A stretch of 64,000 bases of DNA from Trichobilharzia regenti. Its lineage: Eukaryota > Platyhelminthes > Trematoda > Strigeidida > Schistosomatidae. The stretch spans positions 23,419,452 to 23,483,451 of the forward strand of contig OX235267.1 in the NCBI GenBank assembly GCA_944472135.2. The letters are read 5' to 3'. A program made the translations under genes and the position numbers. The notes beneath the pieces were generated by a model. That model was not told the origin of the DNA and searched no databases. It was given only the letters and a program-made list of their open reading frames with translations. Numbering within the stretch: position 1 is the stretch's first letter; each line of letters opens with the position of its first letter. This document shows positions 1 to 64,000 of the stretch, piece by piece.

Positions 1-469
1 TACCGCATTCACTTTGATGATTTCTTTAAACTTTCTCAGATGCATTTATTTCAAAAGACCAGTTTCATCTAAATGAGATAATGAATGAAGAAGGCCATAT
101 AAAAAGATGACTTGCTGTGAAAGTCGAACAGTAATCAGAGGTTGGGCAATTTCAAATCTTACTTACTATTCAAGTACTGTTTCACTTTCACTTGTATACT
201 AATTTTTCAATTATTAAAAGTACAAAATGTTACAATTATTAGCTCATTAATGAGTGTTGACTGTAATTATCATGATTATAATTACTTCCGTTGAATAAAT
301 TTTTGCTGTAATCTACAAATTTTTAATTACCTACATTTTATTGGCTAGATATCTGTTTGTCTGTGACCTTGTTTGTATGACCTTGTCATTTGGATTACTT
401 ATTTCTATACTGCACACATGAATTATTCGTGATAGTTTATCTCAACCATTGCTTTACGGCTTCAGAAAG

Positions 470-3400
470 ATGAACGGATTAATTCTAATTCTACACTTAC
501 TTGTAATTCTGTCATGCAACGTAGAAGGTAATTATTATTAGTAGAATTTAAGATGGGTTTGCATTTTGTTTTCATTTTATCTGTTTTAATCTCTGTTCAC
601 TACTGGGGAAACTTTGACTTAAAGTAACTTATTTCAAGGCATCTTTCATCTATAATACTTAAAAACAAAAAAAATTATTAAACAGTCATTTTACGATTAC
701 TTCGAAACTCTCAAACATCAGATTAGAATGACACTGTTGGGAATAAAGCACTGGAAAATCGACTATCGCTATGAACTGTTTATTACTGATTGAACTACTC
801 TTCGCCTTGAAAAACTAAGCTCGATGATAATCACGGCATAACCTTATATGTGTTGTATGCAACTTAAAGATGTCCACCCATTCATATAGAACATTCAACG
901 AAGGGTTACTCTTCTCAAGGATATCACTTTTAAGCTGTACAGTCGTATATACATATTAAATCTTCTTATCAATCAAAGGAGTGTTATTAAATATGTGTCA
1001 TTAGAATTGTAAGTTCCAGATAACTACAAAACTTTTCTAACCGTATCTGAAACTCAATGGAGAAACAACGGCAGAAATACTAAGAGGCCGACTGCCATTG
1101 ATGAAAACGTTCTGCACAGTTGAACTTTGGATCGATTTCTCTACAAAACTGGAGCTAGGTATGTCAGTTGTACTTATCATCTGGCGTTGAATCGTGTCAT
1201 TGAACAACTGCACTCACGATTTTATAAAGGTGTAAAGACATCTCCCTGTAGCTCGATTGTGAAACATTTAATCGACTCTAGAGACAAAGCGAACCAACAA
1301 ATCAACAACTAGGTCATCTACAGAATACGTGTAAAAATTCTTTAAATTGCAGAAGCAATGTCAGTTCACACGTTAATTCCTGAATTCTGCAGATAAAAGA
1401 AATTTGCTTAGTTACTACTAAGCCTACAATAGGTTTAATTTGTCTTAATATCAGATAGTTGGTTTTTAACTATATCATTTTTCCTCTCCCCGACCTTATT
1501 ACGTTTCTACTCCTTGAGAAGATGCTGATCTGAACTGTTTCAGTGTGAGTTTAGTTCTATCCGGTCCTGTCGACTGTATCACGTCAAGTAATTTACTTAT
1601 TTGGTTTTATTTTTTCATACCTGATTGAAGCTTTCTGGTGTTATGCAAGTGTTACGTAAAATTTACAACTCTAATGACACATCTTTGATAACATTCGTTT
1701 GATTGCTAAGATAATTTACTATGCATATGAGATTGTACAGCTTCAGAATGACATCGCTGAAAAGCGTAACTCATTCTTTATAACTTCATTATGGATAAGA
1801 TTTAATTTCGATAAATCATACTGTGTTATACAGTAATATTAACCGATGACCACGTTTCGAGCACAAACTATTGCTCATAATCATATCAAGTTACTCACAC
1901 AATATTTTCGCTTCGCAATTATTATTGTTCTCTGAGCTGGTTCGTTGTGCTTCTGGAAAACATCTTGCTCTGAAGATGCCCAGAAGGACAACGAAAGCTC
2001 CGCAACCAAACCAACCAGCTCAGAGAACACTATTAAGTGCAAATCATCCACCTGACCTACAACTCTTTTCTATTATTCCACATTTCCCTTCATTTATATA
2101 CATGTGTGAAATTGACTAGATATCTAGTCAATGAAGTTATAGTCTACCACACTGCCCAAGTTTTATGCCAATATCATTTATTATATTTCGTATTTGTTAT
2201 TAATTCGACATTATAACACTGACTGATTTATTAGGCATGTTTTAGCACTGAAATATTTTGAATAAATGCTCTTCTACAAGAACCATTTCACCAAAAAGTA
2301 TTTTCGTGAGTATATGCAAATAATCAATGAGCACTAAGAAGATAAATCTACTGAAAAATTAGGTTTCTCCTTAAATTTCTATGATCCTGTTAAATACATC
2401 CTTAAAGCTTTATCTATGTTTCTGTCGTGTACCGTCTACATAAAAGTGATTGTAACTCTCCTATTTAGGCACATCGGAAATCGTCGATTCAAAAGTTGAA
2501 GTCACTAAGATACTTTGTATTGTTGGCAGTTAAAAATCTTAAGATTAAAGGCTTCATATGCCATAAAGTGTCACTATCTCTTTTTGCTTGAATCAACCAT
2601 ATATAGTCAACTGTCAGAAGGAGTAATTTCAGTTAGAAATGACAATCGATGACTTATGAACTCTGTAGTTTCTCTCTGGCATGTACGGCGTATCCAATAA
2701 AAGCCAGTGTTCCTCAAGGTGCCGTCCTCTCCTCTTTTCTTTTTTCTTTCTTCCTTCACGACCTGCCTCATTTAAACTAAACTATCTTTGTCAAATATAC
2801 AGATGATCTGACTGTATCACTCACTGCTTATCACTTCCGAGTCTGACTGCTCCAAACTTAATAGCCTTCTGTTGGACATCAACAAGTGGTCCAAGTCAAG
2901 TGGTCTTATGATAAATCCTTCCAAATGTCAGGCAGTTAACTTTACTTTCAAGCATCGACGTGACTTACATGAACTAGTTAGTTCGCATGATGACTGTAGC
3001 ATAGATGGCACGGAAATTGAAACCAAATCAAGCATTAAATACCTTGGATTAGTTCTTTCCTCTGACCTTTCATGGTCATCCCACATCTTATCTATCTCTA
3101 AGAAAATGTTTCGTCTTACCTTCTACATTAAAAAGTTAAGACAATCAGGTATCAACCAACTTTTAGTTTTGCAATTTTTAAACCCCTGTATTTTACCTAT
3201 TGTACTCTATTGCTCTCCATTAATCTTTCCTGGGCTTCTCAAAAAAGACTATATCATATTACGAAGGGTATTAAATGCTGTGAGTAGGGCTTGTGGTCTG
3301 CCACTGCGTGAGCTCGCCAATACTATAGTTGAGAGACACATGAATTCCTGTACATTGTTCATCTTTCTGTGATTTTATGGTGTCACACTTTCTATCGTTT

Positions 3401-6381
3401 AATTATAACTTTGCTATTTTATTTTACTTGTTATTACTATTATTACTATAATTTTATACGTTATGCATATTTTTCTCCGTATTGCATACAGTAATTGCTG
3501 TGTAGCTGCTATAACAACGTTTTATTATTATTGTTATGTAATGTTTATTTTTAATTTTTTCGTAATTTTTGACTAAATTATATGCAATATTGTACTGAAT
3601 GCTGAAAATTCCTTGCTGTATCATTAGTACTGTTTTTGGAATAAAGCAAATTATTATTACTATTATTAGATACCGAAGAATTTAAAAGGTAGACACCTTC
3701 GCAATTTGCTTAGATCAGTAGGAGCTCTGTGCGCTGCAGAAACAATTCCAGCTACTATTGATATCCCTACAAATTCTGTGTTACTTCCTTTAATTTATCT
3801 GACATTCAGTAGATATAAATAATATAAAAAAAGATAATATAAATACACATTATCTTTAACTGATCTTTTTGTAATGCTATCTGTCGATATTTTTAACTCA
3901 GTGTGATATTTCCATTAACAATATTTCTTTAATTACTATGATCGTATGTATGTTGAGTGTGTCAGTGGTGCAGTCAACCACACGAAAAATACTGAGAGGT
4001 TCGATCCTTGGCCGACGCACTCCTAAACCTTACTTAACAAGAAAGTAAGCCAGATAAAAAGCGAAGATTGAGCGTGAGTCTAGCAACCCCACCTCGTAAA
4101 AATAAACCACTACTACTGAAACTTCAAAGTTCATAATTAGAAGCCCTATGTTCCAACTAGAGAACATGGGAATGAAATAAATAAATAGTAATAAATGTAA
4201 AACCTGGAGACAAATTTATCGAAAAGAATATTCTTTGTTCATTATTTAGTCTTTTAGACTTCTGCCCAGTTAAATTAATCAGTCAGTCCACGCAATGATT
4301 TTCAATCACGGAACGGTAATAAGGAATAACACCTGTTGAATTCTTGCAAGTATCATAACATCACCTACGATCACCGTTTCCGTACACTTACAAAACAGTC
4401 TACATAAGACTCTGACTACATTAAGTTTTTCCACTAACATATATTATAGCTTGACAAACTTAGGAATCTAAACTGTGCATTGCATCTGTGTTCGTTCTCG
4501 TCAACCGCCATCGAACAAACGAAATCGTCGTAATCTTTAGATATCGTTGAAGCTTATGTTCTAGGAGATGGCATTTCAAAAGAAACAGAAAATTCCCATC
4601 CAACAGGAAATAAAAAGACACCTAAACAAATAAAAACTCAGATACATTTAATATCCTCATTATCCCAGCTTGTTGTCTCTTTTCATTCCATCTCAAGCTT
4701 TTTCAATAATGAAGAAGTAGTACATTACAAATGATAAAACACTCCAGTGTTATTTATTATTTTAAGTGGTCACAGAAATTTGTTTTTCGTCAGCATCTTT
4801 AATTAATACAAATACATTCATGTCTGTTTTTAACATCCTAGTTCTTATTGTCAAGTTTCGTTGAATTATACGAAGCATATGGAAGCAAAATCTCTTGTTT
4901 TATTATTATTATTATTACTATTATTATTATATCCTTTAATTCCTAGAGGAACATAGGGCTTCAGCCACGCGTCACCATTGCCTTCGGTGTTCTGCCAACC
5001 TTCTCACCCCTCTCCAAGTCTTCTTACATGCTTTCATCTCCTCTTCACATGACCTCCTCCAAGTCACCCTTGCACCGACAACCAACTCGCCGCTTCCCTT
5101 TCGGGTTCCACTCGAGCGATGGCTTGTCTAGTGATGTCACTTGATGGTTTCCTCAGCGTATGGACAATCCACCTCCATTTCTTCCTGCCTCTCTTGTTTT
5201 AGGGGATAATAAGACTTCTAGTATATGTTTGAAAGCTGGAGTAGAAATTTAATGTATAACCCAGTCAATGTACTCAGATCCGCAACAGGAATTGAATCTC
5301 TAATTATAAAATAATAAGATTCAGTTTTAGGAAGTGGCAAATAAAAGAATTACTGCACAAAATGTTCTACTCAGTGACTTTAACAGGTTTTTAAGAGAAA
5401 TGTCGGAAAGAGTAGCATACTTGAGGAGTTCAAAGATCACTAAAAAAGTATGTTCGAAGCTAGCTTAGATCTTGCTGTCAACTTTCCTTTGATCACTCAT
5501 CTATAAAAAAGACTGGTGACATAGCAGCATCATCAGTACGTATATTGTTACCTGTTGAAAATGAGGTGTTACTAGATCACTCTTGCTACTTTAAAATGAT
5601 AAAAGTAAGTGATCATATATTACAGAAATTTTCACCATACTTAGTTCCAAAATATTACCTCTTCATATAGAATACAGCATTTTATGAAAGCTTTCTAATA
5701 GAATTTTCATGGTAATACAGATGTCATCCCCTGCTGTATTCAAAATCCACATATTTCCGAAGCTCATTCTTCATCTGTCGGAATAAAATGATTTTACTAC
5801 ACAAAGGTGAAATGAAAGATGAGATGCAAAACAGTCATGACATTTTGCTTGATGTAATGATTAGAGACAACATCTTAAAGTGATTACAAAAGGCTTTTCT
5901 GGTACTAGATAATCTCGTACAATCGAGATATTTTACAAATAATAAAGGTGTTTCGCAAAGAAATATTGAAGATGACACCTAGTCTAGTGTAAACACTTCA
6001 CTTAACAAAACTATTTGGATAACAAATGCTGAAATTAATTCATTTCCCATAAACATCTAAATCGAAGTGAATTAACTTCTCCCAAGTGGTAAGAAGTTTA
6101 ATTATACCTAATTTACACCTTAATAATGGTCAGTGAAATTATTTCAAATACAACCTAAAAACTGTTTTTTGATATTCTGTTTTATAACTTGATCCAAAAT
6201 ATTTTAAAAAAATATTAACAAATTGGCACTATTTTCTGTTTCAGGTAAGTGTGGTGAAGTAGGCGCTTTCTGTAGAAAGACAGTGGATACTCGTTGTTGT
6301 GGTGAATTATATTGTAAACTATCTAAACCTTTCCAAGGAAGATGTACAGATCCGAAACGTAGACATTCAACATCCTGGTAA
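470..6381 (+). CDS. Secreted knottin-like cysteine-rich peptide, gene 1 (two exons, 64 aa)
   Basis: Exon 1 is 470-527 and exon 2 is 6245-6381, joined across a 5.7 kb phase-1 intron (donor GGTAATT at 527, acceptor TTTCAG ending at 6244). Exon 1 gives 19 residues that look like a complete signal peptide (Met, short polar start, then a run of Leu/Ile/Val). Exon 2 gives a 44-residue mature part with six cysteines spaced C-x6-C-x7-CC-x4-C-x9-C, the classic inhibitor cystine-knot order, followed by a basic tail (KRRH) and TAA at 6379. The product should be exported. From memory, schistosomes have a cysteine-rich family called UPF0506 with this kind of framework; membership is an inference. It is the first of three similar genes in tandem, the other two having two knots. 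Function is unknown; the knot could serve as an effector, channel ligand or protease inhibitor. Splice sites are read from sequence only. Confidence 0.75.
529..1100. other. Gene 1 intron, mostly featureless
   Basis: No coding signal. At about 890-960 there is a weak match to the terminal repeat of the PLEs seen near 29.6 kb and 53.6 kb (a segment containing AAGCTGTACAGTCGTATATA). Confidence 0.3.
1100..1315 (+). mobile_element. PLE endonuclease fragment
   Basis: The frame 1127-1312 reads GARYVSCTY, then HSRFYKG, SSIVKHLIDS. This follows the order of the GIY-YIG endonuclease tail of Penelope-like elements (ARYIGRT ... W.. ... S.I.KHL..TGH). The YIG motif has decayed to YVS, so it is a dead fragment. 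Confidence 0.4.
1926..2029. repeat. Short foldback repeat
   Basis: The left end (TGTTCTCTGAGCTGGTT) pairs with the right end (AACCAGCTCAGAGAACA) around a 65-base centre. The right arm (GAAAGCTCCGCAACCAAACC) matches the right arm of the foldback at 24418-24661, so the two belong to one family. Confidence 0.5.
2030..2690. other. Gene 1 intron, no feature seen
   Basis: AT-rich sequence with only short random frames on both strands. Confidence 0.3.
2690..3670 (+). mobile_element. CR1-like non-LTR retrotransposon, 3' fragment (copy 1)
   Basis: Broken frames read VPQGAVLSSFLF (RT motif 4), KYTDDLTVSL (RT motif 5, YADD altered to YTDD), then 2872-3372 with GLMINPSKCQ, IKYLGLVLSSDLSWSSH and YIKKLRQSGI, the RT thumb region. 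It is 5' truncated. The 3' UTR (3541-3668, ending in GGAATAAAGCAAATTATTATTAC) is shared with the copy at 46-47 kb. It lies in the gene 1 intron. Confidence 0.8.
3958..4185 (+). mobile_element. tRNA-derived SINE, type 1 (decayed)
   Basis: A B-box-like GAGGTTCGATCCTTGG follows a weak A-box region (GTCAGTGGTGCAGTCAA). The body (AGCAACCCCACC, ACTGAAACTTCAAAG) and tail (AGCCCTATGTTCCAACTAG) match the SINEs at 31963, 33951, 38092 and 40138. Confidence 0.6.
4186..4894. other. Gene 1 intron, no feature seen
   Basis: No coding or repeat signal that I can name. Confidence 0.3.
4895..5215 (-). mobile_element. RTE-like retrotransposon, 3' end fragment
   Basis: Begins with a (TTA)n tract, then the complement of AGCCCTATGTTCCTCTAGGA, and encodes on the - strand the C-terminal signature WRRSCEEEMKACxxTW...LAENR, as in the copies at 13.4, 26.2 and 34.7 kb. 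Only about 300 bases remain. Confidence 0.7.
5216..6244. other. Gene 1 intron end, no feature seen
   Basis: No repeat or coding match seen; ends in the TTTCTGTTTCAG acceptor of knottin exon 2. Confidence 0.3.
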
Positions 6382-6456
6382 CACCAGTATCACATTTCTT
6401 TTCAAAAGAAGGAAAACAGTAAATTGAGACTATGAAGTGTAATCAATTACCTGAAA

Positions 6457-6462
6457 AATAAA
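6457..6462 (+). terminator. Poly(A) signal of knottin gene 1
   Basis: A canonical AATAAA lies about 75 bases after the TAA stop of gene 1, a normal distance for a flatworm 3' UTR. It supports 6245-6381 as a terminal exon. Confidence 0.55.
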
Positions 6463-6541
6463 ATTGTTTTAAAGATTTAAATTTCATTTTGACTGTATAA
6501 TATTGTTAATAACTCCAGCTAACTTGTTGTCAGTATTGCAT

Positions 6542-6895
6542 TGTAACAACATAAGACAAGGGCCAGGCAACAGATCGTTTTATTACGGAAATCAACACGT
6601 ATTTATATATATATTTCACACACATTATTATAGTTTATTCAAGTAAACAAACGCAGTCTTCTGATTGGTTGTTTCTCAGAAGTTAAGCAGACAAACGCAG
6701 GCTTCTGATTGGTTGTTTTGGGTAACCATTGAAAAGTCGAGCCATCTATCTGCGAATCATATTTCCCCACGTTAAGTTTTCTGTGATTGGTTGTTGAATA
6801 AGCCTTGCTCATATTTTCTCACTGCCCATATTAGTGACCTTGATATTGGTGTAGATTAATGTCTACCAATCGGCTAGCAGCCTACTCTCATCACA
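6542..6895 (-). mobile_element. Candidate solo LTR
   Basis: Begins TGTAACA and ends CATCACA, is about 350 bases long and shares much of its length with 25500-25808. On the - strand both copies carry a poly(A)-signal-like AATAAA(A)CGATC about 35 bases from one end. No internal retroelement sequence is attached and no target duplication is evident. It starts 160 bases after knottin gene 1. Confidence 0.45.
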
Positions 6896-7099
6896 GCAGT
6901 TAAGAGACTAAATGAATGTTTTACTCAACAAATGCACGCATATTAATGTAATAAGCAATGGATGATTCACACCTGTTTCATGGGGCTGATAATGTCGGCT
7001 GTCTCCTTAAATCTCCGTAGGTCAATGAGGGAAGTTGAATGCCTGGCTCGATGTTAATTATACTTAAATGAGATCGATGGTGTTGCTACAGGAAGACCC

Positions 7100-8420
7100 T
7101 AGGTCCATTGTTAGCAGATATATATATATATATGTCGTATGTTGAGAACCTAGTGGAGAAAGAAATTGTAAAAGTTTATTTCTACAAAAGATATGTAGAT
7201 GATATAATAGTCGTTTGTGATCAACTGACGGATGCCATAGAAATCCTGAACCAGATCAACAGAGCACAAAACAGTATATCGCTAACTTATGTTAAGGAGA
7301 CTAATGGATGCCTGCCATTTTTAGATGTACTCATAACCCGCCACCGAGAAGATGGGTCAGTAAAACGATCTGTCGATAGAAAGTCAACATGGACTGGAGA
7401 GTATCTAAATTGTCATAGTTTCTGTCCACTACAGTATAAAAAAGCGTTGGTTAAATGTTTGTTCAAGCGCATTCACCGTATATGTACCGCCGATACAATT
7501 GAAGAAGAAAGACAACACCTCACTGAAATATTGTTAGATAACAATTACTCACTGAGATTTATTAGACGTTATGGAAGTGTCAACCATATAGCTTTAACAA
7601 TCCGATCAGTTCCCAAAAAGGATGTTTACATATCCTTGCCGTTCAGAGGTGATCAACAAAGTCTAGTCACTAGACAAAGACTTAAGGCCTCAATTAATAG
7701 AACCTATTATGCAGCTAAACTTATCTTCATAGAGAAAACGAGAACTATGCTGTCCTGTAAACCCTCACATTATCCGAATGATAGTGTCACATGCCACTGT
7801 GTTTATCAATTTACATGTATGTGTGGAGGCACGGACATAGGGTGAACCCATCGGTCTCTGAATATTAGGGCTACAGAACACATTCCAAAGTGGCTGCAAC
7901 AACAAATGAAATCTCCAGATACAATTGACCCCGAAAATAGATGTCCAACATCATCTTTAGCGAAGCATATTATAGAGACGGGTCATAAGGTTGATTTTAA
8001 CAATGCCTTTAAGCCGATATATAAAAGAACGTTGGGTCACATACTTAAATTCATTGAAGCCTTAGCCATAAAAAGACTTAAACCTGTCTTATGTGTCCAA
8101 AAGCTATTTGTTATCACCCTAAACCTGCCTTGGTAATCCAAGCTGGAACCAGGGGCCAATTTACTTCATAATATTTTCAACCCCTTCTTTGTCTTGTATT
8201 TCTCTTTTTATCTTTCCTACCCACACCTTTTGCGTCTCCCTACCGATAATTTGTAACCTTGACCTGTACACAATCTGACCTGTATTGTAGTTATTCATGC
8301 CTTCTATAAAAACTGTGTATAGCATGTACGTGCGTGATCAGAATGTCCGAAATGTGTTGCACCAATACATTACACGTTTCAGATAAACTACGTCTTCTTA
8401 TTGTGTTGTCTAAATTCATA
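7100..8420 (+). mobile_element. Penelope-like element, 5'-truncated copy
   Basis: The frame 7108-7845 carries the PLE RT motif RYVDDIIVV, then GCLPFLDVLITR and YRKPTxTxxYL-like VDRKSTWTGEYL, LLxHKR-like sequence and the start of the GIY-YIG nuclease (CHCVYQFTCMCGG). A stop splits it from 7906-8136 (SSLAKHIIETGHKVDF, FIEALAIKRLKP), the end of the nuclease. The GIY-YIG core has lost its YIG. The first half of RT is missing. The 3' UTR to about 8400 matches the copy at 39.8-40.1 kb. It lies 0.7 kb downstream of knottin gene 1. Confidence 0.85.
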
Positions 8421-9620
8421 AAGGAAACTAATTGCTTTAAATGAGAAAGGAAAACTATACTTTCTTTCTGAGGGGTTTTATTTGCTACTTCAATATGATA
8501 AAGATGTTTCAGGATAAATCCAAGACTGAAGTAGCTGCTCATTTCTCACTTATATATGATGGCTTACTCGAAGTATTCTCATCCAGATATTACCGTTCTT
8601 ATTCCGTATCTTCATGTCTATTTCTCTCGGCATCAAATTATCTCCACAGCTTTACTTTGCATAGATCTGTCTGTCTATTTTGTTGATTATGACCTGTAAT
8701 GCAAGAATTATTTAAACCTCCCAACCAAAACCTTTTCATACTCATTTAAAATCTCTCTGTTTACTTGTTTTGTAGTTTAGAGATATTCATCCACGTTACC
8801 TGTATAGCATACTTGATCATGTATAATCACCAACTGATATAACGATTGAAAGTAAGTAGAAGAGCTTGTACTCAAAACTATCATATTTAAATCATCTTGA
8901 GGTAGCGTTAGAATGATGTGCAAGTTCGCCTAATTTACCATCTAACCAGTCAGACCTAAGCCTAGAAACAGTGGGGGGACAGGGCGTTAGACTAACTACC
9001 TCTGCCCAAAAAGCAACCAATTTGCTACAGCATCTTCAAAACACAGAATCGTAATCACATTGAATTAAAATTTCGCCACTACTCTAACCTAAAAGATATT
9101 TAAAATACGTTCTTTCTCTTAACATAACTTGCTTAACTTTACAATGTTTTAATATCAGCCAACAGATTATTGAAAAGTACTGCAGTTACTTTGTTGTATA
9201 CCACTTAATGGATATGCTTACAGAATTAATGTGTTGTTCATCAAGTCATTTCAAGTCATTTGCAAAACTTGAGGGTTTTTTATTCGGTATGTCTTTGCTA
9301 GATTTTAAAGTCAGTCATCCACCTTTCATAGAAGCCTTAAAAAGTCCTGTTGAAGTCATTCGTTGCAATATTTTCAAAATTCTAACAAGAAAAGCTTGGT
9401 TTTAGCTCCTAGTGTAGTATATGCTGATCAAAAGGTAAAGAAAAAAGATTCTTCATGAAAAAATCAGTTCAATTTATTCGACTAATTAGTTGAGATGTCA
9501 ATAGAGTTTCTGTTGTGAGTTAATCCCCGAAAACAAGATGTACAACTACATTCTCCCTCATAAAATTGCTGTAAACGAATGAATTACGTGCCTAATCATG
9601 AATCAATAAGAAATTATTAA
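8421..9620. other. Spacer between knottin genes 1 and 2, no feature seen
   Basis: A 65-codon frame at 9208-9405 has no recognisable motif and no paralogue in the window. Nothing else stands out. Confidence 0.3.
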
Positions 9621-9629
9621 AAAGACGGT

Positions 9630-9910
9630 TGCAGCGAAAAAATTTTCTTTTCGACGAAGTTATCAACTAGGCTGTACGTTCGTTCCAGAATTATTTCCGG
9701 TCAGAGGTCAGATTAATAAAATTACTAATTGTAATATAAACAGAAGATAGATAGTGGCACTATTCTATAAATATTTCAGGTCATAGGTCAAATTAAGAAT
9801 TCCAATGTGTAATAATCAGGAAGATCGGGTAGAAATGACGAAATAGGATTATGATTACTGGAAAACTCTTCAGTTTGTATAATTACGAGTTAAGGATGTG
9901 GTATTAACGA
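9630..9910 (+). repeat. PLE terminal-repeat-like fragment
   Basis: The segment with TTTTCGACGAAGTTATCAA, AGGCTGTACG and TTATTTCCGGTCAGAGGTCA resembles 53571-53680 (TTTTCAACGAATTTATTATC, AAGCTGTACA, TTATATCCGGTGAGG) in the same order. Probably the non-coding terminal repeat of a PLE. Confidence 0.4.
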
Positions 9911-9949
9911 AATGGGTAAGAAGTTCGGACATATAAAGATCTGTCTGTT

Positions 9950-12170
9950 TTCGACATAAAACTTTGCACCAATGTGCGGCAGTTCAGGTCGCCACACTTC
10001 ATGTAGCACACAAAGCAGCAAAAGAAAGTAGAAGAAATGCATAATAGAGACAGTAAACACAGGTGTGAGACAAAGGAATAGTAGTAACCAAGATCAAAAT
10101 AGTTTCATTGGAAATCATAAATCACAAGGAGTGGATGCATCTGCGCTAGCCATTGAGAACGATTTTGAGCCATGTCTGTCACCAATCGTTCCCAGCCTTC
10201 ATTGGCTTTTACCGTCCCGAGGACCCCAACCCGTCAGGAAGTCTACACCTTCCTACGTGGCTTAGACTAACTGTTGTGGATTTCATTGACTGGTGAAGCC
10301 ATGTTTTGGTTCGACCGCCGCTAGCTCTTTTCCAGCCTGACCCTATGTCAGCTAAGATTGCCCGTCGAGGAAGGAGATGACTAGGCATGCATACGTAACA
10401 CATGTCCTAACCATCTTAGTCGATGTAGCTTCACAGCCTCGTCGATTGATTTCCTCTCCCACTCACCTAGAACTCGACGCCTCACCTCAATATTGCTCAC
10501 CTTATTATGCCACTTTACACGGGAGATGGAACGCAGGCACCTATGATCGAAGGCAGCTAGTCAGGCTTTTCATGTCTTCCACTCTCAATGGCCAGGTCTC
10601 ACAGATGGCCATAAAAGGGGACGGAGCGGACTGATGATCAGTATACCCGCCCTTTGGTCGATAGTCGAACATCTCGTCTACGCCAGAGACGGCGTAAACT
10701 GGCATATGCAAAACTAGCCCTCTGTATCCGTGCTGAGATTTCGTCAAAGATCAACCCGTTGGCAATGGCTGATGGTACTTCCCAAATAAGTGAAGCGGTC
10801 AACATGCTCTACCACTTCACTCCCTATTTCTAATCTAGGAGTTGGAGTAGTCCAGTCCTGTAACATCATCTTGCATTTGGTGGGAGCGAATCGCATGCCA
10901 AGCATTCGTAGATTGCAGCTCAAGGTGTTTAGAAGAGTCTGCGTTTTGTCAGCGTCCTTACCTAGAAGGACTATATCGTCTGTATATTCTAAATCAACGA
11001 GGTTATTCCCTGGTAGGAAGTCAATCCCTGAGTCACTAAAGTGAGTTAGGGTTAAGTCCATTAGTACATCTATGATGAAGTTGAATAGAAAAGGAGATAA
11101 TTGGTATCCATGACGGACACCACTAGTCATCACCATTTCAGATGACAACTCGCCATAAACCCTCACCTGGCTGCATGAGTATGAGTAGAGTGTCTTAATC
11201 AGTGCAATGTACTTTCTCGGGATCCCCTTTACAGCCAAGCATCGCCAGAGTACCTCTCGGTTGACAGAATCGAATTCCGCCTTTAGGTCAAGAAATATAA
11301 TGATTGTTGGACGCCGGTAAGAATGCTTGTGTTCTAGAATCTGTCGGAGGGTGAAGATATGATCAATACACCCTCTTCCTGGTCTAAAGCCTGTCTGGCT
11401 CTCTCGTGTTTGTGCCTCCCGAGCACCACTTAGTCTACGCATGATTATTGAGCCTAAGACTTTAGATACTATATTAGTCAACCTAATCCCTCTGTGATTA
11501 TCACAGGAAGACTTGTCTCCCTTCTTGTATATGGGGATAATCAGCGATTTGCACCTACCCAATGGGACGTCCTCTGATTCCCAGACGCTGCTTAGTACCT
11601 CAGTTAATGCAGACAGTAAACTGTCTCCACCGTACTTAAATACCTCTGGAGTCATTCCATCAGGTCCCGCTGCTTTGCCTTGTTTCATATTAGTGACAGC
11701 TTTAGTAACCTCAGTTAGAAACGGAGGACCTGTGTCTATATCCCATTCAGGGAGGTGTTGGTTGTTCGGCATAATGAGCGTGGCTGTGGGCCAATTAAAC
11801 TGCTCTTCATAGTGCTCTTTCCAGCGTTCCAGTCGTCTATCCTGGGAGCTAATTGTGGTGCCATTTTTCTCCGAGATTGTTTCACTTATGATTTCCCCTC
11901 TCCCACCCGTTTCCCTGATGAGTCTAAAGAGTTGCCTAGTGTTGCCTATCGCTGATGCTTTTTCCATCTCTTCCGCCTTTGTCACCCACCACTGTTCACG
12001 GTCCTTGTGGAAACTTTCCGTAAGTTTCTTTTTGTGCAGCTTTTGCTCCTCATTGAATTCGGAGCTTGCCGGAATAAGTCTTCTAGCATCTATCTGTTCG
12101 GATGAGGCAGTTGAAATCCAATAGCTTTTACTTACCCTTGGGTTTACCTTATTCACAGCTTTTACAGTTG
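9950..12170 (-). mobile_element. RTE-like non-LTR retrotransposon, family A (SR2-like)
   Basis: A 5'-truncated element on the - strand. The coding part is an open RT frame (12156-10744) followed, with frameshifts, by a C-terminal region (10740-10100) with CETWPLRVED and SHVGRCRLP. The 3' end (TGTGCTACATGAAGTG...) is shared with the copies at 31.4 kb and 43.9 kb. The endonuclease half is absent. The SR2 name is from memory and tentative. Confidence 0.85.
10744..12156 (-). CDS. Reverse transcriptase frame of RTE family A (470 codons)
   Basis: Motifs in order: a linker with EVTKAVTNMKQGKAAGPDGMTPE, RT1-2 (SLIIPIYKKGDKSSCDNHRGI), TGFRPGRGCIDHIF, the first catalytic Asp in IIFLDLKAEFDSV, SGVRHGYQLSPFLFN (motif 4, QGC altered to HGY), and LEYTDDIVLLG (motif 5, YADD altered to YTDD), ending at YLGSTISHC before a frameshift. 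It would copy the element's RNA by target-primed reverse transcription. The long open frame suggests a fairly young insertion, but the altered core residues, missing endonuclease and frameshift make it inactive. No evidence of host use. Confidence 0.8.
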   Translation of the reverse strand: MNKVNPRVSKSYWISTASSEQIDARRLIPASSEFNEEQKLHKKKLTESFHKDREQWWVTKAEEMEKASAIGNTRQLFRLIRETGGRGEIISETISEKNGTTISSQDRRLERWKEHYEEQFNWPTATLIMPNNQHLPEWDIDTGPPFLTEVTKAVTNMKQGKAAGPDGMTPEVFKYGGDSLLSALTEVLSSVWESEDVPLGRCKSLIIPIYKKGDKSSCDNHRGIRLTNIVSKVLGSIIMRRLSGAREAQTRESQTGFRPGRGCIDHIFTLRQILEHKHSYRRPTIIIFLDLKAEFDSVNREVLWRCLAVKGIPRKYIALIKTLYSYSCSQVRVYGELSSEMVMTSGVRHGYQLSPFLFNFIIDVLMDLTLTHFSDSGIDFLPGNNLVDLEYTDDIVLLGKDADKTQTLLNTLSCNLRMLGMRFAPTKCKMMLQDWTTPTPRLEIGSEVVEHVDRFTYLGSTISHCQRVDL

Positions 12171-12935
12171 TGAATCAGTGCATAGAAAGTACAATGAATC
12201 TAATAAGTCTCAGTAAGTAATAACTATAACTAATCTCATTCGTTAGGACTTGGTCAAATGAGACAGGCTTTTCATGTGTGTGTGAGGGTTAATGATACTA
12301 TCAAATCTCCGGAAAGTGAAGTAGTCAGAACTTGAATCATACCCTGGTTGAAAGCCCAGTGCTTAATCTAGTGATCTATAAATCCACCAATCAGAATACA
12401 CAGAGTTTATACCTCAGTAGACTTTGACAGGAATTTCCTTAGAATATATTTTCTTTTATAGACATACATATGAGTCGCTCCATCAAAAGACAAAGAAAAA
12501 CTGCTCTAAACATCACTATGAAAGTGATCTGTTGATCTGGTAGGACAGATTTCGATGCACGAAACAAACGAAACAGCTACTATCTGGTAAGTTAAATGGT
12601 GTAGTGGTAAGAAGTACTCCCAGTAAGCTATTGCCTAACTCCAACCCCAGTCTTTCGAGTAAACTGAGCTCCCTTAGTGTTAAAAACTAGTCTTCTAAGT
12701 GAAAGATAACGAGCAAAAAACTTAGAGAAAGTAAGGCTTTCCTGCTGATAGACTTTTAACATTTCATAATGAATTGCTCGTTTCCAGTTGAAAAACAAAT
12801 GTAGATGTTTTAAATTCCTAGAAATAACCACTCAGAAGTTTAGATTTTATTATCAGATAAATTGACACTGCAAACAGTATTCTCTCCCGCAGATAATGAA
12901 TAAGCATTGAAAGATTGTTAGAAAGAATTGATAGG
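12171..12935. other. Spacer, no feature seen
   Basis: AT-rich, only short random frames. Confidence 0.3.
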
Positions 12936-13085
12936 AAGCCCTAAACCCAGGTTTCGTGCTCGTTAGCACTCCTCCACAAGGCATACATGTAACCCTTCAA
13001 GAATTGATGTCCTTTATAGAATTCTAACTCGCGTCACCCAGTGCTGTAGTCGGACGCATCACAAAGAGGTAGTCAGGTTTACGAT
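12936..13085 (-). mobile_element. tRNA-derived short repeat, type 3
   Basis: Shares the order CCTARACCCAGGTTTC, GCACTC, ACCCTTCAAGAA, GATGTCC, GTCACCCAGTGCTG with 38455-38580. In the second copy the complement contains a B-box (GGTTCGAATCTC), so the family is probably a SINE read on the - strand. Confidence 0.5.
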
Positions 13086-13365
13086 TGACTTCCTGTAGGA
13101 CCGTTATAGATACACTGAATGGTCACTAAGTATTACAGTAATAATAAAAGTAGTTTTGGGAATGATTTGACAGCAGTTTGGATAAACAGAATGACACAGT
13201 AAGGCGCCATACAAGTTATTTGTCTTTTAAACCTAAGCACTTTGGAAGTCAAATATTTGTTTATACGCTATGTGAAACTGAGAGATCACCTTGAAAAGAG
13301 AGATATTATTAGGTCTCAATTCAGATTTAATCAACGAAACACCTTTCTCCTCTTGATCAAAATGT

Positions 13366-14325
13366 ACCTCAGTAGATTGGATAATGCGACAGACAACGGC
13401 GGGCAATGAGGAAACAGGCATAAAATGGACTCACACAAAACAAGAACTTGGAGGATCTGGACTTCGCCGATGACATATATATGTCTGATTTCCCACAAAC
13501 TGGAAGATATGCAAGTGAAAATCAACAAGCTGGCCAAAGAAGAAGCATCAAAGATAGGACTTCAAGTGAACATAGATAAAACAGAGGTGATGAAGATTCC
13601 TGGCCAACACCAACAGCAACAACAACAGACAACAATCAGCCAGCATAAATGGGAGGAACCTGAAAGAAACAACCTCCTTCACCTACCCACCTACCTGGGA
13701 AGCATCGTTTCAACTACAGGCCGACGGAACTGACGAGAACATTAAAGCCAGAATCGGAAAAGCAAAACAAGCTTTCATTACTCTCAAGTCTGTGTGGAGG
13801 TCAACACCACTCACCATCAAAAATAACATCCGGATCTTCAACTCCAATGTGAAGTCAGTCAGTGCTACTATACGGATCAGAGACTTGGCCAGCGCGTCAT
13901 ACAGAGCATCTCAAACAAACTACAGACCTTCATCAACAGCTAGCTGTCTTCGCTCAATACCACTCAAGATCAGATGGCCGGCCAGAAAGATCACCAATAA
14001 GGTGAGATCTCTGGCAATGAGCGAACCAACCCAGCACGAACCGATTGTGAAACAAATAGGCAGGAAGAAATGGAGATAGATTGCCTGGCCATACGCTGAG
14101 GAAACCATCAAGTGACATCACTAGACAAGCCATCGCTCGAGTGGAACCCGAAAGGGAAGCGGCGAGTTGGTTGTTGGTGCAAGGGTGACTTGGAGGAGGT
14201 CATGTGAAGAGGAGATGAAAGCGTGTGGGCAGACTTGGAGCGGGGTGAAAAAGTTGGCAGAAAACCGAAGGCAATGGAGATGCGCAGATGGAATTAAAGG
14301 ATATAATAATAATAATAATCTCACA
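13366..14325 (+). mobile_element. RTE-like retrotransposon, family B, 3' fragment (copy 1)
   Basis: Frames read FADDICLISHKLEDMQ (RT motif 5), LQVNIDKTEVMKI, TYLGSIVSTT, ARIGKAKQAFITLKSVWRS, IRIFNSNVKSV, then, frameshifted, WNPEGKRR-like and WRRSCEEEMKACGQTW. This order is the well-known RTE/BovB-type C-terminus. It ends in (AAT)n. It contains a CAG/CAA-rich insert (13609-13630) coding for glutamines. 5' truncated just before motif 5. Confidence 0.85.
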
Positions 14326-15247
14326 AATATATTGTGTGTTACAAAATTCATATCAGATTTACGGATATACAACTCACTGTACCATTCAACTAAAAAATTA
14401 TTTGGTCCATCTACTAAAAGGGTGACATGTTACCTAGTCCAGAGGACATAATCACCTGATGACCGACGTGTATCACTGGACTATCTGAATTCCTGTCCAA
14501 CACAGCGCCCCATATTACTTCTATTCGTTATTGTTTTAGCCACTCATTTATGTCTTTGAGTCCCAAAACGTACTCTTGCCCACATTTTTATTGACTCTTA
14601 AACTCCTGGTGCGCATTTCACTGAGATCGAATAGCACGGTATGCTGTAGGCTGTTATTTTACTTGAAGATCCTGGACGAAGAGAAAATACTATGCGATGC
14701 ATATCGCTAAGAATTCTGCACATTTCGTGAATATCTTGTCCAGAATAAGGCTGTTATTATCATTATCATTATTATTTTGAATTGGATTGTGGAAAAAATA
14801 TGTTATAAGAGGAATTGCAATTCACTGATGCGTTTCATCACAGTGGAATCTGTTGCAGTTAGTTCTTTCATTCTCAAGTTATATGATATCTATTTACTTT
14901 CTGATTGATTAATGGATCGATTAATTATGATTCAAACACAGAAACACAATGGCACGGACGTCGATGAAAGCATAAAATTCACATGCTATATGACATTTTC
15001 TACAAATAATCGTGAAAATTCATCAACAGTATTGCCTGGATTTATCAATATAAATAAAACTACAAAGTTTACAGTATACTATTCAGAAGTCATGAAATTC
15101 GAAAAATTCTACATATCAAAACTTTTGATAAGATAGTCTTTTGTCTCTTCAAACTTCAAATTTTCTGAGCAGATCTTTCAAATTCTATATGACGAATGTC
15201 CTTTTCATTGTCCCTACCTAATATAAACTGTAAATAATCACGTCAAA
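14326..15247. other. Spacer before knottin gene 2, no feature seen
   Basis: Holds the presumed promoter of knottin gene 2 but no motif I can name. A 74-codon frame at 14912-15136 has no recognisable features. Confidence 0.3.
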
Positions 15248-18200
15248 ATGAAGTACAATTTTAATATGAAAAAATATGTACTGAGTGTGTTAATTTTTGT
15301 ATGTATTTCTACCTTTACAACTGCAGGTTAGTATTAATCTCTATAAGATGCTTTTTTAATGATTGTTATTGTTTCCTCGTGTTCCTAGTGGAACATAGGG
15401 CTTCAACTGCACGTCTCCACTTGCTTCTGTCTTCCTTCTGCTGTATATTTCACCTGCATTCATGTTTCAACTCCTCTTCACATGACCTCCTCCATGTCAC
15501 CCTGGCATTGGCATCCCACTAGCTGCTTCCCTTTCGGCCTGGTTCCACTCGAGCAATGGCCTGACGCGAGATGTCACCAACCGACCTCCTCAGTGAGTGT
15601 TCAATCCATCTCCACTTTCTCCTGCATATTTGTTGGTTGGCGATTAGTTCTTGTTTGGTTTGTTCCGATAGATTCTTGTTGGTGATTCTTTCCGACCATC
15701 TGATCTTCAGTATAGAGCGAAGACAGTTGTTGGTAAAGGTCCACAACAGGCTGTTGGAAATAATCTTTGTGACCCGCCAAGTTTCTGATCCGCGTAGAAG
15801 AACTGACTTTACGTTTGTATTGAAAATCCGAATTTTGTTGTTGATGCTGAGTTTATAAGATTTGCATCTCCATTATCTGCTAAGTAGATGTAATTTCGTC
15901 CTAAACTCATAATCTTCATCAAAATGCATAGACTCTCACGACTAAGGAATTTCAGGGGAGAAATCTCCTCGTTTTACTGAATCATATAGTTTCAACATTT
16001 AAGGTATTTGAACCCAAGTACTCAGTTGATTCCAGAAGCAAATATTGTATGTTTGAGTAGTAGTAGCAGACCTTTATCAACAACTGTCTTCGCTCTATAC
16101 TGAAGATCAGATGGCCGGGCCGGAAAGAATCACCAACAAGAAACTATGAGAACCAAGAAAACAAAACAAGAACCAATCGCCAACCAACAAATATGCAGGA
16201 GAAAGTGGAGATGGATTGGACACTCACTGAGGAGGTCGGTTGGAGACATTGCGCGTCAGACCATTGCTCGAGTGGAACCAGGCCGAAAGGGAAGCGGCGA
16301 TTGGGACGTCAGTGCCAGGGTGACATGGAGGAGATCGTGTGAAGAGGAGTTGAAACAGTATGGACTAACATGGATGCAGGTGAAAAGTACAGCAGAAGGA
16401 AGATAGAAGCAAGTGGAGACGTGCAGTTGAAGCCCTATGTTCCACTAGGAACTCAAAGGAACAATAACAATAATAATTCATTAATTACCGTGTAAAAAGA
16501 ATTTAAAGCTGTTATCACTGTTACGTATACATTAGGAGCCTCAAAATAAAGCAGGTAATACTCACTAGCTTACCCATCAGCTGAATTAGGTTAGACGTAT
16601 ATAATTAGTCCACTCCACTATACTTCGCAAAAATACATGCAATAGCAGAGAAACGTTATGATATTATAGCAAAGAAAGATTTATGATAGAAAATATTCAA
16701 TATAAAGTGCGAAAGGCGTTCCAGAATTCTGTTTTTATTTCTCAATGGTTATGGATTTTGCGTCAAACTGCCCGTGGGAGTGAGAAGATAAGAATAAGTT
16801 GGACTGATAAGTAGGCTATAGGAGATCTAGATTTTACACAGGGATGATTTGTATTTAATGTTAGACCAGGCAAAAACCAACAAACTGGCTGATGAAGCAG
16901 GAGGCGAAGACAGGACTCCAGGTGAACATAAATAAGACCACCACCACCGCAACCAGTCACCATCAACGGGAGAGATTCGACAGAGGTCACTTCCTGCCTT
17001 CACTTATCTAGGAAGCATCGTTTCAAGCACAGGGGGAACGGATGAAGACGTCAGAACCAGCCAGAATCGGAAATGCAAGATACGCCTTCATCAACCTTGC
17101 AACCAGTTTGAAAACCTTCTGCAATTAGCCAGCTTAAAGAACAAGTTTCGGATTCTCAACACCAATATCAAGTCACTTATTCTATGTGGGTCAGAGACAT
17201 GACGCATCACAAAGGGTAGATGTTTACCAACAGCTTCCTTCGCTGGCTCTATATTGAAGATCACATGGCCAGAGAAAATTAGTGATAAGGAACTCTGGCA
17301 GCAAACTAACCAAGAAGCTGTCGTTCAACAAATATACAGAAGAAAATAGAAGTGGATTGGGCATACGCTGAGGGGACTGTCGAATGACATCGTGGGCCAG
17401 ACCATCGTCCGAGTTAAATCCGTTTGAGAAATGGAGAGTGAGGCATTCAAGGGTGACGTGGAGGAGATCAGAGATTGTGGGCAATTACCGACCCAGCTGA
17501 ACAGGAGGGCAGAAAATAGAACAGGGTGAAGATATGTTGTTGAAGTCCTATATTCCACTTGGAACCCGCAGGGAACAATAATAATACTTTTATGTAAATT
17601 CATCGAATAACTATCATTCTTTTAAATCAAATCGAGAGTATATAATGAGCAGATAAGCCATTGGTACGTTAGGCATAAATTTTAAAGTGAGGAATAGTAT
17701 CTGAATGAAAATTAATCTGACGTTCGGTAGTGACTGACTGCAGTTCTCGTGAAAAGTCGTGACAAGTGAGCTCCATCCAGTCGGGAATGAGGGCGAATAC
17801 ACGCCGATTACACTGGGTGGTGGTTGCGCTAAAACCATGAATTAGTAGAGGTTGGAAGTAAGAGGTTGATTTGAAGCAGACTGGATCTCATTGGCTGAAT
17901 GGTCTACAAACTCGCCTTGTTATCTTAAGGCCTCAGGTTCGAACTCCAGTGACAGCATAATGCCAATGAGTCCCAAACTAGGACGGAACAACCGTTCAGC
18001 ATTCCCTGATTTCCAGTGGTTCTCTAACCAATATCAATCCGTGGTCAAATTTGGAAAATGAATGATCAAATGTCGGTGTTATTATCCAAAACTGTAATAT
18101 TTACAATAACCTAAGCTGTTATATCACAATGAAGACATTACCGATGCACCTAACACGGAATGTGATCCAGACAACTACAGTTTTGTTCCCTCCCTATTTA

Positions 18201-21200
18201 TAGCAATAAACGATTTTATTTTTTTATTACAGCTTGATTCCACACCGCATTTTTGGTACAAGTATGGAATTTTCAGCATGTGATACCGGTAGCCCAAATC
18301 TTGCCGGCCGACCATAGATATCAAGTGTGCGTCGGCAGGGTATCGAACCTCGAACCATGTGCATGGTCGGCGAGAGTCATAACCGCTGTGCCACCGACGC
18401 ACATATCAAGTGATCGATGATATACTTCACTACAGTTGAACAGAAATTTTCAAAGACACATTCTATGCTATAAAATTATGCATGCCATCTATTCTGTTTA
18501 AACACATATTAGTACACAGTGGATAATTCATTAGTTAGGAAACTGACAGTTTATTAAGTAAATCTGGCTGATTTATCCTTTTGAGAAAGACGAAATTAAA
18601 TCTTAAAAGATGAACAGGTAATCTGCTAATAGAATAGTAAATACTTGAGTAACAACACTTCAGGGTTCACTGATAGCCTTCAGTTATGGGCAAGCTATCA
18701 TATCTTTGAAAATGAAGTACGAAAACCTGAACTGATTTACTTTGGTCACTCACTTATAGTGCACTGAATAGTTAGTTAATGGAAAACTACTTGAAAACTA
18801 CTACTTGACAAATAATCAGTTGTCGGTAATTTTAAAGTTGGTTTGTTTAAAACAACACAAGTATGAATTCAGTATACACTTTGATTTCCTTCCCCACTAG
18901 TTTTACATTCCTAACGAATCATTAGTGACATTATTATCGGTTACTTGAGTTCCAAGTGGAGCATATAGTTTCAGCAACACGTATCCATTTTGACTCCTTT
19001 CTCCGTTATCATTATAAATTGTACACATGACTCCGCCCAAGCTTTCTGGTTGATTGTCTCAAGTGTTGTAGATCTCCACACTAATTTCACAGTAATATAC
19101 GTTTGTCTTGAACTGCCGATCCAATGTGTGGCTGGATAGCTTTCGTATCCTCACCCATGCTGCCTGCTTGTAATTGGAAGGCTACTCCTTATGTCAGGTG
19201 ACAACCTCCTCGCACTGATGGTAATTCATGCATGTTGTTGTTTGTCGAGTGCCTTCATCATCTCTGCCATCTGTGTGTTCAGTCAAAGGCTTTTTCTCAC
19301 CAACTCCTCCACCAGCTTGTTGATTATTGCATGTTTGTCTCATATTTTGTGTCACACATGGCATAAATCATTTGCGAAATTCAGACTTTTTGGAATACAT
19401 TGTCAGTATAACGTATACCGACTCGTTCTCTCAAATCCCACTCTCTACGACATCATGTAGTCGGCCACAATCAGGAACATCATCGTGGTTGATAGTGGGC
19501 AGCCTTGTCTTACTACTGTATATACTTCAAACGCTTCATTCAACTTTCTGTTGTGAATCATCTACCATGTGTCACCGTCGTATAACTGTTGAATGAGGCT
19601 TATAAATATTTGTAGTACCCTATTCCGTTGTATTAAAGCAGTTGTCAGATTACGTCGAGGTTCATACTGTCCAAGGCATTTTCAGAGTTTTTCTTTGATT
19701 CTGCGCTCTGTTCGATGATAATGCTTAATGTTTCTGTATGACCGGCATGTGATTTGGTTCGCGCATATCCAGTATGTTACGAATGATGATGATTCTGCAT
19801 AACATTTTGCCTGGGATGGATAGTAACATGCTTCTGCGTCAGTTCTTGCAAATGCATTGAGTCTCCCTTCTTTGAGAGTGTGCCAAGGTAGTCTTTTCCT
19901 CCAATCATCAGGTACCTTGCCTTCCCTTCACACTTTCTGCTATAGTAACATGATTATGTCCACCAAGGTCCCTGGATCTGTTTTCAGCATTCCCGGATGA
20001 TTCCATACGGGATTGCTGGTCTCTAGGGTGGTTTCCAGTAAATTCATAGCCTTCAAGACTTCTGTTTTTATAGGAGGAGTTGGTGTTTGTTGACAGTTCT
20101 GCGTTTGTTGGTGGTATTTCCAGAGGTGTTGCGGGTGGCGACCGATTCAAGAGTATTTCAAAAGTTATCAGCCTATTGCTTCCTCTCCTACACCTCTTTG
20201 GTAATTTCGTTTACTTCACCACCTCTTATTAGTTTCATGTGCGTTGATCTCATCTCGAATAGCTACCTGGTTATTGAATTTAGTGTTCTGAGGTCTATCT
20301 TACTTGCAGCCTGTTATTCGTCACCATTCAATGTTTTTTAAAAGCGTCTTTTGTCTTCTCTGGTACCCTCACTCCTTTGTTCAGTCCTCTGTAGATTGTA
20401 CTCAGTATTTTGTTTAGTTTTCAGGATTTCATCATGAGCTGACATTAGTTAGAGAACCATTGGAAAACCTGGGAGTACTGGACAGCTGTTTCGTCCTAGT
20501 TTGGGACTCTTCAGCAGTACGCACCCACCGGGATTCGAACCCAGGACCTTCCGGTTACAAGGCGAGCTCGTATACCATTAAGCCACTGGGACCCGATCCA
20601 ATGGTCCTTGAATTCTAACTTCTGCCAGTTCACGCGCTATGTCGTGAACTGGCAGAAGTTAGAATTCAAGGACCATTGGATCGGGTCCCAGTGGCTTAAT
20701 GGTATACGAGCTCGCCTTGTAACCGGAAGGTCCTGGGTTCGAATCCCGGTGGGTGCGTACTGCTGAAGAGTCCCAAACTAGGACGAAACAGCTGTCCAGT
20801 ACTCCCAGGTTTTCCAATGGTTCTCTAACTAATGTCAGCTCATGATGAAATCCTGAAATCAATCAAATCCCTACAAACCAACATTTTGTTTAGTTATTTA
20901 TCACTGCGGTGATTCTTCTGCTTCTCTATCCCTTTTTTGTTCTATCAGTCTCCAGATGTTCATAGTGAGCCATTCTTTATCTTGCCTCCTCTTCCTTTCT
21001 AAGACATCTATTCAGGTCCCTTTGCATGTCCTTTTCAGAGAGTTCCACTGTTCTTCCTACAGGTTTCTCCAGTGATGTTTCTTATTGTCGCTGACTTTTT
21101 TCTGATGACTACAGTAAACTTGATATTCATGGTTGCGTGCCTCAATTTCGGAGTGTTAAACTTGAGTTGTTGTCTATGTTCGATTACTCTGAAGGTTTTC

Positions 21201-22810
21201 AATTTGATCTATAAGGTTCTTTGCACATGATAGTTGTCTGAGTCCACTTCTGCTGCTCCTGTAGATTTTGCCTCTAACAGGCTGCGTCTTCACTTTCTTA
21301 AGATTGAGATGAAGCCTACCGGATTTCTGGAGTGTCTATCTGGTGAAACCTACATCACTTTGTGGATAAAACATTGCCTCCATTTATCAAATCATAAAAG
21401 GGTTGGTATCTGTAAACAGTCCTCTGTTGTCATCCATTTCACCAACAGCCTTTTCACCCATGATTAGTTTTTGATACTGTTGGAGACATTCTGATGGCCA
21501 CAACCTCCGTGAGTTCGTGGTTGTCGTTTGGATGACTACAGTAGACAATAGACTCCTCAGTTTACGATTTGGAAAGTCTACTTCTATTCCATCTCCTCTC
21601 ACAAACTTCTAAATTTCTTTATTTTATATAAATATACTTATTTCATGTGCTCCATGAGTTGCCTTGCCAACCAGCCTCAAACATGGAGTGGACACTTCAT
21701 CAAGTCTCTGTGCCCATTTTTACTCTCACTGATTAAAGACAAATCGGCTAACTGGCTTCCTAACAGCTTCCACTCACTGGTGTCATCTGTTCTCCCCGAA
21801 TCCAGCAGAGAGTAAGTTTATTTTTCCGGTGTTTTGAAGTTTCACTAGCGATGATATTATTTCAATTAATTCAAGCTATTAATCCTCTTAGCCTGCACAT
21901 AAAAAGAGGTAGACATATCAACGCAAAACCCTACACAAGATTACATTAGGTCATATTTTTATACCCTATATTAGCATATATAAACAGAACATATGTAGGA
22001 ATGGAAAAAACCTTAGTTTAAGGCGAAAAACAATAATTTAGTAAAATAAATCATAAGGATGTTCAGCCTATCACATTAATGACGAGAATACAGCAAAATA
22101 TTATTGTGTTCTGTAAATCTTTGTCATAAGCTGAAATTAGTTGGAGAACGATAGGATAACCGAGGAGTACTTGACAGTTATTTCAGCTTAGTTCATGGCT
22201 CGTCAATAGTACGCACCCGCCTGGGTTCAAACCAAGGACCTCCAGATTATGAGGCGAGGTTGTAGACCATCCAACCACTGGGACCCGATCCAATGGCCAA
22301 CCAATGAATCCCAACTCCTGCGATATTTAGTGCAACCACCAGCCAATGGTACAGCAGAGTAACTATCCTCTCGCCTAACTTGGTGGACCCCACTGGTTAC
22401 AACTCCCCCCTAGAACCCCAGTGGATATGTATTGCCGAGGAGCCCTAATCTAAGATGAAATAGCTGCTCAGCACTCCTTGGTTCTCCTACGGTTCTCTAA
22501 CTGATTTCACTTCTTGATCAAACCTGTAGTTAATCGAATTCTGCAAACCAGCACTTGATAGTTATATTTGTTATTCCTTTGGCTTAAGTAATCATTATGA
22601 CCATAACTTTCATTGAATTTTTGAAATTCTTTAGATGAATGCAGAATATTAACAGCGCCCTGTTCACCATTTAAATGCTGTTCACCTTACTTATGCGAAA
22701 TGTCATCGCTTAGTAATGGAGTTTGTGTAATGTGTTATAGACCAGGACATTTATGTTATAAAGATGACCATTGTTGTCGTAAGAAGTGTAAATGTTTTGT
22801 ATGCATTTAA
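15248..22810 (+). CDS. Secreted double-knottin cysteine-rich peptide, gene 2 (two exons, 84 aa)
   Basis: Exon 1 (15248-15326) encodes 26 residues: a short basic start followed by a hydrophobic core, a good signal peptide. A second in-frame Met at 15266 (followed by KK) is an equally plausible start. The phase-1 donor GGTTAGT at 326/327 joins an acceptor TTTAG ending at 22634; exon 2 is 22635-22810 and ends in TAA. The mature part (58 residues) has 13 cysteines: C-x6-C-x4-CC-x4-C-x9-C, then x2, then C-x6-C-x5-CC-x3-C-x4-C, with one extra Cys inside the last x4 gap. It is therefore two knots back to back, joined by only two residues. The second knot closely matches that of gene 3 (both have GHLCYK followed by HCC). 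The 7.3 kb intron is full of retrotransposon debris. Same likely role as gene 1: an exported, disulfide-rich peptide of unknown target. Confidence 0.78.
15370..15860 (-). mobile_element. RTE-like family B fragment, left arm of an inverted pair
   Basis: Complement of AGCCCTATGTTCCACTAGGAAC, then the - strand signatures RRKWRWIEHSLRRSVGDI and AIARVEPGRKG. It lies 44 bases inside the gene 2 intron and is inverted relative to the copy at 16070-16475. Confidence 0.8.
16070..16475 (+). mobile_element. RTE-like family B fragment, right arm of an inverted pair
   Basis: Reads SANLRSILKIRWP-like, then ICRRKWRWIGHSLRRSVGDIA, RVTWRRSCEEELKQYGLTWMQV, STAEGR, followed by the common GAAGCCCTATGTTCCACTAG end and an (AAC/AAT)n tail. 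Confidence 0.8.
16476..16845. other. Gene 2 intron, no feature seen
   Basis: No repeat or coding match recognised. Confidence 0.3.
16846..17590 (+). mobile_element. RTE-like family B fragment, strongly decayed
   Basis: The DNA keeps the order of the family (GGAAGCATCGTTTCAAGCAC, GCCAGAATCGGAAA, AACACCAATATCAAGTCA, GAAGATCACATGGCC, GGGCATACGCTGAGG, AGTCCTATATTCCACTTGGAAC) but with many indels and stops. It is older than the copies at 13.4, 26.2 and 34.7 kb. Confidence 0.7.
17700..18065 (+). mobile_element. S-alpha-type SINE with hammerhead-like core
   Basis: A tRNA-like head (TTGGCTGAATGGTC as A-box, CAGGTTCGAACTCCAG as B-box) is followed by AATGAGTCCCAAACTAGGACGGAAC at about 17972-17996. 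This is the hammerhead order: CUGAUGA-like box, helix II GTCCC/GGAC, then GAAA altered to GGAAC. It then has the family end (GGTTCTCTAACCAATATC). Confidence 0.65.
18215..18405 (-). mobile_element. tRNA-derived SINE, type 2
   Basis: On the - strand: a GTGCGTCGGTGGCACAGCGG head with A-box, then GGTTCGATACCC as B-box, a distinct body (GGTATCACATGCTGAAAATT) and an A-rich tail. Near-identical in layout to 41020-41222. Confidence 0.7.
18406..18930. other. Gene 2 intron, no feature seen
   Basis: AT-rich, no named motif. Confidence 0.3.
20407..20893. repeat. Perfect SINE palindrome with target-site duplication
   Basis: Arms 20419-20634 and 20643-20858 are exact reverse complements (216 bases each, no mismatch seen) around an 8-base loop (CGCTATGT). 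An 11-base direct repeat ATTTTGTTTAG flanks the insert (20407-20417 and 20883-20893). The right arm reads as a forward S-alpha SINE: A-box AGTGGCTTAATGG, B-box GGGTTCGAATCCC, and a hammerhead-like core CTGAAGAGTCCC...GGACGAAAC. The 24-base 3' tail (20859-20882) is present only on the right. Confidence 0.92.
20760..20791 (+). ncRNA. Degenerate hammerhead ribozyme core
   Basis: CTGAAGA (consensus CTGATGA), a helix II GTCCC...GGAC with a short loop, and GAAAC in the correct order. The T-to-A change in the first box removes a residue needed in known hammerheads, so it is probably inactive. The mirror copy is on the - strand at 20486-20517. Confidence 0.5.
21611..22125. other. Gene 2 intron, no feature seen
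   Basis: No coding or repeat match recognised. Confidence 0.3.
22126..22560. mobile_element. Inverted S-alpha-type SINE pair, decayed
   Basis: The left half reads as the SINE on the - strand (complement of GGGTTCAAACC, GCACCC, GAGAACG). The right half reads forward (CCGAGGAGCCCTAATCTAAGATGAAATAG, GGTTCTCTAACTGATTTCA, then tail GAATTCTGCAAACC). It ends about 75 bases before the gene 2 exon 2 acceptor and looks like an older relative of the perfect palindrome at 20.4 kb. Confidence 0.6.
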
Positions 22811-23053
22811 CAGGATTATTATAAAATGTTAAAAATGAATATTACTTATGTGGCATTGTATACGACAATGAGATCAGTGTATAACAAGACCTATATAACA
22901 AGACCAAGCACTCTTAAAAGAACCTCCAATTCTATTTGATGATAAATGACAACAGAAGAACAGACTATGCTACTGATTAGTGATTTGTATGTTAACTTAT
23001 GTATGAAAATATCATTTTTGTGTACTAAACTTAATGGTTATTTTGCTCTGTAA

Positions 23054-23059
23054 AATAAA
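23054..23059 (+). terminator. Poly(A) signal of knottin gene 2
   Basis: AATAAA about 245 bases after the stop of gene 2, followed by an AT-rich tail. It is the first canonical hexamer downstream, so the 3' UTR would be about 260 bases. Confidence 0.45.
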
Positions 23060-23194
23060 GATATAAACAGCTAGTTATTGTCTGCTTATCCTGGCTTAGG
23101 CGTTTTAAAACAACCCATTCCCATATCTAGTCCCAAGTGGAATACCATAACTCATTGGATTTCAGAAACCTTGAGCTAACTAGTTGCATTCTAA

Positions 23195-24345
23195 TTTTTC
23201 TGACAGAATGCAGCATACAAGGCCAAATATTACTCTGCCTTACTTACTGAGGCTGGAGTCCCTCAAGCCGCTGTTATCTCTCCTCTTCTTTTTTTCCTTC
23301 TTTTTACATAACACTTGTCTCTTTCAGAAGAAATCAACTTCGTTAAATATGCTGATGATATGACCGTCTCGCTTCCTGTTAAGTTCAAATCAGACTGTTG
23401 CAAACTGAATAGCTTTTGGTCGGACATCGGTATGTGGTCTAAGCTAGATGTCCCTACGTTAAGACCCTCAAAATGCCAGACTACTGACTTCTGCTTTACA
23501 CATAAACGTGATCTACAACGACTGGTTAGTGCACTCGATGCTTATAGCACAGAGGGTACTGTGACAGAAACTAGGTTTAACACAAAATACCTTGATATAG
23601 TTCTATCCTCTGACTTTACGGGATTATTCTATATTTTATCGATCTCCAAGAAAATGTTCCGTCTAAGCTAGTACATGAAGAAGCTAAAAATATCTGGAAT
23701 CACTCAACACCGGCGTTTTCAGTTTGTTAACTCATGTGTCTTACCTATTGAACTTTACTGTTTCACATTTTTAGTCTCCCCTGGGCTACTAAAAAAGGAT
23801 TATGTCATTTTCAGAAGGGTATTAAAGGTTGTCAGTAAGGCAGGCATGTGGTGTGCAACTTAGTCAGTTTCTCACTGCATTAGTTGATATACATCTGAAC
23901 TCGTACAAGAAGTGGTTTAAATCTATATTATCTGACTCTCGACAACCACCCATTCTCAACTCTTTCCCTGTATATCATTTGGTAGAACTACTAGTCCTTA
24001 TGAAAGATTATATCCTTGTACTGCCAAGTACAGGAACTCAACGACAGAGACAATATTAAGCAGGAAACCTATAAATTACTATGTTGTTAACAAAACAATA
24101 GGCTCTTTAATTATCTCCTATTTGTAATCTATGAAGACACTATTTCAGTTAACTTATAATTTTAGCTATTAACATAATTTTACACTTTATGTACATTTTT
24201 GAATTTATTGTTACTGTTAAGGTCAAAAATTTACTATTTTCATTTTTCCTATATAAGTTTATATTGATAGTTTCTTAATTTATCACTTTTCATTTGAATG
24301 AAATACGGAATCGTTAAAAGAATGATATTCCAGTCAGGTCAACGT
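23195..24345 (+). mobile_element. CR1-like non-LTR retrotransposon fragment (copy 2)
   Basis: VPQAAVISPLLF (RT motif 4), INFVKYADDMTVSLPV (intact YADD, 23330s), then SPGLLKKDYVIFRRVLKVVSKA in frames 23315-23671, 23675-23863 and 23829-24059, separated by a stop and a frameshift. 5' truncated. It begins about 140 bases after the gene 2 poly(A) signal. Confidence 0.8.
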
Positions 24346-24417
24346 TTCGTTTATTTTTAAATCGAAACAACTGATTTTGAAATAACAGAGAAATAATAGC
24401 TCAGGTGGATGGTTTGC

Positions 24418-24661
24418 AATTAGTTGTGTTCTTCTAACTGGTTGATTTAACTGCGAAGCTTTCATCGTCCTTCTAGACAATATCCTAGCCCTTCGGCGCT
24501 GGGCTTAGCATAAAATGAACTGATTTAAATTCTCCATAAATGATTGAATTGTGTCTCCTAGCAACCATCTTCGTGATTGGTAGTCGACTTACATCTGTTG
24601 TCCAAAAGGATGATGAAAGCTTCGCAATTAAACCAACCAGCTCAGGAGAATACAACTAATT
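24418..24661. mobile_element. Foldback/MITE-like element
   Basis: 244 bases with inverted ends of about 55 bases: left AATTAGTTGTGTTCTTCTAA...CTGCGAAGCTTTCATC against right GATGAAAGCTTCGCAATTAA...GAATACAACTAATT. No coding capacity. Related by its right arm to 1926-2029. No clear target duplication. Confidence 0.6.
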
Positions 24662-25495
24662 CCGAAAAAAACTGATTATTTTGTGCAGAAACGATTGATT
24701 ATACGGCAATTTTCATTTGTGAATCCACGTCATCTTACTACCATTGTAAAAAAAACAATATAGGCAGACATCCAAAAGTCGTTGCTGAAGTAGACGTTTA
24801 TCCGTATAAATAAAAACTACTCTGAAATAGTGACTTGTATTCATGCTTATAGAATCGACGGTTCTAGATTTTAGAATCGTTTTCCTATCTGACATTAACC
24901 TGATATGATCTACAGAACATTCTGTTCTCTGTTGTTGTTGTTGTTGTTGTTGGTTTCTTTTCATTTTCTACCAATTTGATTCACTCTGCAATTTAATTCA
25001 CCTCTTCAGCCTATTCTAATCAAATAAAAAATCAGTATGCTTTGCCAAAGATTTTTGAGATCTTGAAATATTCAGTGTTCCTGCGATAAGTTAAATTTGA
25101 AATAAAACACACAAGCCTTATTCACTAGAACTCAAGAAATTGACAGTGTGAATGTTTGCATGTTGGGTTTCTGAAATACATACACCAGAACCTAGTATTA
25201 TTATTATCCATTTCATCGCCGTATCAGTCACCGATCCTTTTGGTAAACAACTCCGATTCTAGAGCGAATAGCTTTCTTCTTAACTCAATTCTATGTTTAG
25301 ACACTGATAAGCTTTTCAAATGTGTACAACAGTTAGAATTGAAACAAAATTAAAGACTCACTCCGATGCCAACACACTGATTTATTGTAGTTAAAAACTG
25401 AATGAATAGTGAACTTTACTCAAATCTGTTTAACTATGTATGAAAACTAGGACGTACAATAGCTATCCCCGGTTAACATCTTCAACGACCATGTA
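24662..25495. other. Spacer, simple repeat only
   Basis: Holds a (TTG)7-like microsatellite at about 24931-24951, which creates a glutamine-run frame on the - strand. No gene seen. Confidence 0.4.
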
Positions 25496-25499
25496 AGAC

Positions 25500-25808
25500 T
25501 GTAACAACAGAAGACAAGTGTTGGGCAATAGATCGTTTATTGAGAAAATCAACAGATACTGTTGCAGAGAAGCAACATCTTCTGATTGGTTGTTTTCCTG
25601 CTGAAGGTTATTCTGTCATCTCTTTGTTGCCATTGCTTTAACAGTCTGATCAAATATCTGCGAATCCGCGCTAAGCCTACTGTGACTGGTAGCTGAGTTC
25701 CTCAAGGTTAGGCTTTGTTATCGTTTTCTCTCCTGGCCCTGATTCGGGACGTAAACATTGACGTAAATTGTTGTATACGATTTCGGCTTGCAAACAGCTC
25801 TCACCACA
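25500..25808 (-). mobile_element. Candidate solo LTR (second copy)
   Basis: Starts TGTAACAACAGAAGACAAG and ends CTCTCACCACA; matches 6542-6895 along its length (ATCGTTTATT, CTTCTGATTGGTTGTTTT, ATCTGCGAATC). On the - strand it has AATAAACGATC. TG...CA ends fit an LTR; no internal region is attached. Confidence 0.45.
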
Positions 25809-26204
25809 AGATGACTCCGTTAATTAGAAACAGAAGTGTCTGTTACTTTAGAAGCGGTTCTAAATGAAATAATAAGCATAACAGTGAACCTTGGCTACAA
25901 TCATCTGCTTCGACAGAGAAATAGTCTAAACAGGCCATTAACTTCAAACAATAAAAAGGGGGTCAGCTTCATGTGGCACTTCTGCTTATGACACACAAAA
26001 ATAATCTACCAATCAGTTAGATGGTCAACTGGTTGATTTACTAGATGAGGGGATACAAAATGTCAATGAAAACCGACCAAACAATCATACAAATTAGTAA
26101 TGTTAAAATACATCATTTTCACGGTATTCTCTTGCGATATTAACAAAATGGTTTAGAACCTCAGCAATAGCATTGATTTTTATCAGGAAACTAATTCTTC
26201 AAAT

Positions 26205-26947
26205 TGATAATAATTATAACTAATAGCAACAACAAAAACAGACGACAACCAGCCAGCATAAATGGGAGGAACCTGAAAGAAACAACCTCCTTTACCTACC
26301 CACCTACCTGGGAAGCATCGTTTCAACTACAGGCCGACGGAACTGACGAGAACATTAAAGCCAGAATCGGAAAAGCAAAACAAGCTTTCATTACTCTCAA
26401 GTCTGTATGGAAGTCAACAGCACTCAGCATCAAAAATAACATCCGGATCTTCAACTCCAATGTGAAGTCAGTCAGTGCTACTCACGATACGGATCAGAGA
26501 CTTGACCAGCGCGTCATACAGAGCATCTCAAACAAACTACAGACCTTCATCAACAGCTAGCTGTCTTCGCTCAATACCACTCAAGATCAGATGGCCGGCC
26601 AGAAAAGATCAGCAACAAAAATCTCTGGGAGCGAACCAACCAGGAACCGATTGTGAAACAAATAGGTAGGAAGAAATGGAGGTGGATTGTCCATACTCTG
26701 AGGAAACAAAACATCAAGTGACATCACTAGACAAGCCATCGCTCGAGTGGAACCCGAAAAGGAAGCGGCGAGTGGGTCGTCAGTGCAAGGGTGACTTGGA
26801 GGAGGTCATGTGAAGAGGAGATGAAAGCGTGTGGGCAGACTTGGAGCGGGGTGAAAAAGTTGGCAGAAAACCGAAGGCAATGGAGATGCGCAGCTGAAGC
26901 CCTATGTTCCTCTAGGAATAAAAGGATATAATAATAATAAATAATAA
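26205..26947 (+). mobile_element. RTE-like family B, 3' fragment (copy 2)
   Basis: ARIGKAKQAFITLKSVWKSTALSIKNNIRIFNSNVKSV (in shorter pieces), LQTFINS, then RRKWRWI and WRRSCEEEMKACGQTW, with frameshifts; (AAT)n end after AGCCCTATGTTCCTCTAGGA. Very close in sequence to copies at 13.4 and 34.7 kb. Confidence 0.85.
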
Positions 26948-27560
26948 ATAACTAATTGAAAACTTGAATTCACAAAAATAAATGTATTTCCCAACTTCTT
27001 GCCTTTTGATGATAACTCCCTACATTTTCAACAAAGTATTTTGCAATTATTTATGTTTGATGGATTTTATGACAGTGTAAGGAATATACTGACAGAAAAT
27101 CTGTCAAACTGGTTGGATCTAGTGTTTGAATGACTTTCATGATGTTGTGTTTTAGTTAAGCGCTAGGAAAAAAATATCTGAAATCCTCTTTCGCCTTGAC
27201 TGGATAAAGATAAACTACAGTTAGGGATTGTGAAGTCCAACTCATTGTCTCGTGAGTGAAGTTAACTGTTAATTTTATATCCTTGTGAACTGTTAACACT
27301 ACCCAGTGGCTTAAGATTAATGAAAACAAATGTTTTAACAAACCATAGTTTGATTCTCTAGAGCTATACTGTAACAAATGATGTGAAATCAGATGGCTAA
27401 AATTTGTAATTTCATTTTTGTTCCCTTGCCATATATATAGTGACGCAGAGTACTCCACTGACTTTCTTTAAACTGATGTTAACCATACAAGCGCCAAACC
27501 CGTATACCCTCACTTGCTCAATAAGTATTAAAGTTTATTGAGAATGTTCAAGAGTTAGTT
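26948..27560. other. Spacer, no feature seen
   Basis: AT-rich; no named motif. Confidence 0.3.
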
Positions 27561-27569
27561 TCTAGGGAT

Positions 27570-27900
27570 TTGATTCATTTCAAGTTTGATCACGAATTGA
27601 TGTCAGTTACCTGGTATTTTAGTGAGAATTCGGTCTCGAAGTGAAGAGAAATACTCACCGATGACATTGGTTGGTGGTGGCGCTAAAATCATAAATTAGT
27701 AGAACCTGGAATTTATTATTTGACGATTGTATCAGGTCCCAGTGGCTGAATGGGTTACCAGGTTGTCTTGCAACTGAAAGGCCCTACGTTCAAATTCCGA
27801 CTAGTACGTACGGTTGAAGAGCCCTAAACCAGGACGAAACAACTTCCCAGTACTCCCTGGGATTTAGTGGTCCTATAACTGACATCATAAATGATGACAA
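27570..27900 (+). mobile_element. S-alpha-type SINE with hammerhead-like core
   Basis: AGTGGCTGAATGG (A-box), CGTTCAAATTCCGA (weak B-box), then GTTGAAGAGCCCTAAACCAGGACGAAAC at about 27807-27834. The first box has decayed (TTGAAGA). It ends about 270 bases before knottin gene 3. Confidence 0.6.
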
Positions 27901-28172
27901 CTGTTACGAGATCTATTTAATATCGTTACAATAAAGGGATGTTTCATCCTTTCGTAGTTAACAAAATGTATAAATATGGCTTATCGATTTTAGTATCCTT
28001 ATGACCTCATTCAAATAAATATAAGGGGAAAAATAAACTTAAATCTAACATCATCCACTGTAGCTGCAACTCATGTGAACAATAATGATTATGAATAAGT
28101 TATTCACAATTTAATGAATTTTAAATGAATTCATGAAATACTTGAAAAAAAACTACTCAAGTCCAGTACAAA

Positions 28173-31100
28173 ATGCCAGAATATTTTTCCATTATTCGTC
28201 TTCTCATTTTACTATACGGGCTAAGCTTTCATACAGTAGGTAAGTTTGAAATGTTTGCTCAACATGTCACTGTTTTGCCTACTAAATGATAATTCCATTA
28301 GTTGATTTAGCACTCCATTTAAGATAAAGCAGATTGTAGTATCTATTTGGTAATTAATTTTTTCAATGTGCTTACAATGTTTGCCTTGTTCTGCATGGAC
28401 TAGTGATTGGATAGGAATGAAATTTTTTACTCTATTTCTTACTCTAAGGTTTAAAATTCATGAAATATACTCAGTGAAGAGTGTAGGCATCCATTTACCT
28501 ATCTTTTCAATGTAGCTGTCTTTATTATGCATATATTCCGTCGGTCGGGATTCTGTGAGCACTCTACTGTTGTGCCACCGACGCAAACATACATGTATGT
28601 ATGTATGTAAGGAGACAAATGAGCACCAGGTATAATAAAGAGAAACTGACAACAGTTAAAAAGAAACAACTATTCCTAAAATTACAATTTAACGGGGACG
28701 TAGCTAGTGGATTATCGAGAGTAGTAAAACGGACTTACTCCGCCGCCACCCTTTGTTTGTCATTTTCCAACCGACCAATTATGCTTGCTCATGCGAAAGA
28801 CAAGCTGCCTAACTGTGCCACTTCTAGGTGTAGCTACAAACTTAGTCGCTCCTGTGGAGATGGCTGGTTATATAGGGCGAACAACTAGACAGGTCAAAAA
28901 ACGTACTAATGAGCATCTTCCTTCATGATTCTATTTTGATTCATTTGATTGATTGCGGCCACCAAATGGACAGGAGTAGTGCCTTCAAAGTTATCTAACG
29001 CATTCCATCGAGCCTTTCGAACGGAATTCGAATCCGCCTTTTACAAATAGCCGAATTTACGGGAATTCGACAAAACACTCCTAGTCTTTGAATACAGAAG
29101 AAGTTTGTTCCACGTTTGTCTCTCCCTTGGCCTACGTAAATTCTAATCAAAACCCTACCACCTTTTCTTATTTTCGATTTTCTTCGTACTTTTATGATAT
29201 TTATTTAAACTCTGATTATCTGTCCACTTCAACTTCATTATTACTTAAATTTTCACATTTGACCTAATTTATTTATTGAATTGTCTGCATATACACATAT
29301 TACTACCTTCGATGGTCTTATCGCCACCTGCATAAACCGAATTATCATTATTTTGTCATCATTATAATCATCGTTATTAATGACATTCAAAACATTTACC
29401 ATATTATTATTACTATTATTATTATTATTGGATCCACAAACTCACCGTCATTAGTTAAGATTTTTATAGTTTAAATCTGTGTAAATTAGAGTTAAGCCTG
29501 AAGAAGATAAAATTGGAAACAATTTTGTTCGCTTATACGTCTTGTTCTAATATTAATAATGGAATTATTTAGAGAAAACAAAACGCGTAGATCAGCGAAT
29601 AGTCTCTTTTCGTCAGCGAATTCATTTTCTTAGCTGTACAATCGCATATATATATATATATATATTATTTTGTATGTATGTGTACATTAAGTTTGTCAAA
29701 AAAAATACAATCGGTTATGGTTATTTTAACTAAACAGGTGAAGATTGGTAATACAAGTCAAGAAAATTAGGTGTTAATGAAATTAGGGTAGTAACAAAGG
29801 TGATGAGTTGTCACAAACAGTTGTTAAAAGAAGTTATGTAATGATAATATGAATAGTTTGATGAGTGAGTTTTACTTAGGATGCACATAGAAACAAAGTA
29901 GATAATACGAAATTACGTAAGAGATCTAAGTGAATACAAGAATTATAAGCAATTAAAGAACAGGCGAAGAAACAAAATTAAGTCATCAAAATAAAAAACT
30001 CAAAACAAATCAAAACATTGTTACCATGAGAGTAGAAGTGGTTGAGTAATCTTCTTTTGTATGCACAGCTCCAGTTTTTCCGTGTGAATGGCCAGAGCTT
30101 CAGCGATACAAAGAAGACGAAACCGAATTGCCTTTGATAGGTTATTCTTGACTCTGTAGATTACTTTGAAGGAGGCGTTTCTTGAAATGGAATGATCAGT
30201 GTTAACCAAGTGTTCAATTATCGCACTCCTTATAGCACCACTATTGCCTTTTCGCAACCATGCTGGACAGTGTTCTTGAATCCTCTTGGACAGGATGCGC
30301 GTCGAACGACCGATGTACCTGGCTCCACCTGCTATTCATATTATTATTACATAACTTCTTTTAACAACTGTTTGTGACAACTCATCACCTTTGTTACTAC
30401 CCTAATTTCATTAACGCCTAATTTTCTTGACTTGTATTACCAACCTTCACCTGTTCAGTCAAAATAATCTTAACCAATTGTAATTTTGTTTGACAAACTT
30501 AATGTACACATACATACAATATATATATATATATATATATATTTGCGAGTGTACAGCTAAGAAAATGAATTCGCCGAAAACAGACTCTTCGCTGATCTAC
30601 GTGTTTTGTTTTCATTAATGCCTGGATGGGGATTATCCATGAATATATTTAAAGATATATGAATGGATAAAACATTGATCAGTGACATAACTGAAGAGTC
30701 AGTCCTGCGAAATACGAATACCTCTCTCTCTCTCCCTGAATTATGTTATCTGTATAGCTAAATACTTTCGAAATTGATAGGAATGCCTCAAGTGATATTT
30801 CTGAGCAGCGTTTAAGGTGGTTAGATAAAGGAGTAGTAAAGTCAATCAGGACCTCTATACTGATAGATCTAGTGGATACAGATCATAGCACACCGATGAT
30901 AATTCAGCCTTTACAATTCTATACAAGGCGCCAGATGGCTTCTGTAGGATTTTACGCCTTCGATTCGCAATCATAACTGAAGCACTTGCCTTAAAAGTTT
31001 TCCAACCAATCTCTGCGGTCGGAGAAAGTTTGTTCAATTGCCCTTACTCCAAAGGTCTTCAACCACAACCTTGAATTGTTATCGCTGCCGATGGCACGAG

Positions 31101-34100
31101 ATAATTGTAAATACTATTTTTCTTTCTTATCAGCATCACACTGCGCTATAGTTGCATACTATTTTTATCTTAGTTTCACAATTTATTATTATTATCTCTA
31201 CTGTTATCCACCATTAAATCACATCCCTGAACTTTGATTCTATTGGATTATATTGATCCATATTGTTTCAAATGCTTTCGACTAATATTTTATTGCAAAA
31301 ATATTCATTCAGACATCTATAAAACACATCCCCATAAGTAGCTCAAACAAAGAGTCAGAAACTTCATGGATTGATGATACCAGGTTTCCATTTGACCACT
31401 ACTACTGACTGACTGACTGCTTTCAACACAGAGCTTTGCACATATGTGCGGCAGTTCAAGTCGTCCCACTCCATGTAGCACACAAAGCAAGAGAAAAAAG
31501 TAGAAAGAAATGGAAAATAGAGACAGTAAACAGGGATATGACGCAAAAAGAATAGTAATATCGAATAACAATGTTTTATTGGATACTATAAGTCACAAGG
31601 AGTGGATGCATCTGCACAAGCCATTGGGAACGATTTTGAGCCATATCACCAATTGTCTCCAGCCATTGGTGTTTACCGTTCCAAGGATCCCGACTAACCA
31701 GGATATCTACACATTCCTACGAGACTGGCTTAAGGTAACTGTTGTGGATTTCATTGACTGATGAAGCCATGTTTTGGTTTGACCACCACTGGCTCTTTTT
31801 TAGCATGTCCCTATTTCAGTCGGCTAACACTGCCCGTTGTCGAGGAAGGCGATAGCTAGGCATACGTAACACACGTCCTGACCATCTCAGTCGGTATAAC
31901 TTCACAACCTTATCTATTGATTTCCCCTCCTTACTTAGCACTCGACGCCTAACCTCAATATTTTTTTCTTTCCTTCACGTTCCCCAGTGGAACATAGGGC
32001 TCCAAGCTAGTGGCTTGAAGTTTCTGAAGCAGTGTTTATTTTACAGGATGAGGTGGCTAGCCTCATGCCCAACCTTTCCTCTTTACCAACCTTATTTCTG
32101 GCTTAGCGAGGTAAAGGAGTGCGTCGGCCAGGGATCGAACCCCGGACCATGTGCACGGTCGGGGAGCGTCCTAATCGCTATGCCACCTCAATATTGCTCA
32201 CCCTATTACACCTAACACACACGAAAGATAGAACGCAGACAGTTGTGATCAAAGACAGACAGCCTGGTTGCATGTTCCAATTTCAATGGTCATGTCTCAC
32301 AGCCATAAAGGAGTACGGAGCGAACTGCTGAGCAGTACGCGCGTCCTTTGGTAGACAGCCAGATATCATGTCCGCGCCAGAGACGGCGTGGACTGACATA
32401 TGCGACACGAGCGTTCTGACTAGGAAAAGATGATTGTCTGTAAAAAACTGTAGAAGACGAACACCGTTGTCTGTTCGTCGGCAGGGAACTCCATATGTAC
32501 CACCTACATACTTCTCAGTCTGGCCTAACTTACCTACTTGGTCATTGAAGTCACCTCCTAAAACAACTGAGCGTTTTGCTTTTTGCAGCAAATTAGACAG
32601 TTTCTGGTACAGGTCATCCTTTAGTTCATCGGAACTGACTAACTCTTTTTCCAACCTAATTCTTTGTCAGCTAACACAGCTCGATGATAGAGGCGAGGGC
32701 TTGAGCAACATAGGTCCTAACCATATCAATCAGTTCACCTTGACAACCTCAAAATTACACGCCATATCGCGACACTTAATACAGGAAATAGAACGTAAAT
32801 ATCTGTGGTCAGAGACAGCTAGCCTCTTAACATCTTCCTTTCTTAATGACTGATGAAACTCCCCAAATAAGTGAAATGGTCAACAAGCAAAACTACTTAA
32901 CTCCTGAGCTTCAAACGGAGCTTCAATCCTGAAGCATTCTCATATATTTGCCAGCTGAGAACAGTATGCCTATAGTATATCTATGATGAAATTAGACGAA
33001 AATGACGACAATAGATATCCCTGACGGACATCACTGGTTGTCATCACTTCATATGACAACTCTTCATAGACTCTGGAAGACCAGTTAGGCTTTAGGCCAG
33101 GAAGAGTGTGAATTGATCATATCTTCACTTATCGAGACATTCTTGATCACATGCATCCTCACCGACGTCTAATACTTGCCATATTTCTTGAAGTGAAGGC
33201 GTCATTTGACCCTAACCGATGAGTACTAACTTCACGTGGTGGTTGCGCTTGCATATGGTAATGGCCTAAAGAGCTACCCAGACTAAAATGAATGTTCCTA
33301 CAGGTCTTACCATGCCAAAAACGTCTTTTGGGTAGCGGTTGGACTAAATCAGTCACCATCATAGTGTAAGTCATCCCCACTATGTTGAAGGTCTGGAAAC
33401 GAAGTTGTACTCCTGGAGAATAAGCCTATAGTAACAGTAAGTTGTTTCCTTCGGACGACATGAACAGACTAAAGTTAAAAGAGCTTTTGCTTCGAACGGA
33501 TACGCTAGTCATCAAGGGGCTAGTCAAATTTCATTTCTCAATAATCACTGGAACACACAGTTTAGTAAGTCTTACCCGTATATCATGGAAGTGTGTAGAA
33601 CTTTACACTCGTGTTACTTTTTGGTTTGCATTGATCAGCTTCGAATTCTTGTTATAGTTAGTCCAAAAGCAACATTTTACAAATGAAATATTTTTCACAG
33701 AAAAGAGATCTACTTAGAAAACTTTTAAGTAGTTTATATTTTCTGATTCAATTTACACAGCATGGATTGCGTATGATGATAACAAATTGCAAAATAAACG
33801 ACGAAAGGACTAACAAGAATACTGAAACTGTGCTTTTATGAAAGATGCGATAGATGAATTTTACAGTCTTCATGTTTTGGGTGCAAAGCTAAATATTCAC
33901 TGGCAGGCATTGATATCACATGTTGAATTTTCCGTTCCAAAGGCAGCGTCGGTGGTATAGCGGTTAGGACACTCGCCGACCATGGACATGGCCGGCGCAC
34001 TCCTTTACCTCGCTAAGCCAGAAATAAGGTTGGTAAAGAGGAAAGGTTGGGCATGAGGCTAGCCACCTCATCCTGTAAAATAAACACTGCTTCAGAAACT

Positions 34101-36101
34101 TCAAGCCACTAGCTTGGAGCCCTATGTTCCACTGGGGAACGTAAAGGAAAAAAATAGGCAGCTACTAATACTTAAAGACGGATTATTTTTACAGGATCGA
34201 TCAGAAGCTGACATCAGTTAGAGAACCCTTGGAAAGCCTGGAAGTACTGTACAGCTGTTTCGTCCTAGATTGGGACTCGTCGTCAGGACGCACGCACCGG
34301 GGTTCGAACCCAGCACCTCCCGGTTACAAGGCGAGCTCGTAGCCCATCCAGACCCGGTCCAATGGTCTATAAATTCTTACTTCTGCCAATTCGTGATATA
34401 CATATAAGGCGCAACCGCCAGCCAGTGTGATAGGCAAGTAAATGTCCTCTTCCCTGACTATGTCGACACCAACGGTTATAACTTCTCACAAGAACCCCAG
34501 GTAACCTCCGGTATAGGGCCAGTCCCAACAGATTAATTATCAAATGTAACCAATCAAATTCCTGCAAACGATTAATTTTTAGTAGAAAGTCAATGTAAAC
34601 AGATTTTTTATGAAACATTCAGTTTCAGAATTCATCAGTAGTAACCGCTACTACAGTAGATTGGATAATTCGACAAACAACGCGCAATGAGGAAACAGGC
34701 ATAAAATGGACTCACACAAAACAAGAACTTGGAGGATCTGGACTTCGCCGATGACATATATATGTCTGATTTCCCACAAACTGGAAGATATGCAAGCGAA
34801 AATCAACAAGCTGACCAAAGAAGAAGCATCAAAGATAGGACTTCAAGTGAACATAGATAAAACAGAGGTGATGAAGATTCCTGGCCAACACCAACATCAA
34901 CAACAACAGACAACAATCAGCCAGCATAAATGGGAGGAACCTGAAAGAAACAACCTCCTTCACTTACCCACCTACCTGGGAAGCATCGTTTCAACTACAG
35001 ACGGAACTGACGAGGATATCAAAGCTAGAATCGGTAAAGCAAAACAAGCTTTCATTACTCTCAAATCTGTGTGGAGGTCAACATCACTCAGCATCAAAAA
35101 TAAGATCCGGATCTTCAACTCCAATGTGAAGTCAGTGCTACTATACGGAAACAAACAGGCAGGAAGAAATGGAGATGGATTGTCCATACGCTGAGGAAAC
35201 AAAACATCAAGTGACATCACTAGACAAGCCATCGCTCGAGTGGAACCCGAAAGGAAAGCGGCGAGTGGGTCGTCAGTGTGAGGGTGACTTGGAGGAGGTC
35301 ATGTGAAGAGGAGATGAAAGCATGTGGGCAGACTTGGAGCGGGGTGAAAAAGTTGGCAGAAAACCGAAGGCAATGGAGACGCGCAGCTGAAGCCCTATGT
35401 TCCTCTAGGAATTAAAGGACATAATAATAATAATAATAATAACAATAATAATATGAGTATCCACTTCACAACCGACAAATGGTAAGTCTCGCAGGCCACC
35501 ACTTTTCATAACAACTTCAGGATGCATGATAGAAATCCGAACTTGCCTAATATGACTTGAGTGACCGGATTATATCATAAGTCATCATACCACAGAAGTA
35601 GGTAGTAAACTAGAATATACAAACCCTCATGCAACAACTGTTTTTCAGAATCCATATGTTTTAGCTTGAATACGGTTGCAGAGAAGGTAAGAAAATATGA
35701 TGAGTGAAAGGCTCCTTATCCATTCTTTAATGAATTTTCCGTAGATATGTGAACAACATTCCCTAACTTGGAATTAGCAGTGTGTGTTACCCTGATTCTT
35801 GATAATTATATTAATCCTTATAAAGTTCTATTTGATTTTATTTAATTCAATACACTCAAGATATAAAAGCTACCAATTAACGAAGAAAACTTGTATGCTT
35901 TCTGAAATGTATTTAGGTTCTTGCAAACAAATCTCTGAAACGTGTACATTTCATCCATACAACCAGTGCTGTGGAAGATTAGTGTGTGAATGGTTACACG
36001 GGCCTGAAGGTAACTGTATGCCATGCTTTCGTAGAGGCCACTTATGTTACAAGAATGAACATTGTTGTCTCAAGCGTTGCCATTACTTTGTATGTGTCTA
36101 A
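28173..36101 (+). CDS. Secreted double-knottin cysteine-rich peptide, gene 3 (two exons, 83 aa)
   Basis: Exon 1 (28173-28239) encodes 22 residues ending in a hydrophobic stretch that fits a signal peptide. Its donor is a strong G|GTAAGT, phase 1. Exon 2 (35917-36101) follows an ATTTAG acceptor and ends in TAA. The mature part has 12 cysteines in two knots: C-x6-C-x7-CC-x4-C-x9-C, x2, C-x6-C-x5-CC-x3-C-x4-C. The first knot has exactly the spacing of the single knot of gene 1, and the second exactly that of gene 2, which ties the three genes together. The 7.7 kb intron holds PLE, RTE and SINE fragments. A reading frame that runs into exon 2 from 35799 is an intron read-through, not the true start. 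Secretion is inferred; the target is unknown. Confidence 0.78.
28525..28605 (-). mobile_element. tRNA-derived SINE head fragment
   Basis: Complement of TGCGTCGGTGGCACAAC and the following TAGAGTGCTCACAG, the start of the SINE head family; body missing. A (TATG)n run is attached. Confidence 0.5.
28630..29130 (+). mobile_element. PLE 3' fragment with GIY-YIG nuclease
   Basis: FNGDVASGLSRVVKRTYSAA, FSNRPIMLAHAKDKLPNC and CSY, then in the next frame GYIGRTTRQVKKRTNEHLP (28855-28920): an intact YIG and the first catalytic Arg region of PLE endonucleases. The end (LRIRLLQIAEF, IQKKF) is decayed. It lies in the gene 3 intron. Confidence 0.75.
29574..30613. repeat. 283-bp inverted repeat flanking a PLE remnant
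   Basis: Left arm 29574-29856 and right arm 30332-30613 are near-perfect reverse complements (GAAAACAAAACGCGTAGATC against GATCTACGTGTTTTGTTTTC at the outer ends; GAATAG against CTATTC at the inner ends), with only scattered changes and different (AT)n lengths. The 475-base centre carries a - strand PLE nuclease end. The arms resemble the PLE terminal-repeat segments near 0.9 and 53.6 kb. Confidence 0.88.
30015..30331 (-). mobile_element. PLE nuclease 3' fragment between inverted arms
   Basis: On the - strand: ARYIGRSTRILSKRIQEHCPAW, then RKGNSGAIRSAIIEHLVNTDH and RFRLLCIAEALAIHTEKLELC. This is an intact-looking GIY-YIG nuclease end that starts exactly at the inner edge of the right arm, so the RT part was lost when the arm joined. 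Confidence 0.8.
30840..31075 (+). mobile_element. PLE nuclease 3' fragment
   Basis: Reads LYKAPDGFCRILRLRFAIITE and ALALKVFQP, the RLR..I.EALAI..L.P end of PLE nucleases, with a frameshift before it (HLIDLVDTDHS). Confidence 0.55.
31320..33400 (-). mobile_element. RTE-like family A, scrambled copy
   Basis: Same 3' end as the 9.95-12.17 kb element (shared GTGTGCTACATGGAGTGGGA on the - strand), a C-terminal part, a jump at about 32410 to an endonuclease piece (32654-32410: VLGGDFNDQVGKLG, RTDNGVRLLQFF), and then RT pieces (FRPGRV-like, FLEVKASFDP-like) to 33230. The order differs from a full element, so it is rearranged. A SINE with its own target duplication is nested at 31963-32184. Confidence 0.75.
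31952..32195 (-). mobile_element. tRNA-derived SINE, type 1, with 11-bp target duplication
   Basis: The 11-base repeat ACCTCAATATT flanks the insert (31952-31962 and 32185-32195). On the - strand: GGCATAGCGATTAGGACGC head, GGGGTTCGATCCC B-box, body with CCTTTACCTCGCTAAGCCAG, and end CCTATGTTCCACTGGGGAAC followed by an A-rich tail. The uninterrupted target sequence is visible in the related RTE copy at about 10472-10496. Confidence 0.88.
33401..33945. other. Gene 3 intron, no feature seen
   Basis: Short random frames only. Confidence 0.3.
33951..34165 (+). mobile_element. tRNA-derived SINE, type 1
   Basis: Head CGTCGGTGGTATAGCGGTTAG, body CCTTTACCTCGCTAAGCCAG, end CCTATGTTCCACTGGGGAAC plus A-run. 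The B-box segment is deleted (GGCCGGCGCACTCC follows directly). AGGCAGC occurs on both sides and may be part of a target duplication. Confidence 0.8.
34195..34565 (-). mobile_element. S-alpha-type SINE with hammerhead-like core
   Basis: On the - strand: GCTACGAGCTCGCCTTGTAA, B-box GGGTTCGAACCCC, then GACGAGTCCCAATCTAGGACGAAAC at about 34245-34269. The box upstream has GACGA where CTGATGA is expected. The unit begins on the - strand with a segment resembling the complement of the family tail. Confidence 0.7.
34645..35450 (+). mobile_element. RTE-like family B, 3' fragment (copy 3)
   Basis: Frame 34706-35194 with LEDMQAKINKLTKEE, GLQVNIDKTEVMKI, YLGSIVSTTDGTDEDIKARIG, SVLLYG, then a deletion to the RRKWRW region and WRRSCEEEMKACGQTW; (AAT)n tail. 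It shares its 5' start (CAGTAGATTGGATAAT) with the copy at 13.37 kb. Confidence 0.85.
35451..35916. other. Gene 3 intron end, no feature seen
   Basis: Ends with the ATTTAG acceptor of knottin exon 2. Nothing else recognised. Confidence 0.3.
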
Positions 36102-36172
36102 AATCCATCCAGTGGACTATCTTTGAAATATTGTCAACACAATACACATGTATTAGCATTCCTATGCTTATA

Positions 36173-36178
36173 AATAAA
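36173..36178 (+). terminator. Poly(A) signal of knottin gene 3
   Basis: AATAAA 72 bases after the stop of gene 3, matching the spacing seen after gene 1. Confidence 0.55.
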
Positions 36179-36179
36179 A

Positions 36180-36531
36180 TTGATCAAGTTGCACTATCAT
36201 TCTAACAGGAACCAGAGAATTGTTCAGTAGTCTCTCCAATCAAATTCTTAATATCGTAAGAAACCATCAAGATTTGAGTCAGCATGATTAACTAACGAAA
36301 AACTGAGTCCCTAATGAACGTCAAAAGTGAAAATGTTAAGATCACACCTCTAAGCACTTTATACTACAGATATTATACAAATTGAATCATCAGGACACGT
36401 TTGCAAACGTTAACAAATAACATAGATATAACAGTAGAAAATCCATCAAATAAAGCAGACAAGTAAATAAAATAATTAAAAATATAAGCCTTTTATGTAC
36501 AAAATATCTTTTTTTTCTGGTCTGTATAGAA
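36180..36531. other. Convergent intergenic gap between knottin gene 3 and EXOSC2
   Basis: Only about 350 bases separate the poly(A) signal of gene 3 and the stop of EXOSC2. No feature seen. Confidence 0.35.
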
Positions 36532-39500
36532 TTAATAGTTCGACTTCAGTTTAGCTTGTACAAGAGAAACAAGACGATGAGCAACTTCTGGATGAAGAAG
36601 ACGTGCAATACGATTATGAACTTTGTTACCTGAAAGGCTACTGCTGATATCAGTCTCAAATTCCATTTGATATTCATCGTCCTCATCTTCATTTTGTTGA
36701 TCAGCTAACCAACTGGCTTCACATGCACTAAGCACACTTGTTTCCCATACTGGCATACCATTATGTGTCAACGCCAATATACAATTGCGTACACGACAAA
36801 CTGCAATACGTTCAGCTAACAATTCAGTTTGATTAGACATACTTTCATCTACTTCAACTGGTGCTGATAAACCAAGACCAATATCCATAGCTCTTGCAGG
36901 ACCTGTCCAAGCATATCCATTACAGCCAAGAATAAGACCAACAGAAATAACTTCATCTGATCCTGATGTTAAACAACTGTCTAGTGTATTAGTTCGTGGA
37001 ACTGCTAAACGATGTCTATGAATTTTCTGTCGTTTGATAAGACTTGGTGGAATATGCAACAAGCAACCACCTCCCAATTTACCAGTCCTAGTACCTGGCA
37101 TATGAAGTTGTAATGTACCATCTTTGTAAACTTCGTGGACTTCAGCAACAATAAGATCACCCTCCTACAAAGACAATCATTAAAAATGTGTGGGATGAAA
37201 ATGTAACATTTTAATGACAACTGTAACTAGAAACTCGCTGAAATGTAGAGTGCGCCAGACAGTTGTCAACACTGAACAGTATATCGCTCAAACTTACTTC
37301 AAAGTCTCAGGTGTATTTCATGCTTTTCAATCACTGATGAATTGATAAGAATTTCGCCACCTTATATGAATAATGCCTAGTGCCGGCTGTTGATCGCAAT
37401 ACATAAAGCATCCCGTATGAACAACCTAGACTCGGTATTTTTCAGATATCACTTTGTAATACAATCATATACACAGGGTAGCTGAAAAGCAAGAAATCAA
37501 TATGATGACTACTCCTAACTTAGCTATTGTTTTATCTCCAACATTATTAAGTTCATCGTATACAGACCCTATAAGCTGTTTAGCTGGTACACTATTTGAA
37601 CACGCATTAATTGAATTATTAATAAAGCATTGTGCTTATCTATTACCACCAAGTGGTCGATGGTATACAACACCAAGACCAAATGAATCAATTGATGGTG
37701 TTATGCATTCACCATCACATCGTCATAGTCAAATTATTACTACTACTAGTTCGATGACCAGTAAAACACCAACAACACCAGCAACATCAGTTCCAGTATC
37801 ACCGCCTAGTATATCAACTTCATATAAAAAATGGAGTTTTTTACGAAGTCGTTCATCAACAGATACTCGTCCAATGCCAACTTTATCACCGATACCACCC
37901 TAATGAATGAATGAATGATTTAGGTGAATAAATCAATTTCAATTATATAGAATATCACATCTTCAACTACCTATTCTTATTGTTATTATTATTTTTTTCC
38001 TTTTTATACCAAGGTTTCTTTTCTTACACATTCCGTAATAGTCTTGGATGCTTTTATAAACTTCTTTCTCTTATCTTAATTTCATACAGATACACCTCGG
38101 TGGCATAGCGCGGCATACCACGCTTGCCGACCATGTACATGGTCCGGAGTTCGATCCTCCGGCCACCGACGCACTCCTCCTTTACCTCGCTAAGCCAGTT
38201 ATAAAGCTGGTAAAGAGAGAAGGTTAGGCATGAGGCTAGCAACCTCATCCTGTAAAAATAAACACCACCGCTACAGAAACTTCAAGCCTCCAGCTTGAAA
38301 CCCTATGTTCCACTGGGAACGCGTGAAGGAAAACAAAAACTTTGTAATACAATCAATATCCCATTTAAAGTATCTACTTGAAGAAGATTGAAAAAGTTTA
38401 TTTTTATGGGGGGATGAGTGTGCGATATCAGTTATTCGATGATTGAAAGCAATTCGTGGGAAGTCTTGGACCTAGGTTTCAGGCAAGCTGGCACTCGTCA
38501 GCAAGCCGTATCTGTAACCTTGAAGGAACTCATGTCCCTTCTGAGATTCGAACCAGTGTCACCAAGTGCTGCAGTCACAAACAACCCCTTTTATGCTACT
38601 GAATTAATAGTTACATGTATTTCTGTTTTGAGGAAAACTTACGTATTATATTCTTCAAAACTTTAGAATAATTCAGTTATTACATGAAAACAGTCTGATT
38701 GTATTTCAGTACAAAAGCCAATCAACACGAATGTTTTTATTTAACACTTAATGAACATAACGCATCTTTGATTGGACACCAACTAGTATCATGCGTCGAG
38801 TTCGGTGATTCGTGCAGACTGAATTCTGTCAGTCAAGTTTGCGACGCAGCCACTATTCGACCATCTAATAATAACAATTCAGAGTGCAACGTGATGGTGA
38901 GACACCTAGACTGCTGGGCACATTACGAACTTGACTGACAATTCAGTCTGGACTAAACAAGGGACTAGTCACACTACACTAGTTACTAACCAGTGTCCAA
39001 TCAAAGATATCATAGTTATCTATGACAAGCTGACGGATGCCACGGAAATCCTTATTCGAACAAATACAATAGAAAAAGTATGTCGTTGATATATATGTGA
39101 AAGAAAATAATGACTGTTTGCCATTTTCATGTCTACTGATAACTCGCCGACATAATGGGTCAATAAGACTTGTCTACAGGAAGCCGACCTGAATGGGACA
39201 GTATCCAAGCTACCATAGTTTCTGTTTACTCCAGCATAAAAGAGTGTTAGTCAAATGTGTCAAGACGCATTCAGCACATACATACATAAGATACCATTGA
39301 AGAAATAGGATACATTATGAAAAGACTACTAGATAATAACAATCCTCTGAAATTCATTAAACGATAAAGGAACACAAATCAAAGGGTTCTACCAGTACAG
39401 TCAGCTCCAAAAGGGGGGTAACTTAGGTAACTTTGCCGTTCAGGTGTGATCGACAAAGTCTGGTCACTCAGCAAAGACTCCAACACGTACTACGCAGCTA

Positions 39501-42500
39501 AGCTCCTTTTCATAGGAAAAACAAGATTCATTTTATTCTGTAAACCGTTACAAAAATTGGACAAGTATAGAAATATAAGGAGGACTCATCAATCTCTACT
39601 GGTTAGAGCTGTCGAATACACTCCCGAGTGTCTGTAGAAGCAAATGATATCATCCAACTCAAGTGGCCCTGTATATAGATGCCCCTAACGTCATCTATTG
39701 AGAAGTACACCATAGAGATGGGTCAAATAATTGATTCTTATAGTGTCTTTAAACCCATACATAAGATGATTTTGGTTCATATTCGTCGAAGCCATAGCCA
39801 TAAAAAGGTCTAAACCTGTTTTGCGCGTTTGAAAATTTTCCATTATGATCATTATTTTAAACCTGACTTGGTATTCCATTTGTAAAACCAAGGTTCATTT
39901 TACACAAAAAAATTTCTATCCTCTTTTCTTAACTCATTTTGCTCTCTCATCTCTGATCGTGACCAGTCAACACTGACCCAGATTGGCAAAATTGTTATTC
40001 CTTATGCTCTGTCACCTTCTATACAGATGAGTATGACATGTACGTGTGTGATCAGAATGCCCGAAATGTTTGGTGCAAATACATCACATGTCTTAGGATA
40101 ATCACATCTTATTGTTTCATCAAAGTAGTTCCGCACCAGTGTGCGTCAGTGGTTCAGTGATAGAATGCTCGCCAACCAAGCACGTGATCCGGGGTTCAAA
40201 TCTTGACCAACACACTCTTATAAACCTTCCTTAACCGGTAGTAAGACCGGGAAAGACGGGAGTTTGGGCAGAGGCTAGAAACCTCACCCCACAAAACAGA
40301 ATAACACCAGAGCTACTGAAACTTCAAAGCTCAACATCTGAAGCCTTATGTCCCACCCGAAATACAAAGGAATGAAATCCTACGAGAAAGTTAAATTCTG
40401 TATCATAATTATGGATCCTGACAGTTACATACGGTATATTTTGTACATCTCTCCTTACAATATGAAATAACCAGTCGTACATAAGTATAAGGTTTCTACT
40501 ATTTATTACTACAAAACAAGAGAGACAGTAAAATACATCTTTATTACTTTACTACAACACTATTTCAGCCTCACACAAATACAAATAGGATCAGAATACT
40601 AGTTTTTCTCAAAGTGTAGCAAGATACCGAAATAACTCGATTATGAGGGACTAGAAATTTAAAAACCACACTCTCGCATATCAAGTTATGAGGTACACCT
40701 ATTGCGTGACAGATAATGCTACTACCTGACTTCTGAAATACTCATAGTTAGGGTAAACGCATAAATGAATTAGGGGCAAGACATATCCGAGATTTATGGC
40801 ATACATGGACACATATACATTTTAGTCGCACACAGAGGCCACCCCCATTCTCAGGGAGCGATTTTAGCGGAAACAGAATTAGACAAAGAATATGTTACGA
40901 GTAGTGAGGTCAAACCATGGTATCAGTTTGTGAAGCTACTGTTGCATTAAACCACATAAATGAGTTGGTCGGTTGGGATTTTCAGGATCTTGAGAATAAC
41001 TGCATATAAATATTTTTTATTTTATTTTATTTTTTTATTTTTGATAACAGCTTGATTCCACACTGTATTTTTGGTACAAGTATGGAATTCTCAGCGTGGA
41101 TATCGGTAGCCCAAGTTTCGCAGGCCGACCATAGATATCAGGTGTGCGTCGGCGTGGGCTCGAACCCCGGACCACGTGCATGGTCGGCGAGAGTCCTAAC
41201 CACTGTGCCACCGACGCACAGAAAAGTATGAAAATCTTTCATAACAGAGCCGACATATCTATATCATATCACTTGTCAGACTCTGAACATCTTCGCTAAT
41301 CTGACTTATCTGTTTTCTGTACTTTATTGACCTTAAGCAGCTGATGTAACACAATGAAAAGTTTTACGCCATCATAACGTTGGTCACCTACGAGCTGAAC
41401 TTATAGTACTGAAGATTCATAGATAACTCTAGGAAATAGCTGTTTAATAAGGGATAACATGAACCAGAGTGACACTTTTTTCGCCTAGAAAGGCAGGAAT
41501 GATTAGGAGACAGGCCACTAGGTTATTTCTCCCGTAGTAACAATATTAGAATTCAAAAAGGTCGATAATGGGTACTATCACTAGATCTTTTTGTTGCTGA
41601 AATCTACTCGAATGCAAGTAAATGCAATGAGTTTTTATAATCGTTAATGCCATACAGTATTTACTTAACATTGTTCCTTGTGACCGTGAGTACTAACAAC
41701 GACTAAATCCTACGGAATCTACTTTATCAATGACAGGTTACTAATACCGTTGAACACATTGTATTATGTATTATACTGGATTTTGCGTTAAAAAAAACTT
41801 AGGAAAATAAAAATGTGGTCAAGGATATTTACGGTGACTACTAGTACAAAACTGAAAAATATATACCTTCATAAAAGATCTCATCGCTCGTTCATCATCT
41901 TCCGATTTTCGACGAAGTTCGCCTCCAGGCAGTTTCACATTAGCCAAAGCTAAGTTAGCCAGGAGAGCAGAATTTACGTCAACACGCCAGCGACGTTGGT
42001 CAACCTTATATGAGGAGACAACAGAAAAAAAGGCGCATAAGCACATAATTCATTAAACATACTTTAAGCGTACTTTTTGGACTAATAAAATAACCAAAAC
42101 ACTAGTTATAAAAATCCACATTTATTGGAGCTAATGTATTCAAAAATAAAACGTCACATGATTCGACCAATAACTGCTTTACTATACTATACTGCTTGAC
42201 TTTTTTTAATAACACACCACCAAAAAATATCAAAAGAATGTCTTAACTTTGTTTTGGTTTTTTCCAAAAATAAATTTTTACGACCTTTAAAAGATTTATA
42301 CCGTATGGATAAAATTCATGACAGTTGAGTAAACGTATCACTTGGTACAAAGTCCAACTCTTTACTTACTCATCTTCACTTGCTTTGGGTGTCTCCTTAG
42401 AAACCACTAAAATACTGCAAACACAAGTCACATATATTTTTCCCCATTCTTCCAACAACTACAAGGATATTGATGCCTCCAAAGCCTCAGGATGGTCGGG

Positions 42501-44963
42501 GGTGGGTGTCTTGCGCTGCGGGTTGGCCACCCCTCCGTACACCTCTCGAAATGCTCCCATATGACCGTGCGTCTTACATAGCCTCCCCTGAGGAAGTCCT
42601 ACTCACTGCCTTCACGTGGCGGAGGTGTTTTTTCACCAAAGTGAGGGCAAAAGCGGATGCCCGTCGCTCTTCACCGGGTTGACTGTCCATTGGATGACAG
42701 TCTAGGGGAGATGGCTAAGCCCTGATTCCAAACCTCCAACGACTGGCGTATGAAGCTCACCGGAGCTCACCGGAAGACGTATGGACAAAGGGCTTATTGG
42801 ATACCCTGAGTGTCTGGCCCCATTCAAAAAGGTGTATGAACCGGACTCCGGTCACCGGCTGCCAGTGGATAGTGGACTCCCTACTCCACTCCTACTGCCT
42901 TGTAGGTCACACCTGGTTGTGTAAAGGCTAGAGCTGCACTCTTAAACAAAAGGCCGAGCGATCCTGGGGACATCACTCGTATCCAATTCCCATGAAACTT
43001 CATGAACTCTCTTACAAACATTCCAGACGTTCATGAAGCCGCCTCATCCTCCCGTAGGAGATAGCCGAAGTAAAGTAAAGTAAGTATATTGATGCAATCG
43101 GCAATGAGCCACGCTTGAAGGTATGAGTGTCGATGATGTCACCTCTTCGCCTATAGCCCAGCAGGAGCAGCAGGGTCGTAAGCATGTCCCGCTGGTTGAA
43201 TAACAAATTCAGTGAGCGTCAGAAGTTATCAAACTACCTCCTCAGATATGTGAATTATCGTGTACTAATGGTTACTCTGAGCGATCTGTTTACGTTTAGA
43301 ATGGTGATATGAGAATACTCCTGTTTGCTTAAAAGCTTTTTCGTCAACTAGTTTGTAAATGTTAAATGGCAAATTTTGCCTTTAAATGACTTCAGATATC
43401 TCCGGAGTAGGATATCAATACTGACCGGTGTCTTCCTACAATTACTCGGTCTTATGTGCTCTGGTAGTTCTAAAGCCACTCCTAAAACAACGAACACTGT
43501 AAAACCTACAGTACTAAATCACCCGAATCAAAGATATGTTACACATGCCTAACCATCGCCTTCCTCGACAACGAGAAATGTTTGCTGACATAGTATCAGG
43601 TTGGAAAAAACTTGGCTAGGGGTGGACAAACCAAAAATTGGCTTCATCAGTCAGTGAAATTCATAACACTTAGTTCGAGCCACACCGGGAGGTGTAGACA
43701 TCCTGGTTAGTCGGGGTCCACGGGATGGTAAAGGCCAATGGCTGGAGACAATTCGTGATATCGCTCAAAATCGTTCTCAATGACAGAGCACTCAATCTTT
43801 CTGATTTATTATATCTAATTAAACTCTACTGTTCTCCCGTATTACTACTCTTCTTCCCTCACACTTCTATCTATTATCTGTTTTTTACACCTCACTTTAC
43901 CTTCTTTTGCATTGTGTGCTACATGGAGTGTGGCAACTAGAACTGCTGCACTTTTACACAAAGTTCTATGTTGAAGCCGGTCGGCCAGTCGAATAGAACC
44001 GTATCTGGATGACTGACACGACTTTGGAATTCACTTCGACACGATAGATATTTAGATACCTCAAGATTTGGTAATGTTAGGAAACAGTACTCACTAAATG
44101 ACAATGAACAAAAATCCACAATGAAAAGTTTGTAATGTGTCATAGATTTATTAGTACTCCAACACCCAGACCCAACCTCATACTAACATAAACTTGACCT
44201 TAACGTAACCCTTATTCATAGTATAACCCAAAAGTTATTTTAAACCTAAGCTCAATCGAATCCTTAAATAAAACACTAAACTCAGCAAAATTATAAAACC
44301 AGATTAGCAGCAAAATGTGGAGGTCTGACTAGTCCCTTCACACTTTTGGTGGTGGCTGCAATTCCGCAGATCCTTCAAGAGTCTTGTAGACATTGTCGCT
44401 CTATCATCTTATCGATATTATCACAACTGTATCAAGAAAACGGTATTTACCGGGTCCAATTACTTCCCATATTAATCTGCAACTAAATCAACTGAACACC
44501 ATCTTTAATTAGTAAAAATTTCACATATAAATGATGGCTACGTTTCAAGTGAAATGTTGGGATGGTACCAATCCTTCTTCGAATAACTCACCTCCACAAT
44601 ACGTCCAACTACAGTATCCCCAACATTTCCAAAATACCGTGCTTTCGGTGGTTCAACATATACAAGTTTGTTTACAATTCTCACACGTCCCGTAAGGGAA
44701 GTATGTATATTGGTGGCAGGGATGTTTGCATCACCTTTAGGTGTGTGTGGATCGGAAATTGCCGCGTTTTCATCTGTGTTCACAACAGATCGGTAGGTTC
44801 CATGACCAGTAATAAGGTTCGCGATTGAAGAGAATACTATTTCTCCAGGTATAACAACAGAACCTTGTTGAATATTGGACGATGGTTCTGGCTGACCTTG
44901 TGCGACATAATCAACAGAACGATGTCCAGGTGCTGCGATTGCAGGATACATATAAACTGGCAT
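36532..44963 (-). CDS. EXOSC2: Exosome complex cap subunit RRP4 / EXOSC2 (three exons, 380 aa)
   Basis: Exons on the - strand: 44963-44592 (124 codons), 42004-41867 (46 codons) and 37164-36532 (210 codons plus stop), joined at GT/AG sites in phase 0. The order of motifs is that of RRP4: an N-terminal domain with the GHGTY motif (exon 1), an S1 domain running from GDTVVGRI through RRWRVDVNS and the PGGELRRKS signature (exons 1-2), then EGDLI, a KRQK segment and a KH-like domain with GCNGYAW (exon 3). RRP4 is one of three S1/KH cap proteins on the RNA exosome, which processes and degrades RNA 3'-to-5' in nucleus and cytoplasm; it binds RNA but is not catalytic. The protein is longer than usual (human about 293 aa) because of an extended N-terminus and a Glu/Asp-rich insert in exon 3 (DEDDE). 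A RhoGAP exon lies antisense in intron 2. Confidence 0.9.
37477..37903 (+). CDS. Terminal exon of a RhoGAP-domain protein (partial)
   Basis: An acceptor (ACACAG ending at 37476) opens a frame that begins RVAEKQEIN and runs into MMTTPNLAIVLSPTLL, the signature of the last third of a RhoGAP domain (family pattern: VAE..E.NKMT..NLAIVFGP.LL). It continues with LAGTLFEHALIELLIKH, the final RhoGAP helix, then a Ser/Thr/Pro-rich tail (SPSHRHSQ, TPTTPATSVPVSPPS) ending in tandem stops at 37901. RhoGAP domains speed up GTP hydrolysis by Rho/Rac/Cdc42; the catalytic arginine finger would lie in an earlier exon, which I cannot find in the window. The exon sits inside intron 2 of EXOSC2 on the opposite strand. 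AATAAA at 37927 supports a real 3' end. It may be the end of a gene with long upstream introns, or an orphaned duplicate. Confidence 0.65.
37927..37932 (+). terminator. Poly(A) signal after the RhoGAP exon
   Basis: AATAAA 24 bases after the TAA stop of the RhoGAP exon, so the 3' UTR would be very short. Confidence 0.4.
38092..38335 (+). mobile_element. tRNA-derived SINE, type 1
   Basis: Head with GGTGGCATAGCGCGGCATACC, B-box GGAGTTCGATCCTCC, body CTTTACCTCGCTAAGCCAG and TAGCAACCTCATCCTG, end CCTATGTTCCACTGGGAAC and A-rich tail. Inside EXOSC2 intron 2. Confidence 0.8.
38445..38585 (-). mobile_element. tRNA-derived short repeat, type 3
   Basis: Complement has CTGGTTCGAATCTCAG (B-box). Same order of blocks as 12936-13085. 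Confidence 0.5.
38765..39007. mobile_element. Foldback/MITE-like element
   Basis: 243 bases. The outer ends TCTTTGATTGGACACC and GTGTCCAATCAAAGA are complementary, and an inner pair CAGACTGAATTCTGTCAGTC against GACTGACAATTCAGTCTG forms a second stem. No coding capacity. Different sequence from the 24418 element but nearly the same length. Confidence 0.6.
39008..40115 (+). mobile_element. Penelope-like element, strongly decayed copy
   Basis: Follows the 7.1-8.4 kb copy in order: CTGACGGATGCCACGGAAATCC, GCCATTTTCATG, AAAGAGTGTTAGTCAAATGTG, TACTACGCAGCTAAGCTCC, GAAGCCATAGCCATAAAAAG, then the same 3' UTR (ATGTACGTGTGTGATCAGAATG). Many stops. Confidence 0.75.
40138..40385 (+). mobile_element. tRNA-derived SINE, type 1 (decayed)
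   Basis: TGCGTCAGTGGTTCAGTGA head, GGGGTTCAAATCTTG B-box, GAAACCTCACCCC and GAAACTTCAAAGCTC body, AGCCTTATGTCCCACCCG end. Confidence 0.65.
40386..41015. other. EXOSC2 intron 2, no feature seen
   Basis: No coding or repeat signal recognised. Confidence 0.3.
41020..41222 (-). mobile_element. tRNA-derived SINE, type 2
   Basis: On the - strand: GTGCGTCGGTGGCACAGTGG head, GGGGTTCGAGCCC B-box, body CTACCGATATCCACGCTGAG, GGTACCAAAAATACAG-like segment and A-rich tail. Layout as at 18215-18405. Confidence 0.75.
41223..41866. other. EXOSC2 intron 2, donor-side part, no feature seen
   Basis: Nothing recognised apart from the exon 2 donor (AAG|GTATAT on the - strand). Confidence 0.3.
42470..43960 (+). 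mobile_element. RTE-like family A, internally deleted copy
   Basis: 42478-43060 is unusually GC-rich for the window (GGTCGGGGGTGGGTGTCTTG, GTCACCGGCTGCCAGTGGAT) and non-coding, as expected of a 5' leader; it includes a tandem GAGCTCACCG pair (42758-42778). 43545-43950 is clearly the 3' end of family A (AACCATCGCCTTCCTCGACA, GTGTGCTACATGGAGTGTGG). The whole ORF body between them is gone. Assigning the GC-rich part to the same element is an inference. Confidence 0.5.
43961..44590. other. EXOSC2 intron 1, no feature seen
   Basis: Nothing recognised; the exon 1 donor is at 44591 on the - strand (GAG|GTGAGT). Confidence 0.3.
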
Positions 44964-46200
44964 TGTTCAGTTACAAGTAGAGTGGTGATAGACTTGTGAG
45001 GACTATCAGAATTTGTTTTGTACCTCCTCGTGGGTGTAGCGTGACTGTCGTTCTTCCGCTTTTCATGACCTTCTAGATAAATTTTCGATTTGGTGTGAAC
45101 CAAAATGATCTTTTGCAGATTCCTTTTTCATCGTGACGTAGTGGTTTACGATCTTTAGAGAGCTTCCAAGTATTTGGTTCCTCCACTTACTCCCCATAGT
45201 TTTGGCAGACTGAGCGGAGTGATGTGAATATTTTCACAATCACTCAACAGCCTTTTGAGAAATGTTTGTGGTATGAATTTAAAGTGACATAGGAGAGATT
45301 TATCGGTAAACTTATTTTTCAACGGAAAACAAAGTGGCTTTAATGGCGACGTACCACAAAATGATTCAAGCAGTTTATATGAGTTCAGCTGTAGATTTCA
45401 GTAACAAACAGCAAAGTCAGCCGACAACCTTTTAGTCTCTGAATTCACTCCTAGACCACAAGCAAGCCTTGAATTCTTGTTTAGACAAGCGACTTCGGCC
45501 GCATAAACAGGAAGGATTCTACATGGCTGGACATTTAATCTCTTTACACCATGTGCAAATCAGAGATAAAGTTTTGCACAGTTCAAAATGAAACTCTTCA
45601 TCGCCAGAAAATTTTGCTTACTCCTTGTCAGTAGCGAATGTTCGTCTATCTACTGCGTATGCCTCTGTCTTAATGCGATATCCAATGCAGTTAGCGTAGT
45701 AATTATAGGTGCTTGCATATCGTGTCCTGCCTCACTTTGGCTACTCTGTTAGCCTTCTACCAATCAGTGACAATTCGGAAGCTTACAAATAAAAGTTAGG
45801 CTAATTCCAATAAATTTCAGCACCCAGAAGAGGCAAAAAATCTATGAAGTAATACCATCAACTGGCGCAGCCTTTGATTTCAGACAGTATTGTTAACATT
45901 TTCAGGATTCGAACTACGTGTTACATTCGAGCGACTAAACAGCGGATTAGTTCTTGGTACTTCATAATTTTAATCTGTTTTTCGTCGGCCCATCTGTAAT
46001 TTTGATACAAGTGATGCAATATATTCCGACTGCATCTACCACAATTAGCGAAACTAATTAGCTTGGGAAATAGAGAACTGAATTTTAAAGTTCCGATGTG
46101 AAATATGCGTTTCATGATTGCTGCTGCCCAAACAAGTCGCCTTACTAAATAACTACGAAGCATGCTGAAACGGATAGAAGTAACACTACGAAACGCCACG
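44964..46200. other. Region upstream of EXOSC2, no feature seen
   Basis: Should include the EXOSC2 promoter and 5' UTR. No motif I can name. A 92-codon - strand frame at 45921-46199 has no recognisable domain. Confidence 0.3.
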
Positions 46201-46204
46201 CGTT

Positions 46205-47325
46205 ATGTGTTACACCTGGAGATGTGAACAAGGCAAGGGGCTCAAGGAAACGAATAATGAGCATACTTGGTTGACTTACAATGATATAGGAATCAAATCA
46301 GAAATTAAGTATCTTGGACTCATTCTCTCTTCTGATCTCTCCTGGTCTTCCCATGTCTTAGCAATCTCCAGTAAGATATTCCGCTTGACATTTTACATTA
46401 AGAAGTTAAGACACTCGGGTATAACTCAACCCCTCATCCTACAGTTCGTAAACTCTTGCATCCTACCTATTCTTCTTTATTGCTCACCCTTATTCTTTCC
46501 TGGTTTGCCTAAAAAAGACTATGTCACAATTCGTAGAATACTGAAGACTGTCAGTAGAGTGAGTGGTGTCCCAGTGGACCACATAGTTAACGTCGTTGTC
46601 GATAGGCATTTGACTTCGTGCAATAAATTTGCTAAAGGGATTTTGTCTGACTTGGAGCATCCGCTTTACCCTCAGCTCTCACCTTGCATCTCCTCAGGTA
46701 GAACAAGGAGTAACTTCATAAAACTGTATGCTCGTACGTCTAAGTATAAGAAGTCTATGATACCATACTTGGCATGTATTTTATGTGATGAAAATAGTGT
46801 CAGGCAAGAATTAGCTAACCTTCTTTCATCTAGTAAATAAACAATTTCCTCCATCCATCCTTACATACCTTCAAGTTTTACTTTTATTACTTCTATTATA
46901 TTTATGGTCCTGTTAATTCTCTGTTTTACTCTCATAATTGCAAACACCAACTTATCTTTATGACTGCTGCAATCTTTGTTTTCCCCTCACCATATCTTCT
47001 AAAGAGGACATTATATTCAATATTTCTAAACATGAAAGGATTTCTATACCGCATCGACAATACTGTGTGAAACAAGCCCATGGCAATTTTCACTTGTATT
47101 ATTATTACCTTAGCTGTTATCATTATTATTATTTCCATTTTAAATGCTGCATGTTTTTGACACTACCTGTATTGTAAATGTGGAAAATTTTCTGTGTGAT
47201 TAATTTTTATTTTTAATTTGAGGATAATAGATGCAATATTGTGATTAATGCTGAAAATTCCATTCTGTATCACAAGTAGTGTTTTTGGAGTAAAGTAAAT
47301 TATTATTATCATTCTGAAGAAGAAA
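46205..47325 (+). mobile_element. CR1-like non-LTR retrotransposon, 3' fragment (copy 3)
   Basis: An open 211-codon frame (46205-46840) reads IKYLGLILSSDLSWSSHVLA, FRLTFYIKKLRHSGI, FVNSCILPILLYCSP and YVTIRRILKTVSRVSG: the C-terminus after RT motif 5. The 3' UTR to about 47310 ends GGAGTAAAGTAAATTATTATTATC, matching copy 1. Strong 5' truncation, but the remaining frame is intact, so it is younger than copies 1 and 2. Confidence 0.85.
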
Positions 47326-47690
47326 CCAATACATAATTCAGCTAACACTGATTTAACATCAGGCCACTGGTTTCTGTCTATTATCTATGAATTTATAAAA
47401 CTAATGTTTTATTGGTGTAGAATTCATTCATGGATATTCAGCTTTCCACCAACCTTGGCAATCAGTTTTACATTTAGAACTGATCCGTGTTAAAGCGGAT
47501 ACTTCCCTAAGATACTTTGAGTAGACAAGTTCAAGGCATGCTACAAATAAGATTGCATTATACAATATGTATTTTGATGGCACATTCGCTATACATAATA
47601 GCATGTCTCATCCTCTTAAACTACTTAGCCAGCCACATAAAACATAGAATCGCTTATTACGCATAAAAAAGGAAGCTTCAATTTCTGCTT
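47326..47690. other. Spacer, no feature seen
   Basis: No match recognised. Confidence 0.3.
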
Positions 47691-47799
47691 CTTGGAATTC
47701 TGTGAACTACAGACGGAGACACACAAGGGTGTATTAATCGCAAAGAATTCTGACTCTCAACAGCTTTCATCCAATTATCATCACTATTTCATAAATGAT

Positions 47800-49065
47800 C
47801 CCTTATATCCTGACAGGAACTTGGAGCTTCAGCAGTACATCTACATTCCGTCCTGTTCTCTGCCACCCACTTCACCGGGTTCCAAGATTGCCCACTAGCA
47901 CTCACTTCATCCCTACATGGTGATCCCCATATAGTCGTAGGAGACATGCCCAACTCATCGTTTCCCGATACGGTCCTATTTTGAGGATAGGGGCGTTCTG
48001 CATATTTGTTGTGCGTAGGTTCCTGAATAGTCCATCGCCTGTTTCTTGTTTCTGACCGTTTCTGGACATCTAATCTAGAGTACGCATCGAGGGTAGCTAT
48101 CAATGAAGGTCTGCAACCTATCGGAAGTAGTGATGGTGAGTGGTGCACTAGGTCTTCTCACCATATGGTAACGCTGACTTCATATAAGTGTTAAAAATCT
48201 GAATATTGGCACTCATCACGAGTGCAGCAGATTTCTACACTGGTTTCGGAAAATGCCTTCAAGGCCTTGAATGGCCTTGTCAAGTGCTTCGGATTTCTTC
48301 CGCTTAAACTGAATGCTGTTTGATGCTGTAGGTAACTTCATCATCCCTGTTTTCACTGTGTTAACCTGAAGGTATGCCTGTTCTGCTAACTTATTTGCTC
48401 CAGCTTGTAATTACAAGTCATCTGAGAAAGACAGATTTCCTAAGCCTTTTGGTGTATCTAACTTATGCCCAATATACTCGCCTCCCGACGTCTACCGGAT
48501 GATTCAGTCTACAACAGTAAGGAATATCATCGGTGATAGTAGGCAGTCTCGTATTATTCCTTTCCTAGCTTCAGAAGCTATACTAAATTAACCGTTGCGA
48601 ATCACCTGACAAGTGACATCATCATTTGGATGATGAACGAGGCCAGCGAATGTGTGAACCACTGCTCCCCTCAAGGTTCGGGTAGATTCCAAATTAAGTC
48701 GTCGTCGAAGGTCACATCTAAGTCGATGAAATATACCTGTTGGAGATGTGACAGCCATTTTCTACTTCTTTCGATGATGATAAGCAGCGTTTCAATTTTG
48801 TTAGCACACTATCTAATTTTGCTGAATCCAGTCTCTTCTTCATCCAGCACACCTTTAAATTTCTCTAGAATTGTGTGACCTGCAATTCTGCATGTCACAG
48901 ACAATAGCACCATTCCACACCAGTTTTCGCAGAATATTAAGTTACCCTTCTCCGGCAGTTTGACAGGTTAGCTGTCCTGGAAACCAGCAAGTATCTTTCT
49001 TTCCTCTCAAAATTTCTTTAATAGTGGTATTTCAATCTAGGTTTGTATGAGAGGACCATGGACAT
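47800..49065 (-). mobile_element. Degenerate RTE-like element, family C
   Basis: On the - strand: RNRRWTIQEPTHNKYAERP, SWNPVKWVAENRTECRC and TAEA at the 3' end (47820-48090), then further 5' a decayed RT with HLKVTFDDDL, AFDSVD-like and NWCGMVL-like pieces to about 49060. Similar layout to 18.93-21.6 kb. Confidence 0.55.
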
Positions 49066-49628
49066 TTTGAGTTTAGGCTCGCCAGGCAGACAACGGAACC
49101 ATACAAAAAGACATATAACATCATTAGTACAACCTTAATTATGCTAAATAAATATGACAGTTCTGGCTGTTTCTATCAAAATGTGCAGTAAGCAGAGCTA
49201 TTCAAGTACGTAAGTTGAAGGGGTAAGAGAGGATGTTGTGAATTTTAAGCTGGATGCAAACTAAGCCAAGACTACATTCGCGGTATATCCACCGTCTGTG
49301 CAACATTTTAGTGTGATTCGTTATTCATAATCTGTACTTTTTGTAAGTCTCACACAAATTTTCCTTTAGTTGCATACCTGCAACCATTAACTCTCCCGCT
49401 AATTGGTTACAGTTAATCACATGATGAAGCCACCTATTAACCTGATAACTGACAGCACGTATCTCCTTGCTACAACGAGCAAAATACCTCATACAAAATG
49501 TGGCAGTGGGTCACACAACAAGCCACTTCGTCGAAAGCTTCTAGCTACCTTGTCAGTACCATCTAACGCGGCTAGAACTGACAGCAAAAATATGCTGACA
49601 AACTCAGCACCTAGTTTGGAAATAGATC
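49066..49628. other. Spacer before the BEL/Pao copy, no feature seen
   Basis: No match recognised. Confidence 0.3.
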
Positions 49629-49890
49629 TGTCAATGTAGTTGCAGATTGAACGATCATTTCATGGTTGTTTGCTCAAACCCAACACCCCCATAATTTTCG
49701 CGGGTGATCAATCAGCCAGTCATCGTCTCATCAGTCGCTGTTCAGAAAGAAGCTAGAAAAAACTGTCAGGAGTAATATCGTGATTTATTGTTGTAATATT
49801 TGTTCTTAGACCTTAGTCTGTAATGCTAACAATGCTGGTTATATGTTGGTGTTAGAATAAAGAATTCTCGAGTCGCCAATCTGTGTTCTG
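49629..49890 (+). repeat. 5' LTR of BEL/Pao copy A (end uncertain)
   Basis: Closely matches 54081-54330: TTGAACGATC, TTTGCTCAAA, CATCGTCTCATC, GTCGCTGTTCAGAAAGAAG, GTTAGAATAAAGAATTCTCG (poly(A)-like AATAAA). The 3' boundary could not be placed. Confidence 0.7.
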
Positions 49891-50121
49891 GTTTTTGCAT
49901 CCGTTGGTACTAAGCGTTTTTGAAAGGCCTCGAGGGACAGCGTGAGGCCCAGCGTAGAAAGAGCCTGGCATTAACGGTTTACGAGACGTAATTGATAGTT
50001 TCTGACAGTTGATGACGGTTTCTTACAGCTTCGATAGTCTGGGTTCGTCTTTCCCGGTGCTGGCCAAGTCTTCTTTGAACAAGCGTTATCTGGAACTTTT
50101 CTGGAATTTCGGTTACATTCA

Positions 50122-51630
50122 ATGATGCCTGGGTCAAAGAAGGGACAGGGCGTCTTGGAAGTAAACAGGAAAGTAAGTCACGTTGACTTGTCGGTTACAC
50201 GTAAGGATGTCTTTGATGCTCAGCTTCATGAGTTTGTTGTACATGTTCAGCAGTCTAGGGATAATAGGTCTAAATTTGAACCACGGTGTTTCGGCGGAAA
50301 CCCAGCTGATTATTTACAGTTTGTAAAGGAGTTTGAGATCATGCTGAGTAGTTTTTCATTAAATGATAAAATGAAGTTGATGTATTTGATGAAGTACTAC
50401 ACTGGAGTTGCTTCAAGAGCTATACAGTGCTGTAAGCTCATGCTCCCTACTGAGGGATACTCTGAGGCCAGGAATATACTACGTCAAAGGTTTGGAAGAC
50501 CTTCGATGATTGTAGGGAAATTATCCAAGGCTGTTAAGGGTAAAGATGGTTAATTACGAGATGACTCTCAGGCACTCCCTGAGTTTTTGGATGATCTGTT
50601 GACTTACAAGAACGCATTGATTTCGATGGTTTGCACGAGCGGTCTGAACTCAAGTTCCGTCCTAAAGGTAATAGCGAGACGCCTACCTGCTCGACTGCAA
50701 AGGAAGTGGGTGAAGATAAGCTCCAGTATAGAGGATGAAGGTATCGAGCCAAAATTCGATGATATTCTGAAACTGGTAAACAAGAGTGTCAATCAATCTA
50801 TGAGCAAGTTTGCCAGTATATTGCATCCCACCCCTAGAATAGAGCAGTCTGAGGGTAAAACGCAATCATTGATGATGAAAGGGTCTCAGAGAGGTGGATA
50901 TCGAGAAGGCTCTATGGTGTCTAGCAATGCATATAGACTTAGTGAGTGTGACAGCTTTCGTGGCACATCCTCAACAGATAAGTTACAAGCTGCAACACAA
51001 ACACGGTTGTGTTTTACACGTTTCCAAGAAGTGCACACAATGATGAACTGTGAATCAGTGACGAAGTTTAGTGATAAGCCAAATGTGAAATCAAGGTCTG
51101 ACTCTGAATTGTGTGACGATAATAACTCGGTGAAGAAGCCTGTAATTGCAATTAGTGAGCCATTGTTGAATAGAGTGTCACAGAATAGAGTTACAGTTTC
51201 AGAGGACAGTTCTGATTCCACAAGTTTACAAGGTATTACTAGTCAGAGTGAAGGTATAAAACCTCTAATGATTTGTGAGGAAGAAACCAAATCATCCACT
51301 GCTGTTATTGAAAAGTTTGAAAATGATGAAGTCGACCAGATAGATGATGGTAAATTGAATATTTGTGATAATGATCATGATAGTGCACATTTGTCTTTGG
51401 TTGATCATGATGAAATGAGGGATATGCCTACTACTGCTAAGTGGAACAAAGGTTCTGTACAACTTGAACGTGAAGTAGAGTTAAAGGCAGATGCATTTGC
51501 AGAAGGCATGGATGCTCAAGAGACCCTCAGTGGAAGTGATCGGCGTGTAGCCCACCTATCAACAGATGCTAGTGCTAAACCGGAGCTAGTAGTAAAAGAG
51601 AGCAGAGGTGGAAGTCTTGCAGTTAGATAA
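50122..51630 (+). pseudogene. gag-like frames of BEL/Pao copy A with acidic extension
   Basis: 50122-50553 holds the BEL/Pao gag core (KFEPRCFGGNPADYLQFVKE, YLMKYYTGVASRAIQ, EGYSEARNILRQRFGRPSM). A stop and frame change at 50551 lead to 50587-51630, which continues gag (LNSSSVLKVIARRLPARLQ). The zinc knuckle (LCFTRFQEVHTMMNC) has lost its second Cys. From about 51060 the frame becomes acidic and Ser-rich (EDSSDSTSLQ, NDHDSAHLSLVDHDE) and matches nothing in copy B. The gag protein would coat element RNA in particles; this copy cannot. Confidence 0.75.
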
Positions 51631-51702
51631 CTTTCTGAATGCCGAACAACAACAGCTTCTGATCCACCGCGAAGTTCACCAACCGGTATCAATCAGTCGT
51701 CG

Positions 51703-52080
51703 TTGGTGTTGTCATCCACAATGAAAAAGACGCCTATCAACTCAAGTATCTTCTGCAATGACTATGATAGTATTGGTGCATTTGAAAGGACGACAGATAT
51801 TACTCAGTTTAGTGAGGATAAGCCAAGTGTAAACGAGAGAGTAATTGTTAAATTGACTTGCATGAATAAAGGCATTTCTAGTTTCAAGTTACTATTTGAA
51901 TGTTATTATCTTTGGTGTAAATTACTCTGTTTCTACGCTTGGTTGACCAGATACGTCGTGTGTTTGTTCGTCATCTATATTCTACGATACAATGACATGG
52001 GCGTGTTGCCGTTCAGATTTGAGGATATAGCTGATAGAAGGAAGTTGGCAAATGAACTCTGCGACGATTTTCCAACCTAG
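51703..52080 (+). pseudogene. pol remnant of BEL/Pao copy A
   Basis: LLFECYYLWCKLLCFYAWLTRYVV and FRFEDIADRR align with copy B (HPLFKYYSSWYKLL, AWLTRYVTYL, RVEDIRN) in the pre-integrase linker, then jump directly to the shared C-terminus DDFPT. So one deletion removed protease to RNase H and a second removed the integrase core. Confidence 0.7.
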
Positions 52081-52859
52081 AGCGTCAACATGAGAAGGGT
52101 TGTAGGCGTACTGGTGTAAGTCCTGCGATTCTTCACAGGAATTATATCAAGACGTGATCTGCGAGGTTATATGCACTGTTTGTTTATATGAATGGTATGT
52201 AATATCAATCGGTGTTTTTTGGATTAATTGTGTTTACTTGTTGTTTTTGTACCTTGTTATTATTGCATTTTTTGTTAAGTTGTTCATCGTGATTACTTCT
52301 GAAGTTGTTTCGAGTCTTCTACATCCGTGAATGAATTGATTGATGTTAAAGACAGCAGATTTGTCGCATGCGTCGGAGAGTCTAGTGCTGAGGATGACAT
52401 CCACACGGAAATAATGATTTGCTGCGGAATCAATGACTGAGAATGAATGTTTCTATTTAGGCTGTGCTCGCACACTCTGGGGAGCAAGAGTGTGGACGAT
52501 TGAAGCTTGCATACTGCACCGTTACTAGAACTGTGGCAGAATGAGTGACAAGCGATTGCAGTGGTAATAGGTACTGAATAGATAAGAGGATGTCCGAAGA
52601 GTGTCACGAGGTGCCGCAATGGTCACGTTGCATTCTGCAAGAGTCATTCTACCAGGTGGCAATTGTGTTGCAAGATGTCAAGAGGATACCTTTATCTGGA
52701 GGCCAGGTCGTCATCGATATGTGAGATTGTGCTGTGGGTATGCCTGTGGTGTGTTGGCTTTTCTGTTTGTTTTCCATTTCAGGTTCTCGCACTCGCATCC
52801 AAGTCAATGTGTACTTGTCGTGATGGAAGAAAGGGATGAATCCTTTTTTTGCTTGGGAG

Positions 52860-53100
52860 TGTCACTGTAGTTGAAGATTGAACGATCAATTATTGGTTGT
52901 TCGCTCAAATCCAACACCTCCATCTTTTTCGCGGGAGTTATCAGTACTGCAGTCATTTTCTCGTCGTTCGCTGTTCGTTGGAAGAGAGATAAACTATCAG
53001 GTGTATTATTGTGATAAGTTGTTTTGAAGAAATTCTCTGTTCAGTGCGAGTGTTTACTGTGGTTAAGGTACGTATCTCATATTCATTACGCTAACATGTT
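52860..53100 (+). repeat. LTR-like sequence at the 3' end of copy A
   Basis: The first 70 bases match the LTRs (GTAGTTGAAGATTGAACGATC, TTTCGCGGG), then it diverges. It is clearly less like the 5' LTR of the same copy than that LTR is like copy B. Confidence 0.55.
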
Positions 53101-53512
53101 ATATGCACTTAAGACCGATATACTTTGTGATGAGTTCTGTGAAACATACTGACCTAATTACTCAAGCAAGAAAAACACGTCTAGCAGTTCGTATTAGATG
53201 CGTGAAAATGTGAATAATTTGATATCCAAAATGCAAACATTCAAATACAGCAGTAACTGATCATAAGGATGATGGATATTAGTTAGTACCACATGGTTCA
53301 ACAGCATAATAGAAAGAAGTCAAAATTGTTTCTCAGCTCCTTATCAAATAAGTAATCTATATCTGATGATGGCACTTCACGGATTAATGAAGTTACTATC
53401 GATCGTTAGTTATTATGCTCAGTTGCACGACAAGAGAAAACATAGTTTTGGCATCTAGAAGTATGTATAAGTGCGACTGGCTAAATAAGGCAAGTCTAAG
53501 TTATCAGAAGCA
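53101..53512. other. Spacer between BEL/Pao copies, no feature seen
   Basis: No match recognised. Confidence 0.3.
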
Positions 53513-53562
53513 CTGTCAATGTGGTTGAAGATTGAACGATCAATTCATAGTTGTTTAAGAAC
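53513..53562 (+). repeat. Truncated LTR start
   Basis: TGTCAATGTGGTTGAAGATTG and on to GTTGTTT, the first 43 or so bases of the BEL/Pao LTR, then abrupt change to PLE-like sequence. Confidence 0.65.
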
Positions 53563-54080
53563 ACAATTTTCAGCGAAGAGACTCTTTTCAACGAATTTAT
53601 TATCAAGCTGTACACCCGTATATATATGGTTTTATAAAGAAATTATATCCGGTGAGGGAATTAGGTCAAAGGTGTAAATACATGAAATAATAATAGTATG
53701 AAATGAATTTAAAATATTTGTGATTATAATCATAGTTTAAGTCAAGTGGAACAATAATTAATGTCAGATATAAGATAATACATCAGGTGTATAGACTTTG
53801 GGGAGAGGCATATAATTACGAAATTAATAGACGAATATAAAATGTTACGTAACATGGTGTGAAATTTGATAACATAGAGTTTAATATTGTAAAAATAAAG
53901 ATAAAAAGTATACACATGAATAATTTTTGGTTTAAAATGTCAAGTAGGTCAAGTGGAAAAGATTCGGAGTGAGAGTCGTAATAATAATAATGATCATAAT
54001 AATAAAAATAATAAAAACAGTCGAATTATTAAGGGAAAAGTACATGGAATAACTAAACAAATAAAGTAAATAAATAGTTG
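53563..54080 (+). mobile_element. PLE terminal-repeat-like insertion
   Basis: GAAGAGACTCTTTTCAACGAA, AAGCTGTACACCCGTATATA and TTATATCCGGTGAGG correspond to the arms at 29.6/30.6 kb and the fragment at 9.6 kb. No coding part. It sits between two copies of the LTR start. Confidence 0.5.
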
Positions 54081-54335
54081 TGTCAATGTAGTTGAAGATT
54101 GAACGATCAATTCATGGTTGTTTGCTCAAAACCAACTTCCCCAATTTTCGTGGAGGCATCAATGTGACAGTCATCGTCTCATCGGTCGCTGTTCAGAAAG
54201 AAGTCAGCAGAAAAGCGTCAGAAGTTAAATTGTGATTTATTATTGTAATATTTGTTCACAGACCTTAGTTGTGAAATTGGCTAAATGCCGGTGTTACAAT
54301 AAAGAATCCTCGAGTCGCCAATTGTTTTGGTTTTT
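54081..54335 (+). repeat. 5' LTR of BEL/Pao copy B (end uncertain)
   Basis: Starts TGTCAATGTAGTTGAAGATT and includes TTACAATAAAGAATCCTCG near its end, matching the LTR at 49629. Confidence 0.7.
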
Positions 54336-54510
54336 TCGTCCGTTATTACTAAGCGTTTCTGAGAAACTTCAAGGAACAGCGTGAGCCTGAGCGTAGCAAG
54401 AGCTGGGCATTAACGGTTTACGAGACGTGGCTGACAGTTTCTGACAGTAAAACGTCAGTTTTAAACGGTTTGGACATTGACACGTTTGGATAGTCATCGT
54501 TCATCTCCTG

Positions 54511-55877
54511 GTGCCGGTCAAGTCCTCTTTGAACAAGCAATATCTGGAACGTTTTTGGAATTGGGTCAAGTTCAACAATGCCTGGGTCAAAGAAGGGACA
54601 GAGCGTCTTGGATACAAACAGGAAAGTAAGTCATGTGACTTGTCTGTTAATTGTAACGATGTGTCTGATGTTAAGCATGACATGGTTGATGTTACTGTTT
54701 CGCCGTTCAGGGATAATAGGAACATCAAACTCCCTAAATTTGAACCACGGTGTTTCGATGGAAACCCGGCTGATTATTTACCATTTGTAAAGGAGTTTGA
54801 GATCATGCTGAGTAGTTTTTATTAAATGATGAATTGAAGTTAATGTATTTGATGAGGTATTGCACTGGAGATGCTTCAAGAGCTATACAGTGCTGTAAGC
54901 TCATGCCCCCTAATGAGGGATACGCTGAGGCTATGAGCATATTACGTCAAAGGTTTGGAAGACCTTCGATGATTGTAAGGAACGTATACGAAGCTGTCAA
55001 AGGTAACGGCAGTCAACTTCAAGATGACTCCAAGGCACTTACTGAGTTTTTAGATAATCTTATGACTTATAAGATAACTGCATGAGTGACCTCAACTCGA
55101 GCTCAGTCCTAGAGGTAATTGCGAGACGCCTACCTACTCGGCTGCAAAGGAAGTGGGTAAAAATAAGCTCTCGTATAGAGGAGGAGGGTATCGAGCCAAG
55201 GTTTGATGATATTCTTAGACTGGTGAAGGACAGTGTCAACCAGGCGATGGGCAAATTCGCCAGCATTTTGCATTCTAAGGTAAACCTAAACCAGTGAATA
55301 TAAGGAAGGCATTTGTGGTGAAGTCTCAAGACACAACGAGAAAGGATGAGTGTATTGTTGCCATAACATGCATCAATTGAGTGATTGTAATCGCTTTATC
55401 GCTATGTCACCCGTAGAAAGGTTAAAAATGGCAAAGCAGAAGCGGCTGTGTTTCAGTTGTTTAAAGATTGGGCATACAAAGTGGAATTGTAAGGCGACAA
55501 ATAAAAGAAGTAGTGGTTTAACGGATATGCACCCACTTCTGAGAACAGTGAACGAACCTGGGAATTCGGTTAATTGTAATAGTATCTCTAGACCCCTTGA
55601 CATCCCACAAGTTTTCTTAGGGGTATTACCAGTTAAGGTGAAAGGACCGAAATCTTCAGTAGAGACTTATGCATTGTTGGATAATGGTTCAGACGTTACA
55701 TTGATAGATGCTGAACTGGCTGGTTGCTTGGGTATTAAAGGCCCAAAGCAACCCTTGGTTGTAAATACTTTCAATTCTGCGAAAACAGTAGTATGTGAGC
55801 GAGTGTCATTTCAGTTAGAATCCTTGGCTACTGGGGAACCGTGGAAGTGGATACTGCTTACACTACCTCCAGTATGA
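54511..55877 (+). pseudogene. gag and protease region of BEL/Pao copy B
   Basis: Frames 54511-54825, 54834-55085, 55082-55297 and 55350-55877 together follow BEL/Pao gag (FEPRCFDGNPADYLPFVKEF, EGYAEAMSILRQRFGRPSM), then a zinc knuckle CFSCLKIGHTKWNC (C-x2-C-x4-H-x4-C) and an aspartic protease core YALLDNGSDVTLID with an Asn where Ser/Thr is usual in D-S/T-G. Separated by frameshifts and a stop, so non-functional. Confidence 0.8.
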
Positions 55878-58579
55878 AACTTGGCGAAGCTATAGTACCT
55901 AGTCGTGAAACGGTTGTCGGTAAGCCATACCTGTGTGACATACCTCTTCCAACATTGCAAGATGGAAGAGTGAGAGTACTCATTGGATGTAGTGTGCCAG
56001 AAGCTCACAAGGTATTAGAAGAGAGATTTGGAGGTAGAGATGATCTGTTTGCGACGAAAACACCACTGGGATGGACAGTGAGAGGACCTATACCCATAGT
56101 CCACATATCATCATTAGTTACAAACGATGGGGACAAACTAGAAACTATGATTAAAAATATGTATGACAAGGAGTTTTGTGACTGCGGTGTCCCAGGGAAG
56201 GGTCGTTCTGTAGAAGACTTGAAAGCAGTTAAAATAGCCGAGGACTCTTGTAAATACGAAAACGGGCGTTTCAGCGTTGGCCTACCATGGAGATTCAAAG
56301 ATAGACAGTTGGTTTGTAATAGGAAAGTTGCTCTTAAGAGACTAATGGGTTTACAGAAGAAATTCCTGTCAGATGCAGAACTCTGGTCCAAATATAAGGA
56401 AGTCGTCGATAAACATATAGTGAAGGGTTACGTTGAAAGACTAGTTGATCAAAGTGAGCCAGGGAAGTGGTATTTGCCCCATCATCCCGTCTTTAACCCG
56501 AGGAAGCCAGGTAAACTCCGTGTGGTGTTTGATTGTTCTGCGAAACATGAAGGAGTCTCTTTAAATGATAATCTGTATAGTGGCCCAGATTGCGTGAGCT
56601 CATTAGTGGGACTGCTATTGAGATTCAGAAAGTTTACAGTTGCTGTCGCGGCGGATATTGAGGAAATGTTCCTACAGGTGAAGGTGCCAGAGAGTGACAG
56701 AGATCACTTGAGGTTTTTGTGGTTTGATGACGGTCCTTGTGGTAAGGTGTCAGAATATAGGATGACAGTGCATCCATTTGGTGCCACGTCCTCCCCGTTT
56801 TGTGCTAATTTTGCTCTACGAAAGGCAGTGTCCACATTTGGTTCTAATGATTTGCTGGACGTCATAGATTGTTGCTTCTACGTGGATGATTGTTTAGCCT
56901 CCTTCGATGATGATAAGTCTGCAGTTAGATTTGCAACAAGCATCACTGAAGTGTTAGCTAAGGCCGGCTTTCGTCTAACTAAGTGGGTCTCGAACAGCCT
57001 AGACGTTTTGAAGCATATAGATCCAGAAGACAGAGCACCTACCGTACGAGATTTGCCTGTTGATACTCTACCAGTTGAACGCACATTAGGTATGCGATGG
57101 GATGTGAACTCTGATACCTTTGGATTTAGTGTTGGTGATATTGATAAGCCAGTTACTCGGAGAGGTGTGCTCTCTGTGTTGTCGTCCGTGTTTGACCCAC
57201 TTGGATTAGTAGCACCTTATCTACTTCCGGCTAGGAGGTTATTTCAAGAGACATGCAGGAAAGGGTTACAGTGGGATGAACCATTAAGTGAGAGGCAGAG
57301 AGAAGAGTGGAAGGGGTGGGTTAACAGTTTAAGAATGCTGAATCTACATTCCGTCTCACGTCCACTTAAGCCGTCGAGAAATCATGATATAATTGACTTC
57401 CATGTTTTTTCTGATGCCTCTGAGGTTGGATTTGGTGCAGCCGTATACATCAGAACCACCTTAAGGAATGATATAGATGTTAGCCTGGTGATGGGTAAAT
57501 CTAGAGTTGCACCTCTAAAGACGGTTTCGATTCCGAGATTAGAACTTAATGCCGCCTTACTAGCTGCGCAGTTATTCACAACGGTGTGTAAAGAGTTGGA
57601 TTACCCCAAGCATCCCGTAACGTTTTGGACTGATTCGATGTCTGTGATATATTATATACGCAACGAGTCAGCAAGATATGCATGTTTTGTAGCTAACAGA
57701 GTATCTCAAATTCGTGAACTAACAACTGTTGAGCAGTGGAGGTACGTACCGTCTGGAAAAAATCCAGCTGATCTAGCATCGCGAGGAGTTATTGATATGA
57801 ATGTGGTTAAAAATAAGTGGTGGAAAGGTCCAGAGTTCTTGCTAAGGGCTGATAGTATGTGGCCTCGTAGAGAAGATGAACCACCGATAAACGAGTGTGC
57901 CTTGGAGTTGAAGACAAGTGTCAGTTTAACATCTACTCAAGAAAGACATTCAGGTTTACATCCACTTTTTAAATATTATTCTTCTTGGTACAAACTACTG
58001 AAAGCTGTTGCGTGGTTGACACGATATGTTACGTATTTAAAGGTCATGCATCTTGCGGGATACGAAAATATGAATGTGGGGCCTTTGAGAGTCGAAGATA
58101 TTAGAAATGCAGAGTTAGCGATTTTGAGGGCTGCTCAGTGGGAAGCGTGGGGTGAGATTGCCAAGGAGGATAGTCCCGATTTCGCAGATTTCAAGGTGCG
58201 GTTAGATAGATTATCTCCGATAGTTTCCGAAGGGATCGCTAGAGTTGGTGGACGTCTACAAATGTTAGAATCGTCATATGAGACCCGTCATCCGGCTTTA
58301 TTACCTTGCTACCATCCAGTCACTGATCTCATTATAAGACACTACCATGTTCTTGAAGGTCATTTGGGTACTTCGCAAGTACTATCAAGTATTCGATGTA
58401 AGTTCTGGATAGTGAAGGGAGGTACTGCTGTCCGTAAAATAATTGATAAGTGCATGGAATGTAAACTCCGAAATGCTCGTCCAGTACAGCAGATGATGGC
58501 ACCACTCCAGCGTGGCAAGCTTCTGAAGGGAATTATCCATTTGAGTACGTTGGGGTGGATTTGTTCGGACCTTTTGTAG
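55841..58579 (+). CDS. BEL/Pao pol: RT, RNase H and integrase zinc domain
   Basis: A 912-codon open frame. RT: VAADIEEMFLQVKVPESDR (first catalytic Asp), YRMTVHPFGATSSPFCANFA, CCFYVDDCLASF (YVDD). RNase H: HVFSDASEVGFGAAVY, IPRLELNAALLAAQL, FWTDSMSVIYYI, GKNPADLASRG. Integrase H2C2: HYHVLEGHLG and CMECKLRNARPV. These convert the element's RNA to DNA inside particles. The N-terminus overlaps the protease frame out of register, and the C-terminus overlaps the integrase-core frame 58555-59463, both by frameshift. The open length suggests a relatively recent element. Confidence 0.85.
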   Translation: MEVDTAYTTSSMKLGEAIVPSRETVVGKPYLCDIPLPTLQDGRVRVLIGCSVPEAHKVLEERFGGRDDLFATKTPLGWTVRGPIPIVHISSLVTNDGDKLETMIKNMYDKEFCDCGVPGKGRSVEDLKAVKIAEDSCKYENGRFSVGLPWRFKDRQLVCNRKVALKRLMGLQKKFLSDAELWSKYKEVVDKHIVKGYVERLVDQSEPGKWYLPHHPVFNPRKPGKLRVVFDCSAKHEGVSLNDNLYSGPDCVSSLVGLLLRFRKFTVAVAADIEEMFLQVKVPESDRDHLRFLWFDDGPCGKVSEYRMTVHPFGATSSPFCANFALRKAVSTFGSNDLLDVIDCCFYVDDCLASFDDDKSAVRFATSITEVLAKAGFRLTKWVSNSLDVLKHIDPEDRAPTVRDLPVDTLPVERTLGMRWDVNSDTFGFSVGDIDKPVTRRGVLSVLSSVFDPLGLVAPYLLPARRLFQETCRKGLQWDEPLSERQREEWKGWVNSLRMLNLHSVSRPLKPSRNHDIIDFHVFSDASEVGFGAAVYIRTTLRNDIDVSLVMGKSRVAPLKTVSIPRLELNAALLAAQLFTTVCKELDYPKHPVTFWTDSMSVIYYIRNESARYACFVANRVSQIRELTTVEQWRYVPSGKNPADLASRGVIDMNVVKNKWWKGPEFLLRADSMWPRREDEPPINECALELKTSVSLTSTQERHSGLHPLFKYYSSWYKLLKAVAWLTRYVTYLKVMHLAGYENMNVGPLRVEDIRNAELAILRAAQWEAWGEIAKEDSPDFADFKVRLDRLSPIVSEGIARVGGRLQMLESSYETRHPALLPCYHPVTDLIIRHYHVLEGHLGTSQVLSSIRCKFWIVKGGTAVRKIIDKCMECKLRNARPVQQMMAPLQRGKLLKGIIHLSTLGWICSDLL

Positions 58580-59463
58580 TGAAGAGAGGCAGAACCCTAT
58601 GTAAAAGATATGGCTGTTTATTCACCTGTTTGAAAATGAGAGCTGTGCATATTGAGATGGTTCATACGCTAACTACTGATTCATTCGTGCTAGCATTACA
58701 TAGATTTATAAATCGCCGGGGTGTACCGAAGATGATGTTCAGCGACAGAGGGACTAATTTTGTTGGCTGTCACGCCGAGCTTAAAGAGTACTTCGAAGGT
58801 CCCCAAACGAGAGTTCAGGAAGAGTTACTGAAAAGGAACATCGAGTGGCACTTCAACCCACCACATGCCAGCCATAGAGGTGGGCTATGGGAAAGACTTA
58901 TAGGAATTATCAAGCGTATTTTAAGCTCCATAATTAAAAACCAGAGTTTGAATGACGAAACGCTGGAGACATTTTTTTGTGAAGCTGAACGAATATTAAA
59001 TGACCGGCCGTTATCACCTGTGAGGGACGACGTCAAGGATTTTGATGTGTTAACCCCAAATAAATTATTGTTATTGAGAGGCAACCCTGGCATAGAGGAC
59101 GCAAGCGGGGAAGGAATACCTACGATTAAAAGATGGAAACAAGCCAGGCACATGAAAGATATATTTTGGAAAAGATGGTTAAAGGAGTATGTTCTAACAC
59201 TGCAAACCAGGGACAAGTGGAAAAAGTTGTGCCGAAACTTAAAGGTTGGTGACATAGTATTAGTAGCAGATAAATGTGCCACAGGTAGGTGGCCTTTGGG
59301 AGTGGTAGTAAGGCTGATCTGTAGTGGTGATGGATTGGTGAGGACGGTTGAGGTGAGAACAAGTTGTGGCATGTTGGTGCGAGATATCAGAAAACTGTGT
59401 CTACTGGAAGGTGCTGAGAGTAGAGAGTCGGAGGATGAAACACTAGACGATTTTCCAACCTAG
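58555..59463 (+). CDS. BEL/Pao integrase core and C-terminus
   Basis: DLFGPFVVKRG (first catalytic Asp), KMRAVHIEMVHTLTTDSF, MMFSDRGTNFVG (second Asp) and SHRGGLWERLIGIIKR (catalytic Glu): a complete D,D-35-E style core of the BEL/Pao type, followed by NDRPLSPV and the WKKLCRNLKVGDIVLV C-terminal domain. It is out of frame with the RT frame it overlaps by 25 bases. It ends DDFPT, shared with copy A. Confidence 0.85.
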   Translation: MDLFGPFVVKRGRTLCKRYGCLFTCLKMRAVHIEMVHTLTTDSFVLALHRFINRRGVPKMMFSDRGTNFVGCHAELKEYFEGPQTRVQEELLKRNIEWHFNPPHASHRGGLWERLIGIIKRILSSIIKNQSLNDETLETFFCEAERILNDRPLSPVRDDVKDFDVLTPNKLLLLRGNPGIEDASGEGIPTIKRWKQARHMKDIFWKRWLKEYVLTLQTRDKWKKLCRNLKVGDIVLVADKCATGRWPLGVVVRLICSGDGLVRTVEVRTSCGMLVRDIRKLCLLEGAESRESEDETLDDFPT

Positions 59464-59717
59464 GGCGTCAACCTGAGAAGGGTTGTAGGCGTACTGCTGT
59501 AAGTCCTACAATTCTTCAAAGGGTAGCGCATCAATGAGCAGTCCAATGTGCTTGGTGTGTGATTTTGTACATATGTTCATATTATATATACTGAATTGAT
59601 ATCATATGTCATCTAGCTGTTGGTTAATCTGTTTGTGTCCGGACATTCCACAACTTACAACTTACAACAGGTGCTGAAACTAGCATTCAGCAAACTACAC
59701 AACAACCACGCCTGCCA

Positions 59718-60008
59718 ATGGAACTAGGAACTGATTTGGATACCAGTACCCCTGTAAATAAAGCCTCACCGAAAGATGTTAAAATAGCTAGAACTTCTTC
59801 TTCTAAGAAATTTCCCCTCAAACGTAGTAACCTCACCACGATGAACAAATTTCGCAGGGTTGAGAGTAATGATGGGGAAGAATACTTTGTATTCAATAAG
59901 CCTGCTGAGAGTAAGAACGCCAACAAACCATCACTTGTTGCTAAAAACTCCTCTCGAAACATAAGTGCAGCCAAAGCACCTTCCTTCACAATTCTCTTTA
60001 AGTTATAA
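59718..60008 (+). pseudogene. ORF1-like fragment of the CR1-like element
   Basis: A 96-codon basic, Ser/Lys-rich frame (SSSKKFPLKRSNLTTMNKF, EEYFVFNKPAE). No zinc finger or plant-homeodomain pattern is visible. Identified as ORF1 by position only. Confidence 0.4.
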
Positions 60009-60163
60009 AAACAACACGAAGGCGTGTACCGGTATGACGAATTGCAGTTGGATGGGTAGACCTTTTGATGCTATGCTTTTTAACCTAGGCCCAACCTCTA
60101 CTACCCTTATATCCAGGAACACATGGTAAATTTTTCAGGTGTCCCGAATCACTGGTACGGTCC

Positions 60164-60763
60164 ATGGCACCAAGGACCACCTCACTGCACACCAACCCCG
60201 ATGCACAGACACCCAGTCCGACCTCCCTTTCATTCATAAACTCTTGCGGTGTTGACGCACAAATAGATTTAGGTTATGGTGACGTTTTAAGCCAGTTTGT
60301 AGTATCCCGTGACTTGTTCACGATATTGCTAATTAATGCACGTTCCTTAATCAATAAGATATCTGAACTAAGGACATTATTATTAATCACCAAGCCTACT
60401 GTAGTTCTGATTACTGAGTCATGGTGCTCATCCTCTGTACTTGATGTGCATATAGGTATCGATGATTACACTGTACACCGTGCAAACAGAGAATGCAAGC
60501 GTGGTGGAGGATGTCTCATATATATACATAGCTCATTTGTAGTCAGTAAGGTGGAAGATGAAATAATGAATAATGTACCTGACTCACTCTGGGTTGTCTT
60601 ACATGGAGATAAGTACAAACTTCTCATAGGTTGTGTTTATCGAGCACCAAGCGCAACAAAAGAAACTGATGCGTTATTAGCTAAATCGTTTGCACACGCC
60701 TCCTTGTTTAGTGCTTATTACAAAATAATTGCAGGGGACTTCAATCTCCCAGAAGTAAATTGA
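60164..60763 (+). pseudogene. AP-type endonuclease domain of the CR1-like element
   Basis: LLINARSLINKISELRTLL, VVLITESWCSS (catalytic Glu), GGGCLIYIHSSF, CVYRAPSA and IIAGDFNLPEV (catalytic Asp/Asn). A TGA at 60761 stops it; beyond it another frame continues with DRVFCHERMPVP and SSDHRMVLCSL (the SDH motif, about 60925). It nicks target DNA for reverse transcription. Confidence 0.8.
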
Positions 60764-61101
60764 CTAACTAGTTCCGCTTCGACGAATTACTTGCCACTAT
60801 CGATTTTTATGGATGGCAACAACACGTCCAGACGCCTACTCGTGGTGACAACGTGTTGGACCGTGTGTTTTGTCATGAGAGAATGCCAGTCCCCACCCAT
60901 GTTGGTAACAAATTTTCTAGTAGTGACCATAGAATGGTACTCTGCTCTCTGACTATCTCACCACTAAATACAGGGAACAAACAAGATTCAGGGAGCATGT
61001 TATCTCGTAGTTACAAACACGCAGACTAGGGATTAGTCCAAGAACTTATTCGACTCTGTCAATGGGATGACCACCTTACCACTGACACCCTGGAGGCCGT
61101 A

Positions 61102-61575
61102 GTGAATCTATTTTACAGGAATGTTACCCTCTGTCTTGATACTGTTGCTCCAAAGAAAATAGTGAAATTAAGTAGACACCGAGCTGAATATATTCCAAGG
61201 GCACACCGTAATAAGTTAAGGAAGCTGAAGAAACAGTATTATTCCACTAAGGATATATCAATATTGCTCTCAATCCACGAGTCTCTTGAATCTATCAAGC
61301 GCCTACACTCTCAAAAGGACCTCGACGAAGAGTTAACGGCACTTGAAAGTACCTCCAAAGTTTATAACTTAACGGTACTTCTTAAAAAACGAATGCAGTC
61401 GGCGAGGGAAATCCCCTACTTACTTCACGACAAAAAAATCTACAATGAGTCTGCCACCATCTGTGAACTTTTCAGTGATTGGTTTGCTAACTTTAGTTTA
61501 GAAACGCGTACGCCTGGTGAAACCGCCTCCTTACTATCTCTTCCCTTGAAAGCATTGTGTTCACCAACCAATTAA
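61102..61575 (+). pseudogene. Linker between endonuclease and RT of the CR1-like element
   Basis: LDTVAPKKIVKLSRHRAEYIP, RKLKKQYYS, EIPYLLHDKKIYNESATICELFSDWFANF: the usual CR1/jockey linker pattern. It shifts frame into the RT at about 61560. Confidence 0.7.
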
Positions 61576-63200
61576 CAGAACAAGCAGTTAAAAGCCCTAG
61601 ACCTTCCACTAGTACAGGACCAGATGGCCTTGCTTCAATAATTTTCAAAAACAGTAGGTGTGCTTCACCCCTGTTACTTCTCAAATCCTTCTCAATATCT
61701 ATGGACACTGGCACTTACCCTAGTGAGTGGAAAACTAGCTTCACAATTCCACATTACAAATCTGGTTATAAGGCAAACGTCCGCAATTACAGACCCATGG
61801 ATATAACCCCAGTTATCTCACGAATCATGGGGAAAGTTGTAAAAGATCAATTGTCAGACTACCTACTTAGGGAAGATCTTGTTACAAGGTCTCAACACGG
61901 ATTTCTCAAAAATAGATTCTGCGTTACTTGCCACTTCGACTTTTTCAACTGCATCACTAGTAGTCGCGAAGCACGTAAGCTAGTCGTTGTTCTCTACTTC
62001 GATATATCTAGGGCATTTGACATGGTATCTCACAGCATTCTCTTTGAGAAGCTGTACTCTTGTGGAATTCGCAACCCATTACTGAACTGGTTAAAATCAT
62101 TTCTAAGCAACAGGGTACAAATAACCAAAGTTGGATCTGTATTGTCTCATCCTAGGCAGATCTCAAGTGGGGTGGTGCAAGGTAGTGTCCTAGGTCCACT
62201 TTTATTTACAGTCTACATTAACAGCCCAATCACTTCTGGTGTAGTACAAGGTAGTGTCATTGGACCCCTCCTATTTACACTATACATCAATGACATATGC
62301 GCTTGCTTCACGCACGGGAAGCCATTCATCTTTGCAGATGACCTAAAAGTAGCTTATACATTCCAATGTGATGACTTAGGGAACTTCGAGAATGTAGTAC
62401 AGAAGGAATTAGATAAAATGGCTGCTTGGTCGTCCCTATGGAATCTCCAATTTAATCTGAACAAATTTGGCTGAATCTGCTTCGGCGCACCCTCAACTGA
62501 CCTGAAATTAACGCTCCAATCTGCTAACCTAACAAGACTCCGAAGTGTCGTTGACCTAGGCCTGAGGTACTCTAGTGACTTGACATTCTCCGAGCAAGTA
62601 GCATCACAGACTAGAAAATCCAGGATGCTCTTAGGATGCATACTCAGGAACTTTCACGACAATGAAGCCAAGCTTATTCTGTACAAAACATGTGTCAGAC
62701 CACTACTAGAATACTGTCTATTTATTATAAGCAGCACTCGCACACGTGACAAGCTAAGGATGGAAAGTATCCAACGATATCTTACCTCAAAACTGCTTGG
62801 CTACGATTGTAAGAAAGACTACATCTCACGGCGTATGATCCTAAAACTTGACCCACTTTGGACAAGGCGACTTATTATAAACCTAATATTCTTCTTTAAG
62901 GTCCTTCACAAAATATCATTCTCAGGTAACAGGGACACACAATTCGCACAGGAAGGTTCTTACCATCTGCGTAACCAAACTTCCACAGTGACAACTCATC
63001 CTTTTAGGTCAACACTCCGTGAAAACTTCTTCACAGTCATGTATTCTAAAATATGGAATAGCCTGCTCCTAGATGTCAGAACTTGCTCTTCGGTTACAAG
63101 CTTCAAACGCTCTCTATACAGACTGTTTCACTCTACTGATTATATTAATAAACTATTCACTCCTAGAACGAATCAACTACTAATCTACTACAGCACCTAA
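61557..63200 (+). pseudogene. RT and C-terminus of the CR1-like element
   Basis: RT motifs: STSTGPDGLAS, WKTSFTIPHYKSG, NYRPMDITPVISRIMGK, SQHGFLKNRFCVT, VVLYFDISRAFDMVS (first Asp), SGVVQGSVLGPLLFTVYIN occurring twice in tandem, PFIFADDLKVAY (catalytic ADD). One in-frame TGA (62472-62474) splits the frame, which then runs on unbroken from 62475 to 63200 (VDLGLRYSSDLTFSEQV, YKTCVRPLLEYC, WNSLLLDVRT). Inactive. Confidence 0.85.
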
Positions 63201-63480
63201 AAGACGCACTTCAACACCTTTAGCAATCTTAAAACTATAAATAAACTAACAGCATGGATGCATAAAGACTTAGTTCGGAAGATACAGGATAGTTTACCCT
63301 GAGAAATAGGACCTGTCACTCTACCGTACCTTCAAACGCTTTGTATATAAACTGTTTCAGCCCAATGACCATCCCAACCAGACCGTACCACTTATTTCTA
63401 AGACGCATCAGTTATTAGAACACTAAAACGTTTAGACTCATTAATATATATTATGACACTAAATAAACTCTAAGACTTCG

Positions 63481-64000
63481 CATAAATACGTGAAAACACA
63501 ACTGCAATATAGACAAGTAATAATAATGTAATGTATTTCATACAAATTTGAAAAAAATTTACATGAAAGTGCATGCCCTTTTTACAGGCACGATCAAGTA
63601 AGATATAGTCTCAAATCTCAGATTGTCTACAAGTTAATCATATTTAAACTGTTAAATATTTGATACATATAATACACTCATTGTCTGAACTAGGCCGTAT
63701 AGTTGTTGAATTGTACAATTGTCCTCCAGGTTGAGCGGGAAAATCGACTTCGTTTCGTTTTCATCCCGTGGTTGTCGCCATACGATAACCAACCAATATT
63801 GAGGTAAGTACAACTTCTACAAGGGATTCAAAGCTGTTTTAGAAAAGTAAAAGTGCTGAGGTGAATCATTAAATTGTAATGAAATAGGTAAGTGCAAGTA
63901 TCATTAATAAATGCATTTATAAAGAAAACTCCCTAGGCTGACAACGTTCATTTGCCATGTATAATGCTACACGTGTATCTCGTACTATCATGATGTCCAC
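63481..64000. other. Window end, no feature seen
   Basis: AT-rich then mixed sequence with no recognised repeat, LTR or coding exon. Confidence 0.3.

Follow-up and report, generated by a model that had tools for sequence, protein, structure and literature searches.

Three tandem UPF0506 genes for probable secreted knotted peptides in the bird schistosome Trichobilharzia regenti

Three pairs of short coding exons lie in tandem on the + strand of a 64,000-nucleotide stretch of Trichobilharzia regenti DNA (the window), and were originally predicted to form a cluster of secreted knottin-like genes. The locus raises the question of whether exons so small and so far apart represent real genes and, if so, to which family they belong, how the copies are related and where their products might act. 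The three genes, which span 470-6381, 15248-22810 and 28173-36101, are very probably genuine. The explanation that best fits the observations, and which is considered probable, is that they are old tandem paralogues of the UPF0506 family, each composed of two exons and encoding knotted peptides that are likely to be secreted and to act at the host interface.

Gene structure, family membership and tests against chance

All three genes have the common design that had been proposed for them, namely a hydrophobic first exon, a long phase-1 intron (5.7-7.7 kb) and one cysteine-rich exon (Table 1). The splice sites also proved to be as predicted, with first exons ending at 527, 15326 and 28239, mature exons beginning at 6245, 22635 and 35917, and GT..AG intron borders in every case. 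Beyond the split codon the mature exons encode 44, 57 and 60 residues in genes 1, 2 and 3, respectively, and in each of the three genes a single residue separates the split codon from the first cysteine. An AATAAA motif had been noted close to each gene; it is found 76 and 72 bases past the stop codon in genes 1 and 3, but in gene 2 the distance is 244 bases, so that the description is a weak one there.

Table 1. Exons and introns of the three UPF0506 genes, in window coordinates.
Feature	Position	Strand	Remarks
Gene 1 exon 1, signal-peptide-like, 19 codons + 1 base	470..527	+	ATG at 470, GT donor at 528
Gene 1 intron, 5717 bases, phase 1	528..6244	+	GT..AG
Gene 1 mature exon, single six-Cys knot and basic tail	6245..6381	+	Stop at 6379-6381
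Gene 2 exon 1, signal-peptide-like, 26 codons + 1 base	15248..15326	+	Residues 1-26 of database protein
Gene 2 intron, 7308 bases, phase 1	15327..22634	+	GT..AG
Gene 2 mature exon, two-knot UPF0506 domain, 13 Cys	22635..22810	+	Residues 28-84 of database protein
Gene 3 exon 1, signal-peptide-like, 22 codons + 1 base	28173..28239	+	
Gene 3 intron, 7677 bases, phase 1	28240..35916	+	GT..AG
Gene 3 mature exon, two-knot UPF0506 domain, 12 Cys	35917..36101	+	

The knottin-like, UPF0506 identity that had been proposed for the products was borne out by the Pfam profile (PF11703), which matched the mature exons of genes 1, 2 and 3 with 24.1, 35.6 and 25.8 bits, in each case above the curated cut-off of 23.2. 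The matches of genes 2 and 3 extend over positions 1-58 of the 59 in the profile; the three genes depart from the family pattern in that gene 1 covers positions 1-34 only and gene 2 carries a 13th cysteine. On these profile matches, all three are new members of a known flatworm family, and at least one of them is already annotated. The first exons of genes 2 and 3 matched no Pfam family. Other profiles, namely Toxin_7 for gene 1 (E 0.11, 13.2 bits against a cut-off of 27) and Conotoxin_I2 (E 0.07, 13.7 against 27 bits) and Dickkopf_N (E 0.13, 13 against 25 bits) for gene 3, were rejected, and are taken to reflect the general look of small cysteine-rich peptides.

In a search of 5.8 billion proteins, the mature exon of gene 2 retrieved one match, an 84-aa T. 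regenti "UPF0506 domain-containing protein" (UniRef). Residues 1-26 and 28-84 of this protein are identical to the products of the two exons, with no difference seen, and residue 27, an Asp, is the one specified by the split codon of gene 2; from this identity the entry is taken to be gene 2 or an identical copy. The match also points to T. regenti, or a species very close to it, as the source of the window, in keeping with the flatworm origin expected of UPF0506. Although the entry may itself be a gene prediction, it constitutes an independent public annotation that agrees with the two-exon model, in which 15326 is joined to 22635 across a 7.3 kb intron. The suggestion that the cluster might be unannotated thus fails for gene 2, whose intron, repeat-bearing as it is, did not conceal it from annotation. 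The mature exon of gene 3 yielded no candidate of 33-105 aa in a search of the protein database, and a profile combining the 84-aa protein with the other two mature exons (genes 1 and 3) retrieved that protein only. Such a search finds only relatives that have exact 5-residue words in common with the query, and the absence of Schistosoma members from its results therefore means little.

Schistosome micro-exon genes (MEG) possess internal micro-exons between the signal exon and the last exon. Gene 2 differs from these, as its two exons and the split codon account for every residue of the database protein, with none left to be encoded by an internal exon.

That the exons are chance constructs, short cysteine-bearing ORFs that never form genes, would be conceivable if the database protein were itself only a prediction. 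Against this stand the profile matches of all three mature exons, the existence of a database protein for gene 2, and controls using random sequence, which together render chance extremely improbable. When a loose regular expression for the spacing of the first knot was run over six frames, it found exactly three sites in the window, all at these genes; 100 first-order Markov sequences, each of 64 kb, contained none. First exons were screened as ATG-to-phase-1-donor candidates with a hydrophobicity cut-off of 2.4, the thresholds being set after the exons had been seen. Of the 16 candidates present on each strand, those that passed were four ATGs at three donors, which are the donors of these genes and no others; hydrophobic first-exon donors in 40 second-order Markov sequences (64 kb, one strand) averaged 0.25, with a maximum of 2. 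Exon 1 of gene 1 is the sole hydrophobic member of two such candidates 5′ of its mature exon, and exon 1 of gene 3 has no competing candidate in its region with a donor of that score. The best 10-residue Kyte-Doolittle means of the first exons are 3.35, 3.37 and 2.62 for genes 1, 2 and 3. A three-gene profile run against the 2300 window ORFs of at least 18 aa revealed no convincing fourth copy, the next best having an E of 0.19; the profile was built from these same genes and their own scores are therefore no evidence.

Cysteine frame and predicted fold

The inhibitor cystine knot (knottin) frame consists of six cysteines in the order C-x-C-x-CC-x-C-x-C, and its disulfides, 1-4, 2-5 and 3-6, make a knot. 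A first unit with this frame is present in all three genes and a second in genes 2 and 3. The loops between successive cysteines are 6,7,0,4,9 residues in gene 1, 6,4,0,4,9,2,6,5,0,3,1,2 in gene 2 and 6,7,0,4,9,2,6,5,0,3,4 in gene 3. The identities of spacing listed in the original prediction are right for all three genes, except that in gene 2 the additional cysteine lies inside the last x4 loop. Each six-cysteine unit would be expected to close into a knottin-type disulfide knot, two in the products of genes 2 and 3 and one in that of gene 1.

The best AlphaFold models for genes 2 and 3 have a mean pLDDT of 69 and 73, the other four models of each set 36-50 and 34-64, and the blocks of the first 30 residues 69-83. 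These models, of middling confidence, suggest that the first half may be knottin-like in both. With either model, all Foldseek matches had E values above 0.001. Cystine-knot peptides, sorted by eye from titles and recall, make up about half of the 34 Foldseek matches for gene 2 and some 30 of 43 for gene 3, and by the same sorting they also account for most of the VIA-align matches listed for the two genes. The toxin phi-Xibalbin3 (PDB 7rz3), a "double ICK" according to its title, is the top Foldseek match for gene 2 (E 0.33) and the fifth for gene 3 (E 1.2), in alignments of just 32 and 33 columns; the top match for gene 3 is asteropsin B (E 0.27). Sequence searches of PDB yielded nothing at E 10 for the mature exon of gene 2 and, for gene 3, only a 34-residue venom peptide (E 0.28), which also appeared in a profile search (E 0.16) along with Wrightide R1 (E 1.1); all of these were rejected as being at chance level.

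The models also bear on an alternative in which the two-knot members adopt a Dickkopf/prokineticin-like (colipase-type) fold and serve as ligand mimics at host receptors. Dkk1 is placed first by VIA-align for gene 2 and appears as the 22nd Foldseek match for gene 3 (E 3.5); it is absent from the best 50 VIA-align matches listed for gene 3. Such a fold is regarded as very unlikely, and a knottin-type arrangement is the one adopted below.

Proposed role and published relatives

According to the preferred explanation, the precursor would enter the secretory path and lose its signal peptide, encoded by exon 1, by cleavage near the exon border, leaving the mature peptide, which exon 2 would encode in its entirety. 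The product would be a small, protease-resistant peptide released at the interface between worm and host, where it may function as a binder and not as an enzyme, its loops engaging an extracellular protein of the host. Also part of this proposal are the splicing given in Table 1 for genes 1 and 3, a presumed stage of expression and a presumed target. A role as parasite effectors, as envisaged in the original prediction, is likewise inferred.

An outward role is favored because a tapeworm relative occurs in a secretome and a Schistosoma japonicum member is enriched in cercariae. The former, Schistocephalus solidus A0A183TDP7, is described as a secreted protein of knottin fold, present in four of five secretomes and in none of the proteomes (PMC8400842). 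The loop lengths of gene 3 equal those of the printed S. solidus motif in 11 of 11 gaps, in a comparison of frames rather than of residues, and those of gene 1 correspond to its first five gaps, i.e., to the first half of the motif in a single-knot form, whereas gene 2 differs in the second loop and in its extra cysteine (PMC8400842). A published list of genes enriched in S. japonicum cercariae includes one UPF0506 gene, for which a fold change of 15.1 is given (PMC5223471).

A serious rival, held to be possible though short of an even chance, is that the peptides work inside the worm, in development, reproduction, egg or gland secretion, or antimicrobial defence. It derives support from another S. 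japonicum UPF0506 gene, the promoter accessibility of which is reported to fall in worms after knock-down of an lncRNA (PMC10878521), and from the presence of antimicrobial knottins (tachystatins) among the structural neighbours of the models. The release of the tapeworm relative into the secretome (PMC8400842) and the cercarial enrichment of one S. japonicum member (PMC5223471) speak against it, and action at the host interface is the reading retained here. A further member, from Opisthorchis viverrini, has been reported as down-regulated when the worms come from diabetic hamsters (PMC11396942).

The family is reported to have no defined function (PMC8400842), little on UPF0506 is in print, the name occurring in four papers of the literature searched, and the main text of a T. 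regenti transcriptome paper mentions neither UPF0506 nor knottins (PMC4749378). A tandem set that includes a one-knot member, in a nerve-invading bird schistosome, would be good material for a first functional test of this hardly studied family.

Ancestry of the copies and the surrounding sequence

Duplication of the three genes from one ancestor, as originally proposed, is supported for genes 2 and 3, in which 13 of 45 columns other than Cys-Cys are identical, a figure reached by 0 of 20000 shuffles. The case is weaker for gene 1, which exhibits no sequence kinship outside the cysteines: 4 of 35 such columns are identical to gene 2 (reached by 2623 of 20000 shuffles) and 5 of 38 to gene 3 (1276 of 20000). 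Its relationship to the others hence rests on spacing, the position and phase of the intron, the Pfam match and adjacency. The likeness between genes 2 and 3 is concentrated in the second knot, where 10 of 20 columns other than Cys-Cys are identical (0 of 20000 shuffles), as opposed to 3 of 25 in the first knot, which outside the cysteines is at chance level (4544 of 20000 shuffles); for this contrast Fisher's p is 0.008, the split having been picked after the alignment was seen. The same codon is used at 15 of the 25 residues common to genes 2 and 3, a value that is uninformative because many of these residues are cysteine, which has two codons.

At a threshold of E 0.001, blastn found no match that joins the mature-exon stretches to each other or the upstream flanks to each other. 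The matches listed among introns, spacers and upstream stretches look like window-wide repeats, and common introns were consequently rejected as proof of recent duplication, since intron and flank matches are indistinguishable from repeats. The duplications look old, judging from introns and flanks that have no common sequence distinguishable from such repeats.

Two features alone make the set unusual, namely the single knot of gene 1 and the difference in conservation between first and second knots. A speculative extension, which is rated distinctly unlikely, would see in these features a set of bivalent and monovalent ligands, with the second knot as a common anchor, the first as a target-switching part and gene 1 as a one-knot form.

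The single knot of gene 1 could alternatively mean that only genes 2 and 3 are live and that gene 1, through decay or truncation, has lost the second knot. Its profile match, confined to positions 1-34 of 59, is in keeping with this, as are the basic tail in which its predicted product ends and the lack in the window of any second-knot exon besides those of genes 2 and 3. Decay is nonetheless considered unlikely: the frame runs uninterrupted between acceptor and stop, the splice sites are intact, the first exon is hydrophobic, the six cysteines are in the correct frame and an AATAAA lies 76 bases past the stop; moreover, visual inspection of three frames across about 320 bases 3′ of the stop revealed no remnant of a second knot.

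Repeats or retroelement remnants occur in each of the three introns. That of gene 1 contains a reverse-transcriptase remnant (2812-3372; RVT_1 E 1.1e-05, below the Pfam cut-off). In the intron of gene 2, an inverted repeat pair at 20414-20846 bears a type I hammerhead ribozyme in each arm (Rfam RF00163, 54.1 bits each), and a third, weaker RF00163 hammerhead is located on the - strand of the gene 3 intron (34244-34289; 36.4 bits, cut-off 34); these are presumably schistosome hammerhead SINE-like elements. The gene 3 intron also holds retroelement remnants, including DUF6451 in the ORF 34691-35194, and repeats common to other introns and spacers.

Outside the three genes, two ORFs resembling the exosome subunit RRP4 are found on the - strand, with KH_6 at 36532-37164 and ECR1_N plus RRP4_S1 at 44538-44966, all of which, as pieces, score below the Pfam cut-off. 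The nearer of these lies about 430 bases past the stop of gene 3, on the opposite strand. Between them, and opposite to them in orientation, is a + strand ORF (37460-37903) that matches the last part of a RhoGAP domain with 26.4 bits, against a cut-off of 24.5. Reverse transcriptase ORFs, probably from non-LTR retroelements, occupy 61521-62474 (+) and 10744-12174 (-), with RVT_1 scores of 100.8 and 109.2 bits, and + strand ORFs of Pao/BEL-type retroelements extend over 55799-58579 (Peptidase_A17, RVT_1 and an integrase zinc domain) and 58465-59463 (DUF5641).
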